Shown in pieces: positions 1-64,000 of a stretch of 64,000 bases of DNA. The DNA is from Taxillus chinensis. Taxonomy: Eukaryota > Streptophyta > Magnoliopsida > Santalales > Loranthaceae. The notes beneath the pieces were generated by a model. The model saw only the letters and a program-made list of their open reading frames with translations, ran no database searches and was not told the DNA's origin. Numbering within the stretch: position 1 is the stretch's first letter; each line of letters begins with the position of its first letter. The position numbers and the translations under genes are program-made. The DNA lies in NCBI GenBank assembly GCA_023512835.1, contig CM042085.1:40262189-40326188 (forward strand). The letters run 5' to 3'.

Positions 1-2414
1 AAAGAGTAAATATAGATTCATATAGTTGGAAGAATAATGAGTAACTAATAAAAAAAATATGGGTGTTGATTTTATAAGTGAGTGATATTCAATTTTGGCA
101 CATGTGGATAATCAAAGTAACCAAATCTTGTAGGCAACCTTTTTTTCTAAGTGGGAGGAAATTTGGATTGGCTAGCTAGTAGAGCTTGAGGTGTGAGGTG
201 ATGGCTTGTGGGTTGTTGTGTGACCCCTCCTTGGCAACCTTGAGTAATAGAAATGTGTTTTTATGCGGATAGAGGTATGTGTTGGAATACTACATGAAAG
301 AGATATTCCTATGGTTACCTTTCCAAGTGTTGTGGTTGAAGGAGGAAAACACAGCTGGTATAGCCGCTCCTTGGGTCCATGAGGTGTTGACTTGTTGGCT
401 AGGGTGGTCGTTGCTAGTTCTTGATTAGTGATTATATAGGTGTTATGGGTTCTCAGATGGTCAAGCAGTAGCCATGTGTCGTGCTAATGGTGTGTCGAAA
501 ACACCAAGTAATGTAAAACAGATATGTTGTGAAACCAGTTTGTGCATGTATGAAAGGTGCGGTGTTCTGGGAATTGAACTAGCGGCTATGAGTGGGTTTT
601 AGGGTTATGCCCGGTGCATCAATTTGGTAAAAGAGGTAAGCAAGTGAGATTTGGCGAGGCCTTGTTGGGCTTTTTACCCACATTTGGAAAACATTTCTCT
701 AGGGGCTACGGTGTGCTTTTGCATGGTAGGGCCATTCCTTTGATTCGTATCTTGTGGGAAGTAGGCTTAGAGGAGGAGAGAAGGTGTAAAGGCTGGTACG
801 TTCTACTCGTCGGGTGTTTTGTGTTTCATTGCTTGTGTCTTGAAAAATGTGGTATTGTGTTGTTGTATGTGTTGCATCTGCGGTAAGGTATATAGCGGGG
901 TTCGCTACGTGTGGGTGTTGTGACACATATGTGTAGAGGAGGATGAGGCGTGGTGTAGTGGCATATTAAGCGTGGTGTGGGGATGAAGAAAAGTGTTAGA
1001 TGTGATGTTATTCATATTATTCCTTATCTGGTGTGATGTTTAATATTAAAGTGTTGATAAGCTAGGAAAAGGGTATTAGTCTTACTCCACGGGGAGAGAT
1101 TTATGTCGGGCGGATATCACAAGGGTGTATGTTTTGGAGCGGTGGTGGTGGCGGGTGTCTATCGTTCTCCTCGAAAACCTTTCATGTGTGTATCACACGG
1201 TAAGTGAGATGGTTCACGCCATCAAGGTGTCGGTGTATTTGAGACTTTTGTTGGTGTATCGAGATGGAACGCGATGGTTGGTATAGGGGAGTTGGTAGGC
1301 CATGAGGTGGAGTATGTCATAGAGGCAAAAAACTCCCTTGTGACTGTGAATGGCGACACGGAGGGATCAGTTGTCTTGTTGCGGGTGGGGGTTTTTCCTG
1401 GTCAGAGAGAGCTGTGTTAGTTATACTTCATCGATAAGTTCCACTTCATTGCGTTTGGTGTTTGCCGACTCGGAAAGGCATTAACACTTGGGCTGTAGTG
1501 TATGCCTCAGTTAGTATGCAGGCTGTGGGACCTTAGTGGATACCTATTTAACCGTGATCAAGGATGCTAGCACGAAGTGTCCGAGAGCGTTATCGTGTAG
1601 TGTTACGGTTCTGTTCGTTCCCTGAGACTTCTTTTAGTCGATCCTCACGGTCGGTGACCGGTGATACGAGGATGGTGGATGGTCTGGCTTGTGGTTGTGT
1701 ATGGTCTTGCATCTGTTGTTTTGAGTTACTCCTTGGACTCCGTTGGGCGTCTTGTTGACTGTGACCGAATTGGTGGAGAGCAAACTTCATCCTGCTGTAG
1801 TTGTGTCCTGGATTGTAAGTCATCTTGCGTTCCCTTTGGCATTGGTTGGGTTCTGTTGTTGCGTGTATCGCTATAGAGTGAGATGGTTTTAGTTGTGATG
1901 CGAGGTCTGTCGTTGTGGTGATATCCCTGTGTGGGATTTGTGATTGTGGTTTGCATAATGCTTTTCTCTTATTTGTTTGTGTTTCCTTGTGACCTCTTTG
2001 TGTTTACTGTCGGGGTAAGGTCTACATATGGAGTGTGGCTGCGTTGTAAATTGTTAGTGTCCGTTGACATCAAATCTCGGTGGTGTCATTGTTAGGTATT
2101 TTACGTTGTGGAGTGTTGGTCCTATTGTGACACGAATGGGCGTCTAAGCCGAGTACCTACTATGTCGATGCGATGACTTCTCGTTCACTCATATGAATTC
2201 TAAGCGAATGGATGTTTCACGCATAGGCTTGTGGTGTTGGCCTTGTTCGGTTGTCGAGGTCTTCATGAATCCGTGGGAGGTTTCTCAACGTCCTTGTTGT
2301 CGGACTTGCTCACATGAGTTGTTGTCGGCACACTAATTGGCCCAGCCCAGTTCTTGTTGTGATCATGGGTGTTATGTGTTGCTTTGATCTTCTCGTGATG
2401 TTTCTTACTTGATT

Positions 2415-3211
2415 TCTCTTTTCGGGGCCGAAAAGTCCAAAGGTGGGAAGGTTGTGAGGAAACTCCTATGGTGAGTTTAGTATGGTGTCGGCGAGTGGGC
2501 GGTGGAACGTTAAATGTGTAGTAGTGTTTTGTTTGTGAGTTGTTCCTTGTGGTGGTGTTTATGATGTGAGTTGCTACGTGACCTATGTGATGCGGTAAAC
2601 GTGTTGGTGATGGGCGTATATGTCTTATCTTTGTCGTGACATGTGAATACTTGTGACATGTGTTAGGTGAGGAGAACAAGGGTTGTTTGTGAGATTGGAA
2701 TACGTTTCCTATCATCTTGTGTTGTATTGGGTACGTGGGTACGTGCCTTCATGTGTGTTATGGTGTGTTGTCTTTTAGGGGCCAACACGTCCTAAGAGGA
2801 GACATGGAATGTGAGTCCATGACGCGTGAGCAACACCCGGCGTTGTTCGGGACGAACAACCTTAAGAGTGGGAGGTGGTTTGTTGGTGGTGTTGGCCAAG
2901 GGATTGTGATGTGTTTTCTTGTATTAGTTGTGTATGATTTGGTGTATTTGTTTTGTCTTTTAGACATGTGTTCATCATTGTGATGTGTTTTGAGATGTGT
3001 ATTTGTGACATGCGGATATGTGTTATATGCATTATTGTGGTTATAGATTATGGTGGTACCTTGTTATGTCTTTGTTATGTCTTTGTGCGATTGTATGACC
3101 CATTTGGGTGTTGTGGCTCGTCGTGTGGCAAATGGGTAGCTTGAGTTTGTTTTCCTCGTATGTCATTTCTTTTCGAGGACGAAAAGTCTTAAGGGGGAGA
3201 GGATGTAAGGA
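2415..3211 (+). repeat. Three spaced copies of the element's terminal (pre-LTR) sequence
   Basis: Related blocks occur at 2415-2460, 2768-2808 and 3165-3211. Each has the form CTTTT-CGrGG-n-CGAAAAGTC followed by a purine run and a GGA-type end. Only the third is followed by an LTR, and its purine run is the working polypurine tract. The first two are about 350 and 400 bases apart from the next. Block 1 contains a perfect 8-bp inverted repeat (CTTTTCGG / CCGAAAAG) and block 3 a 7-bp version. In Del/Tekay-type elements this is where the polyprotein ends, so the blocks may be duplicated 3' ends. Confidence 0.6.
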
Positions 3212-3633
3212 CCCGTACCTAGAGTTAGTCATAGTTTTGCCTTACGAGTAGTTTTTCTAGATTTTGACCTGGTGAATGGGCTCAAATGAATTCACGTGCA
3301 AAAGGAAAGATGCTTAGAATGATGTCCTCTATCTACCACGAAGTTTCAGGCCAAACGGACGTGTATGTGAGGTGCACGTGATATGGGTCCATTTCACGTG
3401 CAAGTGTCGTTGTCTTCTACATGATGCAAGGAGGCTAGGGTGAAGTTTGAGCGCATTTGGAGTGCATTTGGAGTTGCACGTGAATTGGGGAATTCACGTG
3501 CAAATTGGCGTGCGAGGCATGTTTTTGCATGTTTACCTTGGTTTTGTCATTCTAATCATCTTTTCCTAAAGGACCATGTTGGAATTGTGACTATTTTGGT
3601 GTGTATGGATGTGGGAAGGTCATAGCTTGTTCC

Positions 3634-3722
3634 ATCAAAACTACGTCGTTTTGATTTTGGGATTCACTTAATCAAAACTACGTCGTTTTGATGTTGTGTT
3701 GTCTATATAAGGAGGAGAAGCC
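3634..3722 (+). promoter_or_regulatory. LTR core promoter: double ACGT palindrome plus TATA box
   Basis: Palindrome copies TCAAAACTACGTCGTTTTGA lie at 3635-3654 and 3672-3691, followed by TATATAAGGAGGAGAAGCC at 3704-3722. The palindrome-then-TATA order repeats in the other LTRs of the window, which suggests a U3 promoter; transcription would start about 30 bases downstream. The TATA-region string of 19 bases recurs exactly on the minus strand at 60052-60070, upstream of the extra ORF of element E. Confidence 0.7.
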
Positions 3723-4019
3723 CCTACTGTTTTGGGGTTAGGGTTTGTTGCTCCACCCGTCGAGGAGAGAGAGAGAGAGAGGGAAGGAGAGCTTACGGTA
3801 GGCTGCCGGAGCGTCTTGCGTGGGTGGTCGAGTCTTGCGTGAAACAGAGCGGGAGAACACACAAGGTAGGGTTCTGTTCTTCCTAAATCCTCCTCTCGTC
3901 CTAGGGTTCTAGGCAGATTATGGAGTTATACCTGTTTATATATATATGTAATCCATATAGGTGTGATCTCTATATGGATGTTGTATCAATGGCGTTTTTG
4001 ATGTATTCTAGTGTTGGAT

Positions 4020-4520
4020 GGTGTGCATATTAAGTGTTCGATAAAATGCCCGTGTGGATATGTACGTGTGAATATGCCTAGTATGTGTTTGATAATATGC
4101 ACTGTGTGGGCTGGGTTTGTGGGTTGGTGAATGTATGCATGTTAAGCGTTTGGTAAAATACCTGTGAGACTCGCATGTCAAGTGTTTGATTTTATGCACG
4201 ATGGGATGTGCGAACTAAGTGTTTGGTATTATGCCTGTGAAAGTGTGTATGCTACGTGTTTGGTTTAATGCCAGAGTGACCTTGTATCTTTGTGTTTGTG
4301 GAACCGGTGGGTGTGGGAAGCCCGGGCTGGACCCGTTAGCCCTGTGGCTAAGCCATATGGCCGTGGGTATGTTAGCCCGTATGGCTTAAGCTATGGCCGT
4401 GGATATGTTAGGCCGTGTGGCTAAGCCTATATGGCCGTGGATATGTTGCCGGTGTGGCTAAGCCTTAGTGGCTATGGATATGTTAGCCTATATGGCTAAG
4501 CTTTGTATGGATGTGGATAT
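4020..4520 (+). repeat. Imperfect tandem array inside the LTR
   Basis: About six degenerate units of the type 'TTAAGTGTTTGGTATTATGC' plus a GTG-rich spacer (4020-4280), followed by units around 'TTAGCC..TATGGCTAAGCC..ATGGCCGTGGATATG' (4338-4500). Other LTRs of the family carry arrays at the same place but with differently expanded units (22333-22440; 23230-23660 in reverse). Confidence 0.65.
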
Positions 4521-5068
4521 GTGTGTGTCGTGTGATTGTGGAACACAACTTTGTTTATATCTTATTGTCACTACACCGCACTGTACACACCCTCATGTAG
4601 ACGCCGGGAGCATGGGATGGGTTGGGAGACATGATCCTCTCTTGAATTTGTGGTTGCTCACCCCTCCCTCTATGTTGTGTTTTCTTTCGGGAACATATAT
4701 AGGCGTTAGGTGGGACCCCAAGGTGGAAGACCTTATTTACTTTCTTGTCTACCATTTATGTTATTTTTATGAGAATTGATGTAACCCCGGTGGGGATGGA
4801 TTGAAAAGAGGATTTTGTTGTAATAAAGACTGGTTTGGATTGTGGATTGCTTTTATGAACTTTCTTGTCTTGAATGTGTTGTGGATGTTTAAAATGTTAT
4901 GTTCGAGGTTTGCACCCTAACCCACTTTGCCCTCCGTGTGGGTACAAGGGAGTCACGCACCGGTTTCCTCGGGTTGGAAATCCGGGCGTGACATAATCAC
5001 TGCATCACACATTAGCACTAGGCCTGAGCCGGTCGGGTGTGACTATAACTAGTGCGATGACTAACTTA

Positions 5069-5850
5069 CCCTTGAGGATGTTGAAAGCTCTAAGCAATCT
5101 GCATTAAACTCAAAGCTTGTGTCTTTTTCTAATAGCCTACTCATGGGTTTTGCAATTTTTGAGAAGTCCTTAATGAATCTCCTATAAAAGCCGGCATGGC
5201 CAAGGAAACTTCTCACTCCTTTTTCATTGGTTGGAGGTGGCAGAGTCTCAATAGTGGAGATTTTTGCCTTGTCTACCTCCAAACCATGTCCGGACACCTT
5301 GTGCCCTAGAACTATCCCTCGGTTACCATGAAATGGCATTTCTCCCAATTTAGGACTAGTTCCTTCTCCTCACATCTCGTTAAGACCATCTAGATTTTTC
5401 AAACACTGATGGTAGGAGGAACCAAACACCGAGAAGTCATCCATGAAGACCTCCATGATCTCCTCGACCAAACCCTGAAAAATAGCCATCATACACCTTT
5501 GAAAGGTGGCGGGGGCATTACAAAGCCCAAATGGCATTCTCCTAAATGCAAAAGTGCCAAAGGGCACGTGAAGGTGGTCTTTTCTTGGTCCTCGGGCTTA
5601 ACCATGATCTGATTATACCTGGAATAGCCATCTAAAAGCGGTAGTGACTATAGCCGGCTAACTTTATCCAACATTTGGTCAATGAAAGGAAGAGGAAAAT
5701 GATCCTTCCTAGTAGCCTTGTTCAGCTTTCTATAGTAACACATACTCTCCACCCCGTTACGGTGCGAGATGGGATTAATTCATTTTCTCATTTTTAATCA
5801 CGGTCATGCCCCCTTTCTTGGGCACAACATGCAATGGACTCACCCACTCA
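5069..5850 (-). pseudogene. Reverse transcriptase fragment of element A
   Basis: Gypsy RT in pieces. The segment 5370-5567 reads FGLCNAPATFQRCMMAIF and the catalytic FMDDFSVFG; 5061-5348 reads GIVLGHKVSGHGLEVDKAKI and SFLGHAGFYRRFIKDFSK, which is the RT-to-RNase H region. The upstream part (DHFPLPFIDQMLD-type) is visible to about 5850 in other frames. Stops and frameshifts split it, and it is cut off after the thumb region near 5069. It would have copied element RNA into DNA in virus-like particles. It is closely similar to the RT of element E (62492-63415). Confidence 0.85.
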
Positions 5851-6469
5851 CTATCAGAAATAGCATAAATTATACCCACATTTTTCCATTTTAAAATTTC
5901 TTTTCTAACAACTTCTTTCATGGCGGGGGTTTAATCTTCTTTGTCTTTCAATAGTGGGTTTAAAATCATCATTCATCAAAATTTTATGCATGCAAATCCA
6001 CTGAACTAATACCCCTAATGTCTTCAATGTTCCATCCTAGGGCCTTTTTGTGTTTCCTAAGGACTTCTAGCAATTGAGTACACTCCACATCATTTAAATT
6101 AGGAAGCAACAATGACAGGGAATTGATTTGTAGGTCTAGAAATTTATACCTTAGGTGTCCAAGTAGCTCCTTCGGTTAAGGAGTGGAGGCACGTCATCTT
6201 ATTTCTCCTCCTCAGCTTGCTCCAAAGAGTTTGTAATTTGCTCATCATCCCTCAATTGTCAAGTACATCTCTTCGTCTTGTTGAGCTTTTATGGTTGAAG
6301 GGCTCCATTATTGGTGGTGGTAATTTCTTACGCCAAGTAGTCTTCCACCAATTCCTCAAGGTCTTAACCCAAAGGCGGTCCTGCTCCTCTTGACCTTGTA
6401 AAGCCTTTCCCATGTGGAAGACTAAGGTCTCCTCATTAATTCTCGAGTTAGCTGCCCTTGAGCAACATC

Positions 6470-6760
6470 GATCAATGCCCGACCCGTTGAGAAACGGTCT
6501 TCCAAGGAGTGTTGAACTCCTCTATCTTCTTCCATCTCCAAAACTACAAAGTCTGCTGGAAATATGAAGGAGCCCACTTTGACTAACACGTCTTTAATTA
6601 TCCCTTCAGGCCTTCCAGTGGACCGGTCGACAAACTACAATGATATGGAAGTAGGCTTCATGCCCCTTAAGCCAGCTGCTTGTACAAAGCAAAGGAGATC
6701 AAATTGATCCTGGCCCCTAAATCACATAAGGCCGGCGTCTGTGGTGCATTGCCAATCACA
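6470..6760 (-). pseudogene. Aspartic protease fragment of element A
   Basis: On the minus strand, DLGARINLISFALYKQLA near 6690-6730 matches the retropepsin active-site segment of Athila-type elements (DLGA-x-INL), with the catalytic Asp kept. It is followed by GRPEGIIKDVLVKVGSFIFP and a GRPFL-like segment near 6500. The protease would cleave the gag-pol polyprotein. Frameshifts and stops break it, so it is not functional as read. The 650 bases between it and the RT (5850-6470) are decayed pol linker with no clear domain. Confidence 0.7.
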
Positions 6761-6899
6761 CAGGGAGATTAAAACCGCCCGGATCTTTATGCTTGATGGG
6801 CAAACTCGTTCCGGAACAACACTCGCTCACCTCGTTAGTGGCTACCACCGTCTCATGATCCCCATATTTCCTCTTCTTTGTCACAAAATCTTTGATGTA

Positions 6900-8740
6900 T
6901 TTTTGTACCTAGGCATCTACTCCAAGATTTCCACAAATGGAATGTTAATTTCAAGCTTCTTGAACAAACTGAAAGCGCTTATACTCTTCCTCAACCCTCC
7001 GATTTCTCATCCGCCGAGGAAATGGCATAGTGGGCCCGAGCTCTGCCTCTGTTCTTGGCCTATGCTGTCTTGACTCAAATTTGCTTGTCCTTCTTCTCTT
7101 GCACTCTTTCTTGACTTTATCCGATTCTTTATCTGATTTTCCTTGGTCATCAGGTTCCAAGGGTCTGCTCTGTTCTTCGGATTTGCCTTATTCTTAGGCT
7201 CTTCGACTTCTTTCGGTGCCTTCCCCTTCTTAGAGTGATAGCCTTGCAACTCTCCTTGGGGTTCACCTCGGTGTCACTTGGGAAAGATTTAGTTGAGACT
7301 CCTTGATTTACATTCCGGGCCAAACTCACAAGCAACTTTTTCTATATTCTTCATTGAAGATTCTATGGTGACTACCCTTTCCTCCAAATTATCCTCTGTT
7401 TTGGTTGGCTCATCCACATTCCGATATACCCTTCCTCTTTCTTTTTGAGGCTGAAGTAGTTTCTGCTTTCGAATCCGGGAGGTGGGTGTAAATAATAATC
7501 CCTAGCATACGGATTAGCTTCCATCCCCTGGGGCACATATTTGTCCTGAAATGAGGTATCTCCCCCTCGGTTGGTTTCTCCGAAATGGCCGAGATTGCTT
7601 CTTTGGTTTCCGGTTGTACCACTTGTTGTTGATGTTGAGGATAAAATTGCTGCTTCGATACAAGCCCTTTCCTCCAACATAATTTGCTTCTTGACTCCAC
7701 TCAGTACTTCTGACTCCTCTGGTAAAGCTTGTTGTGATCCTTGACTTTATGAGCCAATACTTCCATGCCTTTCACTAAAGCCTGAATCCGTGCTTGCATA
7801 TCATTGGAAGAATTATCAACTGAAGCTATCTTCTCCCTTGGCTTTGAAGTACGCACATTAGACCACCTTGCCAATCAGCTAATGACAGCCTCTCCAAGAG
7901 CTCTCGCTGCTGCGTCAGGCTCTAGATTCATCAAGCATCCTCCAAGAATTTGCATTCACCTTGTCTTGTGAGTGGGACCGAAGACACTGTGTAGAAAGAT
8001 TCAATTTGAATCCACTAGGTCTTCCATGATCAGGGCATCTTCTCACTAAGTCTTTGAAACGCTCCCAAGCTTCATGAAGAGTCTCCATCTCATCTTGCAC
8101 GAGATACGCTAATCTCTCCTACTTAGTTGGATCACCTTGGAAGGAGGGAAGTACTTTGACATGAACTTGGTGCGCATCTCCTCCCAAGTGTTGATTGAAC
8201 CTGTTGGTAGATTGTTGAACCAGCCAAGAGCTCTATCCCTTAAAGAGAAAGGGAAAAGCCTTAGCTTTATTGCCTCCTCCGATACATTGTTGATCTTTAT
8301 GGTGTCGCACATCGGTAGAACCTCATCAAATCTCTGGTGTGGATCATCCACGATCCGTTCCTCCAAACGCGTTGTTGCTCACCATGTTGATCAACGCCGG
8401 CTTCAACTCGAAGCTATTTGCTTGGACTCTTGTTTGCCGAATCCCCGGAATAATGGTCGACATCATCGGCCTCGCATAATCTAAGAAGGTTACAGGCATA
8501 AACCTATTACCCTCCTTTTACGGATATTGGCCATTGTAATTGGCCCCTCCTTGCGGTGCACCACCATCGGGGTCGCCTACGGATTGCTCCAAGCCTTGCA
8601 ATGCTTCTTGACCTCACGTCTTTGCTTCCCTAAAGCTGCTCTACGCCGAGCTCGAACAACCTTTCAGGTTCTCGATTAAATTGTATATCCTCCTCTCTTT
8701 GCATGCCATAACTAGGAATCCTTGATGTATGTTCTGTAAA
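6900..8740 (-). pseudogene. gag (capsid) pseudogene of element A
   Basis: The clearest part is 8109-8366, reading FDEVLPMCDTIKINNVSEE, LRLFPFSLRDRALGWFNNL and FMSKYFPPSK, the capsid core of Athila-type gag. The N-terminal EEDIQFNREPERLF segment lies near 8700. C-terminal pieces include YVPQGMEANPYARDYYLHP (7372-7680) and a basic linker ending PFPRRMRNRRVEEEYKRF before the protease (6951-7160). Several stops and frameshifts separate the pieces. The intact protein would form the virus-like particle. Confidence 0.8.
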
Positions 8741-8890
8741 ACAACAAGAACACACCCAGCAGCTCCGAACAATGCAAAATAAACAAATAAAGAACACAAA
8801 ATAATAGAAAATAAAAGACAAAATAAACACCAAGATCAGAATTCAAACAATTTCACTCAATGTTGATTTTAAAAACTAGTTAACTGTTGA

Positions 8891-8907
8891 ATCCCTCAAC
8901 GGCGCCA
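8891..8907 (-). other. Primer binding site of element A (tRNA-Asp-like)
   Basis: On the minus strand TGGCGCCGTT starts 3 bases inside the 5' LTR end at 8911. This sequence is the usual primer site of Athila-type elements. The same position in element D (30100-30117) is mutated. Confidence 0.8.
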
Positions 8908-8910
8908 ATT

Positions 8911-10393
8911 TGTGAGATAGATTTTTAGCCTCTCTAAAAGAGCTAGCTAATGTCGTTAAATCTCTCTTCAAAATAATAAATTCCCTAAGTTTGCACCCAA
9001 TGGAATAAGCGACAAGTAAGGAGTCGAACCCACAGGATTAGCCTAGTTCTCTAGTTCTCAAATCAAAACACCCAATTACTCTTGTTCTATAAAATGTCTT
9101 GGCAAAAGGTTTTCTTTTTTAAACTAAAGATCTAATTTTTATTTGGTTTTCTGAATAAACAAAGAAAGCAAAGTGATTTTAGGATTAAGATTCAAGGATT
9201 AAAAGCATCTAGGGTCACAATTTCACCTTCCTATGTTATCTCTCTTGGTTCATGGTATTAAGGTTGTACGATTGAAAACATGCTAAACACAAGCCAAGGA
9301 CAACAAATGGTCATAGAGGTCCTTTTAAGAGTTGTATGCCAGAATGGTCATCTAAACACACAAACATGCAAAGCCAATAAATCATACTTGCAAAAGGATA
9401 ATGATTACACCAATTACAAATAAGTTATGAATCTCGATCCTCGAGACTAGGGCTAAGAATACCAAGGTGTACATCCAAAGATAGAATTAAGAGCAGATTC
9501 ATAAAACATGCAAAACTCAATCATCCAAACCCGATATTCATAAACACGGCAAAGCAACAAAGGGGCTACATTGCTCCCCTAGATTAAAAGACTACCCACG
9601 CATGATTAGACAAAACCATAGCGAGAAAAGCTAAACATCTTCTTCTTGTCCGCGCACGAAAAGCTTCAAATCCAGGCTCCAAAATCCATGACGACTGCGA
9701 CGGCTGCTCTCTAGGTGAAGGAGCAACCTCAAGTTGTGGAGCCTCTCTCTCTCTAAAAATGTGTAGGGGGTTAGGGATCCATAGCGAGAGGGCATGGAGG
9801 CCATATTTATAGAGTTTGGATGGGCTTTAGGGGTGTGTATCCTAACCCATTTATCAAACGGCGTAGTTTTGATAAGTAACACTCGAAACATTAAAATCTA
9901 CATCTTCCATCCACAATTTGGACATGGGCCTTCGAAAACAAATGATCAGCATGGAAAAACGATAGGATCGGTCCAAAAATATCTCTGCACGCCAATTTGC
10001 ACGTCATATGGTGAATTCACGTGCACCTCAAGTCAGCTCAAACTTCTCCCCAAGCTTCCTTGCATCCTGTAGAGGCACGAGAGGCAAAAATAAGCTTGCA
10101 CGTGAAATGGGTGAATTCACGTGCAGCTCAAATGCTCTGAAATTTCTGTGGTAGGTAGAGGACATCATTCTAAGAAACTTTTGTTCTTGCACGCCAATTG
10201 TTTGAGGCGATCTACTATGTCAAAAGTGAGCTCCAAAATCTGCCAACATGACTTAAAAACGCATGTATTTGCAACTAGCATCTTCCTAGGGGTTAGAGCA
10301 AATATATATGATATATGAAGCAATAAGGCTCTAATCATGCTCTTAAACATCCTAAATAAACACTAGAATAACGGCATAAAATGCACGTTATCA
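8911..10393 (-). repeat. 5' LTR of element A
   Basis: Minus-strand LTR of 1483 bp, TGATAACGTGC..ATCTCACA. Near-identical to the LTRs of D (25133-26616, 30118-31616) and related to those of E and F, which start the same way. U3 carries CACGTG boxes (about 10016, 10099, 10117), the ACGT palindrome in degenerate form at 9853-9873, and TATAAATA near 9804-9812 on the minus strand. Confidence 0.9.
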
Positions 10394-11506
10394 GGTCTCA
10401 ACTGCCTAGATCCATAAGCAATCACTGCTCGAGTCCTGACAAGACACAACCAAGTCCCACCCCTGGAAGCATCACAATACACCTCAAAGGCACACCCTCC
10501 CGTGGGAGGATGAGATGGGGGCTGAGGTCAATCGTGCCTTCGGCTCCATGAAAGCACTCTCACAAGCCTTAGACCAAACAAAAGGAACTCCTTTCTGGTC
10601 GGGTTCGTCATGAGTTGCATGACTCCGGGAAAAATCCTCCACGAACCTCCGGGAATAGTCCTGCCAAACCAAGGAAGCTACGAATCTCAAACACATTCGT
10701 GGGCCTCTTCCTGGCAACATAACCGCCTCGATCTTCTCGGGATCCACTGCGATACCCTCCGAAGATACCACATGCCCCAAAGAAGTGCACACCATTGCAA
10801 CAAAGTCACATTTCGTGAGCTTCGCGTACAACCGATGCTCCGCAGAGGTTTGCAACACAACCCCAAATACTCCTCATGCTCCCTCTTGGTCGCTGAATAG
10901 ACCAAAATATCGTCGATGAACACCACAACGAACATATGTAGATATGGAGCAAACACGGTTCATTAATCCCATAAACTCTTGCTGGAGCATTCGTGAGCCC
11001 AAACGGCATCACAAGCCACTCATAGTGTCCATAGCGACAACCGAATGCGGTGTTGGGGATGTCCGCTCTCCCGACCCTCAATCGATGGTATCCGGATCTC
11101 AAGTATATCTTGGAAAACCACTCGCACCGCGGCGATCAAATAGGTCATCGATCCTCAAGCAATGGATACTTGTTCTTCACGGTCACTGGTTCGACTTCCG
11201 GTAGTCTATACACGGCCAAGTGAACCATCCGCCTTCTTGGCGAACAACAACTGGACGCCCCACGGTGAGCTACTCCGCCTGATAAAGCCTAAATGCCCGT
11301 AAATCATCTATACGCCTCTTGAGCTCTCTAAGCTCGGTCGGTGCCATCCTGTAGGCCGTTAACCCCGATCGGTGTTGTCCCCGGCAACAACTCGTCGAAA
11401 ACTCTACCTCCCTCACGGGTGGCAAAGTGACCAAGTCCTCGGGAAACACATCCGCGAACCGATCTACATGGGTGGCAAAACAACCTTCCCTCTCTCCTCC
11501 TGTCAA
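10394..11506 (-). pseudogene. RT and start of RNase H of element B
   Basis: Recognisable pieces: the pre-RT linker FADVFPEDLVTLPPVREVEF and YRMAPTELRELKRRIDDL (11270-11506); [19 protein letters not shown] and [15 protein letters not shown] (10806-11102); [20 protein letters not shown] (10687-10956), which holds the catalytic [23 protein letters not shown] (10608-10790); and the RNase H piece AVIAYGSRQLR at the cut edge. Several frameshifts scatter these over the three frames. It is a dead copy. Confidence 0.85.
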
Positions 11507-11739
11507 CCAACGTACTGGCCTGGCGGTGGGTCACATCACCCCACCCATGCCTCGAAAGGTCCCAACCGCATGCCTCCTCGGTCCGCTCACCCACAAAGAC
11601 ACCCCGCGTGCCCTGCGGGTGTGAGGAACGTCACCCGCCGTCAAAAACAATCAATCTTGGCCTCCACGGAGACCAACGGTCCATACCCAGGATAACATCG
11701 AAATCATCTAACTCCATGATATACAAATCACCCAACAGG

Positions 11740-11949
11740 TTAACACCCCCAAGTGTTACCCGACAAAGCACAACGGATACTCTCAAGTATCACAATTCCA
11801 CCCAAAGGTGAAGCAACCATCGACGACGACCGTTGTCTCCGGGTCCAACTCCAAGCCAACCAACGTAGCATCTGAAATAAAAGAATGGTAGCACCGGTAT
11901 CAATCAAAATTGAACAAATAGTATGAGAAATGATGATAGTACCTCTCAC
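11740..11949 (-). pseudogene. Aspartic protease remnant of element B
   Basis: The minus-strand frame reads SILIDTGATILLF, the retropepsin active site of chromovirus-type elements (LIDTGATHSF in the family), with catalytic Asp present and the His-Ser part altered. It lies between gag and RT as expected. The flanks (11510-11740) are degraded protease/RT linker. Confidence 0.75.
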
Positions 11950-12040
11950 TGCCCGAAGGTCCTGCTCTGCCCTCGTCCCTGGTGGAACCTACGCTTCTCT
12001 GCCGGTAAGGGCAAACGTCCTCCCTCGTGGCCCACCGCCA

Positions 12041-12950
12041 CTAGCCTGGCCCATTGGGGCCTTGCCCCGGCCCGATCAACATGACCCTGTGCCTCCCCGC
12101 CGAGGCTGCGTGGCTGCAGTCGCATCTGCGTGCTTCGTGCCCCCGGCCCGACCTTCGAGACGGAGCCCCACTCCTCTGTCCCTGCTCTCTCGGACGAGGG
12201 CCTACACCGCTGGTCGAGCTAAGGGTAACACATTCCCTAGCTCCATGCCCTACTTTCCCGCATCGGAGACAGGTCATCTTTTTCCTTGGGCGAGCTCTCT
12301 CGAGACATGGCCGGTCAAACCACAACTCCAGCAGTACTGGCCTCCTGGTGGCTGAACTCTCACGGGGTCCCACCGCCTGAATGGAAACCCTCTGCACCTG
12401 CCTCCTCTCGGGATGAGCAGCAACGCTATCCCCATCTCTGCCTCTTCTTGCTCGGACTTGCCGAACCGCCCGGCCTCGGGCTCTCGCCTAGATCCCGACC
12501 TCGCTCAATAATGAGCGCCTTGTCGACCGCCTCCCGATAGGTGGTCAATCGCATCGGTTCCAAATATCTTTTCAAAGATGGCCTCAAGCCACTGAATGAA
12601 GTCCCGCATCTTGACCTTCCTTTTCCCAAGCTCTTAAGAGCAAACCGCCCTAAATCGTGGAAGGCTTGCACATACTCACCCACCGTCGGCCACCTGCCGA
12701 AGCTCATAATACTCTCTCCATCGGGCATCGACGAATCGGGAAAATACTCCCCCAAAGAAGCGCTCAACAAACTCTCTCCCGACTCATCCGAGCGCCATGG
12801 ACAGCTACAGTGGATTCCCACCACTGCGTGGGATACCCAACAGATAGTGCGTCGCCACGCGCACTCTCTCCTCATACGGCACCCCGATCATATCAAAGAT
12901 ATCCTCGTCCACCTAATCCCAGTCCTCGGCTACCTCTAGCCGCCAACCAT
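12041..12950 (-). pseudogene. gag of element B with CCHC zinc knuckle
   Basis: The segment 12041-12397 contains CLRCGKVGHGAREC, a CX2CX4HX4C zinc knuckle that binds element RNA. Segment 12426-12875 reads SMSFGRWPTVGEYVQAFHDL, GLRPSLKRYLEP and TYREAVDKALIIER, which match the gag core of Del/Tekay-type elements. The pieces are split by frameshifts. Between 12950 and 13790 there is only leader-like sequence with no domain. Confidence 0.8.
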
Positions 12951-13400
12951 CCTCAAAAGTCCTGGGTGCATGTTTCAAAAACCGTGCGCCGGTCCACTCC
13001 TCGTCATGCTGGCTCTATCACGACCTCGCTGGTGCGTATCCCGCACCACCTCGCCTCTCTGCTGAGGGCGTGGTGGCTGCCGAAGCTGCTTGTTGCCTCT
13101 TCGACTCATCCACCCTCTCTAGCCATATCGCTCATCGAGCCCGCATACCCTACATGGCCTTCTCGGCCTGAATCAACACTGCGTCAAATCAGGTCCCACA
13201 ACGGGAGCCGATGACCTATGCTGCGGGCTCTGCTGCCCCCTGGTGCCCCGACTATCGTGGGCTCCTCTCGCGGACCCTGGCCTCGGACAACCCTCCTCGG
13301 TGGTGCCATCACACCGGCCACAACAACAAACAATCAAACAATCAATACTAGCACCACAAGACAAAGACCATCAAAGGCACAACCGACTTGTAGGTTCTCA

Positions 13401-13518
13401 CCACACGACCCGTAGGTCCATACCATGCATATAGCATCGTGTCCCCCATCCGGGGTACACCACACGACCCGTAGGTCCACAACCATGCATATAGCATCGT
13501 GTCACCCCTCGGGGTACA
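13401..13518 (-). repeat. 59-bp direct duplication in the leader of element B
   Basis: Two adjacent copies of a 59-base unit starting CCACACGACCCGTAGGTCCA (13401 and 13460), differing at a few positions. It lies between the primer site and gag. Confidence 0.8.
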
Positions 13519-13788
13519 CCACAATCAAGTCCTGGCTCTCACGGCCACGTGCCATCCTAGCACCACATCTAAGCACATCACACACAAAGACAAGCTAGTG
13601 CCCTATATGCACACAATCATACCATGCAATGCACCCCATCCCATGTATGCTCCGAGGATGATCTAACCGACACCAAAATAACCTAGAATACATGTAAGGA
13701 CTTGCGTTGATCGGGCGCCCTCCCTATAGTTTTCCAAGTCACATGGAATCAATTAACCACCCCTCACTAACCTAGGTCCACTGGACCA

Positions 13789-13802
13789 TGCTACGATACC
13801 AA
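13789..13802 (-). other. Primer binding site of element B (tRNA-Met-like)
   Basis: On the minus strand TTGGTATCGTAGC follows the LTR end (..GGGGGCGTGACA at 13805) after a 2-base spacer. It resembles the TGGTATCAGAGC site complementary to initiator tRNA-Met. Confidence 0.7.
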
Positions 13803-14913
13803 CTTGTCACGCCCCCAAATTCTAGGGAACCCGGAACCGGGCACATTACTTCCCCTTGCCCGCACCCAAAAGGTCAAGGGGTTAGTGACTAGCACCAATG
13901 GAGACTACACCCCGGGTGTTGTCTCAAATATGCAACCCTGTACGGTCATACATCAAGGGTAATCTGTACTTTCCCATATATCATCATGCATACATTAAGT
14001 CAAAACGATCAATGGACATCACACCACAAACAATATGCAAATACAACTATCCACGGACCCATGTTTGGGATACAAACATAATATATACACAATCCGGAAT
14101 ACGAGAATACGATCTTATATCATACATCGTAGTAGTAGGTGTCCTCCTGGAAGAAAGTCTTCCACTAGTCTCGGGTCACCTTGAAAAGGGTAATCAACAA
14201 GTAGGGGTGAGCGACAAGCTCAAAGAGTGACCCAAAAACTCCACATCATGCAACACATATAAGTCTATACTATATGTTAAGTGTACTCGTGCACCGTGTA
14301 GTGTGCACAATCATCGAGACTCGACCTGCGAACAAACATCGGACAACTTGTCCACGATCCTCCATGGGATCCCGACTCGGGGCACTCAGCCCTAGCTCCA
14401 CGAGCTCAACGGCTCGACTCAGGCCTTAGCTTTGTCTGCGCAATATGCCGCCCCACGATCGCCACCAACTGCGCCATCGGTGCGTATGCGCCCGTCAACC
14501 ACATAGCACCATCGGTGCATCCACAGTGAGAACCCAAATAAGTCATGGAGTCCATGCCCCAATACCTCACACCAACATACTAACATTAGTATGGCATGTC
14601 ATTCTCAATATTTCCTTTGGACCTGGCAGTCTTCACAAGTAAAAACCTTCAATCCTTGATTTATGAAGGAAGTACCCATAGCTTGGCTATTTTCTTGAAA
14701 TCAAAAGTCCCGGCATTGGGTTCCCATATCATAAATAAGATAATCTGATTTTTGGGGATTTTTAGAGATGTCTAACCCCACTTTCAAAAATTCACCACTA
14801 CGAACTTTTGGGTTTTTCAGAGATTTTACACTAAATCCCAATTTTCACATTTTGAAAGAGTGGAATTAATTTTTCTAGTATTTTTCTTTGAATCCAAATG
14901 GGGGTATTTCGTT

Positions 14914-14966
14914 ATTTACATTGTAACTTAAGTATCATACTTAGGCATAATGGTTTACAATGTAAA
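14914..14966. repeat. Long imperfect hairpin in the LTR of element B
   Basis: The arms ATTTACATTGTAAC and GTTTACAATGTAAAT pair over 13 bases, and the inner TTAAGTAT / ATACTTAG pair again, so about 53 bases form a near-continuous palindrome. In the transcript this would be a stem-loop. Confidence 0.7.
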
Positions 14967-15036
14967 TGTCAAGTGTGATCAGTGCGGTTACCTTCGCTGG
15001 AACTTGTTGTGGATTGAAGGCTGCGGATTTGATGCT

Positions 15037-15320
15037 ACGATCCGGACTACTCCTCCGGACCTGCGATCCGGACTAACTCCTCGGACTACTGATCCGGACT
15101 ATCTCCTCCGGACCAACGATCCGGACTAACTCCTCGGACTCGATCCGGACTAACTCCTCCGGACTTTTGATCCGGACTACATCCTGGATTCTTGATCGGA
15201 CTAACTCCTCCGGACTTCGATCCGGACTACGATCCGGACTAACTACTCCGGACTACGATCCGGACTAACTCCTCGGACTACTGATCCGGACTAACTACTC
15301 CGGACTGCGATCTGGACTAA
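15037..15320. repeat. TCCGGACTAAC minisatellite in the LTR of element B
   Basis: About ten or more imperfect units built on GATCCGGACTAACTCCTC and its shorter derivative CTCCGGACTAC. The core TCCGGA is itself palindromic. Units vary in length and single bases, so it is an old, reshuffled array. Confidence 0.85.
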
Positions 15321-16103
15321 CGAGATTTTTGACTCCATAGTCTTTGGATGGTCCGTCGACCCTAAAACTCGCCAGTGATGTTCATCGTCGTTTTGGCTTT
15401 GTTCTTCGTCTGGAAGCAACCTAGTGACCCCCAGACGCTCATAAACACACGTTTTACGCAAAAACTGAAATATTTACCTCAAAACGCGTCCTAAACGCCT
15501 CTAATTCGCACGATAACAGCGAAATACACACAAATCATATATTCATCTAGATCTAAATCTAGACCTCTATGGTTGACTTCTCGGCCCTCATAAAACACAC
15601 ACTCATACAACCGCAGATCACATATTCAAAGATAGGATCGAGATAAGACGATTAAGGACACTACCTGGAAAGGTTTATTGCGATCCACGAGCTCCAATCC
15701 CCAAAATCGCCAAGAAAGCTCTTCATGCTCTTCACCTTCTCTCTCTCTCTCTTGCTCAAACACGCACGCACCAATAATTGGCAATTAAAGAGATAAGGCG
15801 GTTCTTAATTATATATATACCGTTGCCAATAATTGGCCTCCCCGGCAATAATTGACCCGAACACGATAATTGACCTCCCGAGGTCACGAACTCCAAATTG
15901 AGTGAAATTACTTGTCAAAACGCTCGAAATGACGAAGCACAACAATGTTAAGATATTATCACATTGAAATAACTGCTCAAATGCAAAGTCAACCAATAAA
16001 CCCCGAAAAGTCAACAATCGGGTTAAACGGGCCCGGCTCAAATCAGGCCCAAGTACGGTCAAAATGCTCACATCGCGGCTACATTACCGTCCGGATAGTT
16101 ACA

Positions 16104-17681
16104 TTCCCATAGAATGACTATCTCTCAAAACTACCCAAATACGAGTCTTTACACGTAGACTCGTAGCTCCGACAATGAGTAGATTAGATGGACTGAAGAA
16201 GTCACTCTAAGCGTTATTCGAAGAGTCACTGAACTCTCGCGAGTCGTTGACTTTAGTTAACGAGTGACACTAAAGGCCAATCAACCTGACCTCTAGCCTC
16301 GAAGACTCGAAGATGTGAGTCCTAGACTCGCGAAACACCATAAAGCCTGAATCAAAACTTCGCAACCTTCTACGGTGTTAGCTGAAATCTTCGAGTCATC
16401 GAACCTACGAGGCATCTACCTCCGAGGCAAACTTACAACCCTAAACACAACCACTTAGCGATATTGTCGGCTAGGGTTTAGACGACAAATCTGCGCCATC
16501 CTGGCCGATTGAGCGCATTAATGACACATTAATTGCTACCAACTACCATCCACGGATGAATGGCCAAGATCGATCGCATGCCAAATACACAAGTATGGGC
16601 ATCTGATCGCAAATCAAGCGAATCAACCCATCCCCGACATTCCGCATTTTTAATGGCGGGAAGTCATGTCGAGATGGACATCGTGAGCACACGAGCACTT
16701 TAATCTTAAAAAAGATCTCTCATGCACCATCACTTTCATAATCGAGATCTATGGAGAAAAGAGTATTTACTCTCTTCTCAATTTTGTTTGATAGTTCATC
16801 ATCACTCACGTTATCGCTCACAAAACTCCCCGTCATCTTCTCCATAAAAACTTCCATCATAGTGATCTGTAGAGGAATCCAAAACCAGCTAACAGTCTAG
16901 CTTCCGCAAACGAAGAAATTCTATTCACCCCCCCCCCCACGCTCTGGACTCACTTTGGGACCTACATGGGCATGCAAATATGCGGTATGGGCAACAGATC
17001 TGCCAAATTAGAGAAGATCACCCATTCTCTCTACTTCGCATTTTTAGTGGCGGGAAGTTAGATTGTGGGATGGACGACAAGGCACATGAGCACTTTAAAC
17101 TTAAAATATATCTCTCACACACTGAACTAAGAAAAATATGAGTTAACCTCATCTCAAAAAGTGTAGAACTCCTGATATACAATATATAAGATTCTGACAT
17201 GCATTAAAGCATTAACTTTTGAGAATCAACTTGAGGGTTCCAACGCTGGAGAGAGAGACTCTGAGAGACATTGAAAAAGTGTTGTACGGCGTGTTGAAGG
17301 AAGAATAAGAACAATCTACTCATACACAAATCAATCTCTTATTTTGTCTACGATTCAACCAAACCTTCATGTCTGATCCTAGTGTTGTTTGTTCACAATC
17401 CAAATCTATCATAGAACATTCCAAATGGAGTTAATTAGTTCATATTGACATCCGTAGGAATATTCACTACGTTCACATCCGAGAAGCTGCGGCGCTTAAT
17501 AATTACTCCACCCTCGATTTGTTTGATAGCTAATTATCACTCCTATTCCATATTGTCATCTTCTCGATAAATACTCATCACGATTGTCTATAAAGACATT
17601 GAACCAAAGAAAACGGTCTAAGCTTCCGTGAAGAAAGTCTATTCACCCCTCTAGACTCACCTTTGGGACCTATAAGATTAA
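16104..17681 (+). repeat. Two copia-type LTR fragments in tandem (X-prime)
   Basis: Plus-strand LTR sequence ends twice in CTATTCACCCCC..TTTGGGACCTA: at 16966 (..CCTACA) and near 17681 (..CCTATA). The C-rich end is typical of Maximus/SIRE LTRs. The stretch before each end is related (GCATTTTTAATGGCGGGAAG at 16646; GCATTTTTAGTGGCGGGAAG at 17038). TATATAAG lies at 17183. The first copy was probably inserted into, or joined to, the second. The same family on the minus strand makes up repeat X (20736-32143). Confidence 0.65.
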
Positions 17682-20600
17682 AGCACGTAAATCAAAACTA
17701 TCATACAACAACAATTAAATGCGGTAAATAAATTGATTAAATAAAGAAATAAATAATAAAGACAATTTAAAACATAGAATAAACCTCCTAATCTTAATCC
17801 TAGGCCTAACTCTCTAACTTTCCCCAGTGAGTCACTAAATCATCACGGATTCCACCGGAGGGGCGCTTTGGGGTGCGGTTCCCTCCAACCTTCATCCGAA
17901 GGGTGATGAAAATATGGAGTCGCCACCAACCGTTTTGGAGTGCGGTTGGTCACCTAAAAAGGAATTGAATTTACAGATTAGGGATGGCTCGGGAGTTGGT
18001 TATGCGTGGAGAAGGACTAGCACCCCCACAATGCCCTTTCGATACCTATATTAAGATTTACAGGTTTCTAACTTGTTTTAATTGTTTAATCTAAAGTTAA
18101 CTAGCCTTAGGTGATCTTTGGATTTGCATATGGCCTAAAGGTCTACTCTTTTTATGTACTAAGTTGTTTGTTAGGATAAAATTATGCTCAATTTGTCCTA
18201 AGCATCTAAAGGAAATCTTAGCAATGTGATTTTTCCCATTTTATTTCTACATTCTTTATTGAAGTTGAAAGTTAAATTCAATTTAGTCATAAACTTCTAA
18301 AGGGATCCTATGGTTCAATTAAGACACAATGGGTTATCCAAAATCTAAAAGAAGCAATGATTTTATTTAAGTTAAAATGCTAATAATGAAATTTCTTTTT
18401 TTTTATATATACATTTTTTTTATTTAAAACTAAATAATATAACGGCATTAAAGAGAAAAGAACTAACAAAAAGCCAAGGAATACTAAAGAAAACCAAATG
18501 GCAAATGAAAGTGAAAAAACATTTTGTTTGTTTTGGAAAACCTCTCTTCTTCTTCTTTTTTTTTGTTTGGAAAATATTTTTTTTTATTTTTTCGTTTTTA
18601 TTTTTTTTTTTGAAACATTTTTGTTTGGTTTCGTGACAAAAATGTTTTTTTTTTTTTTTAATTGATTGAAAATAAGTAAAATTAAAACAAATGCAATTGT
18701 GTAGTCTGTCTTTGACATCTACAAAAAAAGGTCACTTCTCTTTTTTTTCTTTTTTTCCTCTCTTTCTCACTATCTTTGGTGTACAAAGTACAATGGTATT
18801 GGGCTTTCAACCCATGATTACAAAATTACCATTTGCCTAAAGCTAACAATTTTCTAAGGCCAAATAAAAAAATAAAATATGATTAAATAAATAAATAAAT
18901 ACATAAAACTAAATACAACTAATTAATTCTTTCTTTCTTTCTTTCTTCACATAGCTAAATGGATTGTATTATGCACCCAAGCTTTATATCAACAAAGTGA
19001 GGAACTCATCCCATCAATACCTAGGCGTGTGAAAAAAAACAAACAACAAATAAAAATGTAAGTATGAGTAAAAGAAAAGAAAAACAAGCATACCCAGTAT
19101 CAAATGAAAATATCTGTCAAAAGAAGCAAATGGATAACAAAACAAGCATTCCGGATGAGCAAGGGTTAGATAGATTGAAACTAAAGAAAAACACATTGAA
19201 GCCAAAATCAAAACCATCTAGATAGCTTAAAAGCGGATTAAAAACCCGATTAAAACTAGCCCATTTAAAACTAGATTAAAGTCCAGATTGAAAATAGATT
19301 AAAGACAATTTGAAGCGGATGAAAACCAGATCAAAACCCAAATTAAAAACAGAGTAAAGCCAACTTAAGACCACATTAAAATTAGATTAAAGCCCTCACG
19401 TGCTTGAAAACTAACCAAAACACTCACACTTTGAAAACAGTCGGCACATTCATACATCTTAAAAGCCAATCAAAGCATTCAAACCTGGATTAAAATGCAT
19501 GAGACAAAACCTAGATCACACATCCACATATACATATGCACCCACACCAGGCAAACCCTGTAGGAGAACACAAGACACGCGGTTCAAAAAGCAAGAAAGA
19601 AAAACAAGAACGGTGTGAACATCCAAACGGAACTAGTGGTGTTTAGGCCAAAACATGGATTGACTAGCTCTCTGGACAAGAACTCACCCACATGTATTAC
19701 CAAAAATCACAAAACAATCGGCATAGAATAACACCAATCAACATGTATTATAGAGGCCTAAAACGGCATGAATAACATCAATCAACACTCATAAAAGCAC
19801 ACGACGCACTATTTAGCCATCTCGGATAGAAAAATCACGGAACAAAAGCATTATGAATAGAAAGGAATTACCACGAGATGTTTTTCCTCTCTATGTGACG
19901 CTCATTCCTCTTACTATCGAACCGGATGTCCTCTGCGCTGGCCTTCGACCGAATAACGACGGCGGCAAACAACGGTGGGCTGCGAATCGAATTCCTTGTG
20001 CCTCTGTGTTGCCTCTTTGGTGCCTCCGTCCAACTATCGCGACATTGGAGTGGTCTTGGGAATCTTCCGCCTCTCTCTTGGTGACCTTGGGACGAACGGC
20101 GGTGGCGGTCGTGTCTAGCTCCATGATGACCGGCAAGTGTGGTGCCGGTCGGGAGTGAAAGGAGGTGTCCTGGTTTGGGTAAGGAAAGGGCTTTGGTGTT
20201 AAATGTCGTGGGTGAAAATTTTTTTAGCAATGGAGGTTAGGGTGTTGGTTTATCGGAGAAGGGGCGGAGGAAGAGGGTGATTTTGGTTTGGGTTTTTGGA
20301 GTCGAGAAAGAGAAATGAGGGTGGCAAGAGAAAGGGGGTGCACTTTTCCGGGGGTGAATAGCCCAGAGAAGGAGGTGTGGTTGGTTTGTTTCTTATTTGG
20401 GGAGAGAAAGGGCCGAGCCGAGAGAGAGAGCGGCCACTGGTGGATGAGCATTGAGTTTATGGAGTTGAGAGGAGAGAGACCGACCGGGGTGTGGGTTTTC
20501 CAAGTGAAGAGGGAACGGAGAACCAGGGAGGATGGTTCTTTGGTCGGATTTTGGAGCGGGAGAGTGTGTAGGGTTTTTGGCCAGCCAGAGGAAAGCTTGA

Positions 20601-20735
20601 TCGGGTTTGGGGTTTTATAGGTGAGCGAGAAGGGTTTGAGCCGGGTGATTGAGCAACGGCACAGACTTGGTTGTGGGTTAGCGGTGTGGTTTGGCTTCAG
20701 AGAGGGAGGGTGACCCATGGTTGAACCATAGTTGG
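17682..20735 (-). repeat. Long LTR-like repeat Y1 (possibly Ogre/Tat type)
   Basis: On the minus strand a TGGCGACTCC sequence (17916-17925) marks a possible primer site, with LTR-like sequence to its right. That stretch holds TATAAAAC on the minus strand near 20612-20620, poly-T/poly-A rich blocks (18390-18660), a CTTT repeat (18930-18948) and a serine/proline-coding GC-rich end. A homologous copy, Y2, begins at 44678. No coding domain is seen, and the right edge abuts repeat X at 20736. The Ogre/Tat assignment rests on the primer site only. Confidence 0.5.
17821..17925 (-). other. Possible split primer binding site of Y1 (tRNA-Arg-like)
   Basis: Ogre-type elements use a primer site of the form TGGCGACTCC-n-CTGGGGA. 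Here TGGCGACTCC lies at 17925-17916 and GACTCACTGGGGA at 17833-17821 (minus strand), about 80 bases apart, as if a segment had been inserted or duplicated within the site. Y2 has TGGCGACTCT at 44732-44723. Confidence 0.4.
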
Positions 20736-20858
20736 TGTAGGTCCCAAAGTGAGTTTAGAGGGGGGGGGTGAATAGACTCTTCAGCGAAGCTAGATTGTTA
20801 GCTTGTTTATGAATCTTCTAGAGATAACTATGATGTAAGAATTTATGGAAAAGATGAG
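20736..20858 (-). repeat. Repeat X, piece 1: U5 end of a copia-type LTR
   Basis: It begins TGTAGGTCCCAAAG and continues through TAGAGGGGGGGGGTGAATAGAC, the reverse complement of the X-prime LTR end at 16966. It stops at ..AAAAGATGAG, where a solo LTR is inserted. The sequence resumes at 24700 (ATGACAACATGGAG) exactly as the X-prime copy predicts (16844-16826 in reverse). Confidence 0.75.
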
Positions 20859-21063
20859 CGCTCACGCCCGAATTTCCAACCCGAGAAAACCGGCATGTAA
20901 CTCCCCTTTACCCACCCGGTGGGCAAGGGGTTGAGATAAAATAACTCTACACGAGCTCAAACTCCCACTATAGATATTCAAAAAGACCAAACCATGTATC
21001 TTTATTCAACTTAAAACATAATAATCAATTACAAACTAGACATGCCTTTATTGCGTCAAAAAC

Positions 21064-22922
21064 TGTAATGACCCGTGTGTAACTCGTGTGTAAGGAGTTA
21101 ACCACAAACACCTTGGATGTTGGTACACAAGTTTAAGGTAAGGGATGAGCCCAAGGGGACTTTTGAGAGGTGCATGTGTCAAGCGATAGCGTACATTTAT
21201 GCCCTAGGAAGATCTTATGCGTTCTGAGGGCGGTTTTAAGTGTTTTGGCTGATCTTGGAGCTCACTTTTGACCTAGTAGATGGCCTCAAACAATTGGGCG
21301 TGCAAGAACAAAAGTTTCTTAGAATGAGGTCCTCTACCTACCACAGAAATTTCAGAGCATTTGGAGCTGAACGTGAATTCACCCATTTCACGTGCAAGCA
21401 TATTTTTGCTCCTCAAGCCTCTACAAGATGCAAGGAGACTTGTGGTGAAGTTTGAGTGCATTTGGAGCTGCACGCCAATTGGGGAATTGGCGTGCAAATT
21501 GGCGTGCAGGTGTATTTTGCATGGTTCCCTTGGTTTTGTCATTCTAATGATCTTTCTCCAAAGGACCATGTTGAAATTTCGAGTATTTTGGCCTATATGG
21601 GTGCGGAAAGGTGCTAACTTGTGTGATCAAAACTACGTCGTTTTGATCCCTGGGTTTACTTAATCAAAACTACGTCGTTTTGATGTGGGTGGTGTCTATA
21701 TAAGGAGGGCTTGAGTTTGAGTTTAGGGTTCTTGTGTTCCTTTCTTACCTGGTCTTTGCGAGAGAGAGAGAGCTAGAGAGAGAGGGGAAGGGGAGTTGCC
21801 GATTCTGCGGAGCATCTTGCGTGGGGAGGACGGCGTTTGGCGCGGGAGCAAGGATGACCTGCTTTTAAGGTAGGGTTCTGTTCTTCCTAATCCCTCCTCC
21901 GTCCTAGGGTCCTAGGGCAGATTACATTTCAGACTGTTTATATATACATATGTAATCCATATAGGTGTGATCTCCTATATGGATGTTGGCCTTCAGTGGC
22001 GTATTGGTGTGATTTCCAGGGTTGGGTGGTTAGTGCATGTTAAGTGTTTGATAAAATGCCGGTGTGGATATGCTGTATGAATATGCTCGTGTGTATGCTC
22101 GAACGTGTTTGAAATAATGCTGTGAGGCTATGTATATTACGTTGTACCAAATAATATCTCCAGTGGCTGGGATTGTGAGCTTGTGAATATGTGCATGCTA
22201 AGTGTTCGACGTTATTCCCGTGTGACTAAGCATATTAAGTGTTTGATGTTATGCACGTATGGTCTTATGTCTTGTGTGGTTGCTTGTACACCCGGTGGTC
22301 GTGGAAGCCCGGGACCGTTTTTGTGTTAGCCCGTGAGGTTATGGAAACTTGGCCTCAAGAGGCGGTTAAATCACTTGGCCTGAAGAGGCGGTTAAATCAC
22401 TTGGCTTGAAGAGGCGGTTAAATCACTTGTTGTTAAAGTGTTAGCCTAGTATGATAGCAAGGATTGTAATTGTTGATGTGGTTGTTGTTATGTCTGTTGA
22501 AATTATTGTAACACGACACCGCACTTGTACACATGGCATGTAGATGCTAGGAGCATGGGATGGGTTGGGGAGACATGATCCCTATTTGTGGATGCTCACC
22601 CCTCCTACTATGGTGTGCTTTCTTGCAGGAACCTACGAGGCGTTAGGTGGGAACACCAAGGTGGAAGAGTTCCATTTTTGTGGCTTTGTTTTGTGTTATT
22701 TGCATTATGTAATTTTGTTGAGGTATTGTAACCCAGGTGGGGAGATATTGTAATGAAGTTTGAAATATAATAAAGGCATGTGGTTTCAATTAAATAATTA
22801 TATGATTTTGGTTTTCGAAAAGAAATGTGAAGTGTATATTGTATTCTACCCCTTTGTCCAAACCCGGATAAAGGGAGGGTCACGTTCCCGGTCTCCTCGG
22901 GTTGGAAATCCGGGGCGTGACA
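21064..22922 (+). mobile_element. Solo LTR of the Del-like family, plus strand, nested in the previous one
   Basis: TGTAATGACCCGTG..CGGGGCGTGACA, 1859 bp, flanked by AAAC on both sides (21060-21063 and 22923-22926). The surrounding minus-strand LTR continues across the insertion. U3 has CACGTG boxes near 21368, 21390 and 21466, palindromes at 21625-21648 and 21663-21684, TATATAA at 21697 and a GA tract at 21760-21784. No internal sequence remains, so it arose by LTR-LTR recombination. Confidence 0.9.
22333..22440 (+). repeat. 26-bp tandem repeat in the nested LTR
   Basis: Three to four copies of CACTTGGCCTGAAGAGGCGG plus TTAAAT. It sits where other LTRs of the family have different arrays. 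Confidence 0.85.
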
Positions 22923-23229
22923 AAACCCTTTTACAATCATTCCCCATTGGGGTTACAAAGGTTCCACAAAACATAATACAAATTACATTTAACAAAGCAA
23001 CAAAGTAAAGCGCCTTCCACCTTGGTGTCCCCACCCAACGCCCGTAGCTCCTGAAAGGAAAACAACACGGTAGGAGGGGTGAGCAACCATAGCTCAGTAG
23101 GGATCATGTCTCTCCAACCCATCCCATGCTCCTAGTATCTACATGTCAATGTGTACAGGTGCAGTGTCGTGGTACAAGTATTTAAACAGGTATAAACGTC
23201 CACAAAGAGTATATCAACACAAACAAGTC

Positions 23230-23660
23230 ACAGGAACAGGTACAACTACATCCACAGCCACACAGGCTCCACATACACAGCCACACAGGCTCCACATACA
23301 CAGCCACACAGGCTCCACAGCCACATAGGCTCCACATTCATAGCCACACAGGCTCGACAATCAGCCACACAGGCTCACAATCTGCCACATAGGCTCACAA
23401 TCTGCCACACAGGCTCACATCCAGCTATATCGGGCTCATAATCTGCCACATAGGCTCCAATCTCGGCCACACAAGCATACAATCAAACATATAGCATACA
23501 TCTTAGCCACTCGGGCATACAATCAAACACATAGCATACATCTCGGCCACACAGGCATACAATCAAACACATAGCATGCATCTCAGCCACACGGCATACA
23601 ATTAAACACATAACATGCATCTCGGCCACATAGGCATATAATCAAACACATAGCATGTAT
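23230..23660 (-). repeat. Tandem arrays in the minus-strand LTR
   Basis: The first part repeats a unit close to CCACACAGGCTCCACATACA (23260-23460). The second repeats a unit of about 40 bases around CGGCCACACAGGCATACAAT and CAAACACATAGCATGCATCT (23461-23660). The second unit is the reverse complement of the GTGTTTG..ATGC unit seen in the LTR at 4020-4280. The arrays have no CRISPR-like unique spacers. Confidence 0.8.
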
Positions 23661-24064
23661 CCGGATCAATAATCATTATGTCAAGTATATTTCCCCCAGA
23701 AACCCCAAGGTTTCCCACGTGACCCTACAGATGAATGAAACCTAACGAACCACGGGACATCCCAATGGCCTCTAAGGCCCACTGCCCCGTAACAAACCCC
23801 GAGAGTTCCCTTACCCGGACTCAACGTCGGAATCAAACGAAACATGCCAATGAAGGCCAACATCCATATAGGCGATCACACCTATATGGATTTACATATA
23901 TATATTATAACAATAACAATACTCTACAAATCATCCACCACAGGACCTAACCCCCAGAATAGGTACCGGAAGAGACAAACCCTACCTCAAAAGGTTCCTC
24001 CTTGCTCTTGCTCCCACGCTAGACGCCGTCCGCCCACGCGAATCACCATAGCAAGAAACAATCG

Positions 24065-24067
<3 letters not shown>

Positions 24068-24106
<39 letters not shown>
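24068..24106. repeat. CT microsatellite in LTR leader
   Basis: About 19 CT units at the position where the other LTRs have a shorter GA/CT tract just downstream of TATA (3763-3786, 21760-21784). Confidence 0.95.
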
Positions 24107-24108
<2 letters not shown>

Positions 24109-24704
24109 GCACATTTGCGGCGGTTATGGAAAGAAACCCTAAACCTAAAACAAAGAGACCTCCACCTCCTTATATAGACACCTCACTTATCAAAACGACG
24201 TAGTTTTAATAAGTGAAACCCAACATCAAACGACGTAGTTTTGATAAATGAAATCCCACCATCAAACGACGTAGTTTTGATAAAAGGAACATGCCACAAC
24301 CTTCCCGCATCTACACAGGATAAAATATCCACAATTCGATCATGGTCCTTAAGGAAAAGATGATTAGCATAACAAAACGAAGAAGACGGGACAAAAAACA
24401 TGGCTGCACGTGACAAAGGCCATTGTCACGTGCAAGCTCCAAATGCCCTAAGATTTTGCCACAAGACTTAGAATAACCCGGAAGGCTCCCATGCAAAAAC
24501 ACCACTGCCCGTGACAAGCCATTGTCACGTGCACCCCTAAAGGTTCCTCTTGGGCTCATCTCTTACCTCAAGCTTGCCCATCATCATATAAAGTGTTTAA
24601 GCCAAATGTGTGGGAATAAAACCTCTCTAAAATGCAAAAATTGCCACCCAAAAGGCAAAGCGCGGACTAACTCCACATCCCAAAACACGGGTCATTACAA
24701 TGAC

Positions 24705-25132
24705 AACATGGAGTGTGAGTGATTATGAACTATCAAACAAGTCTTCGAGGAGAGTAAATGCTCAAGATATAATGACTCTAGGATGTGAAAGGAATGTTCG
24801 GGTGATAATTATGGATTGTGACACAAGCCAGAAGATCGGACATAAGGTTGTACTTGGATCTTTGATTAATACACAAGTAGATTGTTTTTTGTTCTTAGTT
24901 CAACATGACATACAACACTGGGAAGAAATCTCAGAGTCTCTCTCTCTTACGTTGGAATTCTCAAGTGGATACTCAAAAGTTCTTTCTTTAATGCATGTCA
25001 AAATCCTATATATTGTGTTCGTGCATTCCACGCTTTTTAGAGAGAGGTTGACTCATATTTTTGTCGTTAAGTTTGTGAGAGATATTTTCTAAGGTTATAG
25101 TGCTCGTGTGCCTTGTTGTCCATCCCGGAAGT
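24705..25132 (-). repeat. Repeat X, piece 2 (copia-type LTR)
   Basis: It continues X after the nested solo LTRs (GATTATGAACTATCAAAC, AGAGTAAATGCTC, GTGTGCCTTGTTGTCCATCCC), matching the reverse of 17000-17220 and 16660-16840. The minus-strand TATA-like box is near 25008-25016. It ends at GAAGT (25128-25132), where element D is inserted. Confidence 0.75.
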
Positions 25133-26616
25133 CGACAGACAAGATTTTTTAGCCTCTCTAAAAGAGCTAGCTAATGTCGTTAAATCTCTCTCTTCAAGAT
25201 AATAAATTCCTAAGTTTTAATTTAAGAATAGCAGCAAGAGGGTCGAACCCACGGGATTAGCCTAGTTCTCTAGTTCTCAAATCAAAACACCCAATTACTA
25301 TTGTTTTATAAAATGTCTTGGCAAAAAGTTTTCTTTTTTTAAACTAAAGATCTAATTTTTATTTGGTTTTCCGAATAAACAAAGATAAGAAACCTGAATT
25401 TTTAGGATTAAGATTCAGATTAAAGCATCTAGGGTCACAATTTCACCTCCCTATGTTATCTCTAATGGTTTATGGTATTAGGGTTGTCCGATTGAAAACA
25501 TGCTAAACATAAGCCAAGGACAACAAATGGTCATTGAGGTCCTTTTAAGAGTGTATGCCGAATAGTCATCTAAACACACAAACATGCAAAGCCAATAAAT
25601 CATACTTGCAAAAGGATAATGATCACACCAATCACAAATAAGTTATGAATCTCAATCATGCACTAGGGCTAAGAATACCAAGGTGTACATCCAAAGATAA
25701 AGTAAGAACACATTCATAAAACATGCAAAACTCAATCATCCAAACCCAATATTCATAAACACAAAGAAAAGCAACAAAGGGGGCTACATTGCTCCCCTAG
25801 ATTAAAGAACTACTCACGCATGATTACAAGCAAAACCATAGCAAAAAGCTAAACATCTTCTTCTTGATCACGCACAAGAAAGCTTCAAATCCAGCTCCAA
25901 AATCATGCGACGGTCGGCGAATTTTGCTCTCCTAGGTCAAGGAGCACCTCTAAGTCGTGGAGCCTCTCTCTCTCTAAAACGTGTAGGGGCCAGTCTGGCT
26001 AGCAAGGGCGTGGAGCTCTTATTTATAGAGTTTGGAGGGCCTTGAGGTGTGTAACCTAGCCCACTTATCAAACGCGTAGTTTTGATAAGTAACACTCAAA
26101 CATTAAAACCATATCTTCCATCCACAATTTGGACTTGGGCCTTCGGGAACAAATGATCGGCATGGAAAAATGATTGGATCGGTCCAAAAATATCTCTGCA
26201 CGCCAATTTGCACGTGATATGGTGAATTCACGTGCACCTCCAAATCAGCTCAAACTTCTCCCCAAGCTTCTCTTGCATCCTTTAGAGGCCTGAGTGGCAA
26301 AAATAGCTCGCACGTGAAGTGGGTGAATTCACGTGCAGCTCCAAATCAGCTCCAAATGCTCTGAAATTTCTGGTAGGTGTAGAGGACATCATTTCGAGCA
26401 ACTTTTGTTCTTGCATGCCAATTGTTGAGGCCATCTACTATGTCAAAAGTGAAGTCCAAAACCTGCCAAAATAACTTAAGCGCCGCATGTATTTGCAACT
26501 AGCATCTTCCTAGGGTTAGAGCAAATATATATGATATATGAGGTAATAAGGCTCTAATCATGCTCTTAAACATCCTAAATAAACACTAGAATAACGGCAT
26601 AAAATGCACGTTATCA
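25133..26616 (-). repeat. 3' LTR of element D
   Basis: Minus-strand LTR; right end ..GCACGTTATCA at 26616 (TGATAACGTGC start). The adjoining interior AGTGTGGTGTATT (minus, 26617-26630) is the likely polypurine tract. The left end has TG changed to CG on the plus strand. Confidence 0.85.
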
Positions 26617-29600
26617 AATACACCACACTTGAACCATTGCTTATCCTCAAGCAAAAACATACAGATGTAAAAATAAAATAAACACGCATCAAACGGAAGA
26701 AAAATAAAATAACAATCAAGGAGAATCATGGTTTCCTAAGCATGCAACTCTATCATGATGAAATGGGAATTTAGCATCAAAATGAGTCGTAACTTAGTTC
26801 ATTCATGTCCATATCCCTAGTCCAACAGCCATGCAATATCACCACTTAAATTTGTATATGAGCAAACAATCCATGATAAAATAGCACCTAGTTTCCCTTT
26901 AAGTTCTTACCAAGGATAAGCACCCTCACTCCAAATATAATAATTCTCAAGCCCAATACCTATCAATGAACAATGGATGGAAAACTCTATCTCTACACTC
27001 ACCATCGCCTATTAATAAGTACTTGCCAAGCAATCATGAGAGTTCCCTATTGTGCTCATCAAAGAAAACACACTCTCTATTCTACTTTATTTGAACTCAC
27101 ACTCTATTCTAATAATCGATAAAACAAAACCATGAGCTAAGGAATTGAGCTCAACACTCTCAACAACAAAACTGAGCCAATGTGGCTACAAATCTAAACA
27201 ATCACACATAAACATCAAGCCATGTGGCTTTTATTCCGAATCTTTCTTTCTTTTTCTTTTTTTCTTTTTTTAAGTAATAACCTTACAAGGTGCATTTTAT
27301 ACTCTCCCTTGATGGATTATTCACTCTTTTTTACTCACATAACACATAAATAAGACCGATTTTTCTAATGCATACCCCTTGCCATTTTTGCAATAGGAGA
27401 GATAAATTCATTGATGTCTCACATCCCATTTTCAGTTAAGTGATGGCTTTTTCACATTCTATATCACAACCTTTTCCAATAATATCACACAATAAAGAAA
27501 AGAATGCAAAGACAGTCCACAGTGACTTAGAGGTCTTGCATCCTAACTCCACACACCAAACACCGAGCACTAATAAGCAATCACATACTTACTTGACTCT
27601 ACCGTTAAATAACCAATGTTGAATGCAAGATGAGTAAGAAATCAAACTATTACCCATAAACCATAAATGTCACTCAAGGGCTAAAAAGAAGTCGTTCTCA
27701 TTTTTCATTTTCTTTTTCACTCAACTTTAAGGGTTACTTAGGTCTATCATAGCATTTCATGCTTCCAACTAATATTCAAAATCTCAGCTCAAAAAATATG
27801 GTGATATCATTCAAAAGATAAAGACATGATTAAACCAATTCGTGAGTACATTTTAACTACTTTAACACCCTTATCACAACATGATACTAATGTGGCATAA
27901 AAATTAAATTTTAAGCCAAAATTGCATACTTAATATCCATGCCTCCACAAGCAAATCATTCAAGCAAACAACTCAAACAATCATGCAACTAAAAAACAGC
28001 TTTTTTTAAATTATAAATAAAACATGCAATCATAACATAAAAGACAAGCAAGTGGCTCAAGTCACTCCCATACACCACACTTAAAATACGTTATGTCCTC
28101 ATGGCATAAAATAGGGAGTAGAAAAAACACTTACCCCGGTTTGGCATTAATTGTAATAGTAGATGACATTGGCCACCATTTGTCGAATTACTGAGCCACA
28201 AAGTCAACCGACGTCTCACCGCGCACTTCCCAAGTTTCTCTCCCTTACTGAATAGCCATCATGTAGTAAGCAAGCAAAGATCCCATTGGAGTGATTTTTG
28301 GTGTGGAAGCCTTTGAAGATGGCCTCTCTTTATTAGATAAGAAAGACGAAAGTCTCCGCACAATGGTTAGCTTGCAAACAATTTATTGAATAAAATAAAT
28401 AAAAGAAAATAACATAAAATAAAACATAGCAATAAACATTGGGTTGCCTCCCCAACCAGCGCTTATTTAAAGTCTCGTAGCTAGACTTTGTCATACTAAG
28501 CTCAACCAATGTATGAAAGGCTTTCATCCTGGCATTGTAAACCTCAGATCTCATAGACCATAGCAATCGGATGAATGAACCATTTGTGGGAGCCACTTGA
28601 ACTCCCGATTCAATTGTTGATAGGGAGACACCTCCACAAACTTATGGTTCCTTCCTCTCATTCTATCGAGGCGGTAACACAAATTCAACATACTCCACAA
28701 TTGGAGTAGTCATGATGCACGCATGGTTACCTCCCTTGTCAAGCACTTCCTTCTCTTGTATAAGGGAAGATGATTCCAAAGCAAACATAGTAGTGGTGGG
28801 CTCATGTAGCTTGTCTTCATAAAAGTACCTTGGTTTGATGTGCCTTCAAATATGAGAATTATGCATCATCATCCAAGATTTGTTGCCTACCTCGGGGTTG
28901 TCACTTATTGGTTTCTCATGTTCTCTAACACCCGGAATAATTCAAGTCTTCATCTTCTTCTTGGATAGAAATTGTCCTCATAAGCTCCAACCATGGGAAG
29001 AGTTGAAGTGGATACATCACATGGGCTATTAAATTGTGGTGGAGGGACAACCTCATCATAATGAACCATTGCCCTTGTATCCACTTCTTGGTCTATAGCA
29101 TCATTAATGGTTTGACCAGCTAGAATGCGAGCTTCATCTTGTGAATCATTATTGCTAAAACTCCCATTCTTGTGAGGCAGATGTCAAAGATTGATACATG
29201 GAAGTTGGAGTGATGGCTTTGCAATTCTCTTGTCTCATCTCGTGTCACCAAGAAAGGAGTTAGATGAGACTCCGTTATCTGCATTTTGAACCATACTCAT
29301 CAATAATTGCTCCATATTTTTTATGGTAGTCTCTATATTTCCTAGCCTTTCATTCAAATTCTCTCTCTGGTTTCTTAATCTTCAACTTGGGGCTGCCACT
29401 CTTGTTGTTGATATGGACAATAATTGCCATAGAGTGGGGCTTCATAGTAAGCTTCATCTCTGGATATTGCCCAACCCATCTATTCTCGAATATCCATTAA
29501 AGAAAACCATTAAACTCCTCGGGTGTTGGTTCTCTGGGGATAATAGTCACCCTCAGGTTGGGTGTAAGTTGGCCGGACTTCCCTACTATCTCCATTAATA

Positions 29601-30117
29601 TTCCCACCATAATTAGGAGGCTCCTGGTATGAATAGCTGCTTGTGGGAGGATCATAGAGTCATGCAATCCCCAAGCACTATATAAAAATTCATCCGCCGC
29701 ATGACACGGAATATAAACATGTTGGTTTGCCATCTTGAATTCTCTCATCTCTCCCTTAGTTTTCCCACAAATATTTGTTGCCTTGGATCATCCTTTCCAA
29801 ACATTGTTCCATGGTTAGCTCCTCCTCATCTCCAAACTTTCATTCATTGGAGTCTTTGTTGGGTTACGGATTAAAGGACACAAGTTCCCCTCGTCGTATA
29901 CACAACTAGCAATACCTCAAACACTTGGTGTATGTTCTTGTAAAACAACAAGAACACACCCAAAGCAGCTCCGAACAATGCAAAATAAACAAATAAAGAA
30001 CACCAAATAAGAAAAATAAAAGACAAAATAAAACACCAAGATCAAATCAAACAATTTCACTCAATGTTGATTTTAAAAACTAGTTAACTGTTGAATCCCT
30101 AAGAATACGCTTCAATT
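26617..30117 (-). mobile_element. Interior of element D, no coding domains
   Basis: 26617-28130 matches the 3' untranslated part of element E (56273-57660) in order and motifs, for example the TACCACACTTA..ATGTCCTCA stretch next to CACTTACCC. 28130-28340 may hold a protease relic (separate entry). 28340-29930 has gag-like fragments at best (a CCACAAAT/YIPCHAADEFLYSAWG-type frame at 29497-29748 that I cannot assign). 29930-30117 is the leader; the primer site is mutated relative to TGGCGCCGTT. Confidence 0.6.
28131..28340 (-). pseudogene. Possible relic of the Ulp1-like C-terminus in element D
   Basis: A minus-strand frame reads PMGSLLAYYMMAIQ, which aligns with RCGIFVCYYLLAAL of element E at the catalytic-Cys segment. 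The distance from this segment to the shared CACTTACCC sequence is about 155 bases here and 149 in E. The Cys would be replaced by Met, and no His or Asp segment is recognisable. The match is short and could be chance, though the equal spacing and the homologous flank argue for it. Confidence 0.3.
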
Positions 30118-31616
30118 TGATAGATAAGATTTTTTTAGCCTCTCTAAAAGAGCTAGCTAATGTCGTTAAACTGCCTTCAAGATAATAAATTCCCTAAGTT
30201 TGCACTAAAAGAATAGCAGCAAGCAAGGGGCTCGAACCCCAGGATTAACTAGTTCTCTAGTTCTCAAATCAAAACACCCAATTACTATTGTTTTATAAAA
30301 ATGTCTTGACAAAAAGTTTTCTTTTTTAAACTAAAAATCTAATTTTTATTTGGTTTTCTCGAATAAACAAAGATAGTAACCCAATTTAGGATTAAGATTC
30401 AAGGATTAAAAGCATCTAGGGTCACAATTTCACCTCCCTATGTTATCTCTCTTGTTCATGGTATTAGGGTTGTGCCCGATTGAAAACATGCTAAACATAA
30501 GCCAAGGACAAGAAATGGTCATTGAGGTCCTTTTAAGAGTTGTATGCCAGAATGGTCATCTAAACACACAAACATGCAAAGCCAATAAATCATACTTGCA
30601 AAAGGATAATGATCACACCAATCACAAATAAGTTATGAATCTCAATCCGCCCGACAGGGCTAAGAATACCAAGGTGTACATCCAAAGATAGAAGTAGAAA
30701 CATTCATAAAACATGCAAAACTCAATCATCCAAACCCAATATTCATAAACACAAGAAAGCAACAAAGGGGGCTACATTGCTCCCCAAGATTAAAGAACTA
30801 CTCACGATGATTACAAGCAAAACCATAGCGAAAAAGCTAAACATCTTCTTCTTGATCACGCGCACGAACAAAGCTTCAAATCCAGGCTCCAAAATCATGG
30901 CGATTTTTTGCGACGGTTGCGGCTGCTCTCCTAGGTCAAGGAGCACCTCCAAGTCGTGGAGCCCTCTCTCTCTCTCTCTAAACGTGGGGTAGTTAGGCCT
31001 AGCTAGCAAGGGCGTGGAGCTCTTATTTATAGGTTTGGATGGGCCTTGAGGTGTGTAACCTAGCCCACTTATCAAAACGGCGTAGTTTTGATAAGTAACA
31101 CTCAAACATTAAAAAACTCCATCTTCCATCCACAATTTGGACTTGGGCCTTCAGAACAAATGACGTCATGGAAAAACGATTGGATCGGTCCAAAAATATC
31201 TCTGCACGCCAATTTGCACGTGATATGGTGAATTCACGTGCACCTCCAAATCACTCAAACTTCTCCCCAAGCTTCCTTGCATCCTTTAGAGGCCCGAGTG
31301 GCAAATAGCTTGCACGTGAAATGGGTGAATTCACGTGCAGCTCCGAATCAGCTCCAAATGCTCAAATTTCGTAGGTAGGTAGGGGACATCATTCGAGCAA
31401 CTTTTGTTCTTGCACGCCAATTGTTTGAGGCCATCTACTATGTCAAAAGTGAAGTCCAAAACCTTCCAAAACACCTTAAAAGCGCATGTATTTGTAACTA
31501 GCATCTTCCTAGGGGTTAGAGCAAATATATATGATATATGAGGCAATAAGGCTCTAATCATGCTCTTAAACATCCTAAATAAACACTAGAATAATGGCAT
31601 AAAATGCAAGTTATCG
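30118..31616 (-). repeat. 5' LTR of element D
   Basis: Minus-strand LTR of 1499 bp; left end TGATAGATAAG at 30118, right end ..GCAAGTTATCG at 31616 (CA changed to CG). The ACGT palindrome is at 31071-31092 and CACGTG boxes at 31217, 31235, 31314 and 31333. Confidence 0.85.
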
Positions 31617-32143
31617 TAAGTCCGACTTCGCCATCGAAAATGCGAAAGTTCAACTGATGGGTGATTCCTTTGATTTGGTAGATCTAATGCCCATATCGCG
31701 TATTTGCATGCCCATATTGATGCATCGATCTTGACCATTAATTTGCTATGGTGGTTGGCGTCATTAATGTAGCATTAAATGTGCTCAATCGCTCTTAATC
31801 GGCCAGCAGGCTTATTGTACAAAATCTAGTCAAGATATTGCTAAGTGAATATACTTAGGGTTGTAAGTTTGCCTCAAAGGTGGGAGCCTCCCGAGGTTTG
31901 GTGACTCGAAGATTTGGATTGAATATGTAAGAGTTGTGCAGTTGTGCTTCGGACTCCAACAATAAGGATTCTACGAGTCTACGACTTACAATTCTTCAAG
32001 TCTTTGTGGGCAGAGCTCAGGTTAGATCAAGTCCGTGGTTCACTCCATAAACTGTGAGGTTGCGACTCTTCGAGTCTTAGACTCTTCCAACGACTCCAAG
32101 AGTGACTTCATTTGAGGTGTACTTAATTTAGCCGTTATTCAAC
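31617..32143 (-). repeat. Repeat X, piece 3 (U3 end of the copia-type LTR)
   Basis: It continues X after element D: CCGACTTCGCCATCG..AAATGCG, ATGCCCATATCG, GATCTTGACCATTAAT and then a series of ACTCGAAG / CTTCGAGTC motifs shared with 16150-16620 in reverse. It ends in a C-rich stretch near 32143-32167, where the copia LTR begins; the exact junction is unclear. Confidence 0.65.
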
Positions 32144-33280
32144 CACAACCCCCCCCACCCCCCCAAAAACAACACTTATCTAGTTAAGTGATAGAATCAC
32201 CTGAGAAGATAACCAGATAGTGGAAGTATTTTGTTTTATTATCAAAAGATAAATACAACAAAATAGAAGCAAAACTCTTTTACACTCTGTTTACAAAAGG
32301 ATTCACACACTAGCCTATATTATGTCTTTGAACTCTTGTGCATACACAGGGTTGATTGAGGCTTGCTCGCACACACACTCTCAAATGTACAAGTATGAAT
32401 ATTTATAAAAACATTCCTAAGAGACAACCTTGGAACTTGTAGTTCCGGAAAGCGTTCAGCACTAACTATTCCTCGGTAATCTCTCTGCCTTGATTGCTGT
32501 GGTTTGTGGAGATCAAGATCTTGGGTTTGAAGAGTATAAGTGCGTTTGTGAGTTCCCAAGTATAATTAAAGTTGTGTCCACATATCCGGGTGATCCACGT
32601 GTAAGATTCTTCAGGTTCTCAACAAGTTTGTCTTACATCGGGACACCACTAGCTGATGACTTTAAATGCGGTAAGTTGAAGTAGCATCTTCTTGGTCCGG
32701 TGTAATTTTCCTTACTCCATTGCTAATGAAGCTCGGAACCTTACTCCGTGTCAGTGGTTGCTTACTCCGTATCTATTTGGTACTGGAATCCTTAGTCTGT
32801 GTCAGCGCTTCCTTACTCCGTGTGAATGAGAAGGTCGGAGTGCTTATTCCATGTCGGCGCTTCCTTACTCCGCATGTAAGTTCCTTACTCCGTACGAGTT
32901 TCTTACTCCGTGCGAGTTTAAAGGATCGGATAGCTTACTCCGTACTAGCACATCCTTACTCCGCATGAGTGAGTGGTCCGGATTCCTTACTCTGCATATG
33001 GTTTCCTTACCCCGTGCGAATAAAGACTCGGGTCCTTATTCCGCATCAGTACTTCTTTACTCCGTATGTATGGGCGACCTGATTATTTACCAAGTGTTTG
33101 ACGACACTCACTCTCGTCCGGATCAGGATTATGTATCATGTCCTTAGCTTTGATCTTACGAGTGTATCTCCGGATTAATAACATATCTTCTGCAATGATT
33201 AAAGACAAAACACAAAAGATCTCAAATCAAATTACATAGGGCTTTATCAGCATTATCCAAATTCTGGGCTTGATCCAACA
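32144..33280 (-). repeat. 3' LTR of the copia element
   Basis: The right end ..GATCCAACA at 33280 gives the TGTTGG start on the minus strand, directly after the polypurine tract. The left (U5) end should read TGATGGTTCC as in the 5' LTR, but is replaced by C-rich sequence (32143-32167). TATAAATA on the minus strand lies near 32396-32405. Confidence 0.85.
32703..33075 (-). repeat. CTTACTCCG array in the copia LTR
   Basis: About fifteen copies of CTTACTCCG or close variants (CTTATTCCG, CTTACTCTG), 15-45 bases apart with different spacers. On the coding (minus) strand the unit is CGGAGTAAG. The 5' LTR has the same array at 44158-44530. It lies upstream of the TATA box in U3. Confidence 0.85.
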
Positions 33281-33293
33281 ATCTCCCCCAATT
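33281..33293 (-). other. Polypurine tract of the copia element
   Basis: Minus strand AATTGGGGGAGAT directly before the 3' LTR start TGTTGG; it is the plus-strand primer for reverse transcription. Confidence 0.85.
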
Positions 33294-33423
33294 ATGGATA
33301 TGCCCAAACCCTTTGTAATCTGATCTGGTAAGCAGCGCAGAAAGATAACATACAGAATACACATCACAACCATTTTCATTTATCAGCAACAGAATACAAT
33401 TAAGCCTTTATACAAGATTTTCA

Positions 33424-36129
33424 TTAAGGTACATAAGGCTTACTATACTTGAAGATCATTGTTGCTGCTTTCTCTATAAGCTCCATTGTCTGCTTCATCG
33501 AATAAGTGGTGTGTTGGCTCCAAGATTTGTCCACACTTAAGAATGACTTGATGAAGTAACAGACAAAGGCCCCGCAGCTATCTCCATCTGGCTGTTTTGG
33601 CACTTGCTTCTTGCCCCGGAATGTCACCTTCAGCTTCTCGGTCGGACTCAAAGGAGTGATGCCCAACTTTTCATATAATCCGGCTTTTTTCATAGCTTCA
33701 GTCAACCTGAGACACAGTGGTTCCCATTGATTCTTTCTTACATACTACTCTACAACCTGATGAGAATCAATCAGAATCATCTGTTTGGACTGAATCATGA
33801 AGACAACCATCATGAAATGTGGCGACATGATCCGGTACGAAATGAGGATAGTTGAGAGAGTTCTCCATGGCTTGCTATCCTCAGAAGTTCCGTCGATAAA
33901 GGACTGAATGATATCTACACTGGGAAGATAGCCCTCATTCCAGCACGGTAGAACTTCAAACAAGTGGCCGTCCTTGTATAGAGATGGAAACAGCCTCATC
34001 TCCATTTTAGCAGCCCTAGAGAAGTTGTCGATGTCATCTATTGTAAAGAGGCCTTTCTCCGATCAAAGGGTCCGAATGTCGTCCGGGGAGAAGGGGTACA
34101 AGTTAGAGAGACATCTTCTCTCGGTAATAGACGCAGAATAGGAAATCATTGCCTTACGCACGCTTTCGTCCGCATCAAGAGGGTCACACGCCGCGTATGA
34201 TGGCAGGAAGGTGTCAGCTGCGGATGGAGAGGATGGAGGAAAAGCTGCACTTGAGGAGCTTGGCTGAGAGAAGCGGCTACGTTTGGGGATTTGAACTCCC
34301 TGAAGCAATGAAGAGGCAGGCTGCTTCTCAGCACGAGTGGAGGAATATGATGCAGGAGCAGAAGGATCAGATGACACTCTCTCCCCCGGTTTGGCAGATC
34401 GCCGGGGAGCAACGGGAGGGCGAGCCATCGTGTGCGCCAGGTCTGTGAAGGAGGTAGACAAGGAGTGGACGGACGAGGCAACTAGGTCCATCTTCTGTTC
34501 CATGGAAGTGGAGGAGTCGGTGAGGGCGGAGAGGAGTTGGGCGCCAAGAGCATCAACCTTGGCGGCGATAGTGGATATTTAGGCGCTATGAGCTTGGGCG
34601 TGGCGGTCCAGCTGGGCGGAGAGCACAGCGCCGAAGTGGACCGTGCCAAAAGAAGCACGCCCAAGGGCCAACTCTGGAGCTTTGGAGGACTCCCCCACAT
34701 GAACAGGAGCAGGAGTGCGGCGGCGGAGGAGTCCCAGGGGGTATCGGCACCCGGTAGCGGAAGAGGCATCCGGAGCAGCAGACCCGCTTTGACCAGATAG
34801 GTCAACAATCGGAATAGCGACAGCAGGAGAAGAAGGTCCAGCCTTAGCAGGGGAAGGACTCCGTGCGGCATGGACCAGGCTGGAGGGGTTAGGGAACGAC
34901 ACATCTGGAATGGAGGCCGGCGTAAGAAAGCCTTGGTCCAAATTCCAGATGATCATGGTCTCTGGGGATTGGGTATGGCGAGTGTAAAACACCCGGAGAT
35001 CAGTGTCAGGAACGGAGGCGGTGTGGGCAAGGCTGAAATGGAGTCAAAGGTCCGTTAAGGTGTCACCGGAGAGATGGGCAAGGTAGGCTCGGGGTTGAGG
35101 TAAGGGAGGCAAAGGAGCTTCCAGAATAGATTCCGGGACATCAGCAATGGCGGCAGCAATGACGGTATCAACCGCGGCAGCAACGGCGGAAGTGGAGGGA
35201 GTGGGGACATCCGCAGCAGAAGGGGCTGAGGAAACAGCTTTAGGGACACTGCGCTGAGATGGCCCCGCAACCTTGGAGGGTTCGGGACGGATGCTGTGCT
35301 GGGAGGCCCGAGAAATGGAGGGGGCAGCAACGGACCGAATCCGGGAGGATCGGTGAGCAGAGTTGACGTCAGGGGCATGGCTGTCGGAGGGGTCACCAAC
35401 AGAACTGCCTTGTTGTTCCGTGGCAGGGAGAAGGCGCAGAGCTGCAGAGGGACAGCGGGCCGTTATGTTCCCATCAGGCGTAAGATGGCGAAGGTAATAA
35501 GCCGGAGGAAATGGAACAGCATCATAGCGGGCGAAATGGTCCGGATGAAGATGCCGGAAGACAATGCTTAGTATTCGCCCGAAGGAATGGTTCTTGGGTC
35601 CATTCTGCAGCAGTCGGAACAAAAACGTCCCCCGGTCCATCGGAAGAACTTCAAAAATGCCGTACATGGCCAGAAGAAGATCGTACGGAACAGAGTCCAG
35701 AGCAGAAATGCGAGCCAGTAAACATCGACTCAGTATGATCGCCATACAGCGATAATGACCTTGGAAGGACTTCACCTTGTATTCCTTGCCTTTATAGGTG
35801 CAACCCATAGAAGCCGCCATGGGATCGGCATCGGGGCGCTGTGGTTCACCGGGGGGTAGATTGAGAGCAGCACGAAGAACGGCGGGGGTGATTAGGATGG
35901 ATTCATCGCGAACAGAGGAGATGATGGAGTCGGTGGTACAGCGGATCCGTTGGTAGAACTCGAGAATGTCGTCTATAAGAAGATCGACAGGATTGGAGAT
36001 CAAGTTGAGTATGTGAGAGGCTTCTAGAAGAGGGCGAAGATAGAAAAACCAGTCCGGAGGGTTGGAGATAGTGCTCCAATCGACCAGATGGCTGGGATTG
36101 ATGCCGGAAAGAGAGGTTTTGGGTGCCAT
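33424..36129 (-). pseudogene. Extra ORF of the copia element: plant-transposon domain plus Ulp1-like protease
   Basis: Segments 35044-36129, 34579-34992, 34063-34503, 33745-34005 and 33424-33705 all lie in one reading frame of about 902 codons, broken only by in-frame stops at 35044, 34579, 34063 and 33745. The N-terminal 210 residues (LEFYQRI; GHYRCMAIILSRCLL; LDSVPYDLLLAMYGIF) resemble the 'putative plant transposon protein' family. Residues about 230-640 are rich in Ser, Pro and Ala. The C-terminus matches Ulp1/C48 proteases: His in SPHFMMVVF (codon 33817-33819), Asp in MILIDS (33766-33768) and Cys in KQPDGDSCGAFVC (33574-33576), 64 residues apart. Ulp1 enzymes cleave SUMO or similar tags; the role in the element is unknown. 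Start chosen at 36129; a TATA-like box lies upstream. Confidence 0.75.
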
Positions 36130-36242
36130 TGTACATGAAAGTTGAAGGGCGAGAGGGAAGGTGAGGTCTTGGGGATTGAAGGAGCAACGAGAGTTTTAGG
36201 GATTTGAAAAGGGTAACACTCGTGCTTTGCAGGAATGACCAG

Positions 36243-36252
36243 AATATATAAG
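36243..36252 (-). promoter_or_regulatory. TATA-like box upstream of the copia extra ORF
   Basis: Minus strand TTATATATTC about 115 bases before the ATG at 36129. Together with the 1.6-kb gap after pol it suggests the ORF could have its own transcript, but TATA-like sequence is common in A/T-rich DNA. Confidence 0.35.
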
Positions 36253-37829
36253 ACCGAGTCCGTGAATGTCAGCGGGTCTAGGAATTTGGCGAGTGAAACA
36301 GTAAACCGCTTGACAGGCTGATGTCATTAGTCTTGATATCGGTGTGCCTCCGAATTAAAAGATGACGTGGAGACGGCATGACCAAGTAAGGGTAACAACT
36401 GTTTGCCTTCCTGGGGAAGTGTGTGCATCCCGAGACATGCATTCAATGAATCATCATTATTCCTCCTCAAAAGCACGCGATATATAATAAGACATGGATT
36501 ATCGTAATTTGACAGTGTCAGGAGTCCGGAGGAATGAATCGACAATCATCCGGAATCAACGATAGTCGAGTGATGAGTATCCGGATGAAAAGTAGACCGT
36601 GTCCGTAGTAACAGAGTGCGGTGAGAGAGAAGTAGATTCCTTTGCTGTCAATAAGTCGAAGAGAAGAGAAATACCACAACACTTCAAATCCAAGACTATG
36701 GACTAGATTTATCGATAAGGTTGCAAAGAAAATCTGAACTTGTAGCTTCACAAAAAAATAAACTAAAAGTACAAAAGCTTAACAGGCTAGGATTAGTACG
36801 GATAGAAGAAAATAGTCAGTGAAGAGCTATATAATCCGAACTAATGAGAAACAAAACTTATGCATTACAAAGAATGAAATAGACATATACATACTAGAGA
36901 ATGATCAATGTGACTGAATCAGGGCATATGTTAGATAATAAATACACAAGTTCATATAGGTTAACATAGCGAAACCGTCTTGCTGAACGACGTAGCTAAG
37001 ATTAATTAAAAATCATATGATTTGACCAAACTAGGATTCATGAGTGAAAAATGAGGAAGCGGACACATGTCAAAAGCAAGCAGTTGATTATCCGATTAAA
37101 ATGCATGGTTGAAGAAAAAAAAACATCCAAGCATGCCTCAATTCTGTTTCAACAACGCATGTCCAGTCAGATCCGGAAGTAAAGGTTTAGAGGAGGGAGT
37201 ATCTGAGACATATTAGGGGGTTATTACAGAGGTAATAGATGAAGCTTAGGCTCCCCCGTATATCATTCGATCCTCTCAATGAAAAGCTCCCCCTCGAATA
37301 GATAGCCAGGAAAGAGGTCATGAGATATATACGGGGGGTATTACTCGAATAATTTATAAAGTATTTTCTCCCCCGTAGATTGTGCAATCCTCTCGGTAGA
37401 CCTTTTCGGCTTAAAGAAATTCAGCACTGTCTATCTTTTTAGGAAACTATACTTCAGAAGCTGATCAGACTACGATTGCGTATTCATCCACCAGGCATTC
37501 CGAGCTAACCCATTTCATTTCTTCAACTATACATGTTAATAGAGTAATCTAAATGAACAGGCATTTGTCATGTGGTGATCAGCGGAAATTAAGATCATGA
37601 AACCAGAATGAGGTTAATCATATAAACTTTAATCATGTTTGCTTAAACGACTTCAGTCGGGAAACACAAGCATCTTCCCAATATGAAGTTGATATCAATA
37701 TTAGAAGCATGAAGCACGTTAAAGAGTAAGTATGATCAACATTAAGATCAGTATGTATTTACTACTATAAATAAAAGCACAATGCATGTTCTGAAAGTAA
37801 GTATATTGTTGGGTAATTTAAATGTGAAA
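36253..37829 (-). other. Non-coding spacer between copia pol and the extra ORF
   Basis: A/T-rich and without a convincing reading frame. It contains two related 60-base blocks with TCCCCCGTA near 37255 and 37372, each next to CCTCTCAAT/CCTCTCGGT, in an imperfect direct repeat of about 115 bases (37210-37400). Confidence 0.5.
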
Positions 37830-39425
37830 CTATGCAGAGAAGTCAAGCATACCTAATCGGAAGAGTAGTTCAGAGAATCTTGCATCAGGTAGGGGCTTTG
37901 TAAGTATGTCTGCAGTTGATCTTCGAAGAGCAACATGTTCCAGTGAGATGTGACTTTTGAGAACATGGTCGCGTATGAAGTGATACCTGACCTCAATATG
38001 CTTCGTCTTAGGGTGCATGACAGGATTGTTGCTGATAGCAATTGCGCTAGTGTTGTCACAGTAGAGTGGAATAGATGACATGTTGAAACCGTAGTCAGTA
38101 AGTTGACTTTGCATCCAGAGTAGCTGTGCGCAGCAACTCCCAGCAACTATATATTCCGCCTCAGCAGTAGAGGTTGATACTGACACGTAGCACTTGTGCT
38201 TTTCAAGAAACTGACACGTACCACTTGTGCTTTTCCTGTCGATGCGACACCCAGCGAAGTCAGCATCAGAGTATCCGGATAAGGTGAAGTTGGACTCCTT
38301 TGGGTACCAGAGTCCCAAATTCATCGTTCCCTTGAGATACCTTAATATTCGTTTAACATGAAGCATATGTGACTCCTTGGGATTCGCCTGATATCGTGCA
38401 CAGATGCAAGTTGCAAACATAATGTCTGGGCGACTTGCTGTAAGATACAGCAAGGATCCTATCATCCCTCTGTAGTCAGTCACATTTACTGATATTCCAT
38501 ACACATCAGGATCTAACTTGGCACTGACTGGCATGGGAGTTTTGACGGGAGATGAACCTTCCATACCAAACTTCTTAATAAGATCGCGAGTGTACTTAGC
38601 TTGATTAATGAAGATTCCTTCCTTCAATTGTTTAACTTCTATTCCAAGGAAGTAGGACAGTTCTCCCATCATGCTCATCTCAAACTTGCCTGTCATCAAC
38701 TTTGCAAACTCTTCACAAAGCTTCGGATTTGTTGATCCGAAAATGATATCATCCACGTATATCTGTACGATTAGAGTGTGTCCTTTCTCTTTTCGTAGAA
38801 ATAAGGTGGTGTCTATCTTCCCTTTTTGGAAGTTGTGAGCAAGTAGGAATTCTGACAGTGTGTCGTACCAGGCTCTTGGAGCTTGCTTCAAACCATATAA
38901 AGCTTTCCGAAGCTTGTAGACTAAATATCCTGCCTTAGGTTCAATGAAACCGGGAGGTTGTTCAACGTACACCTCCTCTTGAAGATCTCTATTCAGGAAT
39001 GCGCTTTTGACGTCCATTTGATAAACTATGAAGTTTTCATATGAAGCATACACTAGAAACATTCGGGTTGCCTCAAGTCTTGCTACCGGAGCAAAGGTCT
39101 CATCATAGTCTATTCCTTCTTCTTGATAATATCCTTTGGCTACCAGTCTGGCTTTGTTCCGGATTACTATTCCATCTGTATCAAGCTTGTTCCGGAACAC
39201 CCGTTTAACTCCAATGACTTGCTGAGACTTAGGCCTTGGTACTAGAGTCCACACGTTATTTCTCTTAAATTGATTCAGCTCTTCTTGCATGGCTTCTATC
39301 CAATTCGAATCCTGAAGAGCTTCATCTACCACCTTTGGTTCTATTTGAGATAGAAAACATGAGTAAAGACACATGTTGAAAGTGGCTGCTCTTGTTCTTA
39401 CACCAGCAGTAGGATCACCAATCAC
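37830..39425 (-). pseudogene. Copia reverse transcriptase and RNase H
   Basis: A continuous frame of 531 residues that is nearly complete. It reads [85 protein letters not shown] and the catalytic [11 protein letters not shown] (RT_2 type), then the RNase H part with [28 protein letters not shown] and [14 protein letters not shown]. It makes cDNA from element RNA. The domain itself looks intact, but a frameshift separates it from integrase (39422-39763), so the polyprotein is broken. Confidence 0.9.
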
Positions 39426-39762
39426 TTGATCTGAGGGATGGTTTCGGGTCCATCTGTAATTCTGTGCATGTGATGGTTGATCTTGAATAATTTGAAGCTC
39501 TGCCAGATTAGGTGGTTCAGGTATATCTGCTGGTTGAGCTTCTTCCGAACCAGATGTTTCCGTATTAGAAGGTACGGTAGAACTAGGTGGTTCTTCAACA
39601 CTGTTTCTTTCAGTGTTAACTGGTCCGAATGAGCTTGAAGGTGCTCCGGAATTTTGGGTATCCGAAGGAGTATGTCCGGAGCTTGATGGTAGTCATGAGT
39701 CCGAATCATCCGTAGCATCATCCATATAATTTCTTTGTGCCTCGCTGATGCCACGTGGTTGG

Positions 39763-40545
39763 TCAGAATGTGTAGCAGGAACATTCATAACCTTCGAATA
39801 GTCGATGTTGTTGTCCTGGGACCTGTACATTAGAACTTGAAGAAGCAACTTTTGACCAATCAAGATTAGTTTCATCAAAGGTCACATGGATAGATTCTTC
39901 AACTTTAAAAAGTTTTCTATTGAAGACCCGATAAGCCTTGCTATATAATGAGTACCCGACAAAAATCTCATCATCAGATTTTGGTTCAAATTTATTTCGG
40001 GTTTCTTTGCCATTTATCAATATATAGCAATTACACCCGAAAGCTCTAAACTGTGAAATTGAAGGCTTTCATCCTCTCCACATCTCATAGGGTGTTTTAA
40101 TGGTAGATTTATTTATTAGAGTTCTATTCTGAACATAGCAGGCAGTGGACACAGCTTCAGCCCATAGACTGAGAGGAAGCGTTGCCCCTGCTAACATAGA
40201 TCTGCCAGCCTCGACTAAAGTACGATTCTTGCGCTTAGCTACCCCATTTTGTTGTGGAGTTCTGGGCGTGGAGAAGTCATGCTGAATGCCCTGTTCAGAA
40301 CAATATGATCTCATATCTGAAAAATCAAATTCTGTACCATGATCACTCCTGATGCACTTTATGCTCAGTCCTTGTGAGTTGCTTATCCAGTTGAAAAGAT
40401 CTACAAGATGCTCAAAAGTTTGATCCTTTGATTTCATGAACATCACCCATGTGTATCTGGTGAAATCATCGATAACCACAAGGGTATATTTCGCACCAGC
40501 CAGCGAAGGAACAGAAATAGGACCACAGAGGTCCATATGAAGAAG
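39763..40545 (-). pseudogene. Copia integrase core and C-terminus
   Basis: Segment 40069-40536 reads MDLCGPISVPSL, VVIDDFTRYTWVMFMK, IRSDHGTEF and TPRTPQQNGVAKRKNRTLVE. The first two catalytic Asp are present, but the third acidic residue (Glu in NGVxERKNR of the family) is Lys (AAG). Segment 39763-40020 has the C-terminal SDDEIFVGYSLYSKAYRVFN and HVTFDE motifs. In-frame stops at 40546 (before the core) and 40069 interrupt it. The enzyme would insert cDNA into the genome; this copy should be inactive. Confidence 0.9.
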
Positions 40546-41457
40546 TTATAGAGGAGTAGTTATTGAATTAACTGATTTGCTCTTAAAACTATGTTTGGTC
40601 TGTTTGCCAAGTTGGCATTCTCGACAGAGAGTGTCTCTGGAGTATTTGAGTTTAGGTAGACCAGTGACAAGATCAAGTGACGCTAACTTAGACAATGTCT
40701 TAAAGTTTAAATGTGCGCATCGCTTGTGCCATAACCAACTATCTTCATCTGAAGCTTTAGTGAGGAAGCATACAGGGTCAGAAGAATTATTTCTTAAGAC
40801 CACTAAGTATATATCCCCATCTCTTGATCCGGATAACTTAACATCTACAGATAAGTTTTCCCTTACTGTACAGGTGTTGGACATAAAGGAAACAATAAAT
40901 CCTTTGTCACATAAATTACTGACACTTAGCAAATTATGCTTCAAACCTTTGACTAGTGCAACTCTAGTGATTGATACACAGCCGTTGGTTAAAGTGCCAT
41001 ACCCGACAGTCTTTCCTTTGCTAAGTCTTTCACCATATGAAACGGATGGACCTCGTTTTTCATTAACTTCTACAAGCAGAGTCTGATCACCCGTCATATG
41101 TCCGGAGCATCCACTATCGAGGATCCACTTGCTTTGATTGATCTTTAACTTCAAGTGATCCGGCAGTGCATTCCAGAGATGCTCCTAAAAGACAACAGTT
41201 TACACTTTTGGTGCCCAAACTTGTTTCGGGCGGTTAGAAAGAACAACAGTAATGTCAACAGTTCCGGATTTGACTTTGCTAGGACTTTTAGCTCTCCAAA
41301 TTGACTTTAATTTGTTATTTTCAGCTGCTTCTTTTATTTGGGTTATCTTGGGAGAGACACTCATTTGAGGTTTAGATTTTGTTTTGCTCGAAGAACCCTT
41401 TTTATTGAACTGATCTTTATTGGTACGAATTTGATTACAAAGCCAGTTATCAGACAA
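40546..41457 (-). pseudogene. Copia protease and gag-pre-integrase domain
   Basis: WILDSGCSGHMTGD is the aspartic protease active site (DSG). It is followed by the zinc-binding pre-integrase segment LWHKRCAHLNFKTLSKL..CRECQLGKQTKHSF (HHCC pattern). The upstream piece 41200-41457 continues a Cys/His-rich segment (CSICREIDRYHCECW). A stop lies between the two pieces near 41200, and a frameshift toward gag between 41460 and 41708. Confidence 0.85.
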
Positions 41458-41707
41458 ACTCCAACATTCACAGTGATAACGATCTATTTCCCTACAGATG
41501 GAACAGACACTATAATGCGGAGTACAAACAGGGGATGGGATACAGGTCTCTTAGATTTTACAGACTTTCTACTCTGTTCTCTGTGGCCTAATCCATTGCG
41601 TTTGGGTGACGCGCTCTTGGCCCTAGATGCGTCAGCCTTAGCCTTTCCTTTCTTTTTGGGTGCTACAGTTTTGGCTTTAACTGCAGCAACCTTCCCTTCA
41701 TCATTAG

Positions 41708-43501
41708 TTACAGGCTACGCTTCGGGAAGTGCAAGAATGTGACCTCGACTCCACAGTCATAAACTATGGTGCTGCTTGAAATGAAACCATCCAACGGTTT
41801 AGACGTACTAACAGGATATAAGTTGGTTAGTTTTGGAGTGAAATTCGGAGGACACTCAGTAGCTTGAGCATTGGAGGTTGATGATTTGGAGCCTAGGCCA
41901 GGTTTGACTCGAATATTATCCGGATTAGTCCTAAATGAAGAGGCTATTTCCCCATATTTAAGCCACTTACGATTTATTTCCTTTTCCTGTTCAAGTTCAT
42001 TCTCGAGTCTTTTTACAATAACTTTTAGGCCTGAGAGATTGGTATTTAGCAGATGATTTTCAGCCCTTAGATCGTGATACCAAGCTTCTTTTCCTCTGAA
42101 GTCAGCTATGTCTTTTTCAAGTCTAGTAATAGTAAATTCAAGACATATATTCTGACTTTCCATATCTTTGTACATTTGAGTAATTATTAGTCTCTCATTC
42201 TTTTCATGATCACGTTCAGTAATAAGAGATTATATTTTACTCATGAGCTCAGAGATAGAAGGTACCTCAGTATTTGCCATGAGGCAGACGTTCGGCTTAG
42301 GAGTTGGCTCATCATCCGAGGATTCCTCCTCTTCTTCCGAGCCACTGATGTACTTTGTCACAAATGCCTTCCTCTTGTTCTTGCTGTTGTCTGAGGTGGT
42401 ACGTCGAGGAGTAACCTTGTCACTTTTCTCTATCGTCTTAGATTTGGATCTGCATTCCTTGGCCCAGTGACTGGGTTTCCCACAACTAAAGCATTCTTGG
42501 GAGCTCGACTCCGATCGCTTCTTCCTTCTGGATGATGAGGGGCCTCTTCTGAATCCTTTTCTACTTTTCCAAAGGAATCGTTTAAAGGATTTGACAAAAA
42601 GAGCTATTTCCTCTTCTGCGTCTGAGTCAGAATTCTCTGACTCATCCGTATCATCCTTTTGATGGTTACTGGAGTATTCCGTAGCTTTGAGGGCTACCCC
42701 TTTTTCTTTCCGAGCTATTTTCTCATCACTGTCAGTGTATCTGAATCTGACCTCATGAGTCCGAAGCTCTCCGTATATTTCTTCAAGGGTAGTAAACGGC
42801 CAGTTTTTGTCAGCTTGCATCTGGAGCTGGTTGGAGTAGTAGTGATCTGACAGGGATTGAAAGAACTTGTCATTGATTTGAGACTGAGTGTAGTGTTCAT
42901 TGACAGTTTTTAGCTCTAGAATGAGCTTTCCGAATCTCCGATAGATGCTCTCAAGGGATTCGCTAGGTTTGTGATTGAAACTCTCAAGGTTCTGTCTGAG
43001 AGCACATATCACATTTTGCATCTGGGACTGACTCCCCTCATAGAGGATTGTCAGTTTATCCCAGATAGCTTTTGCTGTCGTGCAACCCTGGACGTCCGTG
43101 AAAACCTCGGAATCCAAAGACGATGTAACGTAAGCTAGAGCCTTTTCGCTAGCGCACTGCCAGGCTCTTTCATCGTTGGTAAGTTCGGCATCCGTCTTTG
43201 GCCTTCTAACTCCATGTTCTCCGATAGTCATCAGAATTGGAATCTCCTGATGAAGACAGGGCCACATGAGATGATCATGGTATACCATAAACATCTTCAT
43301 GTGAGCTTTCCACTGGGAGAAAAGCTCAGGTGTGAATTTGGGCGGTTTTGTCAGAGTAAAACCAGAACTCCGTGGTTGAGGAGTGGCAGCAGCAGGTTGA
43401 GGTGGGTCGACGTTTTCACTGTTGCTTCGATTCGGGATGGGCTCTTGTGCACCTCCGGAGTTAAGGCGAGTGTTGAATAGCATACTGCTTTCTTCGGCCA
43501 T
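41708..43501 (-). pseudogene. Copia gag (capsid, CCHC knuckle, coiled coil)
   Basis: The frame opens at 43501 (MAEESSML); a GTG-started extension to 43561 overlaps the primer site and is not used. The capsid part reads FTLTKPPKFTPELFSQWKAH, DVQGCTTAKAIWDKL and ESLESIYRRFGKLI. CFSCGKPSHWAKEC is a CX2CX4HX4C zinc knuckle. After an in-frame stop at 42230 the same frame continues as a Lys/Glu-rich coiled coil (42175-41708). Long gag tails of this kind are usual in Maximus/SIRE. The protein packages element RNA. Confidence 0.9.
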
Positions 43502-43546
43502 TGCTGAGAGTGAAAGAGTGGGATCTCTACTTAGAACAAATAGAAC

Positions 43547-43560
43547 GTGCTTTGATACCA
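43547..43560 (-). other. Primer binding site of the copia element (tRNA-Met-like)
   Basis: Minus strand TGGTATCAAAGCAC two bases inside the LTR end (..ACCATCA at 43563); one change from the usual TGGTATCAGAGC. Confidence 0.85.
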
Positions 43561-43562
43561 CT

Positions 43563-44677
43563 TGATGGTTCCTTGGAGCCTAGAGGGGGGTGAATAGAAA
43601 CTCTTTTGATTCTCTTATCACACAACGCTTGTCTAGTTAAGTGATAGAATCACTGCAGAAGATAACCAAATAGTGGAATTATTTTGTTTTATTATCAAAA
43701 GATAAATACAACAAAATAGAAGCAAGACTCTTTTACACTTTGTTTACAAAAGGATTCACACACTAGCCTATATTATGTCTTTGAACTCTTGTGCATACAC
43801 AGGGTTGATTCAGGCTTGCTCGCATACACACTCTCAAATGTACAAGTATGAATATTTATAAAAACATTCCTAAGAGACAACCTTGGAACTTGTAGTTCCG
43901 GAATGCGTTTAGCATTAACTATTCCTCGGTAATCTCTCTGCCTTGACTGCTGTGGTTTGTGCAGATCAAGATCTTGGGTTTGAAGAGTATAAGTGCCTTT
44001 GTGAGTTCCCAAGTATAATTAAAGTTGTGTCCACATATCCGGGTGATCCACGTGTAAGATTCTTCAGGTTCTCAACGAGTTTGTCTTACATCGGGACACC
44101 ACGAGCTGATGACTTTAAATGCGGTAAGTTGAAGTAGCATCTTCTTGGTCCGGTGTAATTTTCCTTACTCCGTTGCTAATGAAGCTCGAAACCTTACTCC
44201 GTGTCAGTGGTTGCTTACTCCGTATCTATTTGGTATTGGAATCCTTAGTCCGTGTCAGCGCTTCCTTACTCCGTGTGAATGAGAAGGTCAGAGTGCTTAT
44301 TCCGGATCAGCGCTTCCTTACTCCGCATGTAAGTTCCTTACTCCGTACGAGTTTCTTACTCCATGCGAGTTTAAAGGATCGGATGGCTTACTCCGTACTA
44401 GCACATCCTTACTCCGCATGAGTGAGTGGTCCGGATTCCTTATTCCGCATCTGGTTTCCTTACTCCGTGCGAATAAAGACTCGGGTCCTTATTCCGCATC
44501 AGTACTTCCTTACTCCGTATGTATGGGGGACTTGATTATTTACCAAGTGTTTGACGACACTCACTCTCGTCCAGATCAGGATTATATATCTTGTCCTTAG
44601 CTTTGCTCTTACGAGTGTATCTCCGGATTAATAACATATCTTCTGCAGTGATTAAAGACAAAACACAAAAGATCTCA
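43563..44677 (-). repeat. 5' LTR of the copia element
   Basis: The left end TGATGGTTCCTTGGAGCC joins the primer site and is followed by the AGAGGGGGGTGAATAGA motif of Maximus LTRs. It matches 32170-33228 with few differences, then loses similarity after AAAGATCTCA near 44677, where repeat Y2 begins. The first 50 bases of U3 are therefore missing. TATAAATA on the minus strand lies near 43850-43860. Confidence 0.85.
44158..44530 (-). repeat. CTTACTCCG array, 5' LTR copy
   Basis: Same array as at 32703-33075 with unit order conserved; several units differ by one base between the two LTRs. Confidence 0.85.
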
Positions 44678-45619
44678 TCCGAAATTGCTTGGGGCTCAAT
44701 CGAAACCAATGACGAGAAATTTAGAGTCGCCACCAACAAGCTTTGAGGTACAGCTTGGATACCCTACTTTGAATAGTTTAAGGTGTGGTTCCAGATTATC
44801 ATACAAGGTTTCTGAGAGTTACATGTAGGGTGTTGATTAGCACCCCTGCCAATGCCCTTTTGGTATCTATTTCCTGGGAGGAGGAGGTTCTATTTATTTT
44901 CACTACCGTGATTGCCTAGTCGCGTTTTTTATTTAGGTCATTATTTGTTAAAGTTTATGGTTAAAATTGATTTATCTTAAATTTCTGTAAGGAATCCTAA
45001 AAGTTTTATTTTATTTTTTGTTTGAAGTGGAAAATTCCTAAGGTTTTTTTGTTTTTGTTTTTGCTTTTGCTTTTTCTTGCTTGTTTCCGTTTTCTTGTTT
45101 TTTTTTTGAAGTGGAAATTGAAATCCTAAGGTTTTGCTTTTTTTCTTTTTTTTTTTATTTCTAAATTATTCATTGGAAGTGGGATCCTAGATTTTGGTTT
45201 TGAAAACATTTTTTGTTTCGTTTGAAATATATTTTTGTTGGTTAAACCATTTTTTTATTTTTATTTTTGGTTTTGGAAAGGAACATATGTTATAAATTAA
45301 ATAAAAATAATATTTGTTTTTTTTTATTTTCATTTTTTTGTTTTTTTCTTAGCTAATGAAAATTTAATAACAAATCAAAATAAATATTGTGTGTGTGATA
45401 ATGACTTCCACAAAAAATAAAAAATAAACATTCACTTTTTTTTTTTCTTTCTTTTTCATGGCCTCTTTTGTTTCCTTTTTTTTAACTATTGGCTACTACA
45501 TATTACAACTTGAATAAAATAGAGAAAAATAATAACGAAATAAGAAAAACAATAAACGAAACAACTAAACAAAAATTAATAAGAAGGGAAAAATAAAATC
45601 ACAACAATAAATGCTAAGA

Positions 45620-45702
<83 letters not shown>

Positions 45703-46437
45703 AACCGACTTTGGCTTTGGATTGGGACCGCAAAGGCAACGCACGGGAGGGTGAGTCTCCAAAGGTTAGTTGATCGGACTTGGAGGTTGAACACTACCGG
45801 GGTCCTAACTACAACATACTCTTGTTCCTCTTATTGTTTTGCTATCTTTCTTTTTTTCGATTTTGGTATTGTTCGAAAGAAAAGAAGACAGTCTGGGAGA
45901 ACGAAACGTGTTTTTGTAATTTTCGGGTTTGAATGTATACTATGTACGTAGTATTGGAAAAGTGAGGAGAGAAGTGGGAAAAAGGAAAGAAAAAAGAAAA
46001 AGGAATCCTGACCGTGTGTGTTTTTGTTTTTTGAAGGCAAAGGAGTTGGGTTAATTTGAGAGAGAATGGTAGCAATTTTTTCTCGTCGTGAGAGTCCCCT
46101 TTTTTCGCGTTGGAAAAGATACTAGTTTTAAAGAGATTTTAGTCTATCATGATGATTAGAAAAGATTTAATACCGTATTATTAATCCAAAGATTTTTATT
46201 TCCGTATTCCATGCTTATTGGGTGGATTATCGACTAATGATTGTCTTTTTTTTGCGCTTCTTGTTGACACAGGTGACTCATTAAAGCAAGGAAAAGCATT
46301 TTGATAAAATGGCCAACTAATAAAATGCATCCCGTGGAGCAAACAAATGCAGAGAGAGTGCCGCACCAGTTGAAGGTTGCAGGTCAAAGGGCCGAGGCGT
46401 AGGCACAAGTTTCGGTGGGTCGGGTCACTGAAACTTA
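44678..46437 (-). repeat. LTR-like repeat Y2
   Basis: Homologous to Y1: GAGTCGCCACCAAC at 44724-44737, then AGCACCCCTGCCAATGCCCTTT, then poly-T rich blocks (44985-45500). It carries a TAA microsatellite and ends near the GGTCAAA array. No coding domain is seen. The open leucine/tyrosine frames at 45565-45794 are products of the microsatellite. Confidence 0.5.
45624..45700. repeat. TAA/ATT microsatellite
   Basis: About 25 AAT units with one G interruption near 45660. Confidence 0.95.
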
Positions 46438-46439
46438 GT

Positions 46440-46582
46440 GTCAAAGGTCAAAGTGTCAAAGGTCAAAGGTCAATGGGTCAAACGTCAAATGTCAAAAGGC
46501 AAGGGCCAAAGGTCACATGGTCGAAGGGTTGAAAGTCAAGGGTCGAGGGAAAAGGGTCGAAGGGTTAAAGGTCAAGGGTCGT
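46440..46582. repeat. GGTCAAA minisatellite
   Basis: About 16 short units of GGTCAAAG and variants (GGGTCGAAG, GGTCAAGG) in direct orientation, at the outer edge of copia-type element Z. Confidence 0.85.
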
Positions 46583-47284
46583 GGAGACTGGTTGTCGAGG
46601 ACTTCGAGCCCTGAGGCTCCAAGACTCAAAGACTTCGAATCTTCGAGCCCATGAGTCTAGTTTTTTTTTTTTTTAAATCCTTTTTGCCCTCTACCCAAAA
46701 TGCCAAAATGGGCACTTTTGGGGATTGTTTGGGAAGACCCGTATTTGCACAAATTGATATTTTGAAGAATTTCGCATGGTCACTTTTTGGGGAGGTTTGA
46801 CCAGATGCATTGACTATCTTTTGGTGAGTTTGACTTTTCCGACAAAAATTGTTTTAGCCATAACATTTTCGTTTTAAGCCTGACTTGAGCATGGTCAAGG
46901 TAGTCTTGAAATTTCATCCCTTATCATCTAATGTTGGCTCAAAGGTCTGTGATTATAGCACAGGTTTTCAATTTTGGGCTTCCCCGTTTCTAATAAGTAG
47001 CATGTCTTTAATTACATGCAAATTAGGGTTTAACATTGACTCCAAACCTCGGATCGACTCCTTGATAGTGGGGGGGAGCATTGCGGACCCGTTGGAATGC
47101 AGGTATAGGGCATGGAAAGTGGGGCATAGATATAAAATGTACAAATGGTCGGGCATGCCTTTGCGTATAGTTTTTTGTCTACGACCTTCGACTCTTTAAC
47201 CCTCATACTCTTCGGGAATCTTCAGCCCTTAGACTTTGGGAAACTTTATCATAAAAATTTCATCAAATCTTGTAGTTCCTAACA
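46583..47284 (-). repeat. 3' LTR (part) of copia-type element Z
   Basis: The right end ..GTTCCTAACA at 47284 gives a TGTTAGG start on the minus strand, directly after a polypurine tract (AAGGGGAGATT at 47285-47296). Inside are CTTCGAG/GACTC motifs like those of the X repeats. The left limit is uncertain. The open frame at 46885-47199 is not supported by any domain. Confidence 0.6.
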
Positions 47285-47296
47285 ATCTCCCCTTAT
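47285..47296 (-). other. Polypurine tract of element Z
   Basis: Minus strand AAGGGGAGATTG before the TGTTAGG LTR start, the same arrangement as in the copia element (33281-33293). Confidence 0.7.
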
Positions 47297-47819
47297 TTAA
47301 TGTAACTTGACAACACTTTTACAACCATGAAGTTTGTGACTCTAAATTTGTCCAAGATGGTTTGGGCAATTCAATTACAAAGCTACAATACTTTATGCGT
47401 GGTAAAAATTTGGGGTTAGACAATAGTGAAACAACCTAATCACTAAGCAGATACAACGTATTTTAGCCTTCTCTCAAGATGACTTCGACGTCGACCTTGC
47501 TCCCCCGAGAGATGACTCCCTTCGGGGTGAGGAACAAACACCGAACCACACGAGATCATAATAAGAGAGCACAAGAGTAGCATAAGATGCAAAACAAGAG
47601 AAATAAAAGTATGTACACAAAAGGAAGAAGTAAATATTCAATTAGGTGTACACATGGAAAGGACAATAAGAACTAAGGCTACTTAAAGAAGTCGCAGATA
47701 CTTCACACTTCGAGGTGGAAAGAACAAAGGCTCGCTCACGGAGAAGTCAGATAGGTGTCGTATTGAGAGAGGTGACACTGGTGCATAGTTGCTTAAACTC
47801 AGCCGCCAGAGAAGTAAAT

Positions 47820-48100
47820 TGGTGCACATTGATGGGCGAAGTGGCATGCCAAGAAACCACAAGCCAGAGTATCGCCTCCCGAACGGAATACTCCCTTCAC
47901 TCGGATATCGTCCATAGGCTCCTAGAAGAGGACACCCACCACATAAGATGTTGGATTTTTTGAATACATGGGTAGATGCTGCATATCGAAGTTCCAAACC
48001 CGTTCCCTACGATGCTTCGATCATGTCCTAGGCAGAGAATCGATAAGGTGGATATGCTGTACACAATAATCTAAAAAGAAACCAATGAGGAGTAAGGGTT
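47820..48100 (-). pseudogene. Ulp1-like protease relic in element Z
   Basis: On the minus strand: PHWFLF with the His codon at 48085-48087, HLIDSLPR with Asp at 48039-48041, and GDTLACGFLACHF with Cys at 47859-47861. Asp and Cys share one frame, 60 residues apart; the His segment is in another frame. The His-to-Asp distance (about 15 residues) and Asp-to-Cys distance match the copia (17 and 64) and E (17 and about 54) copies. Two in-frame stops and one frameshift make it a relic. Its place just before the 3' LTR is the same as in those elements. Confidence 0.5.
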
Positions 48101-49562
48101 AAAATAGTATTGCAATACGATCGACCTCGCTCCATGCCCTAAATTACTATAGTGCTTGCACTTCTAGATAATCTCGCTAATCACCTTATCATTAAGGTAA
48201 AAAACCCTCATAACGGTGGACATGCTCTCCATCCCGACATCCGGCCGAGTGTCGGGGTAGAATGCCTCGCAAAGGTTTTCTAAGCAAAGATGGGGTGATC
48301 ATCTCAATATTATCCAACTTTCACTCATGTAAAGAGGTGGCATAAGTCTAGACCATTCACATAGTTTCAGTATCCACACGTCCGTGTAGTTGTGTCACCA
48401 AAGAACATAGGTATTAAATTCATTAAGCTTGGCTGGAGGGCACTCGGTAGTGAGTCGCTAGTGGATGTCAAGAAGAAGTGTATCTAGGTTTCGGTTTGGC
48501 TGGGAAGGGGTGGCATGGTGGGTCGAGGTGTTGGCCGAGAGGAGAGTCGGGTTACTTGAAGGTTCTTAGGTAGGAGGAGGAGTCGAAGAGGCTAGAGAGT
48601 AGTGGGTCACTTCTTCATCCGCGAGCATATATTTGCATTACCATCATTGGAGTCCGAGAGGACTTGGGCCTTAAAGCCCGCTCTCCCACGGGCATAGGTG
48701 GCTTCCGGTGGAGGCTAAGGAGCTTCGGAGGTTACGGGTCACCGGGAGTAGGCCTAGTTTCTAGGCAAGTCAGAGCTGGCACGTGGAGCAGGTCTGTCCT
48801 CATAGAACTTGGGAGGACGCTTCAGCGCTAGAAAATCTCTCCACAAGCGAGGCAAATGCATATTCCGAAAGAACGTACACCCATGGTCGTGAGGAGACCT
48901 TCATAGCTGCTTTTTATAAGCCTCCTTAATGTCTTCACTGTTCCTCTGTGCATTTGAATCTAGTGGAGCTTACCTCGGCAGAGACTCTACTTCACTCTTG
49001 ACCTTTTCCAAGTCAAGGCCTGATAGCTCCACTTCAGTCCGGATCTTCTCCATTCCACCTTCCAAAGGTGCCAGTCAGCCTCGACAGCTCAGAAGCACTT
49101 AATACCATCATCTTGTTGGCAATAAGGTCCACTTCTTTCGTAGTCGTGAGCGAGTTAGACGTTGGGCACAATGGAATGGCCATTGGAATTTGGGCTTCCG
49201 AGTCCTCACTCACTTGGAGGCCACTTGATGAGTTTGAGGTGCAATTCGAGTGGCCATCTTAGGTGTACTCCACAGTGCTCGGGCATGTGGTACTTCCTCT
49301 CGCACCATATTCACTTGCCTCCATACAGCTAGTGCTTCCTCTTCCTCGCAGGTGGAACTGCCCTCAAGACACAAAGGCATCAGTAGAGCTTCTACCATCA
49401 CGGGAGATGGAGCAACCATCAACATAGCCCACAATAGGGTCTTTCCTCATGAGACCCTTCTCAATCAACCGACGAATCAGATGGTCCCTATTTACCATAT
49501 AAGCCTCAAAGGTAGTCCATGCCTTCCAAGAGCTTCTCAGAGTCAAGTATGAGCCTTAGCAT

Positions 49563-50551
49563 TATCACGCCCGGATTTCAATCCGAGAAAATCTGTTCAT
49601 GACTTCTCCTTACCCAAATCTTGCAAGCAAGGGTTGGGATAATAATCACAATAATAGATATTCACAAAAACAAAATCATATCTTTATTAATTTCAAACCA
49701 CAACAAAGCTACAAACCAAACAACATGCCTTTATTATAATCAAATCCCTTTTATAATCTTTCCCCACTAGGGCTACATCATTTTCTCAAAAATAACATAA
49801 TTTAAAAAAATAATAAAACAACAAATACGGTCTTCCACCTTTGGTGACCCCACCTAACGCCCGTAGGTCCCTTGAAAGAAAACAATACAAAGACGAGGGC
49901 GAGCAACCACAAATTTCAAGAGGGATCATGTCTCCTCAACCCGTCCCATGCTCCTAGCATCTACATGCGGATGATACAAGTGCAAGAAGTCATGGCAATA
50001 GTATATAAATTGTAATCAAGACCACAAAAAGTATGTCAACACAACAAGTCACAGTAGAACATGTACAACCCAAACTATAGCCATTGTGCTCCATGTACCC
50101 ACACCACACAAGCTCATGATTCACAACCACACAGCTCCACATACATAAATGCACACATGCTCCACATACATAGCCACATAGGCTTCATAACCACATAGCA
50201 CACATAGTCACATTCACAAAAGACATCAAATATACACATGTATCCAACAATCCACACACACAATCCATAATTAGGCATATCCACATAGATATCATATCAA
50301 ATATACCTTTATATCAACGTAATTACCCCGGAAATCCCCTATGTCTTCACCCACTGGGTCTCACCGCAGACTAACTCTAACGGTCTCATCAAATAACGAA
50401 TAACGCAAATGCCCCAACGGCCCCCAGGGTCTTCTCTGCCCCTGGAACGAACCCAAAATCCCCCGACCCCGGACTCAACATTATATCCAAACAACATATG
50501 CCATTGAAGGCCAACATCCACATGTAGGAGGTCACACCTATATGGATTTAC

Positions 50552-50582
<31 letters not shown>

Positions 50583-51366
50583 ATAACAATAACAATCCAA
50601 TGTCTGCCTACCAAATGGCCTAACTCAAAATGGATACCGTACAGTCATGCTCGACCTTAGGAAGATTGTCCTTGCTCTTGCTCCCATGCTAGATGCCGTC
50701 CACCCAGTCGAGTCACCCTTAGCAACAACAATCAGAACTCTCTCTTCTCCCTCTTTTAAGGCATGTAATGACAACAAAAACCCTAAACCTAAAACAAAGA
50801 GAGCTCCTCCTCCTTATATAGACACCTCACTTATCAAAAATGACGTAGTTTTGATAAGTGAAAACCCAACATCAAAACGACATAGTTTTGATAAGTGAAA
50901 CACACCTCATGAAAACGAAGTGAAGTTTGATAAATGAAACATGCTACCACCTTCCCAAACATCCACACAGGACAAAATACTTATAATTCAAACATGCCCC
51001 TTTAAGAAAAGATGATCGCATAACAAAACCAAGGTGACAAGACAAAAACAGGCTGCACGTGACAAAGACTATTGTCACGTGCAAGCTCCAAATGCCCTAG
51101 GATTTTACCACAAGCTTTAGAACTAAGTCTCTGAAGGCTCCCATCCAAAACATCACATCGTGACAAAGCCATTATCACGTGCATTGTCATGTGCAAGCTC
51201 TAAAAGCTCCCCCTTGAGCTCATCTCTTGGGCCTTATGCTGCTCACACACAAACAAGGTGTTCCACTAATGTGTGTGGGAATAAATCCTAAAAAACTCGA
51301 CAATCTTCTGCCACCCAAAAGGCATAACCTTGACTAACCTCACATCCCAAAACACGGGTCATTACA
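49563..51366 (-). mobile_element. Solo LTR of the Del-like family, minus strand
   Basis: Left end TATCACGCCCGGATTTCAAT, right end ..CACGGGTCATTACA, 1804 bp, flanked by a perfect 5-bp target duplication AGCAT (49558-49562 and 51367-51371). Minus-strand TATA at 50814-50820, ACGT palindromes at 50832-50855 and 50871-50893 with a degenerate third near 50910, CACGTG boxes at 51057, 51076 and 51177. A TA microsatellite sits at 50556-50582. Confidence 0.9.
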
Positions 51367-51776
51367 AGCATACTCAACATAAGCCATTACAAGCCCCTAA
51401 CCTTCAAGGCTCTAAGATTGGGCTCCGCCTCCACCTCATGCTCTCTATCCTCCGCAAGATCACCGGGCATCTCACTAATGAGCCTCTACCGGTGTAGATC
51501 AATGAGATAGGTTTTAGCTATTTCCTCCACCACATCAGCTATGCTTGTAGTCGTTAAAGACGCAGAGGAGACCCGAGAAGTCCGGGGGATAGGTGTGTGC
51601 TCGATCATTGTGGAATCCCGAACTCGGCCCTACCGTAGCCGGCCATGTCCCTGCATGACTTTTACATCGACCCTGTGTCGCTTCATCGGCTCGATTCCTC
51701 ATGACCATCCTCATAGATGCTTTTGAAGATATACTTTGGCCGGTAGTGGCACCAAGGGTCGGGTGTTCAACATATC

Positions 51777-53272
51777 CGATAAATATTACATTTATGCTAT
51801 TATTCTAGGCCATTTTAAGGTGTTTTAGAGGCGACCAGGCTTATCCCGCATGATAATTTGTATACATTTTGCTCTAACCCAAAGGAAGACACTTTGCATT
51901 GGATATAGTTGTGCTTTTTGAGTGGTTTTGGGAGATTTTTCTCACACACATTTGCTAGAATCACCTTATACACTCAAGAAGAAGCTTTGGGAAGACGATG
52001 GACTTAAAAGAAGCGAAATCAAGCTATACGTGACATAGCCATTGTCACGTGCAAGGTTTTTTCCGCGTGGTAGCCATCCACATGATCATAAAAAGCTTGG
52101 GGAGTGAATTTCAACTCATTTCAGGTGCACGTGACATGGCATCGTTGTCACGTGCATTGTCGTGTCAAGGATGTTTTTGCTCGAAGCTTGGTTTTCTTAT
52201 ATTGATGACTTTTCTCACAAAGAACCCGGTCCCAATTCAGCTTGGTTTGAGTTTTATTGATTTGAAGGAGGAATGGTCGTCACTTACCAAAACTATGTCG
52301 TTTTGGTAGAGGCACCAGTGCACTAGGGCACACTTTATACATGACCAGAACTTTATAAAAGGAGGGATCTTGGAGGCGCAACGCATTCGAGAGGCGAAAC
52401 GCATGGCAGAGGCTAGAGCAGCATTTCTGGAGAGAGACGGAAGAACTTTGGAGTGGGAAGGCTAGGGTTTCCAGGGAAGGAGAAATGTTGAAATTGTTAA
52501 TCATCTCTATTCCCTTTCTCTCTATTACCGTGTAATCATGTGTTATTATGGGTTTATTGTGATTGTGAGAATGATTATGGGGTAAAACTCTTGTTCTAAA
52601 GGGAGCAATGTAGCCCCCAATGTTCTAGGTACTTTTTGGTTATGGATTATGGTTGTTTAATTTGAGAATACTTTATTTCATATTTAGTTCATTGATGTTT
52701 GTTGTTAAATCTAATTTATGCATGATTAGATTATCTCGCCCTTGTCTAAGGTGGATTTTGGTGAACTAGGTTTAATGGTCATGATGGACCAAGTCTGCGA
52801 TTGTTAGATCGGTTATTTTCTCTGTCAATCCTTTATTCTCATGGACCAAATGGAATAAAAGACTTAAACCTTTCTTAACATGGACCAAGTGTAAGATTTG
52901 GGTAATGATCAATATGAATATGGAATTAATTGATTGGTTTAAGAACAAGTACCATAACCAAAATATTATCAAGCATTGGGTGGTGAAATTGTGATACTAG
53001 ATCCTTTAATTCATTGCTATCTTCAAATTGCATTACAATCTCAACGGTTTTTGCATTTTTGCATGTTTAAAACTTAGACTTTAATTTAAAACACAAAAAT
53101 CAATTGTTCGGACATAAATTAAATTTGCTAGCTTGTGTCATTGCCGCTAAAGATTAGTTACCTCCTATGGGTTTGACAACCTGGAGTTTAAATACTTTAA
53201 TTTATTACTTGACCAAGACACTTGCTGCTTAAACCTATCAAACCAATTTATTTAGGTTAAGTTTTTCATGCA
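51777..53272 (+). repeat. 5' LTR of element F (Athila-like)
   Basis: Plus-strand LTR starting CGATAAATATTACATTTATG (TGATAACGTGC.. in relatives) and ending ..TTTTTCATGCA. U3 has paired CACGTG boxes (52036, 52127, 52149), the palindrome variant ACCAAAACTATGTCGTTTTGGT at 52286-52307, and TTTATAAAAGG at 52351-52361. It is related to the 3' LTR of element E in opposite orientation. GATTGGAGGCAAGCC after 53272 may be a decayed tRNA-Asp primer site. Confidence 0.8.
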
Positions 53273-54720
53273 GATTGGAGGCAAGCCAAATGTTGTTAGG
53301 ATTAGGTGACATTAAGTGATCGAGTAAATTTGTGATCTAGAATTTTTTAATTTTCTGTTTTCTAGTGCGGTGTTACCCGTATTCCTCTATTTTGCTATTT
53401 CTTAGGGGTGCAACATAGGTGTTTGAGAAAATTCATCGTGTATGCTTCATACCCAAAGTGATTCTTGCCTTTGATCCAGAGATGAATGGACTTTACGTGA
53501 GCAACGAAGAGCTAATAAAGTATTAGCCGCAGCCCAAACAGCAGTTGACTGATTTACACACCTTGTGTGAAGAAATAATGGACAAACATAACAAGAGAGG
53601 ACCATGTACACAATGTAGGTCAGATGAATGATAATGGACAAGTGGTCAGCAGCAACGTACTTTCATGGATTATGGAAGACCCTATCCTTTCGGATGAATA
53701 TTAGGCATCGAAGAGTACCACCAAGAAAATAATTTTGAGCTAAAGCCGACATTACTTCGATGGTTGGGCAGGAAGCTTCCGTAGGTTTAGCATTAGATGA
53801 TCCACACAATTATCTAACGAGGTTCCTCCAAATATGTGATACGATAAAAATCAATGGAGTTTCGGATGATACAACAAGCCCCGACTCTTCCCATTTTCTT
53901 GAAGGATAGAGTGCTTGGATGGTTCCAATCTCTACCAGCTGTATATTACCACATGGGATCAAATGGTGGAGAAGTTCCTCTCTAAGTACTTTCCACCAAC
54001 TTAGGTGATGATTCGAGGAGTCAAATCTACGGTTCGACGGCATAGTGATGAATCTCTCTATGAAACTTGGGAGAGGTTCAAGGACTTGGTTAGGCGCTTC
54101 CATAAGCATGGAAGATGGAATGGTTGCGAAGGTCTTTCCTTTATGGGCTCTGAACCAACTATAAGAAATATGGTTGATGCCACATTGGAGGAGCCTTTAT
54201 GATGATGGAACTTAACTATCTCTGTTGAAATTTGTTAGATAAAATGGTAATATCTAACTGTCAATGGTTCACTCGATCAGCGTGCTAAGTCTAAACCAGT
54301 CATGCAATTTCCAATTCAAATCCATTGGAAGAGCTAACCGAGAAAATAGAGATGTTAACTAAGTAAATGTGAGTCATGGCATGTGAGAATGGAGGGAGGG
54401 ACTGATCGTAAAGTCATTGTTGGAGAGAATCAATTGCTCAATCCCTTGAGGAAGCTCAATATGTTGGTAGAGGAGGAGGTTTCCGGGAGATAATTTCCAA
54501 ACGTATCAAAACCCTTCAACAACCAACAATTACCAAAATCATGGAGGAACTCAGCATTTTCAAAGCAGCCATACATATGGCAGAGGCGTAACAAAGCTCT
54601 AGACAATGGAGCTCCACAATATGGTGAGAGTTCTCACTTCAACTACGTCCAAGATTTGAAGCTTCCATAGCATAAGGGGAAAGATAAGGAAAAAGCTAAA
54701 GACGAAGAGATGAGGAATTT
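53273..54720 (+). pseudogene. gag pseudogene of element F with leader
   Basis: 53273-53700 is leader. From about 53780 the plus strand reads DPHNYLTRFLQICDTIKINGVSDD and, after frameshifts, MKLGRGSRTWLGASI-type capsid sequence (to 54190). Near 54440-54600 it reads EEAQYVGRGGGFR and NNYQNHGGTQHFQSSHTYG, the Gln/Asn-rich gag tail of Athila elements. Several stops and frameshifts break it. No protease or RT follows; the element is cut at about 54720-54750 by the inverted LTR of element E. Confidence 0.75.
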
Positions 54721-54749
54721 TTCTAAAAGCTTCTTCTTAAGTGTATAAG

Positions 54750-56272
54750 GTGACCTAAGTAAATTAGTTTGATAGGTTTAAGACAAATGACCAGGTCAAG
54801 TAATAAAGTAAAGTATTTAAACTCGGGTTGTCAAACCCACAGGAGGTACCTTCCTATTAGGGCACCAAGCACCAAGCACCAAGCTTAAGCTTATGTCCTG
54901 GACAATTGATTACACTTGTAATTTAAGTTAAACTACGTAACTTGTAAATTCGGTAAAATCTTGAGAAATGGTTGGGTTTAACCAACGCCCTCTATAGAGC
55001 TTTTCAGTTAGTTTTAAGTGATTCTAGTTAACAATTTCACCACCCACAGCCTTGCAATATTCTAGTTTTACCACTTGCTTGAAAACATTGAATTAATTCC
55101 AAGTTTATAATGGTCATCACCCAACGCCCTAATACTTGGTCCATGAAAAGGGAAGTTAGTCTTTTAAACCATTTGGTCCATGAGAATAAAAGTGTTCAAA
55201 GGAAAACAACCAATTCAACATATCTGAGACTTGGTCCATCATGTAATATCAAATCTAGTTCATCAAATTTGCACCCCAGACAAGGGCTAAGATAGTCTAA
55301 CCATGCATACATCGGAATTTGCATAAAAACATTAATGAACTAATTAAAAACCTAGAGTTTCACATAAAAGCAAGCAAAATTCCGTAATCCGGAACATTAC
55401 AAGTCCATGGGGGCTAGATTGCTCCCCTGAAGTAAGGTTTTACCCCATAATCATGTTTACAAACCCGAAAATTTAATAACTCATGATTACAATACCGGTA
55501 GAGAGAGAGAGAGAGAGAGAGAGAGAATAGATATGATTAACAACCCCAACACTTCTCCTTCTCTCGCGTAAACCCTAGCCGTCAAAACTCGAAAGCCGCT
55601 TTGTTCTCCCAATATAGCTTTGCTCTCGCCTCGTTTGCATTTTCCACCAAGTCGGAATGCCTTGCGGCTCCAAAATCCCTCCTTTTGGTAAATGCAGTGT
55701 ATCAGAGCAAAGTGTGCCCTGGTGCTGGTTACTCGTTACCAAAACGACGTAGTTTTGGTAAATGAAGGCGATTCCTCTCTCCAAATCTCAATAAAAGTCA
55801 AACCAAGCAAAATTGGGGCCAGATTCTTGCAGAAAAGTCATCGATAAGAAACCAAGCTCTGAGCAAAACATCCTTGCACGCGGCAACACACGTGACAACG
55901 GCCATGTCACGCGCAATCCGTAATGAGTCGAAATTCACCTAGAGATTCCTATAATCATGTAGAAGGCTCCACGCAAAAATCCCTTGCTCCGTGACAATGG
56001 TCATTGTCACGTGCGCACTTTGATTTTGCCTTCTTTTGAGTCCATCTTCTTCCAAAAGCTTCTTCTTGAGCGTCTAGCGTGATCTAGCAAAGCGTAGCGA
56101 GAAAAATCTCCCAAAACCTGTCAAAACCACTCAAAAAGCACAACTATATCCAAAATAGCGTCTTCCTTCGAGTTAGAAAGTAAATATACGCAAGTTATCA
56201 TCAAATAATCCTCATTACACTCTAAAACACCCTAAATATGGCCTAGAATAATGGCATAAACGCACGTTATCA
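54750..56272 (-). repeat. 3' LTR of element E
   Basis: The right end ..CGCACGTTATCA at 56272 gives a TGATAACGTGC start. Inside are the palindrome ACCAAAACGACGTAGTTTTGGT at 55738-55759, CACGTG or degenerate boxes near 55888-55915 and 56004-56013, and a GA microsatellite (55500-55527). The TATA of relative F (TTTATAAAAGG) reads TTTACCAAAAGG here. The left end is unclear: at 54727-54755 a short U3-type piece (AAGCTTCTTCTTAAGTGTAT) is fused to it. Confidence 0.75.
55500..55527. repeat. GA microsatellite in the leader part of the E LTR
   Basis: About 14 GA units downstream of the (mutated) TATA position on the minus strand, as in the other LTRs. Confidence 0.9.
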
Positions 56273-57652
56273 AACACACCACACTCAACCATTGCTTGTC
56301 CTCAAGCAAAACACACAAACATGCAAAAAGAAACAAACACACAACAACCGAAAGATAAATAAAATAACAAACAAAGAGAGGCATAGCTCTCAAGTGCTCA
56401 CAATCAATTGACGAAATGTACATTCTAACAGCTTTTATGAATTATAAATTAATTCCAACATGTCTATACTTTCAAGTCCAACAACCATGTAATGTCATTA
56501 CCTAAAATTCTCACATGACAAACATGCAATGATAAAACAAAACTTATTTCCCATTAAGTCCTTACCACGATTCAACACGCCTCACTTAAATGTATCTTTT
56601 CTTTCCTATCAAACCCCGAACGTTAATAACTACTAGCTAATAAGAATGTTTTACTCTCCCACTATACTTAGCCGCACTTAAGTTCTTGCCAAGTAAACAT
56701 GAAAAGTCCCCATCAGGACTCATCAAATAAAACACACACTCTACTTTATCAAACTCACACATTGCTCTAAACTCATTGACTCACACTCCTTTTCTAATCA
56801 TGATCAACACACCCGAGCCAATGAATTAAGCTCAAAACTTCTCACAACAAAAGCAACTCACCTATCAGTCGCAAACCAAACCATAACACACATAAACATC
56901 ACCCATTTTAAACTTTTTTTCATAGTTTTTTTTAATTAATAACCTTACAAGGTCGTAATTTATGCTCCTTGATGGATTATTCGCTCATTTTTTCAACCCT
57001 TTCATTACATAAAATATGGCGTTTAACCGCTTTTTAACATCAATCTAATTACACACTAGGATACTTTTAGAAATCATCGTAACTTAATGTTCTCGTATCA
57101 CTAGTATCACACACCAAACACCCAGCTACTAATGAATAATTTTCATGCCTAATCCATTCCAACCATTAAATATCCAAAGATTTATTTAAAAGAATAAAAA
57201 TGTTAACCCTATAACCCATGAAGTTCACTCAAAGGTATGACGGAAAAATTAAGCTCTCAAACACATTTTTTTTACTCCAAGGTTAGCTAAACTTACGCTA
57301 CCATGTCATGCTCAGCTACTATTCAAACTTTAGCTCTTAAAACATGGTGATATCATGCAAGAAGATATACATGCTTCAAACCCATAACACACCTTACTAT
57401 CAAACTCTTTTATCATATACGACATTTCAGTCTCAAAAAACCAAAGTCGTTTACCTCAGATCATGCTACTCACATGCAAAACACATAGTCACATAACTCA
57501 AACAATCAAACCTAAACAAAAAATCACTCATGTAAAGAAAAAAATTCAATCATACAACAAGACAAAAATAAATGACTCATATGACCCCCCCACCCACACC
57601 ACACTTAAAAATGTGCTATGTCCTCAGAGTATGGTATAAGGGAAAGAAGACA
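56273..57652 (-). other. 3' untranslated region of element E
   Basis: It begins with the polypurine-like AGTGTGGTGTGTT (minus, 56273-56290) next to the LTR. It is A/T-rich, has no supported reading frame, and matches the corresponding part of element D (26617-28130) in order. Confidence 0.65.
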
Positions 57653-58832
57653 CTTACCCGAGGGGGGTAAGTCGTAGAAGAAAATAATACGGGCCACCAT
57701 ACTCCTAAGCGCGCTACAAATTCTGAAGATGTTTCCCGGTGAGCGCTCAGTATCCTTACGTCGCAACGCAGCTAGCAAATAATAACATACAAAAATCCCA
57801 CAACGGAATCGGTCGCCAGGTGGGGAAGTTCCATTTCATTCAAGGCATGAGAGGGAACTTGGATGTCGTGAGCCCTTATTTCCTGAGTGCGTCTTTGATT
57901 TTTCTCAAGAAATCATGGACTATCTTCTTCTTCCGTGTAGCAAATCCATGTGCTTGGCAAGGATCATACAATACCACATGTCCCACACGTAGATCCAACT
58001 GAAGAAGCACAAAATGGCGGTCTACAAGGACAGGGATTAGGACCTCTTGCACTTGATGCCAAGAGTGATGACCTTCTGCAGCTCCATTTATTCTTTGACG
58101 AAAAACATGCTCTACCAGAGGCTGCTCATATAGTTCACACAGCATGATGGAAGTGTATTGTGCCATAAGGTAGTCATTAGGCTCCGCCTCCACTACATGC
58201 TGCATGGTTCTACAAAAAAGATCAACATCATCCGCACATAAATATTCATTAGCTAAGATCTGCTGCAGGTAGGACAATGTGAACACTTCGGAATCCCTTG
58301 CAAATTGCGCTTGCCAAGCTCCACCATGAAGAAACTGCTCAAACTCTGTTGTGGCCTTAGGAGTTGACAAGGCTGGATTGATAGTGACATATATTGGCTT
58401 GCCTAATAAATCCTCTTGTGCAGCCTCTGAAGAAGCACCAGACCACCATTGGAGAGGCTGAATCATTGGAATGAGAGCATGAGAAGAGCTAAGGACTGAC
58501 TGAGGCTCAAATGGAGCTGATGCTATTGGGTGAAAGTATGACTGATAAGCATGAGTCTCCTCCTCCTGGGGGTATTGTGGATACTCAGGTGTTTCCTCAG
58601 TCTGATCAAACTCGGGTTGCGCTGAAGGCGAATTTGCAGGTTCTGTCTCCTCGGAAAGGTCTACAACTTGGTGTTTTGTAAACTTCTTCTTTTTGCCCAA
58701 AGCTTTCCAAATTTTTCCAGTATTCCCTTCACTTCTTTTTGCTCTTTGATTAAAATGGATTGGCTCTTTTACAATTGTCCAATTTGTTGCTTGGTCACTG
58801 CCTGTTCTTCTTGAAGTTGATCTGTTCTTCAC
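57653..58832 (-). pseudogene. Extra ORF of element E, C-terminal half: Ulp1-like protease
   Basis: The frame at 57876-58832 begins with a basic, Glu/Pro/Ser-rich stretch and then a folded part (LSYLQQILANEYLCADDVDL) ending in VDRHFVLLQLDL (His codon 58014-58016) and GHVVLYDP (Asp 57963-57965). After a stop and frameshift another minus frame reads RCGIFVCYYLLAALRRKD with Cys at 57800-57802. His, Asp and Cys follow the order and spacing of Ulp1/C48 proteases. The usual Gln before Cys is not seen. This is the same domain as in the copia extra ORF, in another superfamily. Substrate and role are unknown. Confidence 0.7.
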
Positions 58833-59095
58833 TTTGGATCTTCATAAGACGAGCCAAATGGTGCATCAGGGGCTTCCCATGCTCTTGCTGATGGTAGTGA
58901 AGTTGCTTACTAGTCCTAGGATAGAAATTCCAACAACTCCTCTAACTGGATACGAGTTATGTGTCCATTGGTGAAGGCCCAATTGATCACCTTAGCTTCA
59001 CTTATAACCTGCCCACTAATTCCTTGAAAGAAGTTGTACACATCTGCCTTATGGACATTATATTGCATGTAGAGAGCAGTCAACTGGAATCTATA

Positions 59096-59980
59096 CTATT
59101 TTCTTGCATTCATGGGAGTAGATGTGTCTCTAGAATGTTCAGGAGGCCTTTCCATGTGCACATTATGCCGTGAGGACTGCGGTGCAGTGGGAGTACTAGC
59201 TCCCCATTTCCCTCTGAAACTAACCGCTAGAGACCCTTCAGGTTGAAGGACTCTCAATATCAAATTAGATGGGAAGATGGTAGGTTCTACATGTACACAC
59301 AAGTGCGCATACTGAGAGTGAAACAACATGCTCAACACCCTCCCATATAATCGTTTATTCACTTCTCTTTTCCAAAGCTGAAAGATCTAAGCTGCCCAGT
59401 CAATGTTTAGTTGATGGTCAATGCAGTACATAAACTCAAGATGAGATTTTGGCACCGAATTAACCCCACTAGTCTGCAACAATAGACACTTTCCTACCAA
59501 GTGGGCAAGGCATCTATATTTCCCTAGAAATCCATTTTTGGTGAACTGCCTTCTTCTCCCAAATTCCCTACTAAAATTAAATGCTCTACTGTAAGCTTTT
59601 AAGCTTAAATTAGGGATTTCTTGTGAAGGATTTGGGAGATCAAAACAGTCTCTAATCATAGCAGGTGAAATAGAGATTAAAACTCCTTTAACTTCTCCAA
59701 TTATTTCATCATCCTCTTCATTCACATATACTGAGTTATAGAACTCATGCATAGCAGGGTAGAATAAATCACTTCGGGCAGAGACTAACCTTTTTAAACC
59801 AAGGGTTTGAAGCTTTAGCATCACTTCTTCTGCCCAATCAATATTTGGTGATTCCAGAACCCCCCAGTTTAGCACGTGTCCAATGAAAATCTCCTCTTCT
59901 CCTGGTATCTCAGAAGGTGAGGATGGGGCTGAGGCTTCTGGTGTGGCTACTCCCAAGTGTGCCCTTTTGGTTTGCACCAT
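59096..59980 (-). pseudogene. Extra ORF of element E, N-terminal half: plant-transposon domain
   Basis: The open frame reaches 60097, but the TATA-like box at 60064-60070 lies inside that part, so the likely start is the ATG at 59980 (MVQTKRAHLG). It reads MHEFYNSVYV, VLISISPAMIRDCFDLP, GKYRCLAHLVGKCLL and GVNSVPKSHLEFMYCI. These align with the copia extra ORF (LEFYQRI, ILITPAVLRAALNLP, GHYRCMAIILSRCLL, LDSVPYDLLLAMYGI). An in-frame stop at 59387 is followed by continuation to 59096; a frameshift then leads to the protease half. No transmembrane segment or signal peptide is evident, which argues against an envelope protein. Confidence 0.7.
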
Positions 59981-60051
59981 AGTTGTAGAACAAAGATGTG
60001 ATCTTGCAGAATAAGGGAAAGAGAAGAGGCTATTTGTGAAGCTGTGGCATA

Positions 60052-60345
60052 GGCTTCTCCTCCTTATATAATACCAAATTGGAGAATGAATTGACATTTT
60101 TGACCAAGCAAATGGGCTTCAATGATGTCACGGGCAGACCAAAGATGGTTCTAGAGGATGCCTGCTATCTCCCATTAAAATTTCAAAGCAAAAGGACGCA
60201 AAACCCACTTGCACGTGACATCGCATTGTCGTGGGCAGGGCTAAATTAGTCCAAATTTTTCCCACAAGTCACGGATGCATAGTACTATCAAAATCAGTCT
60301 GCACATGATAAGACCGGATGTCACGGGCAGCCCTTTTTAGCCTCA
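60052..60345 (-). promoter_or_regulatory. U3-like internal promoter upstream of the extra ORF of E
   Basis: On the minus strand from 60345: GCCCGTGACATC..CATGTGCAGA (60305-60336), then GCCCACGACAA..GTCACGTGCAAG (60210-60242), inverted CACGTG-type pairs like those in the U3 regions of the LTRs, then TATATAAGGAGGAGAAGCC at 60070-60052. This last string is identical over 19 bases to 3704-3722 in the LTR of element 1. The ATG at 59980 lies about 70 bases beyond. The layout is that of an LTR promoter without the rest of the LTR, inside an element. Confidence 0.6.
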
Positions 60346-60760
60346 AATAAACTCCAAATGTTTTGAAATTTGATAGGCTGGTGGATTGTCCTTCAAGGAG
60401 CAAAACGTGTCACTTTGTTTTGCAAAATGCCAACCTTTTTAAATCCTTATTTCAATTTCTTGAATTTTCTTAATAGCCTGGTGGATCCCCCAGATGCTTA
60501 ACGTGTTGGGCTTGTATTTGGGCCCTATAGAGACTACCTGATTGCCAAACTCAATGGCCCATGCTTTTACCCTCTGTAATAATGGTTAGTGAGGCCCAAA
60601 ACCTCCTCCTGCAGCAATGGTTAGAGAACAACACATACCAACCACAAGAAAATAAAAATAAAAATAAAATGAAAAATAAATGTAGCTTAAAGTAAAGGAT
60701 ACACCATGGGTTGCCCCCATGAAGCGCTTAGTTAAGGTCATTAGCTTGACCGTCTTTCTG
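60346..60760 (-). other. Spacer between pol of E and the internal promoter
   Basis: No coding sequence. It contains an A-rich tract (60648-60680) and GGGTTGCCCCCATGAAGCGCTT (60708-60729), a motif also present in element D at 28440-28466. Confidence 0.5.
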
Positions 60761-62197
60761 TCAATTTGTGAGCCATGTCAGGTGGTCAACCACCTGAGCC
60801 TTTTCAGAAGAAAAGTAAGGCTTTACCCTTTGCCCATTAACCTTGAATAACTCCCCTGAAGTGGATTGAAGCTCAACACTACCATATGGGAATACCTTTG
60901 TCACAGTTAAAGGTCCCATCCATTTGGATTGCACCTTCCCTGGGAAGAGTTTAAGCCTGAAGTTGAAGAGAAGCACCTTCTGTCCAGGTTGAACGGTAGA
61001 GGGATGGATCTTCCTATCATGAATGATCTTGGCCCTCTCCTTGTCGAGCCGAGCACTTTCATAAGCGTTGTACCAGAACTCCTCTAATTCATTCAATTGG
61101 TACAAGCGAAGTTCCTTTGCAGCATTGGGATCCATATTTAGCTTCTGCACAGCCCAAAATGCCTTGTGCTCAAGCTCAACCGGCAAATAACATGCTTTTC
61201 CATACAACAGATGGTAGGGGGACATCCCAATGGGCGTTTTAAATGCAGTGCGGTAGGCCCAGAATGCTTCATCAAGCTTCTGAGACCAAACCTTGCAGTT
61301 GCCTCCCACTGTCTTTTCCAATATTTGCTTGATCTCTCGATTAGAGACTTCAGCTTGGCCATTAGCTTGAGGATGATAGGCTAATGTTCGCCTATGTTGG
61401 ACTCCATACTTGTTTAAGAGCTTCTCAAACATTTTATTACAAAAATGACTCCTTTCATCACTGATAATTGCTCTAGGTGTCCCAAATCTACTAAATATAT
61501 TTCGGCGAAGGAACTTTGTGACCACTTCAGCGTCATTCTTCCTTGTGGGGATAGCCTCAACCCATTTTGAAAGATAGTCAACTGCTAGCAGGATATAGGA
61601 AAACCCATCTGATGGTGGGAAAGGTCCCATGAAATCGATTCCCCATATATCAAAAAGTTCTACTGGAATAATTCCAGTTTGGGGCATCTCTTGCTTTCTT
61701 GTAATGCCTCCTATTCTTTGACACGGATCACATGACTTGACGAAGGTGTATGTGTCCTTGAACATGGTTGGCCAGTAAAACCCACTTTGTAGGATCTTTG
61801 CCACCGTTCTTTGCACTCCCAAATGGCCAGCATAGTCAAATGAATGACAATGCCTAAGTATGTTGTCCACTTCCTCTTGTGGCACACATTTTCTGATGAT
61901 CTGATCGGCACATTGCCTGTAGAAGACAGGCTCATCCCAAATGTATCTTCTTGCATTAAAGAGGAACCTCTTCTTTTGCTGATAAGTGGACTCGGTAGGT
62001 AGATAGTCACATGCATGGTAGTTCACTATATCAGCAAACCATGGCATCTGTGCTTCAGCTACAAAGAGCTGCTCATCAGGGAAGGTCTCGGAAGTAGTAG
62101 AACCTTTAGTGCTACCTTCCCCTAGCTCCAGCCTCAATAAATGGTCCGTCAAAGTGTTGGAAATCCCCTTTAAGTCTTTAATCTCCAGGTCAAACTC
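60761..62197 (-). pseudogene. Integrase of element E
   Basis: A long frame with the zinc-binding part ([25 protein letters not shown]), the core with [23 protein letters not shown] and [17 protein letters not shown] (Asp, Asp and Glu present), and the C-terminal [19 protein letters not shown] and [10 protein letters not shown] segments. In relatives the second motif reads SDGGSHF; here two Gly are Glu and Arg. It is separated from RNase H by one in-frame stop at 62198. The enzyme would insert the cDNA; no chromodomain is seen, as expected for Athila. Confidence 0.9.
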
Positions 62198-62491
62198 CTA
62201 GAGTAACAAAACCCATCTGATTAACTTAAGTTTAGCATCCTTCTTGCTGAATAAGTATCTCAAGGCAGTGTGGTCGGTGTAGACAATTACCTTAGTTCCC
62301 AATAAATATGACCGAAATTTATCACAAGCAAACACTACAGCGAGTAACTCCTTCTCTGTAGTAGTGTAATTGAGCTGGGCCTCATTGAGTGTGCGATTGG
62401 CATAATATATTACCCTAAAAACCTTATCCCGCTTCTGCCCAAGCACCGCTCCAACTGCATAATCGCTGGCATCACACATCAGTTCAAAAGG
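62198..62491 (-). pseudogene. RNase H of element E
   Basis: It reads [41 protein letters not shown] and [17 protein letters not shown], the gypsy RNase H with Asp, Glu and Asp residues in place. It lies in the same frame as RT and integrase, with stops at both edges (62492 and 62198). The stop at 62198 replaces a Gln conserved in relatives (LLLQEFD). Confidence 0.9.
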
Positions 62492-63415
62492 TTAATTCCA
62501 ATCTGGAGCCACAACTACTAGTGCTGAGATTAAACTTTCCTTCAGCACAGCAAAGGCATGTAAGCAATCCTCAGAAAAAATGAAAGGTGTGTCCTTTTCC
62601 AGTAGCATGCTAAGGGGCTTCACCACTTTAGAAAAATCACTGATAAAGCGTCGGTAAAACCTAGCATGACCCAAGAAGCTTTGGACAACCTTCACATTCA
62701 GCGGCGGTGGTAAACTCTCAATAGTAAAGATTTTTGCTCTATCAACCTCCAGCCCAGCAGCAGAAACGTTATGGCCGAGGACGATACCCTCTTTGACCAT
62801 AAAAGGACACTTTTCCCAGTTCAACACCAAGTCTTTTTCCTCACAACGGATTAGTACCGTTTCTAAATTCTTTAAACATGTGGAGAAGGAGGACCCAAAT
62901 ACCGAGAAGTCGTCCATAAACACCACCATTATATCCTCCACTAATCCTTGGAAGATCGCCATCATACACCTTTGAAATGTAGAAGGTGCATTGCATAGAC
63001 CGAACGACAACCTTTTGAAGGCAAACGTACCAAATGGGCATGTGAACGTTGTCTTCTCCTGATCCTCTGGCGCCACAGCAATCTGATTGTAGCCTGAATA
63101 GCCATTAAGGAAATAGTAGTAAGGGTAGCCTACTAGCCAGTCCAGCATTTGATCAATGAAGGGCAGTGGGAAATGGTCCTTGTGAGTTGCCGTGTTTAAT
63201 TTGCAGTAGTCAATACAAACACGCCACCCTGTCACCGTCCGGGAAGGAATGAGCTCATTTTTCTCATTTCTTATAACGGTCATACCTCCCTTCTTTGGAA
63301 CCACATGCACTGGACTCACCCATGGGCTGTCGGAGATAGCAAAGATAATACTAGCTTTTCTCCACCTGAGAATTTCTTTGCCAACAACCTCTTTCATCAT
63401 AGGATTAAGCCTGCG
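62492..63415 (-). pseudogene. Reverse transcriptase of element E
   Basis: A 302-residue frame: SPWVSPVHVVPKKGGMTVI, RVCIDYCKLNTATHKDHFPL, PFIDQMLDWL, FGLCNAPSTFQRCMMAIF, catalytic VVFMDDFSVFGSS, GIVLGHNVSAAGLEVDRAKI and SFLGHARFYRRFISDFSK. The domain is complete by eye. A TAA stop at 63416, just upstream, takes the place of a Gln conserved in relatives, so the polyprotein would end before RT. Confidence 0.9.
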
Positions 63416-64000
63416 TTATCGTTCAATAGTGGGCTTGTGAGTCTCCTCCATCAAAATTTTGTGCATGCAAATTGCTGGACTGATCCCTTTCATATCATCA
63501 ATAGTCCATCCCAAAGCCTTCTTATAACTTTGGAGTACCCTTAACAGTTGCTGGCTTTCTTTAGCAGCTAGTAATGCAGCAACTATTATTGGGTACCTTC
63601 CTTTTGTATCTAAAAATTCATATTTTAAATGTTCAGGGAGTTGTTTCAGTTCTGGAAGTTGTTCTTTAAGTGTAGATGGTTCTTCGGATATTGAAGGTTG
63701 CTCCTCCACTTGCTCAACCACAGCTTCCAGTTCTTCTTCCTTGCTTAGTTCAGCAAATTCAACCTGCTGCAGCTCGTGGTCAAGGCTCTTGGTAACTATG
63801 TTCTCTTCAAAGTATTCTTCCATCCAGTTTGCTATGTCATCCACCCAAAAGCAACTTGAATATTGATCCCGCCTTCTCATTGATTTCTCCATATGAAATA
63901 CCACTGCCTCTTCATCCACACGAAGAGTCAGCTCTCCTGAACTCACATCAATGAGTGCAAGGCCTGTTCTCAAAAATGGCCTGCCCAAAATGAGCTGTAC
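63416..64000 (-). pseudogene. Protease end and pol linker of element E (cut by the window edge)
   Basis: GRPFLRTGLALIDVSSGELT is the C-terminal part of Athila aspartic protease; the active-site Asp lies beyond 64000. It is followed by a Glu-rich linker (ELSKEEELEAVVEQVEEQPS) and the LKQLPEHLKYEFLD and GWTIDDMKGISPAICMHKIL segments that lead into RT. It shares the reading frame of RT, RNase H and integrase. Confidence 0.85.

Follow-up and report, generated by a model that had tools for sequence, protein, structure and literature searches.

A window of 64,000 nucleotides from Taxillus chinensis (contig CM042085.1) holds two retrotransposons of different superfamilies, and in both of them an extra open reading frame (ORF), now decayed, lies between pol and the 3' LTR. 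The locus raises the question of whether the two ORFs are one gene, what protein such a gene would encode, and how it came to be shared by two such different elements.

The two host elements

The window is rich in nested or neighbouring elements. A SIRE-type (Sirevirus) copia element extends from about 44738 to 32169 and an Athila-like gypsy element from beyond 64000 to about 54750, both on the minus strand (Table 1). The first-pass annotation had named the hosts as a copia and an Athila-like gypsy element, and this agrees with the presence of RVT_2 in one and RVT_1 in the other and with the dissimilarity of their reverse transcriptase (RT) pieces. The copia RT scored 37 against the Athila RT piece, compared with 35.1 +/- 4.6 for shuffled sequences (300 shuffles), which is no similarity by the method used for the ORFs. 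The ORF coordinates of that annotation were correct and the strand is minus; a plus-strand reading of both ORFs was ruled out because the plus-strand frames that had been translated are packed with stops.

The start of the copia 5' LTR was set from TGTTGG, and its first about 40 bp are unlike the 3' LTR. The 16-base LTR/primer binding site (PBS) junction, CAAGTGGTATCAAAGC, matches the Sirevirus sequence CAATTGGTATCAGAGC at 14 of 16 positions. The Sirevirus consensus at this point is CA/ATTGG/TATCAGAGC, of which a G variant has been described (PMC2829016), and one of the differences is this variant. The terminal polypurine tract (PPT), TGGGGGAG-AT/TG, occupies the 10 bp before the 3' LTR and has one mismatch to the octamer of the Sirevirus tract, AGGGGGAG-AT/TG (PMC2829016). 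A run of C in the 5' LTR stops 22 bp short of the LTR end, and the C-rich integrase signal of Sireviruses, whose consensus is 19 bp long, lies on average 21 bp from that end, a comparison of position alone. The linker and ORF contain six PPT matches with at most one mismatch, three before the ORF (one exact), two inside it and the terminal one after it, and a Sirevirus-style cluster of several identical PPT copies beside the 3' LTR, downstream of ENV, was not seen in this element. A simple search of 33180-33400 with exact 7- to 12-base words revealed no inverted repeat round the terminal PPT; such a repeat is reported absent from three elements (PMC2829016). As judged from sequence, the structural marks fit the Sirevirus/SIRE lineage, and the extra ORF therefore occupies the slot called the env-like gene in that lineage. 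The gypsy element has RT and integrase domains together with a sense ORF on its 3' side, a combination that is necessary but not sufficient for Athila. From known motifs and the first-pass label, we take it to belong to the Athila lineage.

Table 1. Features of the two elements and their extra ORFs, as positions in the window
Element	Feature	Position	Strand	Basis
Copia	5' LTR	43563..44738	-	43622-44696 95.4% identical to 32169-33243; ends CA
Copia	5' LTR/PBS junction CA/AGTGG/TATCAAAGC	43549..43564	-	sequence compared with Sirevirus consensus
Copia	gag piece with zinc knuckle	42233..43579	-	Retrotran_gag_2 1.2e-19; zf-CCHC 6.7e-4, slightly under cut-off
Copia	pol piece (GAG-pre-integrase)	40549..41184	-	gag_pre-integrs 4.6e-18; Pol_BBD 9.1e-13
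Copia	RT (RVT_2) piece	37833..39692	-	RVT_2 9.2e-75
Copia	extra ORF in the env-like slot, with 4 internal stops	33424..36129	-	frame analysis
Copia	N-terminal conserved block	35464..36090	-	scores 168 and 63 to two Athila pieces; extent from tblastn
Copia	non-conserved Pro/Ser/Ala-rich middle	34066..35043	-	no significant similarity to Athila pieces tested; composition
Copia	C48-like His/Asp half	33748..34062	-	His codon 33819-33817, Asp 33768-33766; p 6.4e-6 to Athila
Copia	C48 Gln/Cys half	33427..33744	-	Gln codon 33594-33592, Cys 33576-33574; PF02902 E 7.3e-5
Copia	terminal PPT TGGGGGAG-AT	33281..33290	-	LTR TG comes next
Copia	3' LTR, distal end lost	32169..33280	-	LTR-LTR identity
Athila-like	RT piece	62495..63415	-	RVT_1 6.6e-24
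Athila-like	integrase piece	60764..62197	-	rve 3.6e-17; Integrase_H2C2 2.1e-16
Athila-like	extra ORF, env-like slot	57608 (about)..60097	-	five stop-free pieces, two frames
Athila-like	N-terminal block, Transposase_32-like	59390..59878	-	PF20167 E 1.5e-6 to 7.4e-7, 28.7 to 29.7 bits, cut-off 45
Athila-like	N-domain tail	59228..59386	-	p 6.7e-5 to copia
Athila-like	middle and C48-like His/Asp half	57879..58841	-	His codon 58016-58014, Asp 57965-57963; p 6.4e-6 to copia
Athila-like	C48-like Cys half	57608..57835	-	Cys codon 57802-57800; p 6.5e-5 to copia
Athila-like	probable 3' LTR	54750..56271 (approximate)	-	resembles LTR-type copies elsewhere in window; boundary sequence

Similarity and state of the two ORFs

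The N-terminal blocks of the two ORFs scored 168 against each other, compared with 33.3 +/- 5.2 for shuffled sequences (p 1.8e-15), and by BLASTP the N-terminal regions were 29% identical across 161 residues (E 2e-18). This similarity far exceeds that of the RT pieces. Among 295 stop-free pieces of at least 60 amino acids, the Athila N piece ranked first; the next scores were 68, from a piece of the copia ORF itself, and 63, from the following Athila piece. In a tblastn search of the window with the copia N piece (E up to 1e-3), the only match apart from itself was the Athila piece (217 residues, E 1.4e-20), and there was no further copy of the ORF. Four blocks are colinear, namely the N block, the N-domain tail (copia N block against the following Athila piece, score 63, p 6.7e-5), the His/Asp half and the Cys half, and each scored above all 1000 shuffles. 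The match of the Cys half taken alone ranked first among 301 pieces by one point (52 vs 51). The other 7 of the 11 piece pairs tested were not significant, and the ORF middles are unrelated. The proposed N-terminal homology of the ORFs is thus upheld, and so is the further proposal that both encode the same two-domain protein. At the level of sequence, the two extra ORFs are colinear homologues.

Both copies in this window are dead. The Athila ORF consists of five stop-free pieces over two frames and is therefore broken by stops and frame changes. Over the 902 codons of the copia frame there are 4 stops before the terminal one. The remaining two frames of the minus strand contain 30 and 40, and 500 shuffles of the DNA averaged 30.4 stops and never had fewer than 17. 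The copia ORF has the orientation of its element and lies between pol and the terminal PPT, like the Sirevirus env-like ORF. It was probably a live gene until recently, because it has so few stops at about 29% identity to the Athila form and has an env-like position and orientation.

A candidate protease and its partner domain

The copia Cys half matches PF02902 (Peptidase_C48) with an E of 7.3e-5 and 23.1 bits (cut-off 20.7) over 33 of 217 profile positions. No match to PF02902 came from the 5 Athila ORF pieces that were scanned, and the Athila protease half was recognised only via its copia counterpart. His, Asp, Gln and Cys stand in order in copia, where a stop parts the His/Asp half from the Cys half; Athila has His, Asp and Cys, with the two halves in different frames. 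An Ulp1/C48-like end with ordered His, Asp and Cys had been claimed for both ORFs; the order of the residues stands in both and the profile match in copia, but Athila lacks a profile match and the halves are split. His and Asp lie 17 residues apart in both ORFs, and Gln and Cys 6 apart in copia. The copia spacing of the four residues is standard for Ulp1. In PDB sequence searches, the best match of the copia Cys half was SENP1, at a weak E of 0.11, with Gln and Cys lined up; the copia His/Asp half had no match at E up to 10, and the Athila protease piece had one, a response regulator (E 0.32). An NCBIfam scan of 4 pieces gave one irrelevant match (E 0.072).

The Athila N block is related to Transposase_32 (PF20167) but falls below the cut-off and is not a filed member, and the copia N block matched no Pfam family. 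The profile search that the first-pass annotation had proposed, against PF02902 and the putative plant transposon protein family, passed the Pfam cut-off for the copia C48 half only. A PDB sequence search with the N domain gave one match, a ribosomal protein (E 2.2). Two AlphaFold models of this domain, from two-row alignments, were discarded as worthless (mean pLDDT 37.2 and 36.3). Relatives were not confirmed in viral contigs with the copia N piece, the N alignment, the copia RT or the Athila integrase, nor in genome contigs with the Athila N piece, in collections that are not for plant DNA.

In intact relatives, the C-terminal domain is likely to be a working cysteine protease. It is improbable, though worth weighing, that the C48 fold has no protease activity and works by binding only: Athila has no Gln six residues before Cys and Phe follows His in both ORFs, whereas copia has all four residues at the standard spacing and the Gln gap of Athila may be decay. 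Ulp1 and SENP enzymes have Trp after His; the substrate could therefore differ, and desumoylation and action on silencing proteins, both suggested in the first-pass annotation, are putative activities. A very unlikely reading is that the extra ORF encodes an envelope-like membrane protein, as such SIRE and Athila ORFs were called. The role of env-like ORFs of plant retrotransposons is not experimentally proven (PMC2829016). The slot between pol and the 3' LTR (PMC7264820, PMC2829016) agrees with an envelope, and two 19-residue copia windows, with hydropathy values of 1.63 and 1.64 (the highest), are borderline for the usual membrane helix threshold. Against it stands the C48 profile match; moreover, one of these windows is Ala-rich with an Asp inside, the other covers the catalytic His, Athila windows reach 1.37 at most, and the hydropathy scan, the single method used here, showed no convincing membrane segment in either ORF.

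Origin of the module and its relation to known systems

The ORFs are homologous but the RT pieces are dissimilar, so the module either passed between the elements or was acquired on two occasions from a shared source. The same pair of options had been put forward before, and it stands on a comparison of two sequences, both broken. The same extra gene in two very different, nearby retrotransposons suggests that jumping genes pass a gene around. We consider it fairly probable that the ORFs belong to a shared family of accessory genes in the env slot, which moved between lineages and would encode a soluble protease, not a membrane envelope, in intact relatives. In such a gene, a Transposase_32-type domain at the N-terminus would be joined to a C48 (Ulp1-type) cysteine protease at the C-terminus by a linker that is flexible and evolves fast. 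The gene may have passed between lineages by template switching of co-packaged RNAs or by repeated capture from a shared transposon gene pool. The N domain would position the protease, the C48 domain would cut a ubiquitin-like conjugate or a protein precursor, and the cleavage would help replication or evasion of silencing. There are precedents for ORFs common to different retroelement classes in rotifers (PMC5408684), for Ulp1 domains carried by Mutator and Ginger1 transposons (PMC2836005) and for Transposase_32 in a sunflower Athila 3' ORF (PMC11728184).

A possible but less favoured explanation is that each element independently acquired a gene from one and the same host or DNA-transposon family, for example from Ulp1-bearing Mutator-like elements, with no exchange between retroelements. 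Mutator transposons of several plants bear Ulp1 (PMC2836005), and 19 mutually dissimilar groups have been recognised among SIRE extra ORFs, a diversity that the authors ascribed to fast evolution or several sources (PMC6317226). Two captures must also explain why both copies have an N domain, a C48-like domain and a linker at the same place, all in one order and one slot, and they therefore need more steps. The many nested or neighbouring elements in the window could suggest that the copia ORF is an old Athila piece that became nested there by accident, and not a copia family gene. This is hardly credible for a frame with so few stops yet such low identity to Athila, placed and oriented as a Sirevirus env-like ORF. 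A bolder form of the main reading, which we regard as unlikely, is that SIRE and Athila 'env' genes are partly one exchanged gene, whose product would not be an envelope but a protease for ubiquitin-like proteins, targeted by a Transposase_32-type domain, which would remove SUMO or a similar tag from factors of silencing or integration.

The pair of a Transposase_32-like and a C48 domain was not described in the available text of PMC2836005, PMC7264820, PMC11963269, PMC11728184, PMC5408684, PMC6317226, PMC2829016, PMC3599292 and PMC3726574. In this limited literature search, with PMC6317226 represented by its main text, the pair might tentatively be called previously unreported. The 3' additional ORF of sunflower Athila 14 (PMC11728184) is alike in lineage, in its 3' sense position and in its Transposase_32-like domain (PF20167); its protein has 487 amino acids and the main text contains neither 'Ulp1' nor 'C48', whereas the Athila ORF in this window continues into a C48-like domain and has this pair in common with a SIRE copia element. 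The Sirevirus/SIRE env-like gene (eORF-3'F; PMC2829016, PMC6317226) is alike in lineage, position and orientation. It is described as highly variable, with 19 groups in one survey (PMC6317226); 'Ulp1' is absent from the main texts of both papers, and 'Peptidase_C48' and 'pfam02902' from that of PMC6317226. A shared protease module would be a testable answer on the function of env-like ORFs for at least one family. Plant Mutator-like elements that bear Ulp1 are named Kaonashi. These and Ginger1 (PMC2836005) are likewise transposable elements with a C48 domain, but they are DNA transposons, and in Ginger1 Ulp1 is fused to the transposase, whereas the hosts here are LTR retrotransposons and the partner is Transposase_32-like. 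The ORF3 types of bdelloid rotifers (LTR and Penelope-like elements; PMC5408684) also place one accessory enzyme ORF in unrelated retroelement classes, with other enzymes (DEDDy, GDSL) and other hosts. Our data suggest that accessory genes may pass between plant copia and gypsy elements, as they do between the retroelement classes of rotifers.

Host elements and their extra ORFs

The window is made up of LTR-retrotransposon DNA with numerous repeated and nested pieces, and the element types in it point to a plant origin. The extra ORFs that the first-pass annotation had placed in a copia and a gypsy element are real and lie at the positions it gave, but both are on the minus strand. The remaining two minus-strand frames of the copia ORF region contain 30 and 40 stops. 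The copia ORF has a G+C content of 53% and a CpG observed/expected ratio of 0.75, and the gag-pol of its host is lower (42%, 0.57). The gypsy ORF (43%, 0.32) is not richer than its pol (44%, 0.38).

Features of the window discussed in the text
Feature	Position	Strand	Description
Copia extra ORF	36129-33424	minus	one frame, four internal stops
Gypsy extra ORF	60097 to about 57608	minus	five pieces across two frames
Second Athila-like RT fragment	5091-5927	minus	protein 55% identical to RT at 62495-63415; no extra ORF detected beside it by tblastn of the window
Short element	25134-31615		LTR pair 25134-26615 and 30119-31615, 91% identical; no extra ORF detected by tblastn of the window
Third copy of short-element LTR	8721-10392
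LTR-like stretches	51791-53257 and 54753-56260		opposite orientation, 73% identity
Copia LTR starts	44697-44738 and 33244-33280		both apparently TGTTGG, next roughly 40 bases strongly different; adjoin 1075 bp of 95% identity
Tandem copies	23372-23661		unit of about 40 bases

The copia element matches the copia gag, GAG-pre-integrase and RVT_2 profiles, and its LTRs are 95.4% identical across 1075 bp. Compared with the Sirevirus marks published in PMC2829016, 14 of the 16 bases of its LTR/PBS junction agree and one of the two mismatched bases is a described variant, while its PPT-AT/TG site has one mismatch. A C-rich run lies 22 bp from the LTR end and, judged by position, may correspond to a third Sirevirus mark. 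The lack of a cluster of extra PPTs after the ORF counts against Sirevirus, and so may the lack of an inverted repeat around the PPT in a simple search. The gypsy element matches RVT_1, rve and H2C2, and by its motifs is presumably Athila, in line with the Athila-like label of the first-pass annotation. Env-like ORFs of Sireviruses and Athila are located between pol and the 3' LTR, according to PMC7264820, PMC6317226 and PMC2829016.

Homology and domains of the two ORFs

The ORFs were aligned locally piece by piece (11 pairs, 1000 shuffles each). Four pairs had scores reached in none of the shuffles: the N block (168; shuffled 33.3 ± 5.2), the N tail (63; 30.3 ± 4.6), and the His/Asp half (67; 28.1 ± 4.4) and Cys half (52; 23.0 ± 4.1) of the C48-like protease. 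The other seven fell short of significance: two copia-middle pairs, three crossed controls and two pairs that involved the short middle piece of Athila. Three copia queries were also ranked against the window's other stop-free pieces (query-overlapping pieces dropped): 295 for the N piece, 300 for the His/Asp half and 301 for the Cys half. In each case the Athila counterpart came first. For the Cys half it led the runner-up by only 52 to 51, and support for that half therefore comes from order and the shared CGxFVCY motif, not from score alone. BLASTP and tblastn results concur, and these data establish the anatomy and homology of the two ORFs, the latter as originally claimed.

The proposed C48 identity held for the copia Cys half, which is above the PF02902 (Peptidase_C48) cut-off across 33 of 217 profile positions, but the Athila pieces, scanned individually, gave no match of their own. 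Gln and Cys of the copia Cys half are in register with SENP1, in a weak PDB match (E 0.11), and His and Asp are 17 apart in both ORFs. The Athila N block matched Transposase_32 (PF20167) under Pfam's cut-off (E 1.5e-6 to 7.4e-7); the copia N block had no profile match. The top hydropathy windows (copia 1.63 and 1.64, Athila 1.37) are at most borderline.

Origin and possible function of the shared ORF

RT is usually among the best conserved proteins of retroelements. The copia and gypsy RT pieces scored 37 against a shuffled mean of 35.1 ± 4.6 (300 shuffles). Because the accessory ORFs are clearly similar and the RTs are not, plain inheritance of the accessory ORF from a common copia/gypsy ancestor is unlikely. 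The sharing would then reflect exchange between the elements or two captures from one source. Since the domain pair, its order and its slot agree, we favour exchange, which we consider about twice as probable.

In intact relatives, the C48 domain might cut a ubiquitin-like tag or precursor, and the N domain might position it. Trp follows the His in yeast Ulp1, whereas Phe does so in both ORFs; the substrate may therefore be other than SUMO. A nuclear role would fit by analogy with a sunflower Transposase_32 Athila protein, for which PMC11728184 reports a nuclear localisation signal.

A limited search, covering parts of the sources, found no report of a Transposase_32-like and C48 pair in both SIRE and Athila, and there is a real chance that this pair has been tabulated somewhere already. 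The literature already describes plant and animal DNA transposons with Ulp1 domains (PMC2836005), Transposase_32 in Athila (PMC11728184) and ORFs common to different retroelement classes (PMC5408684).
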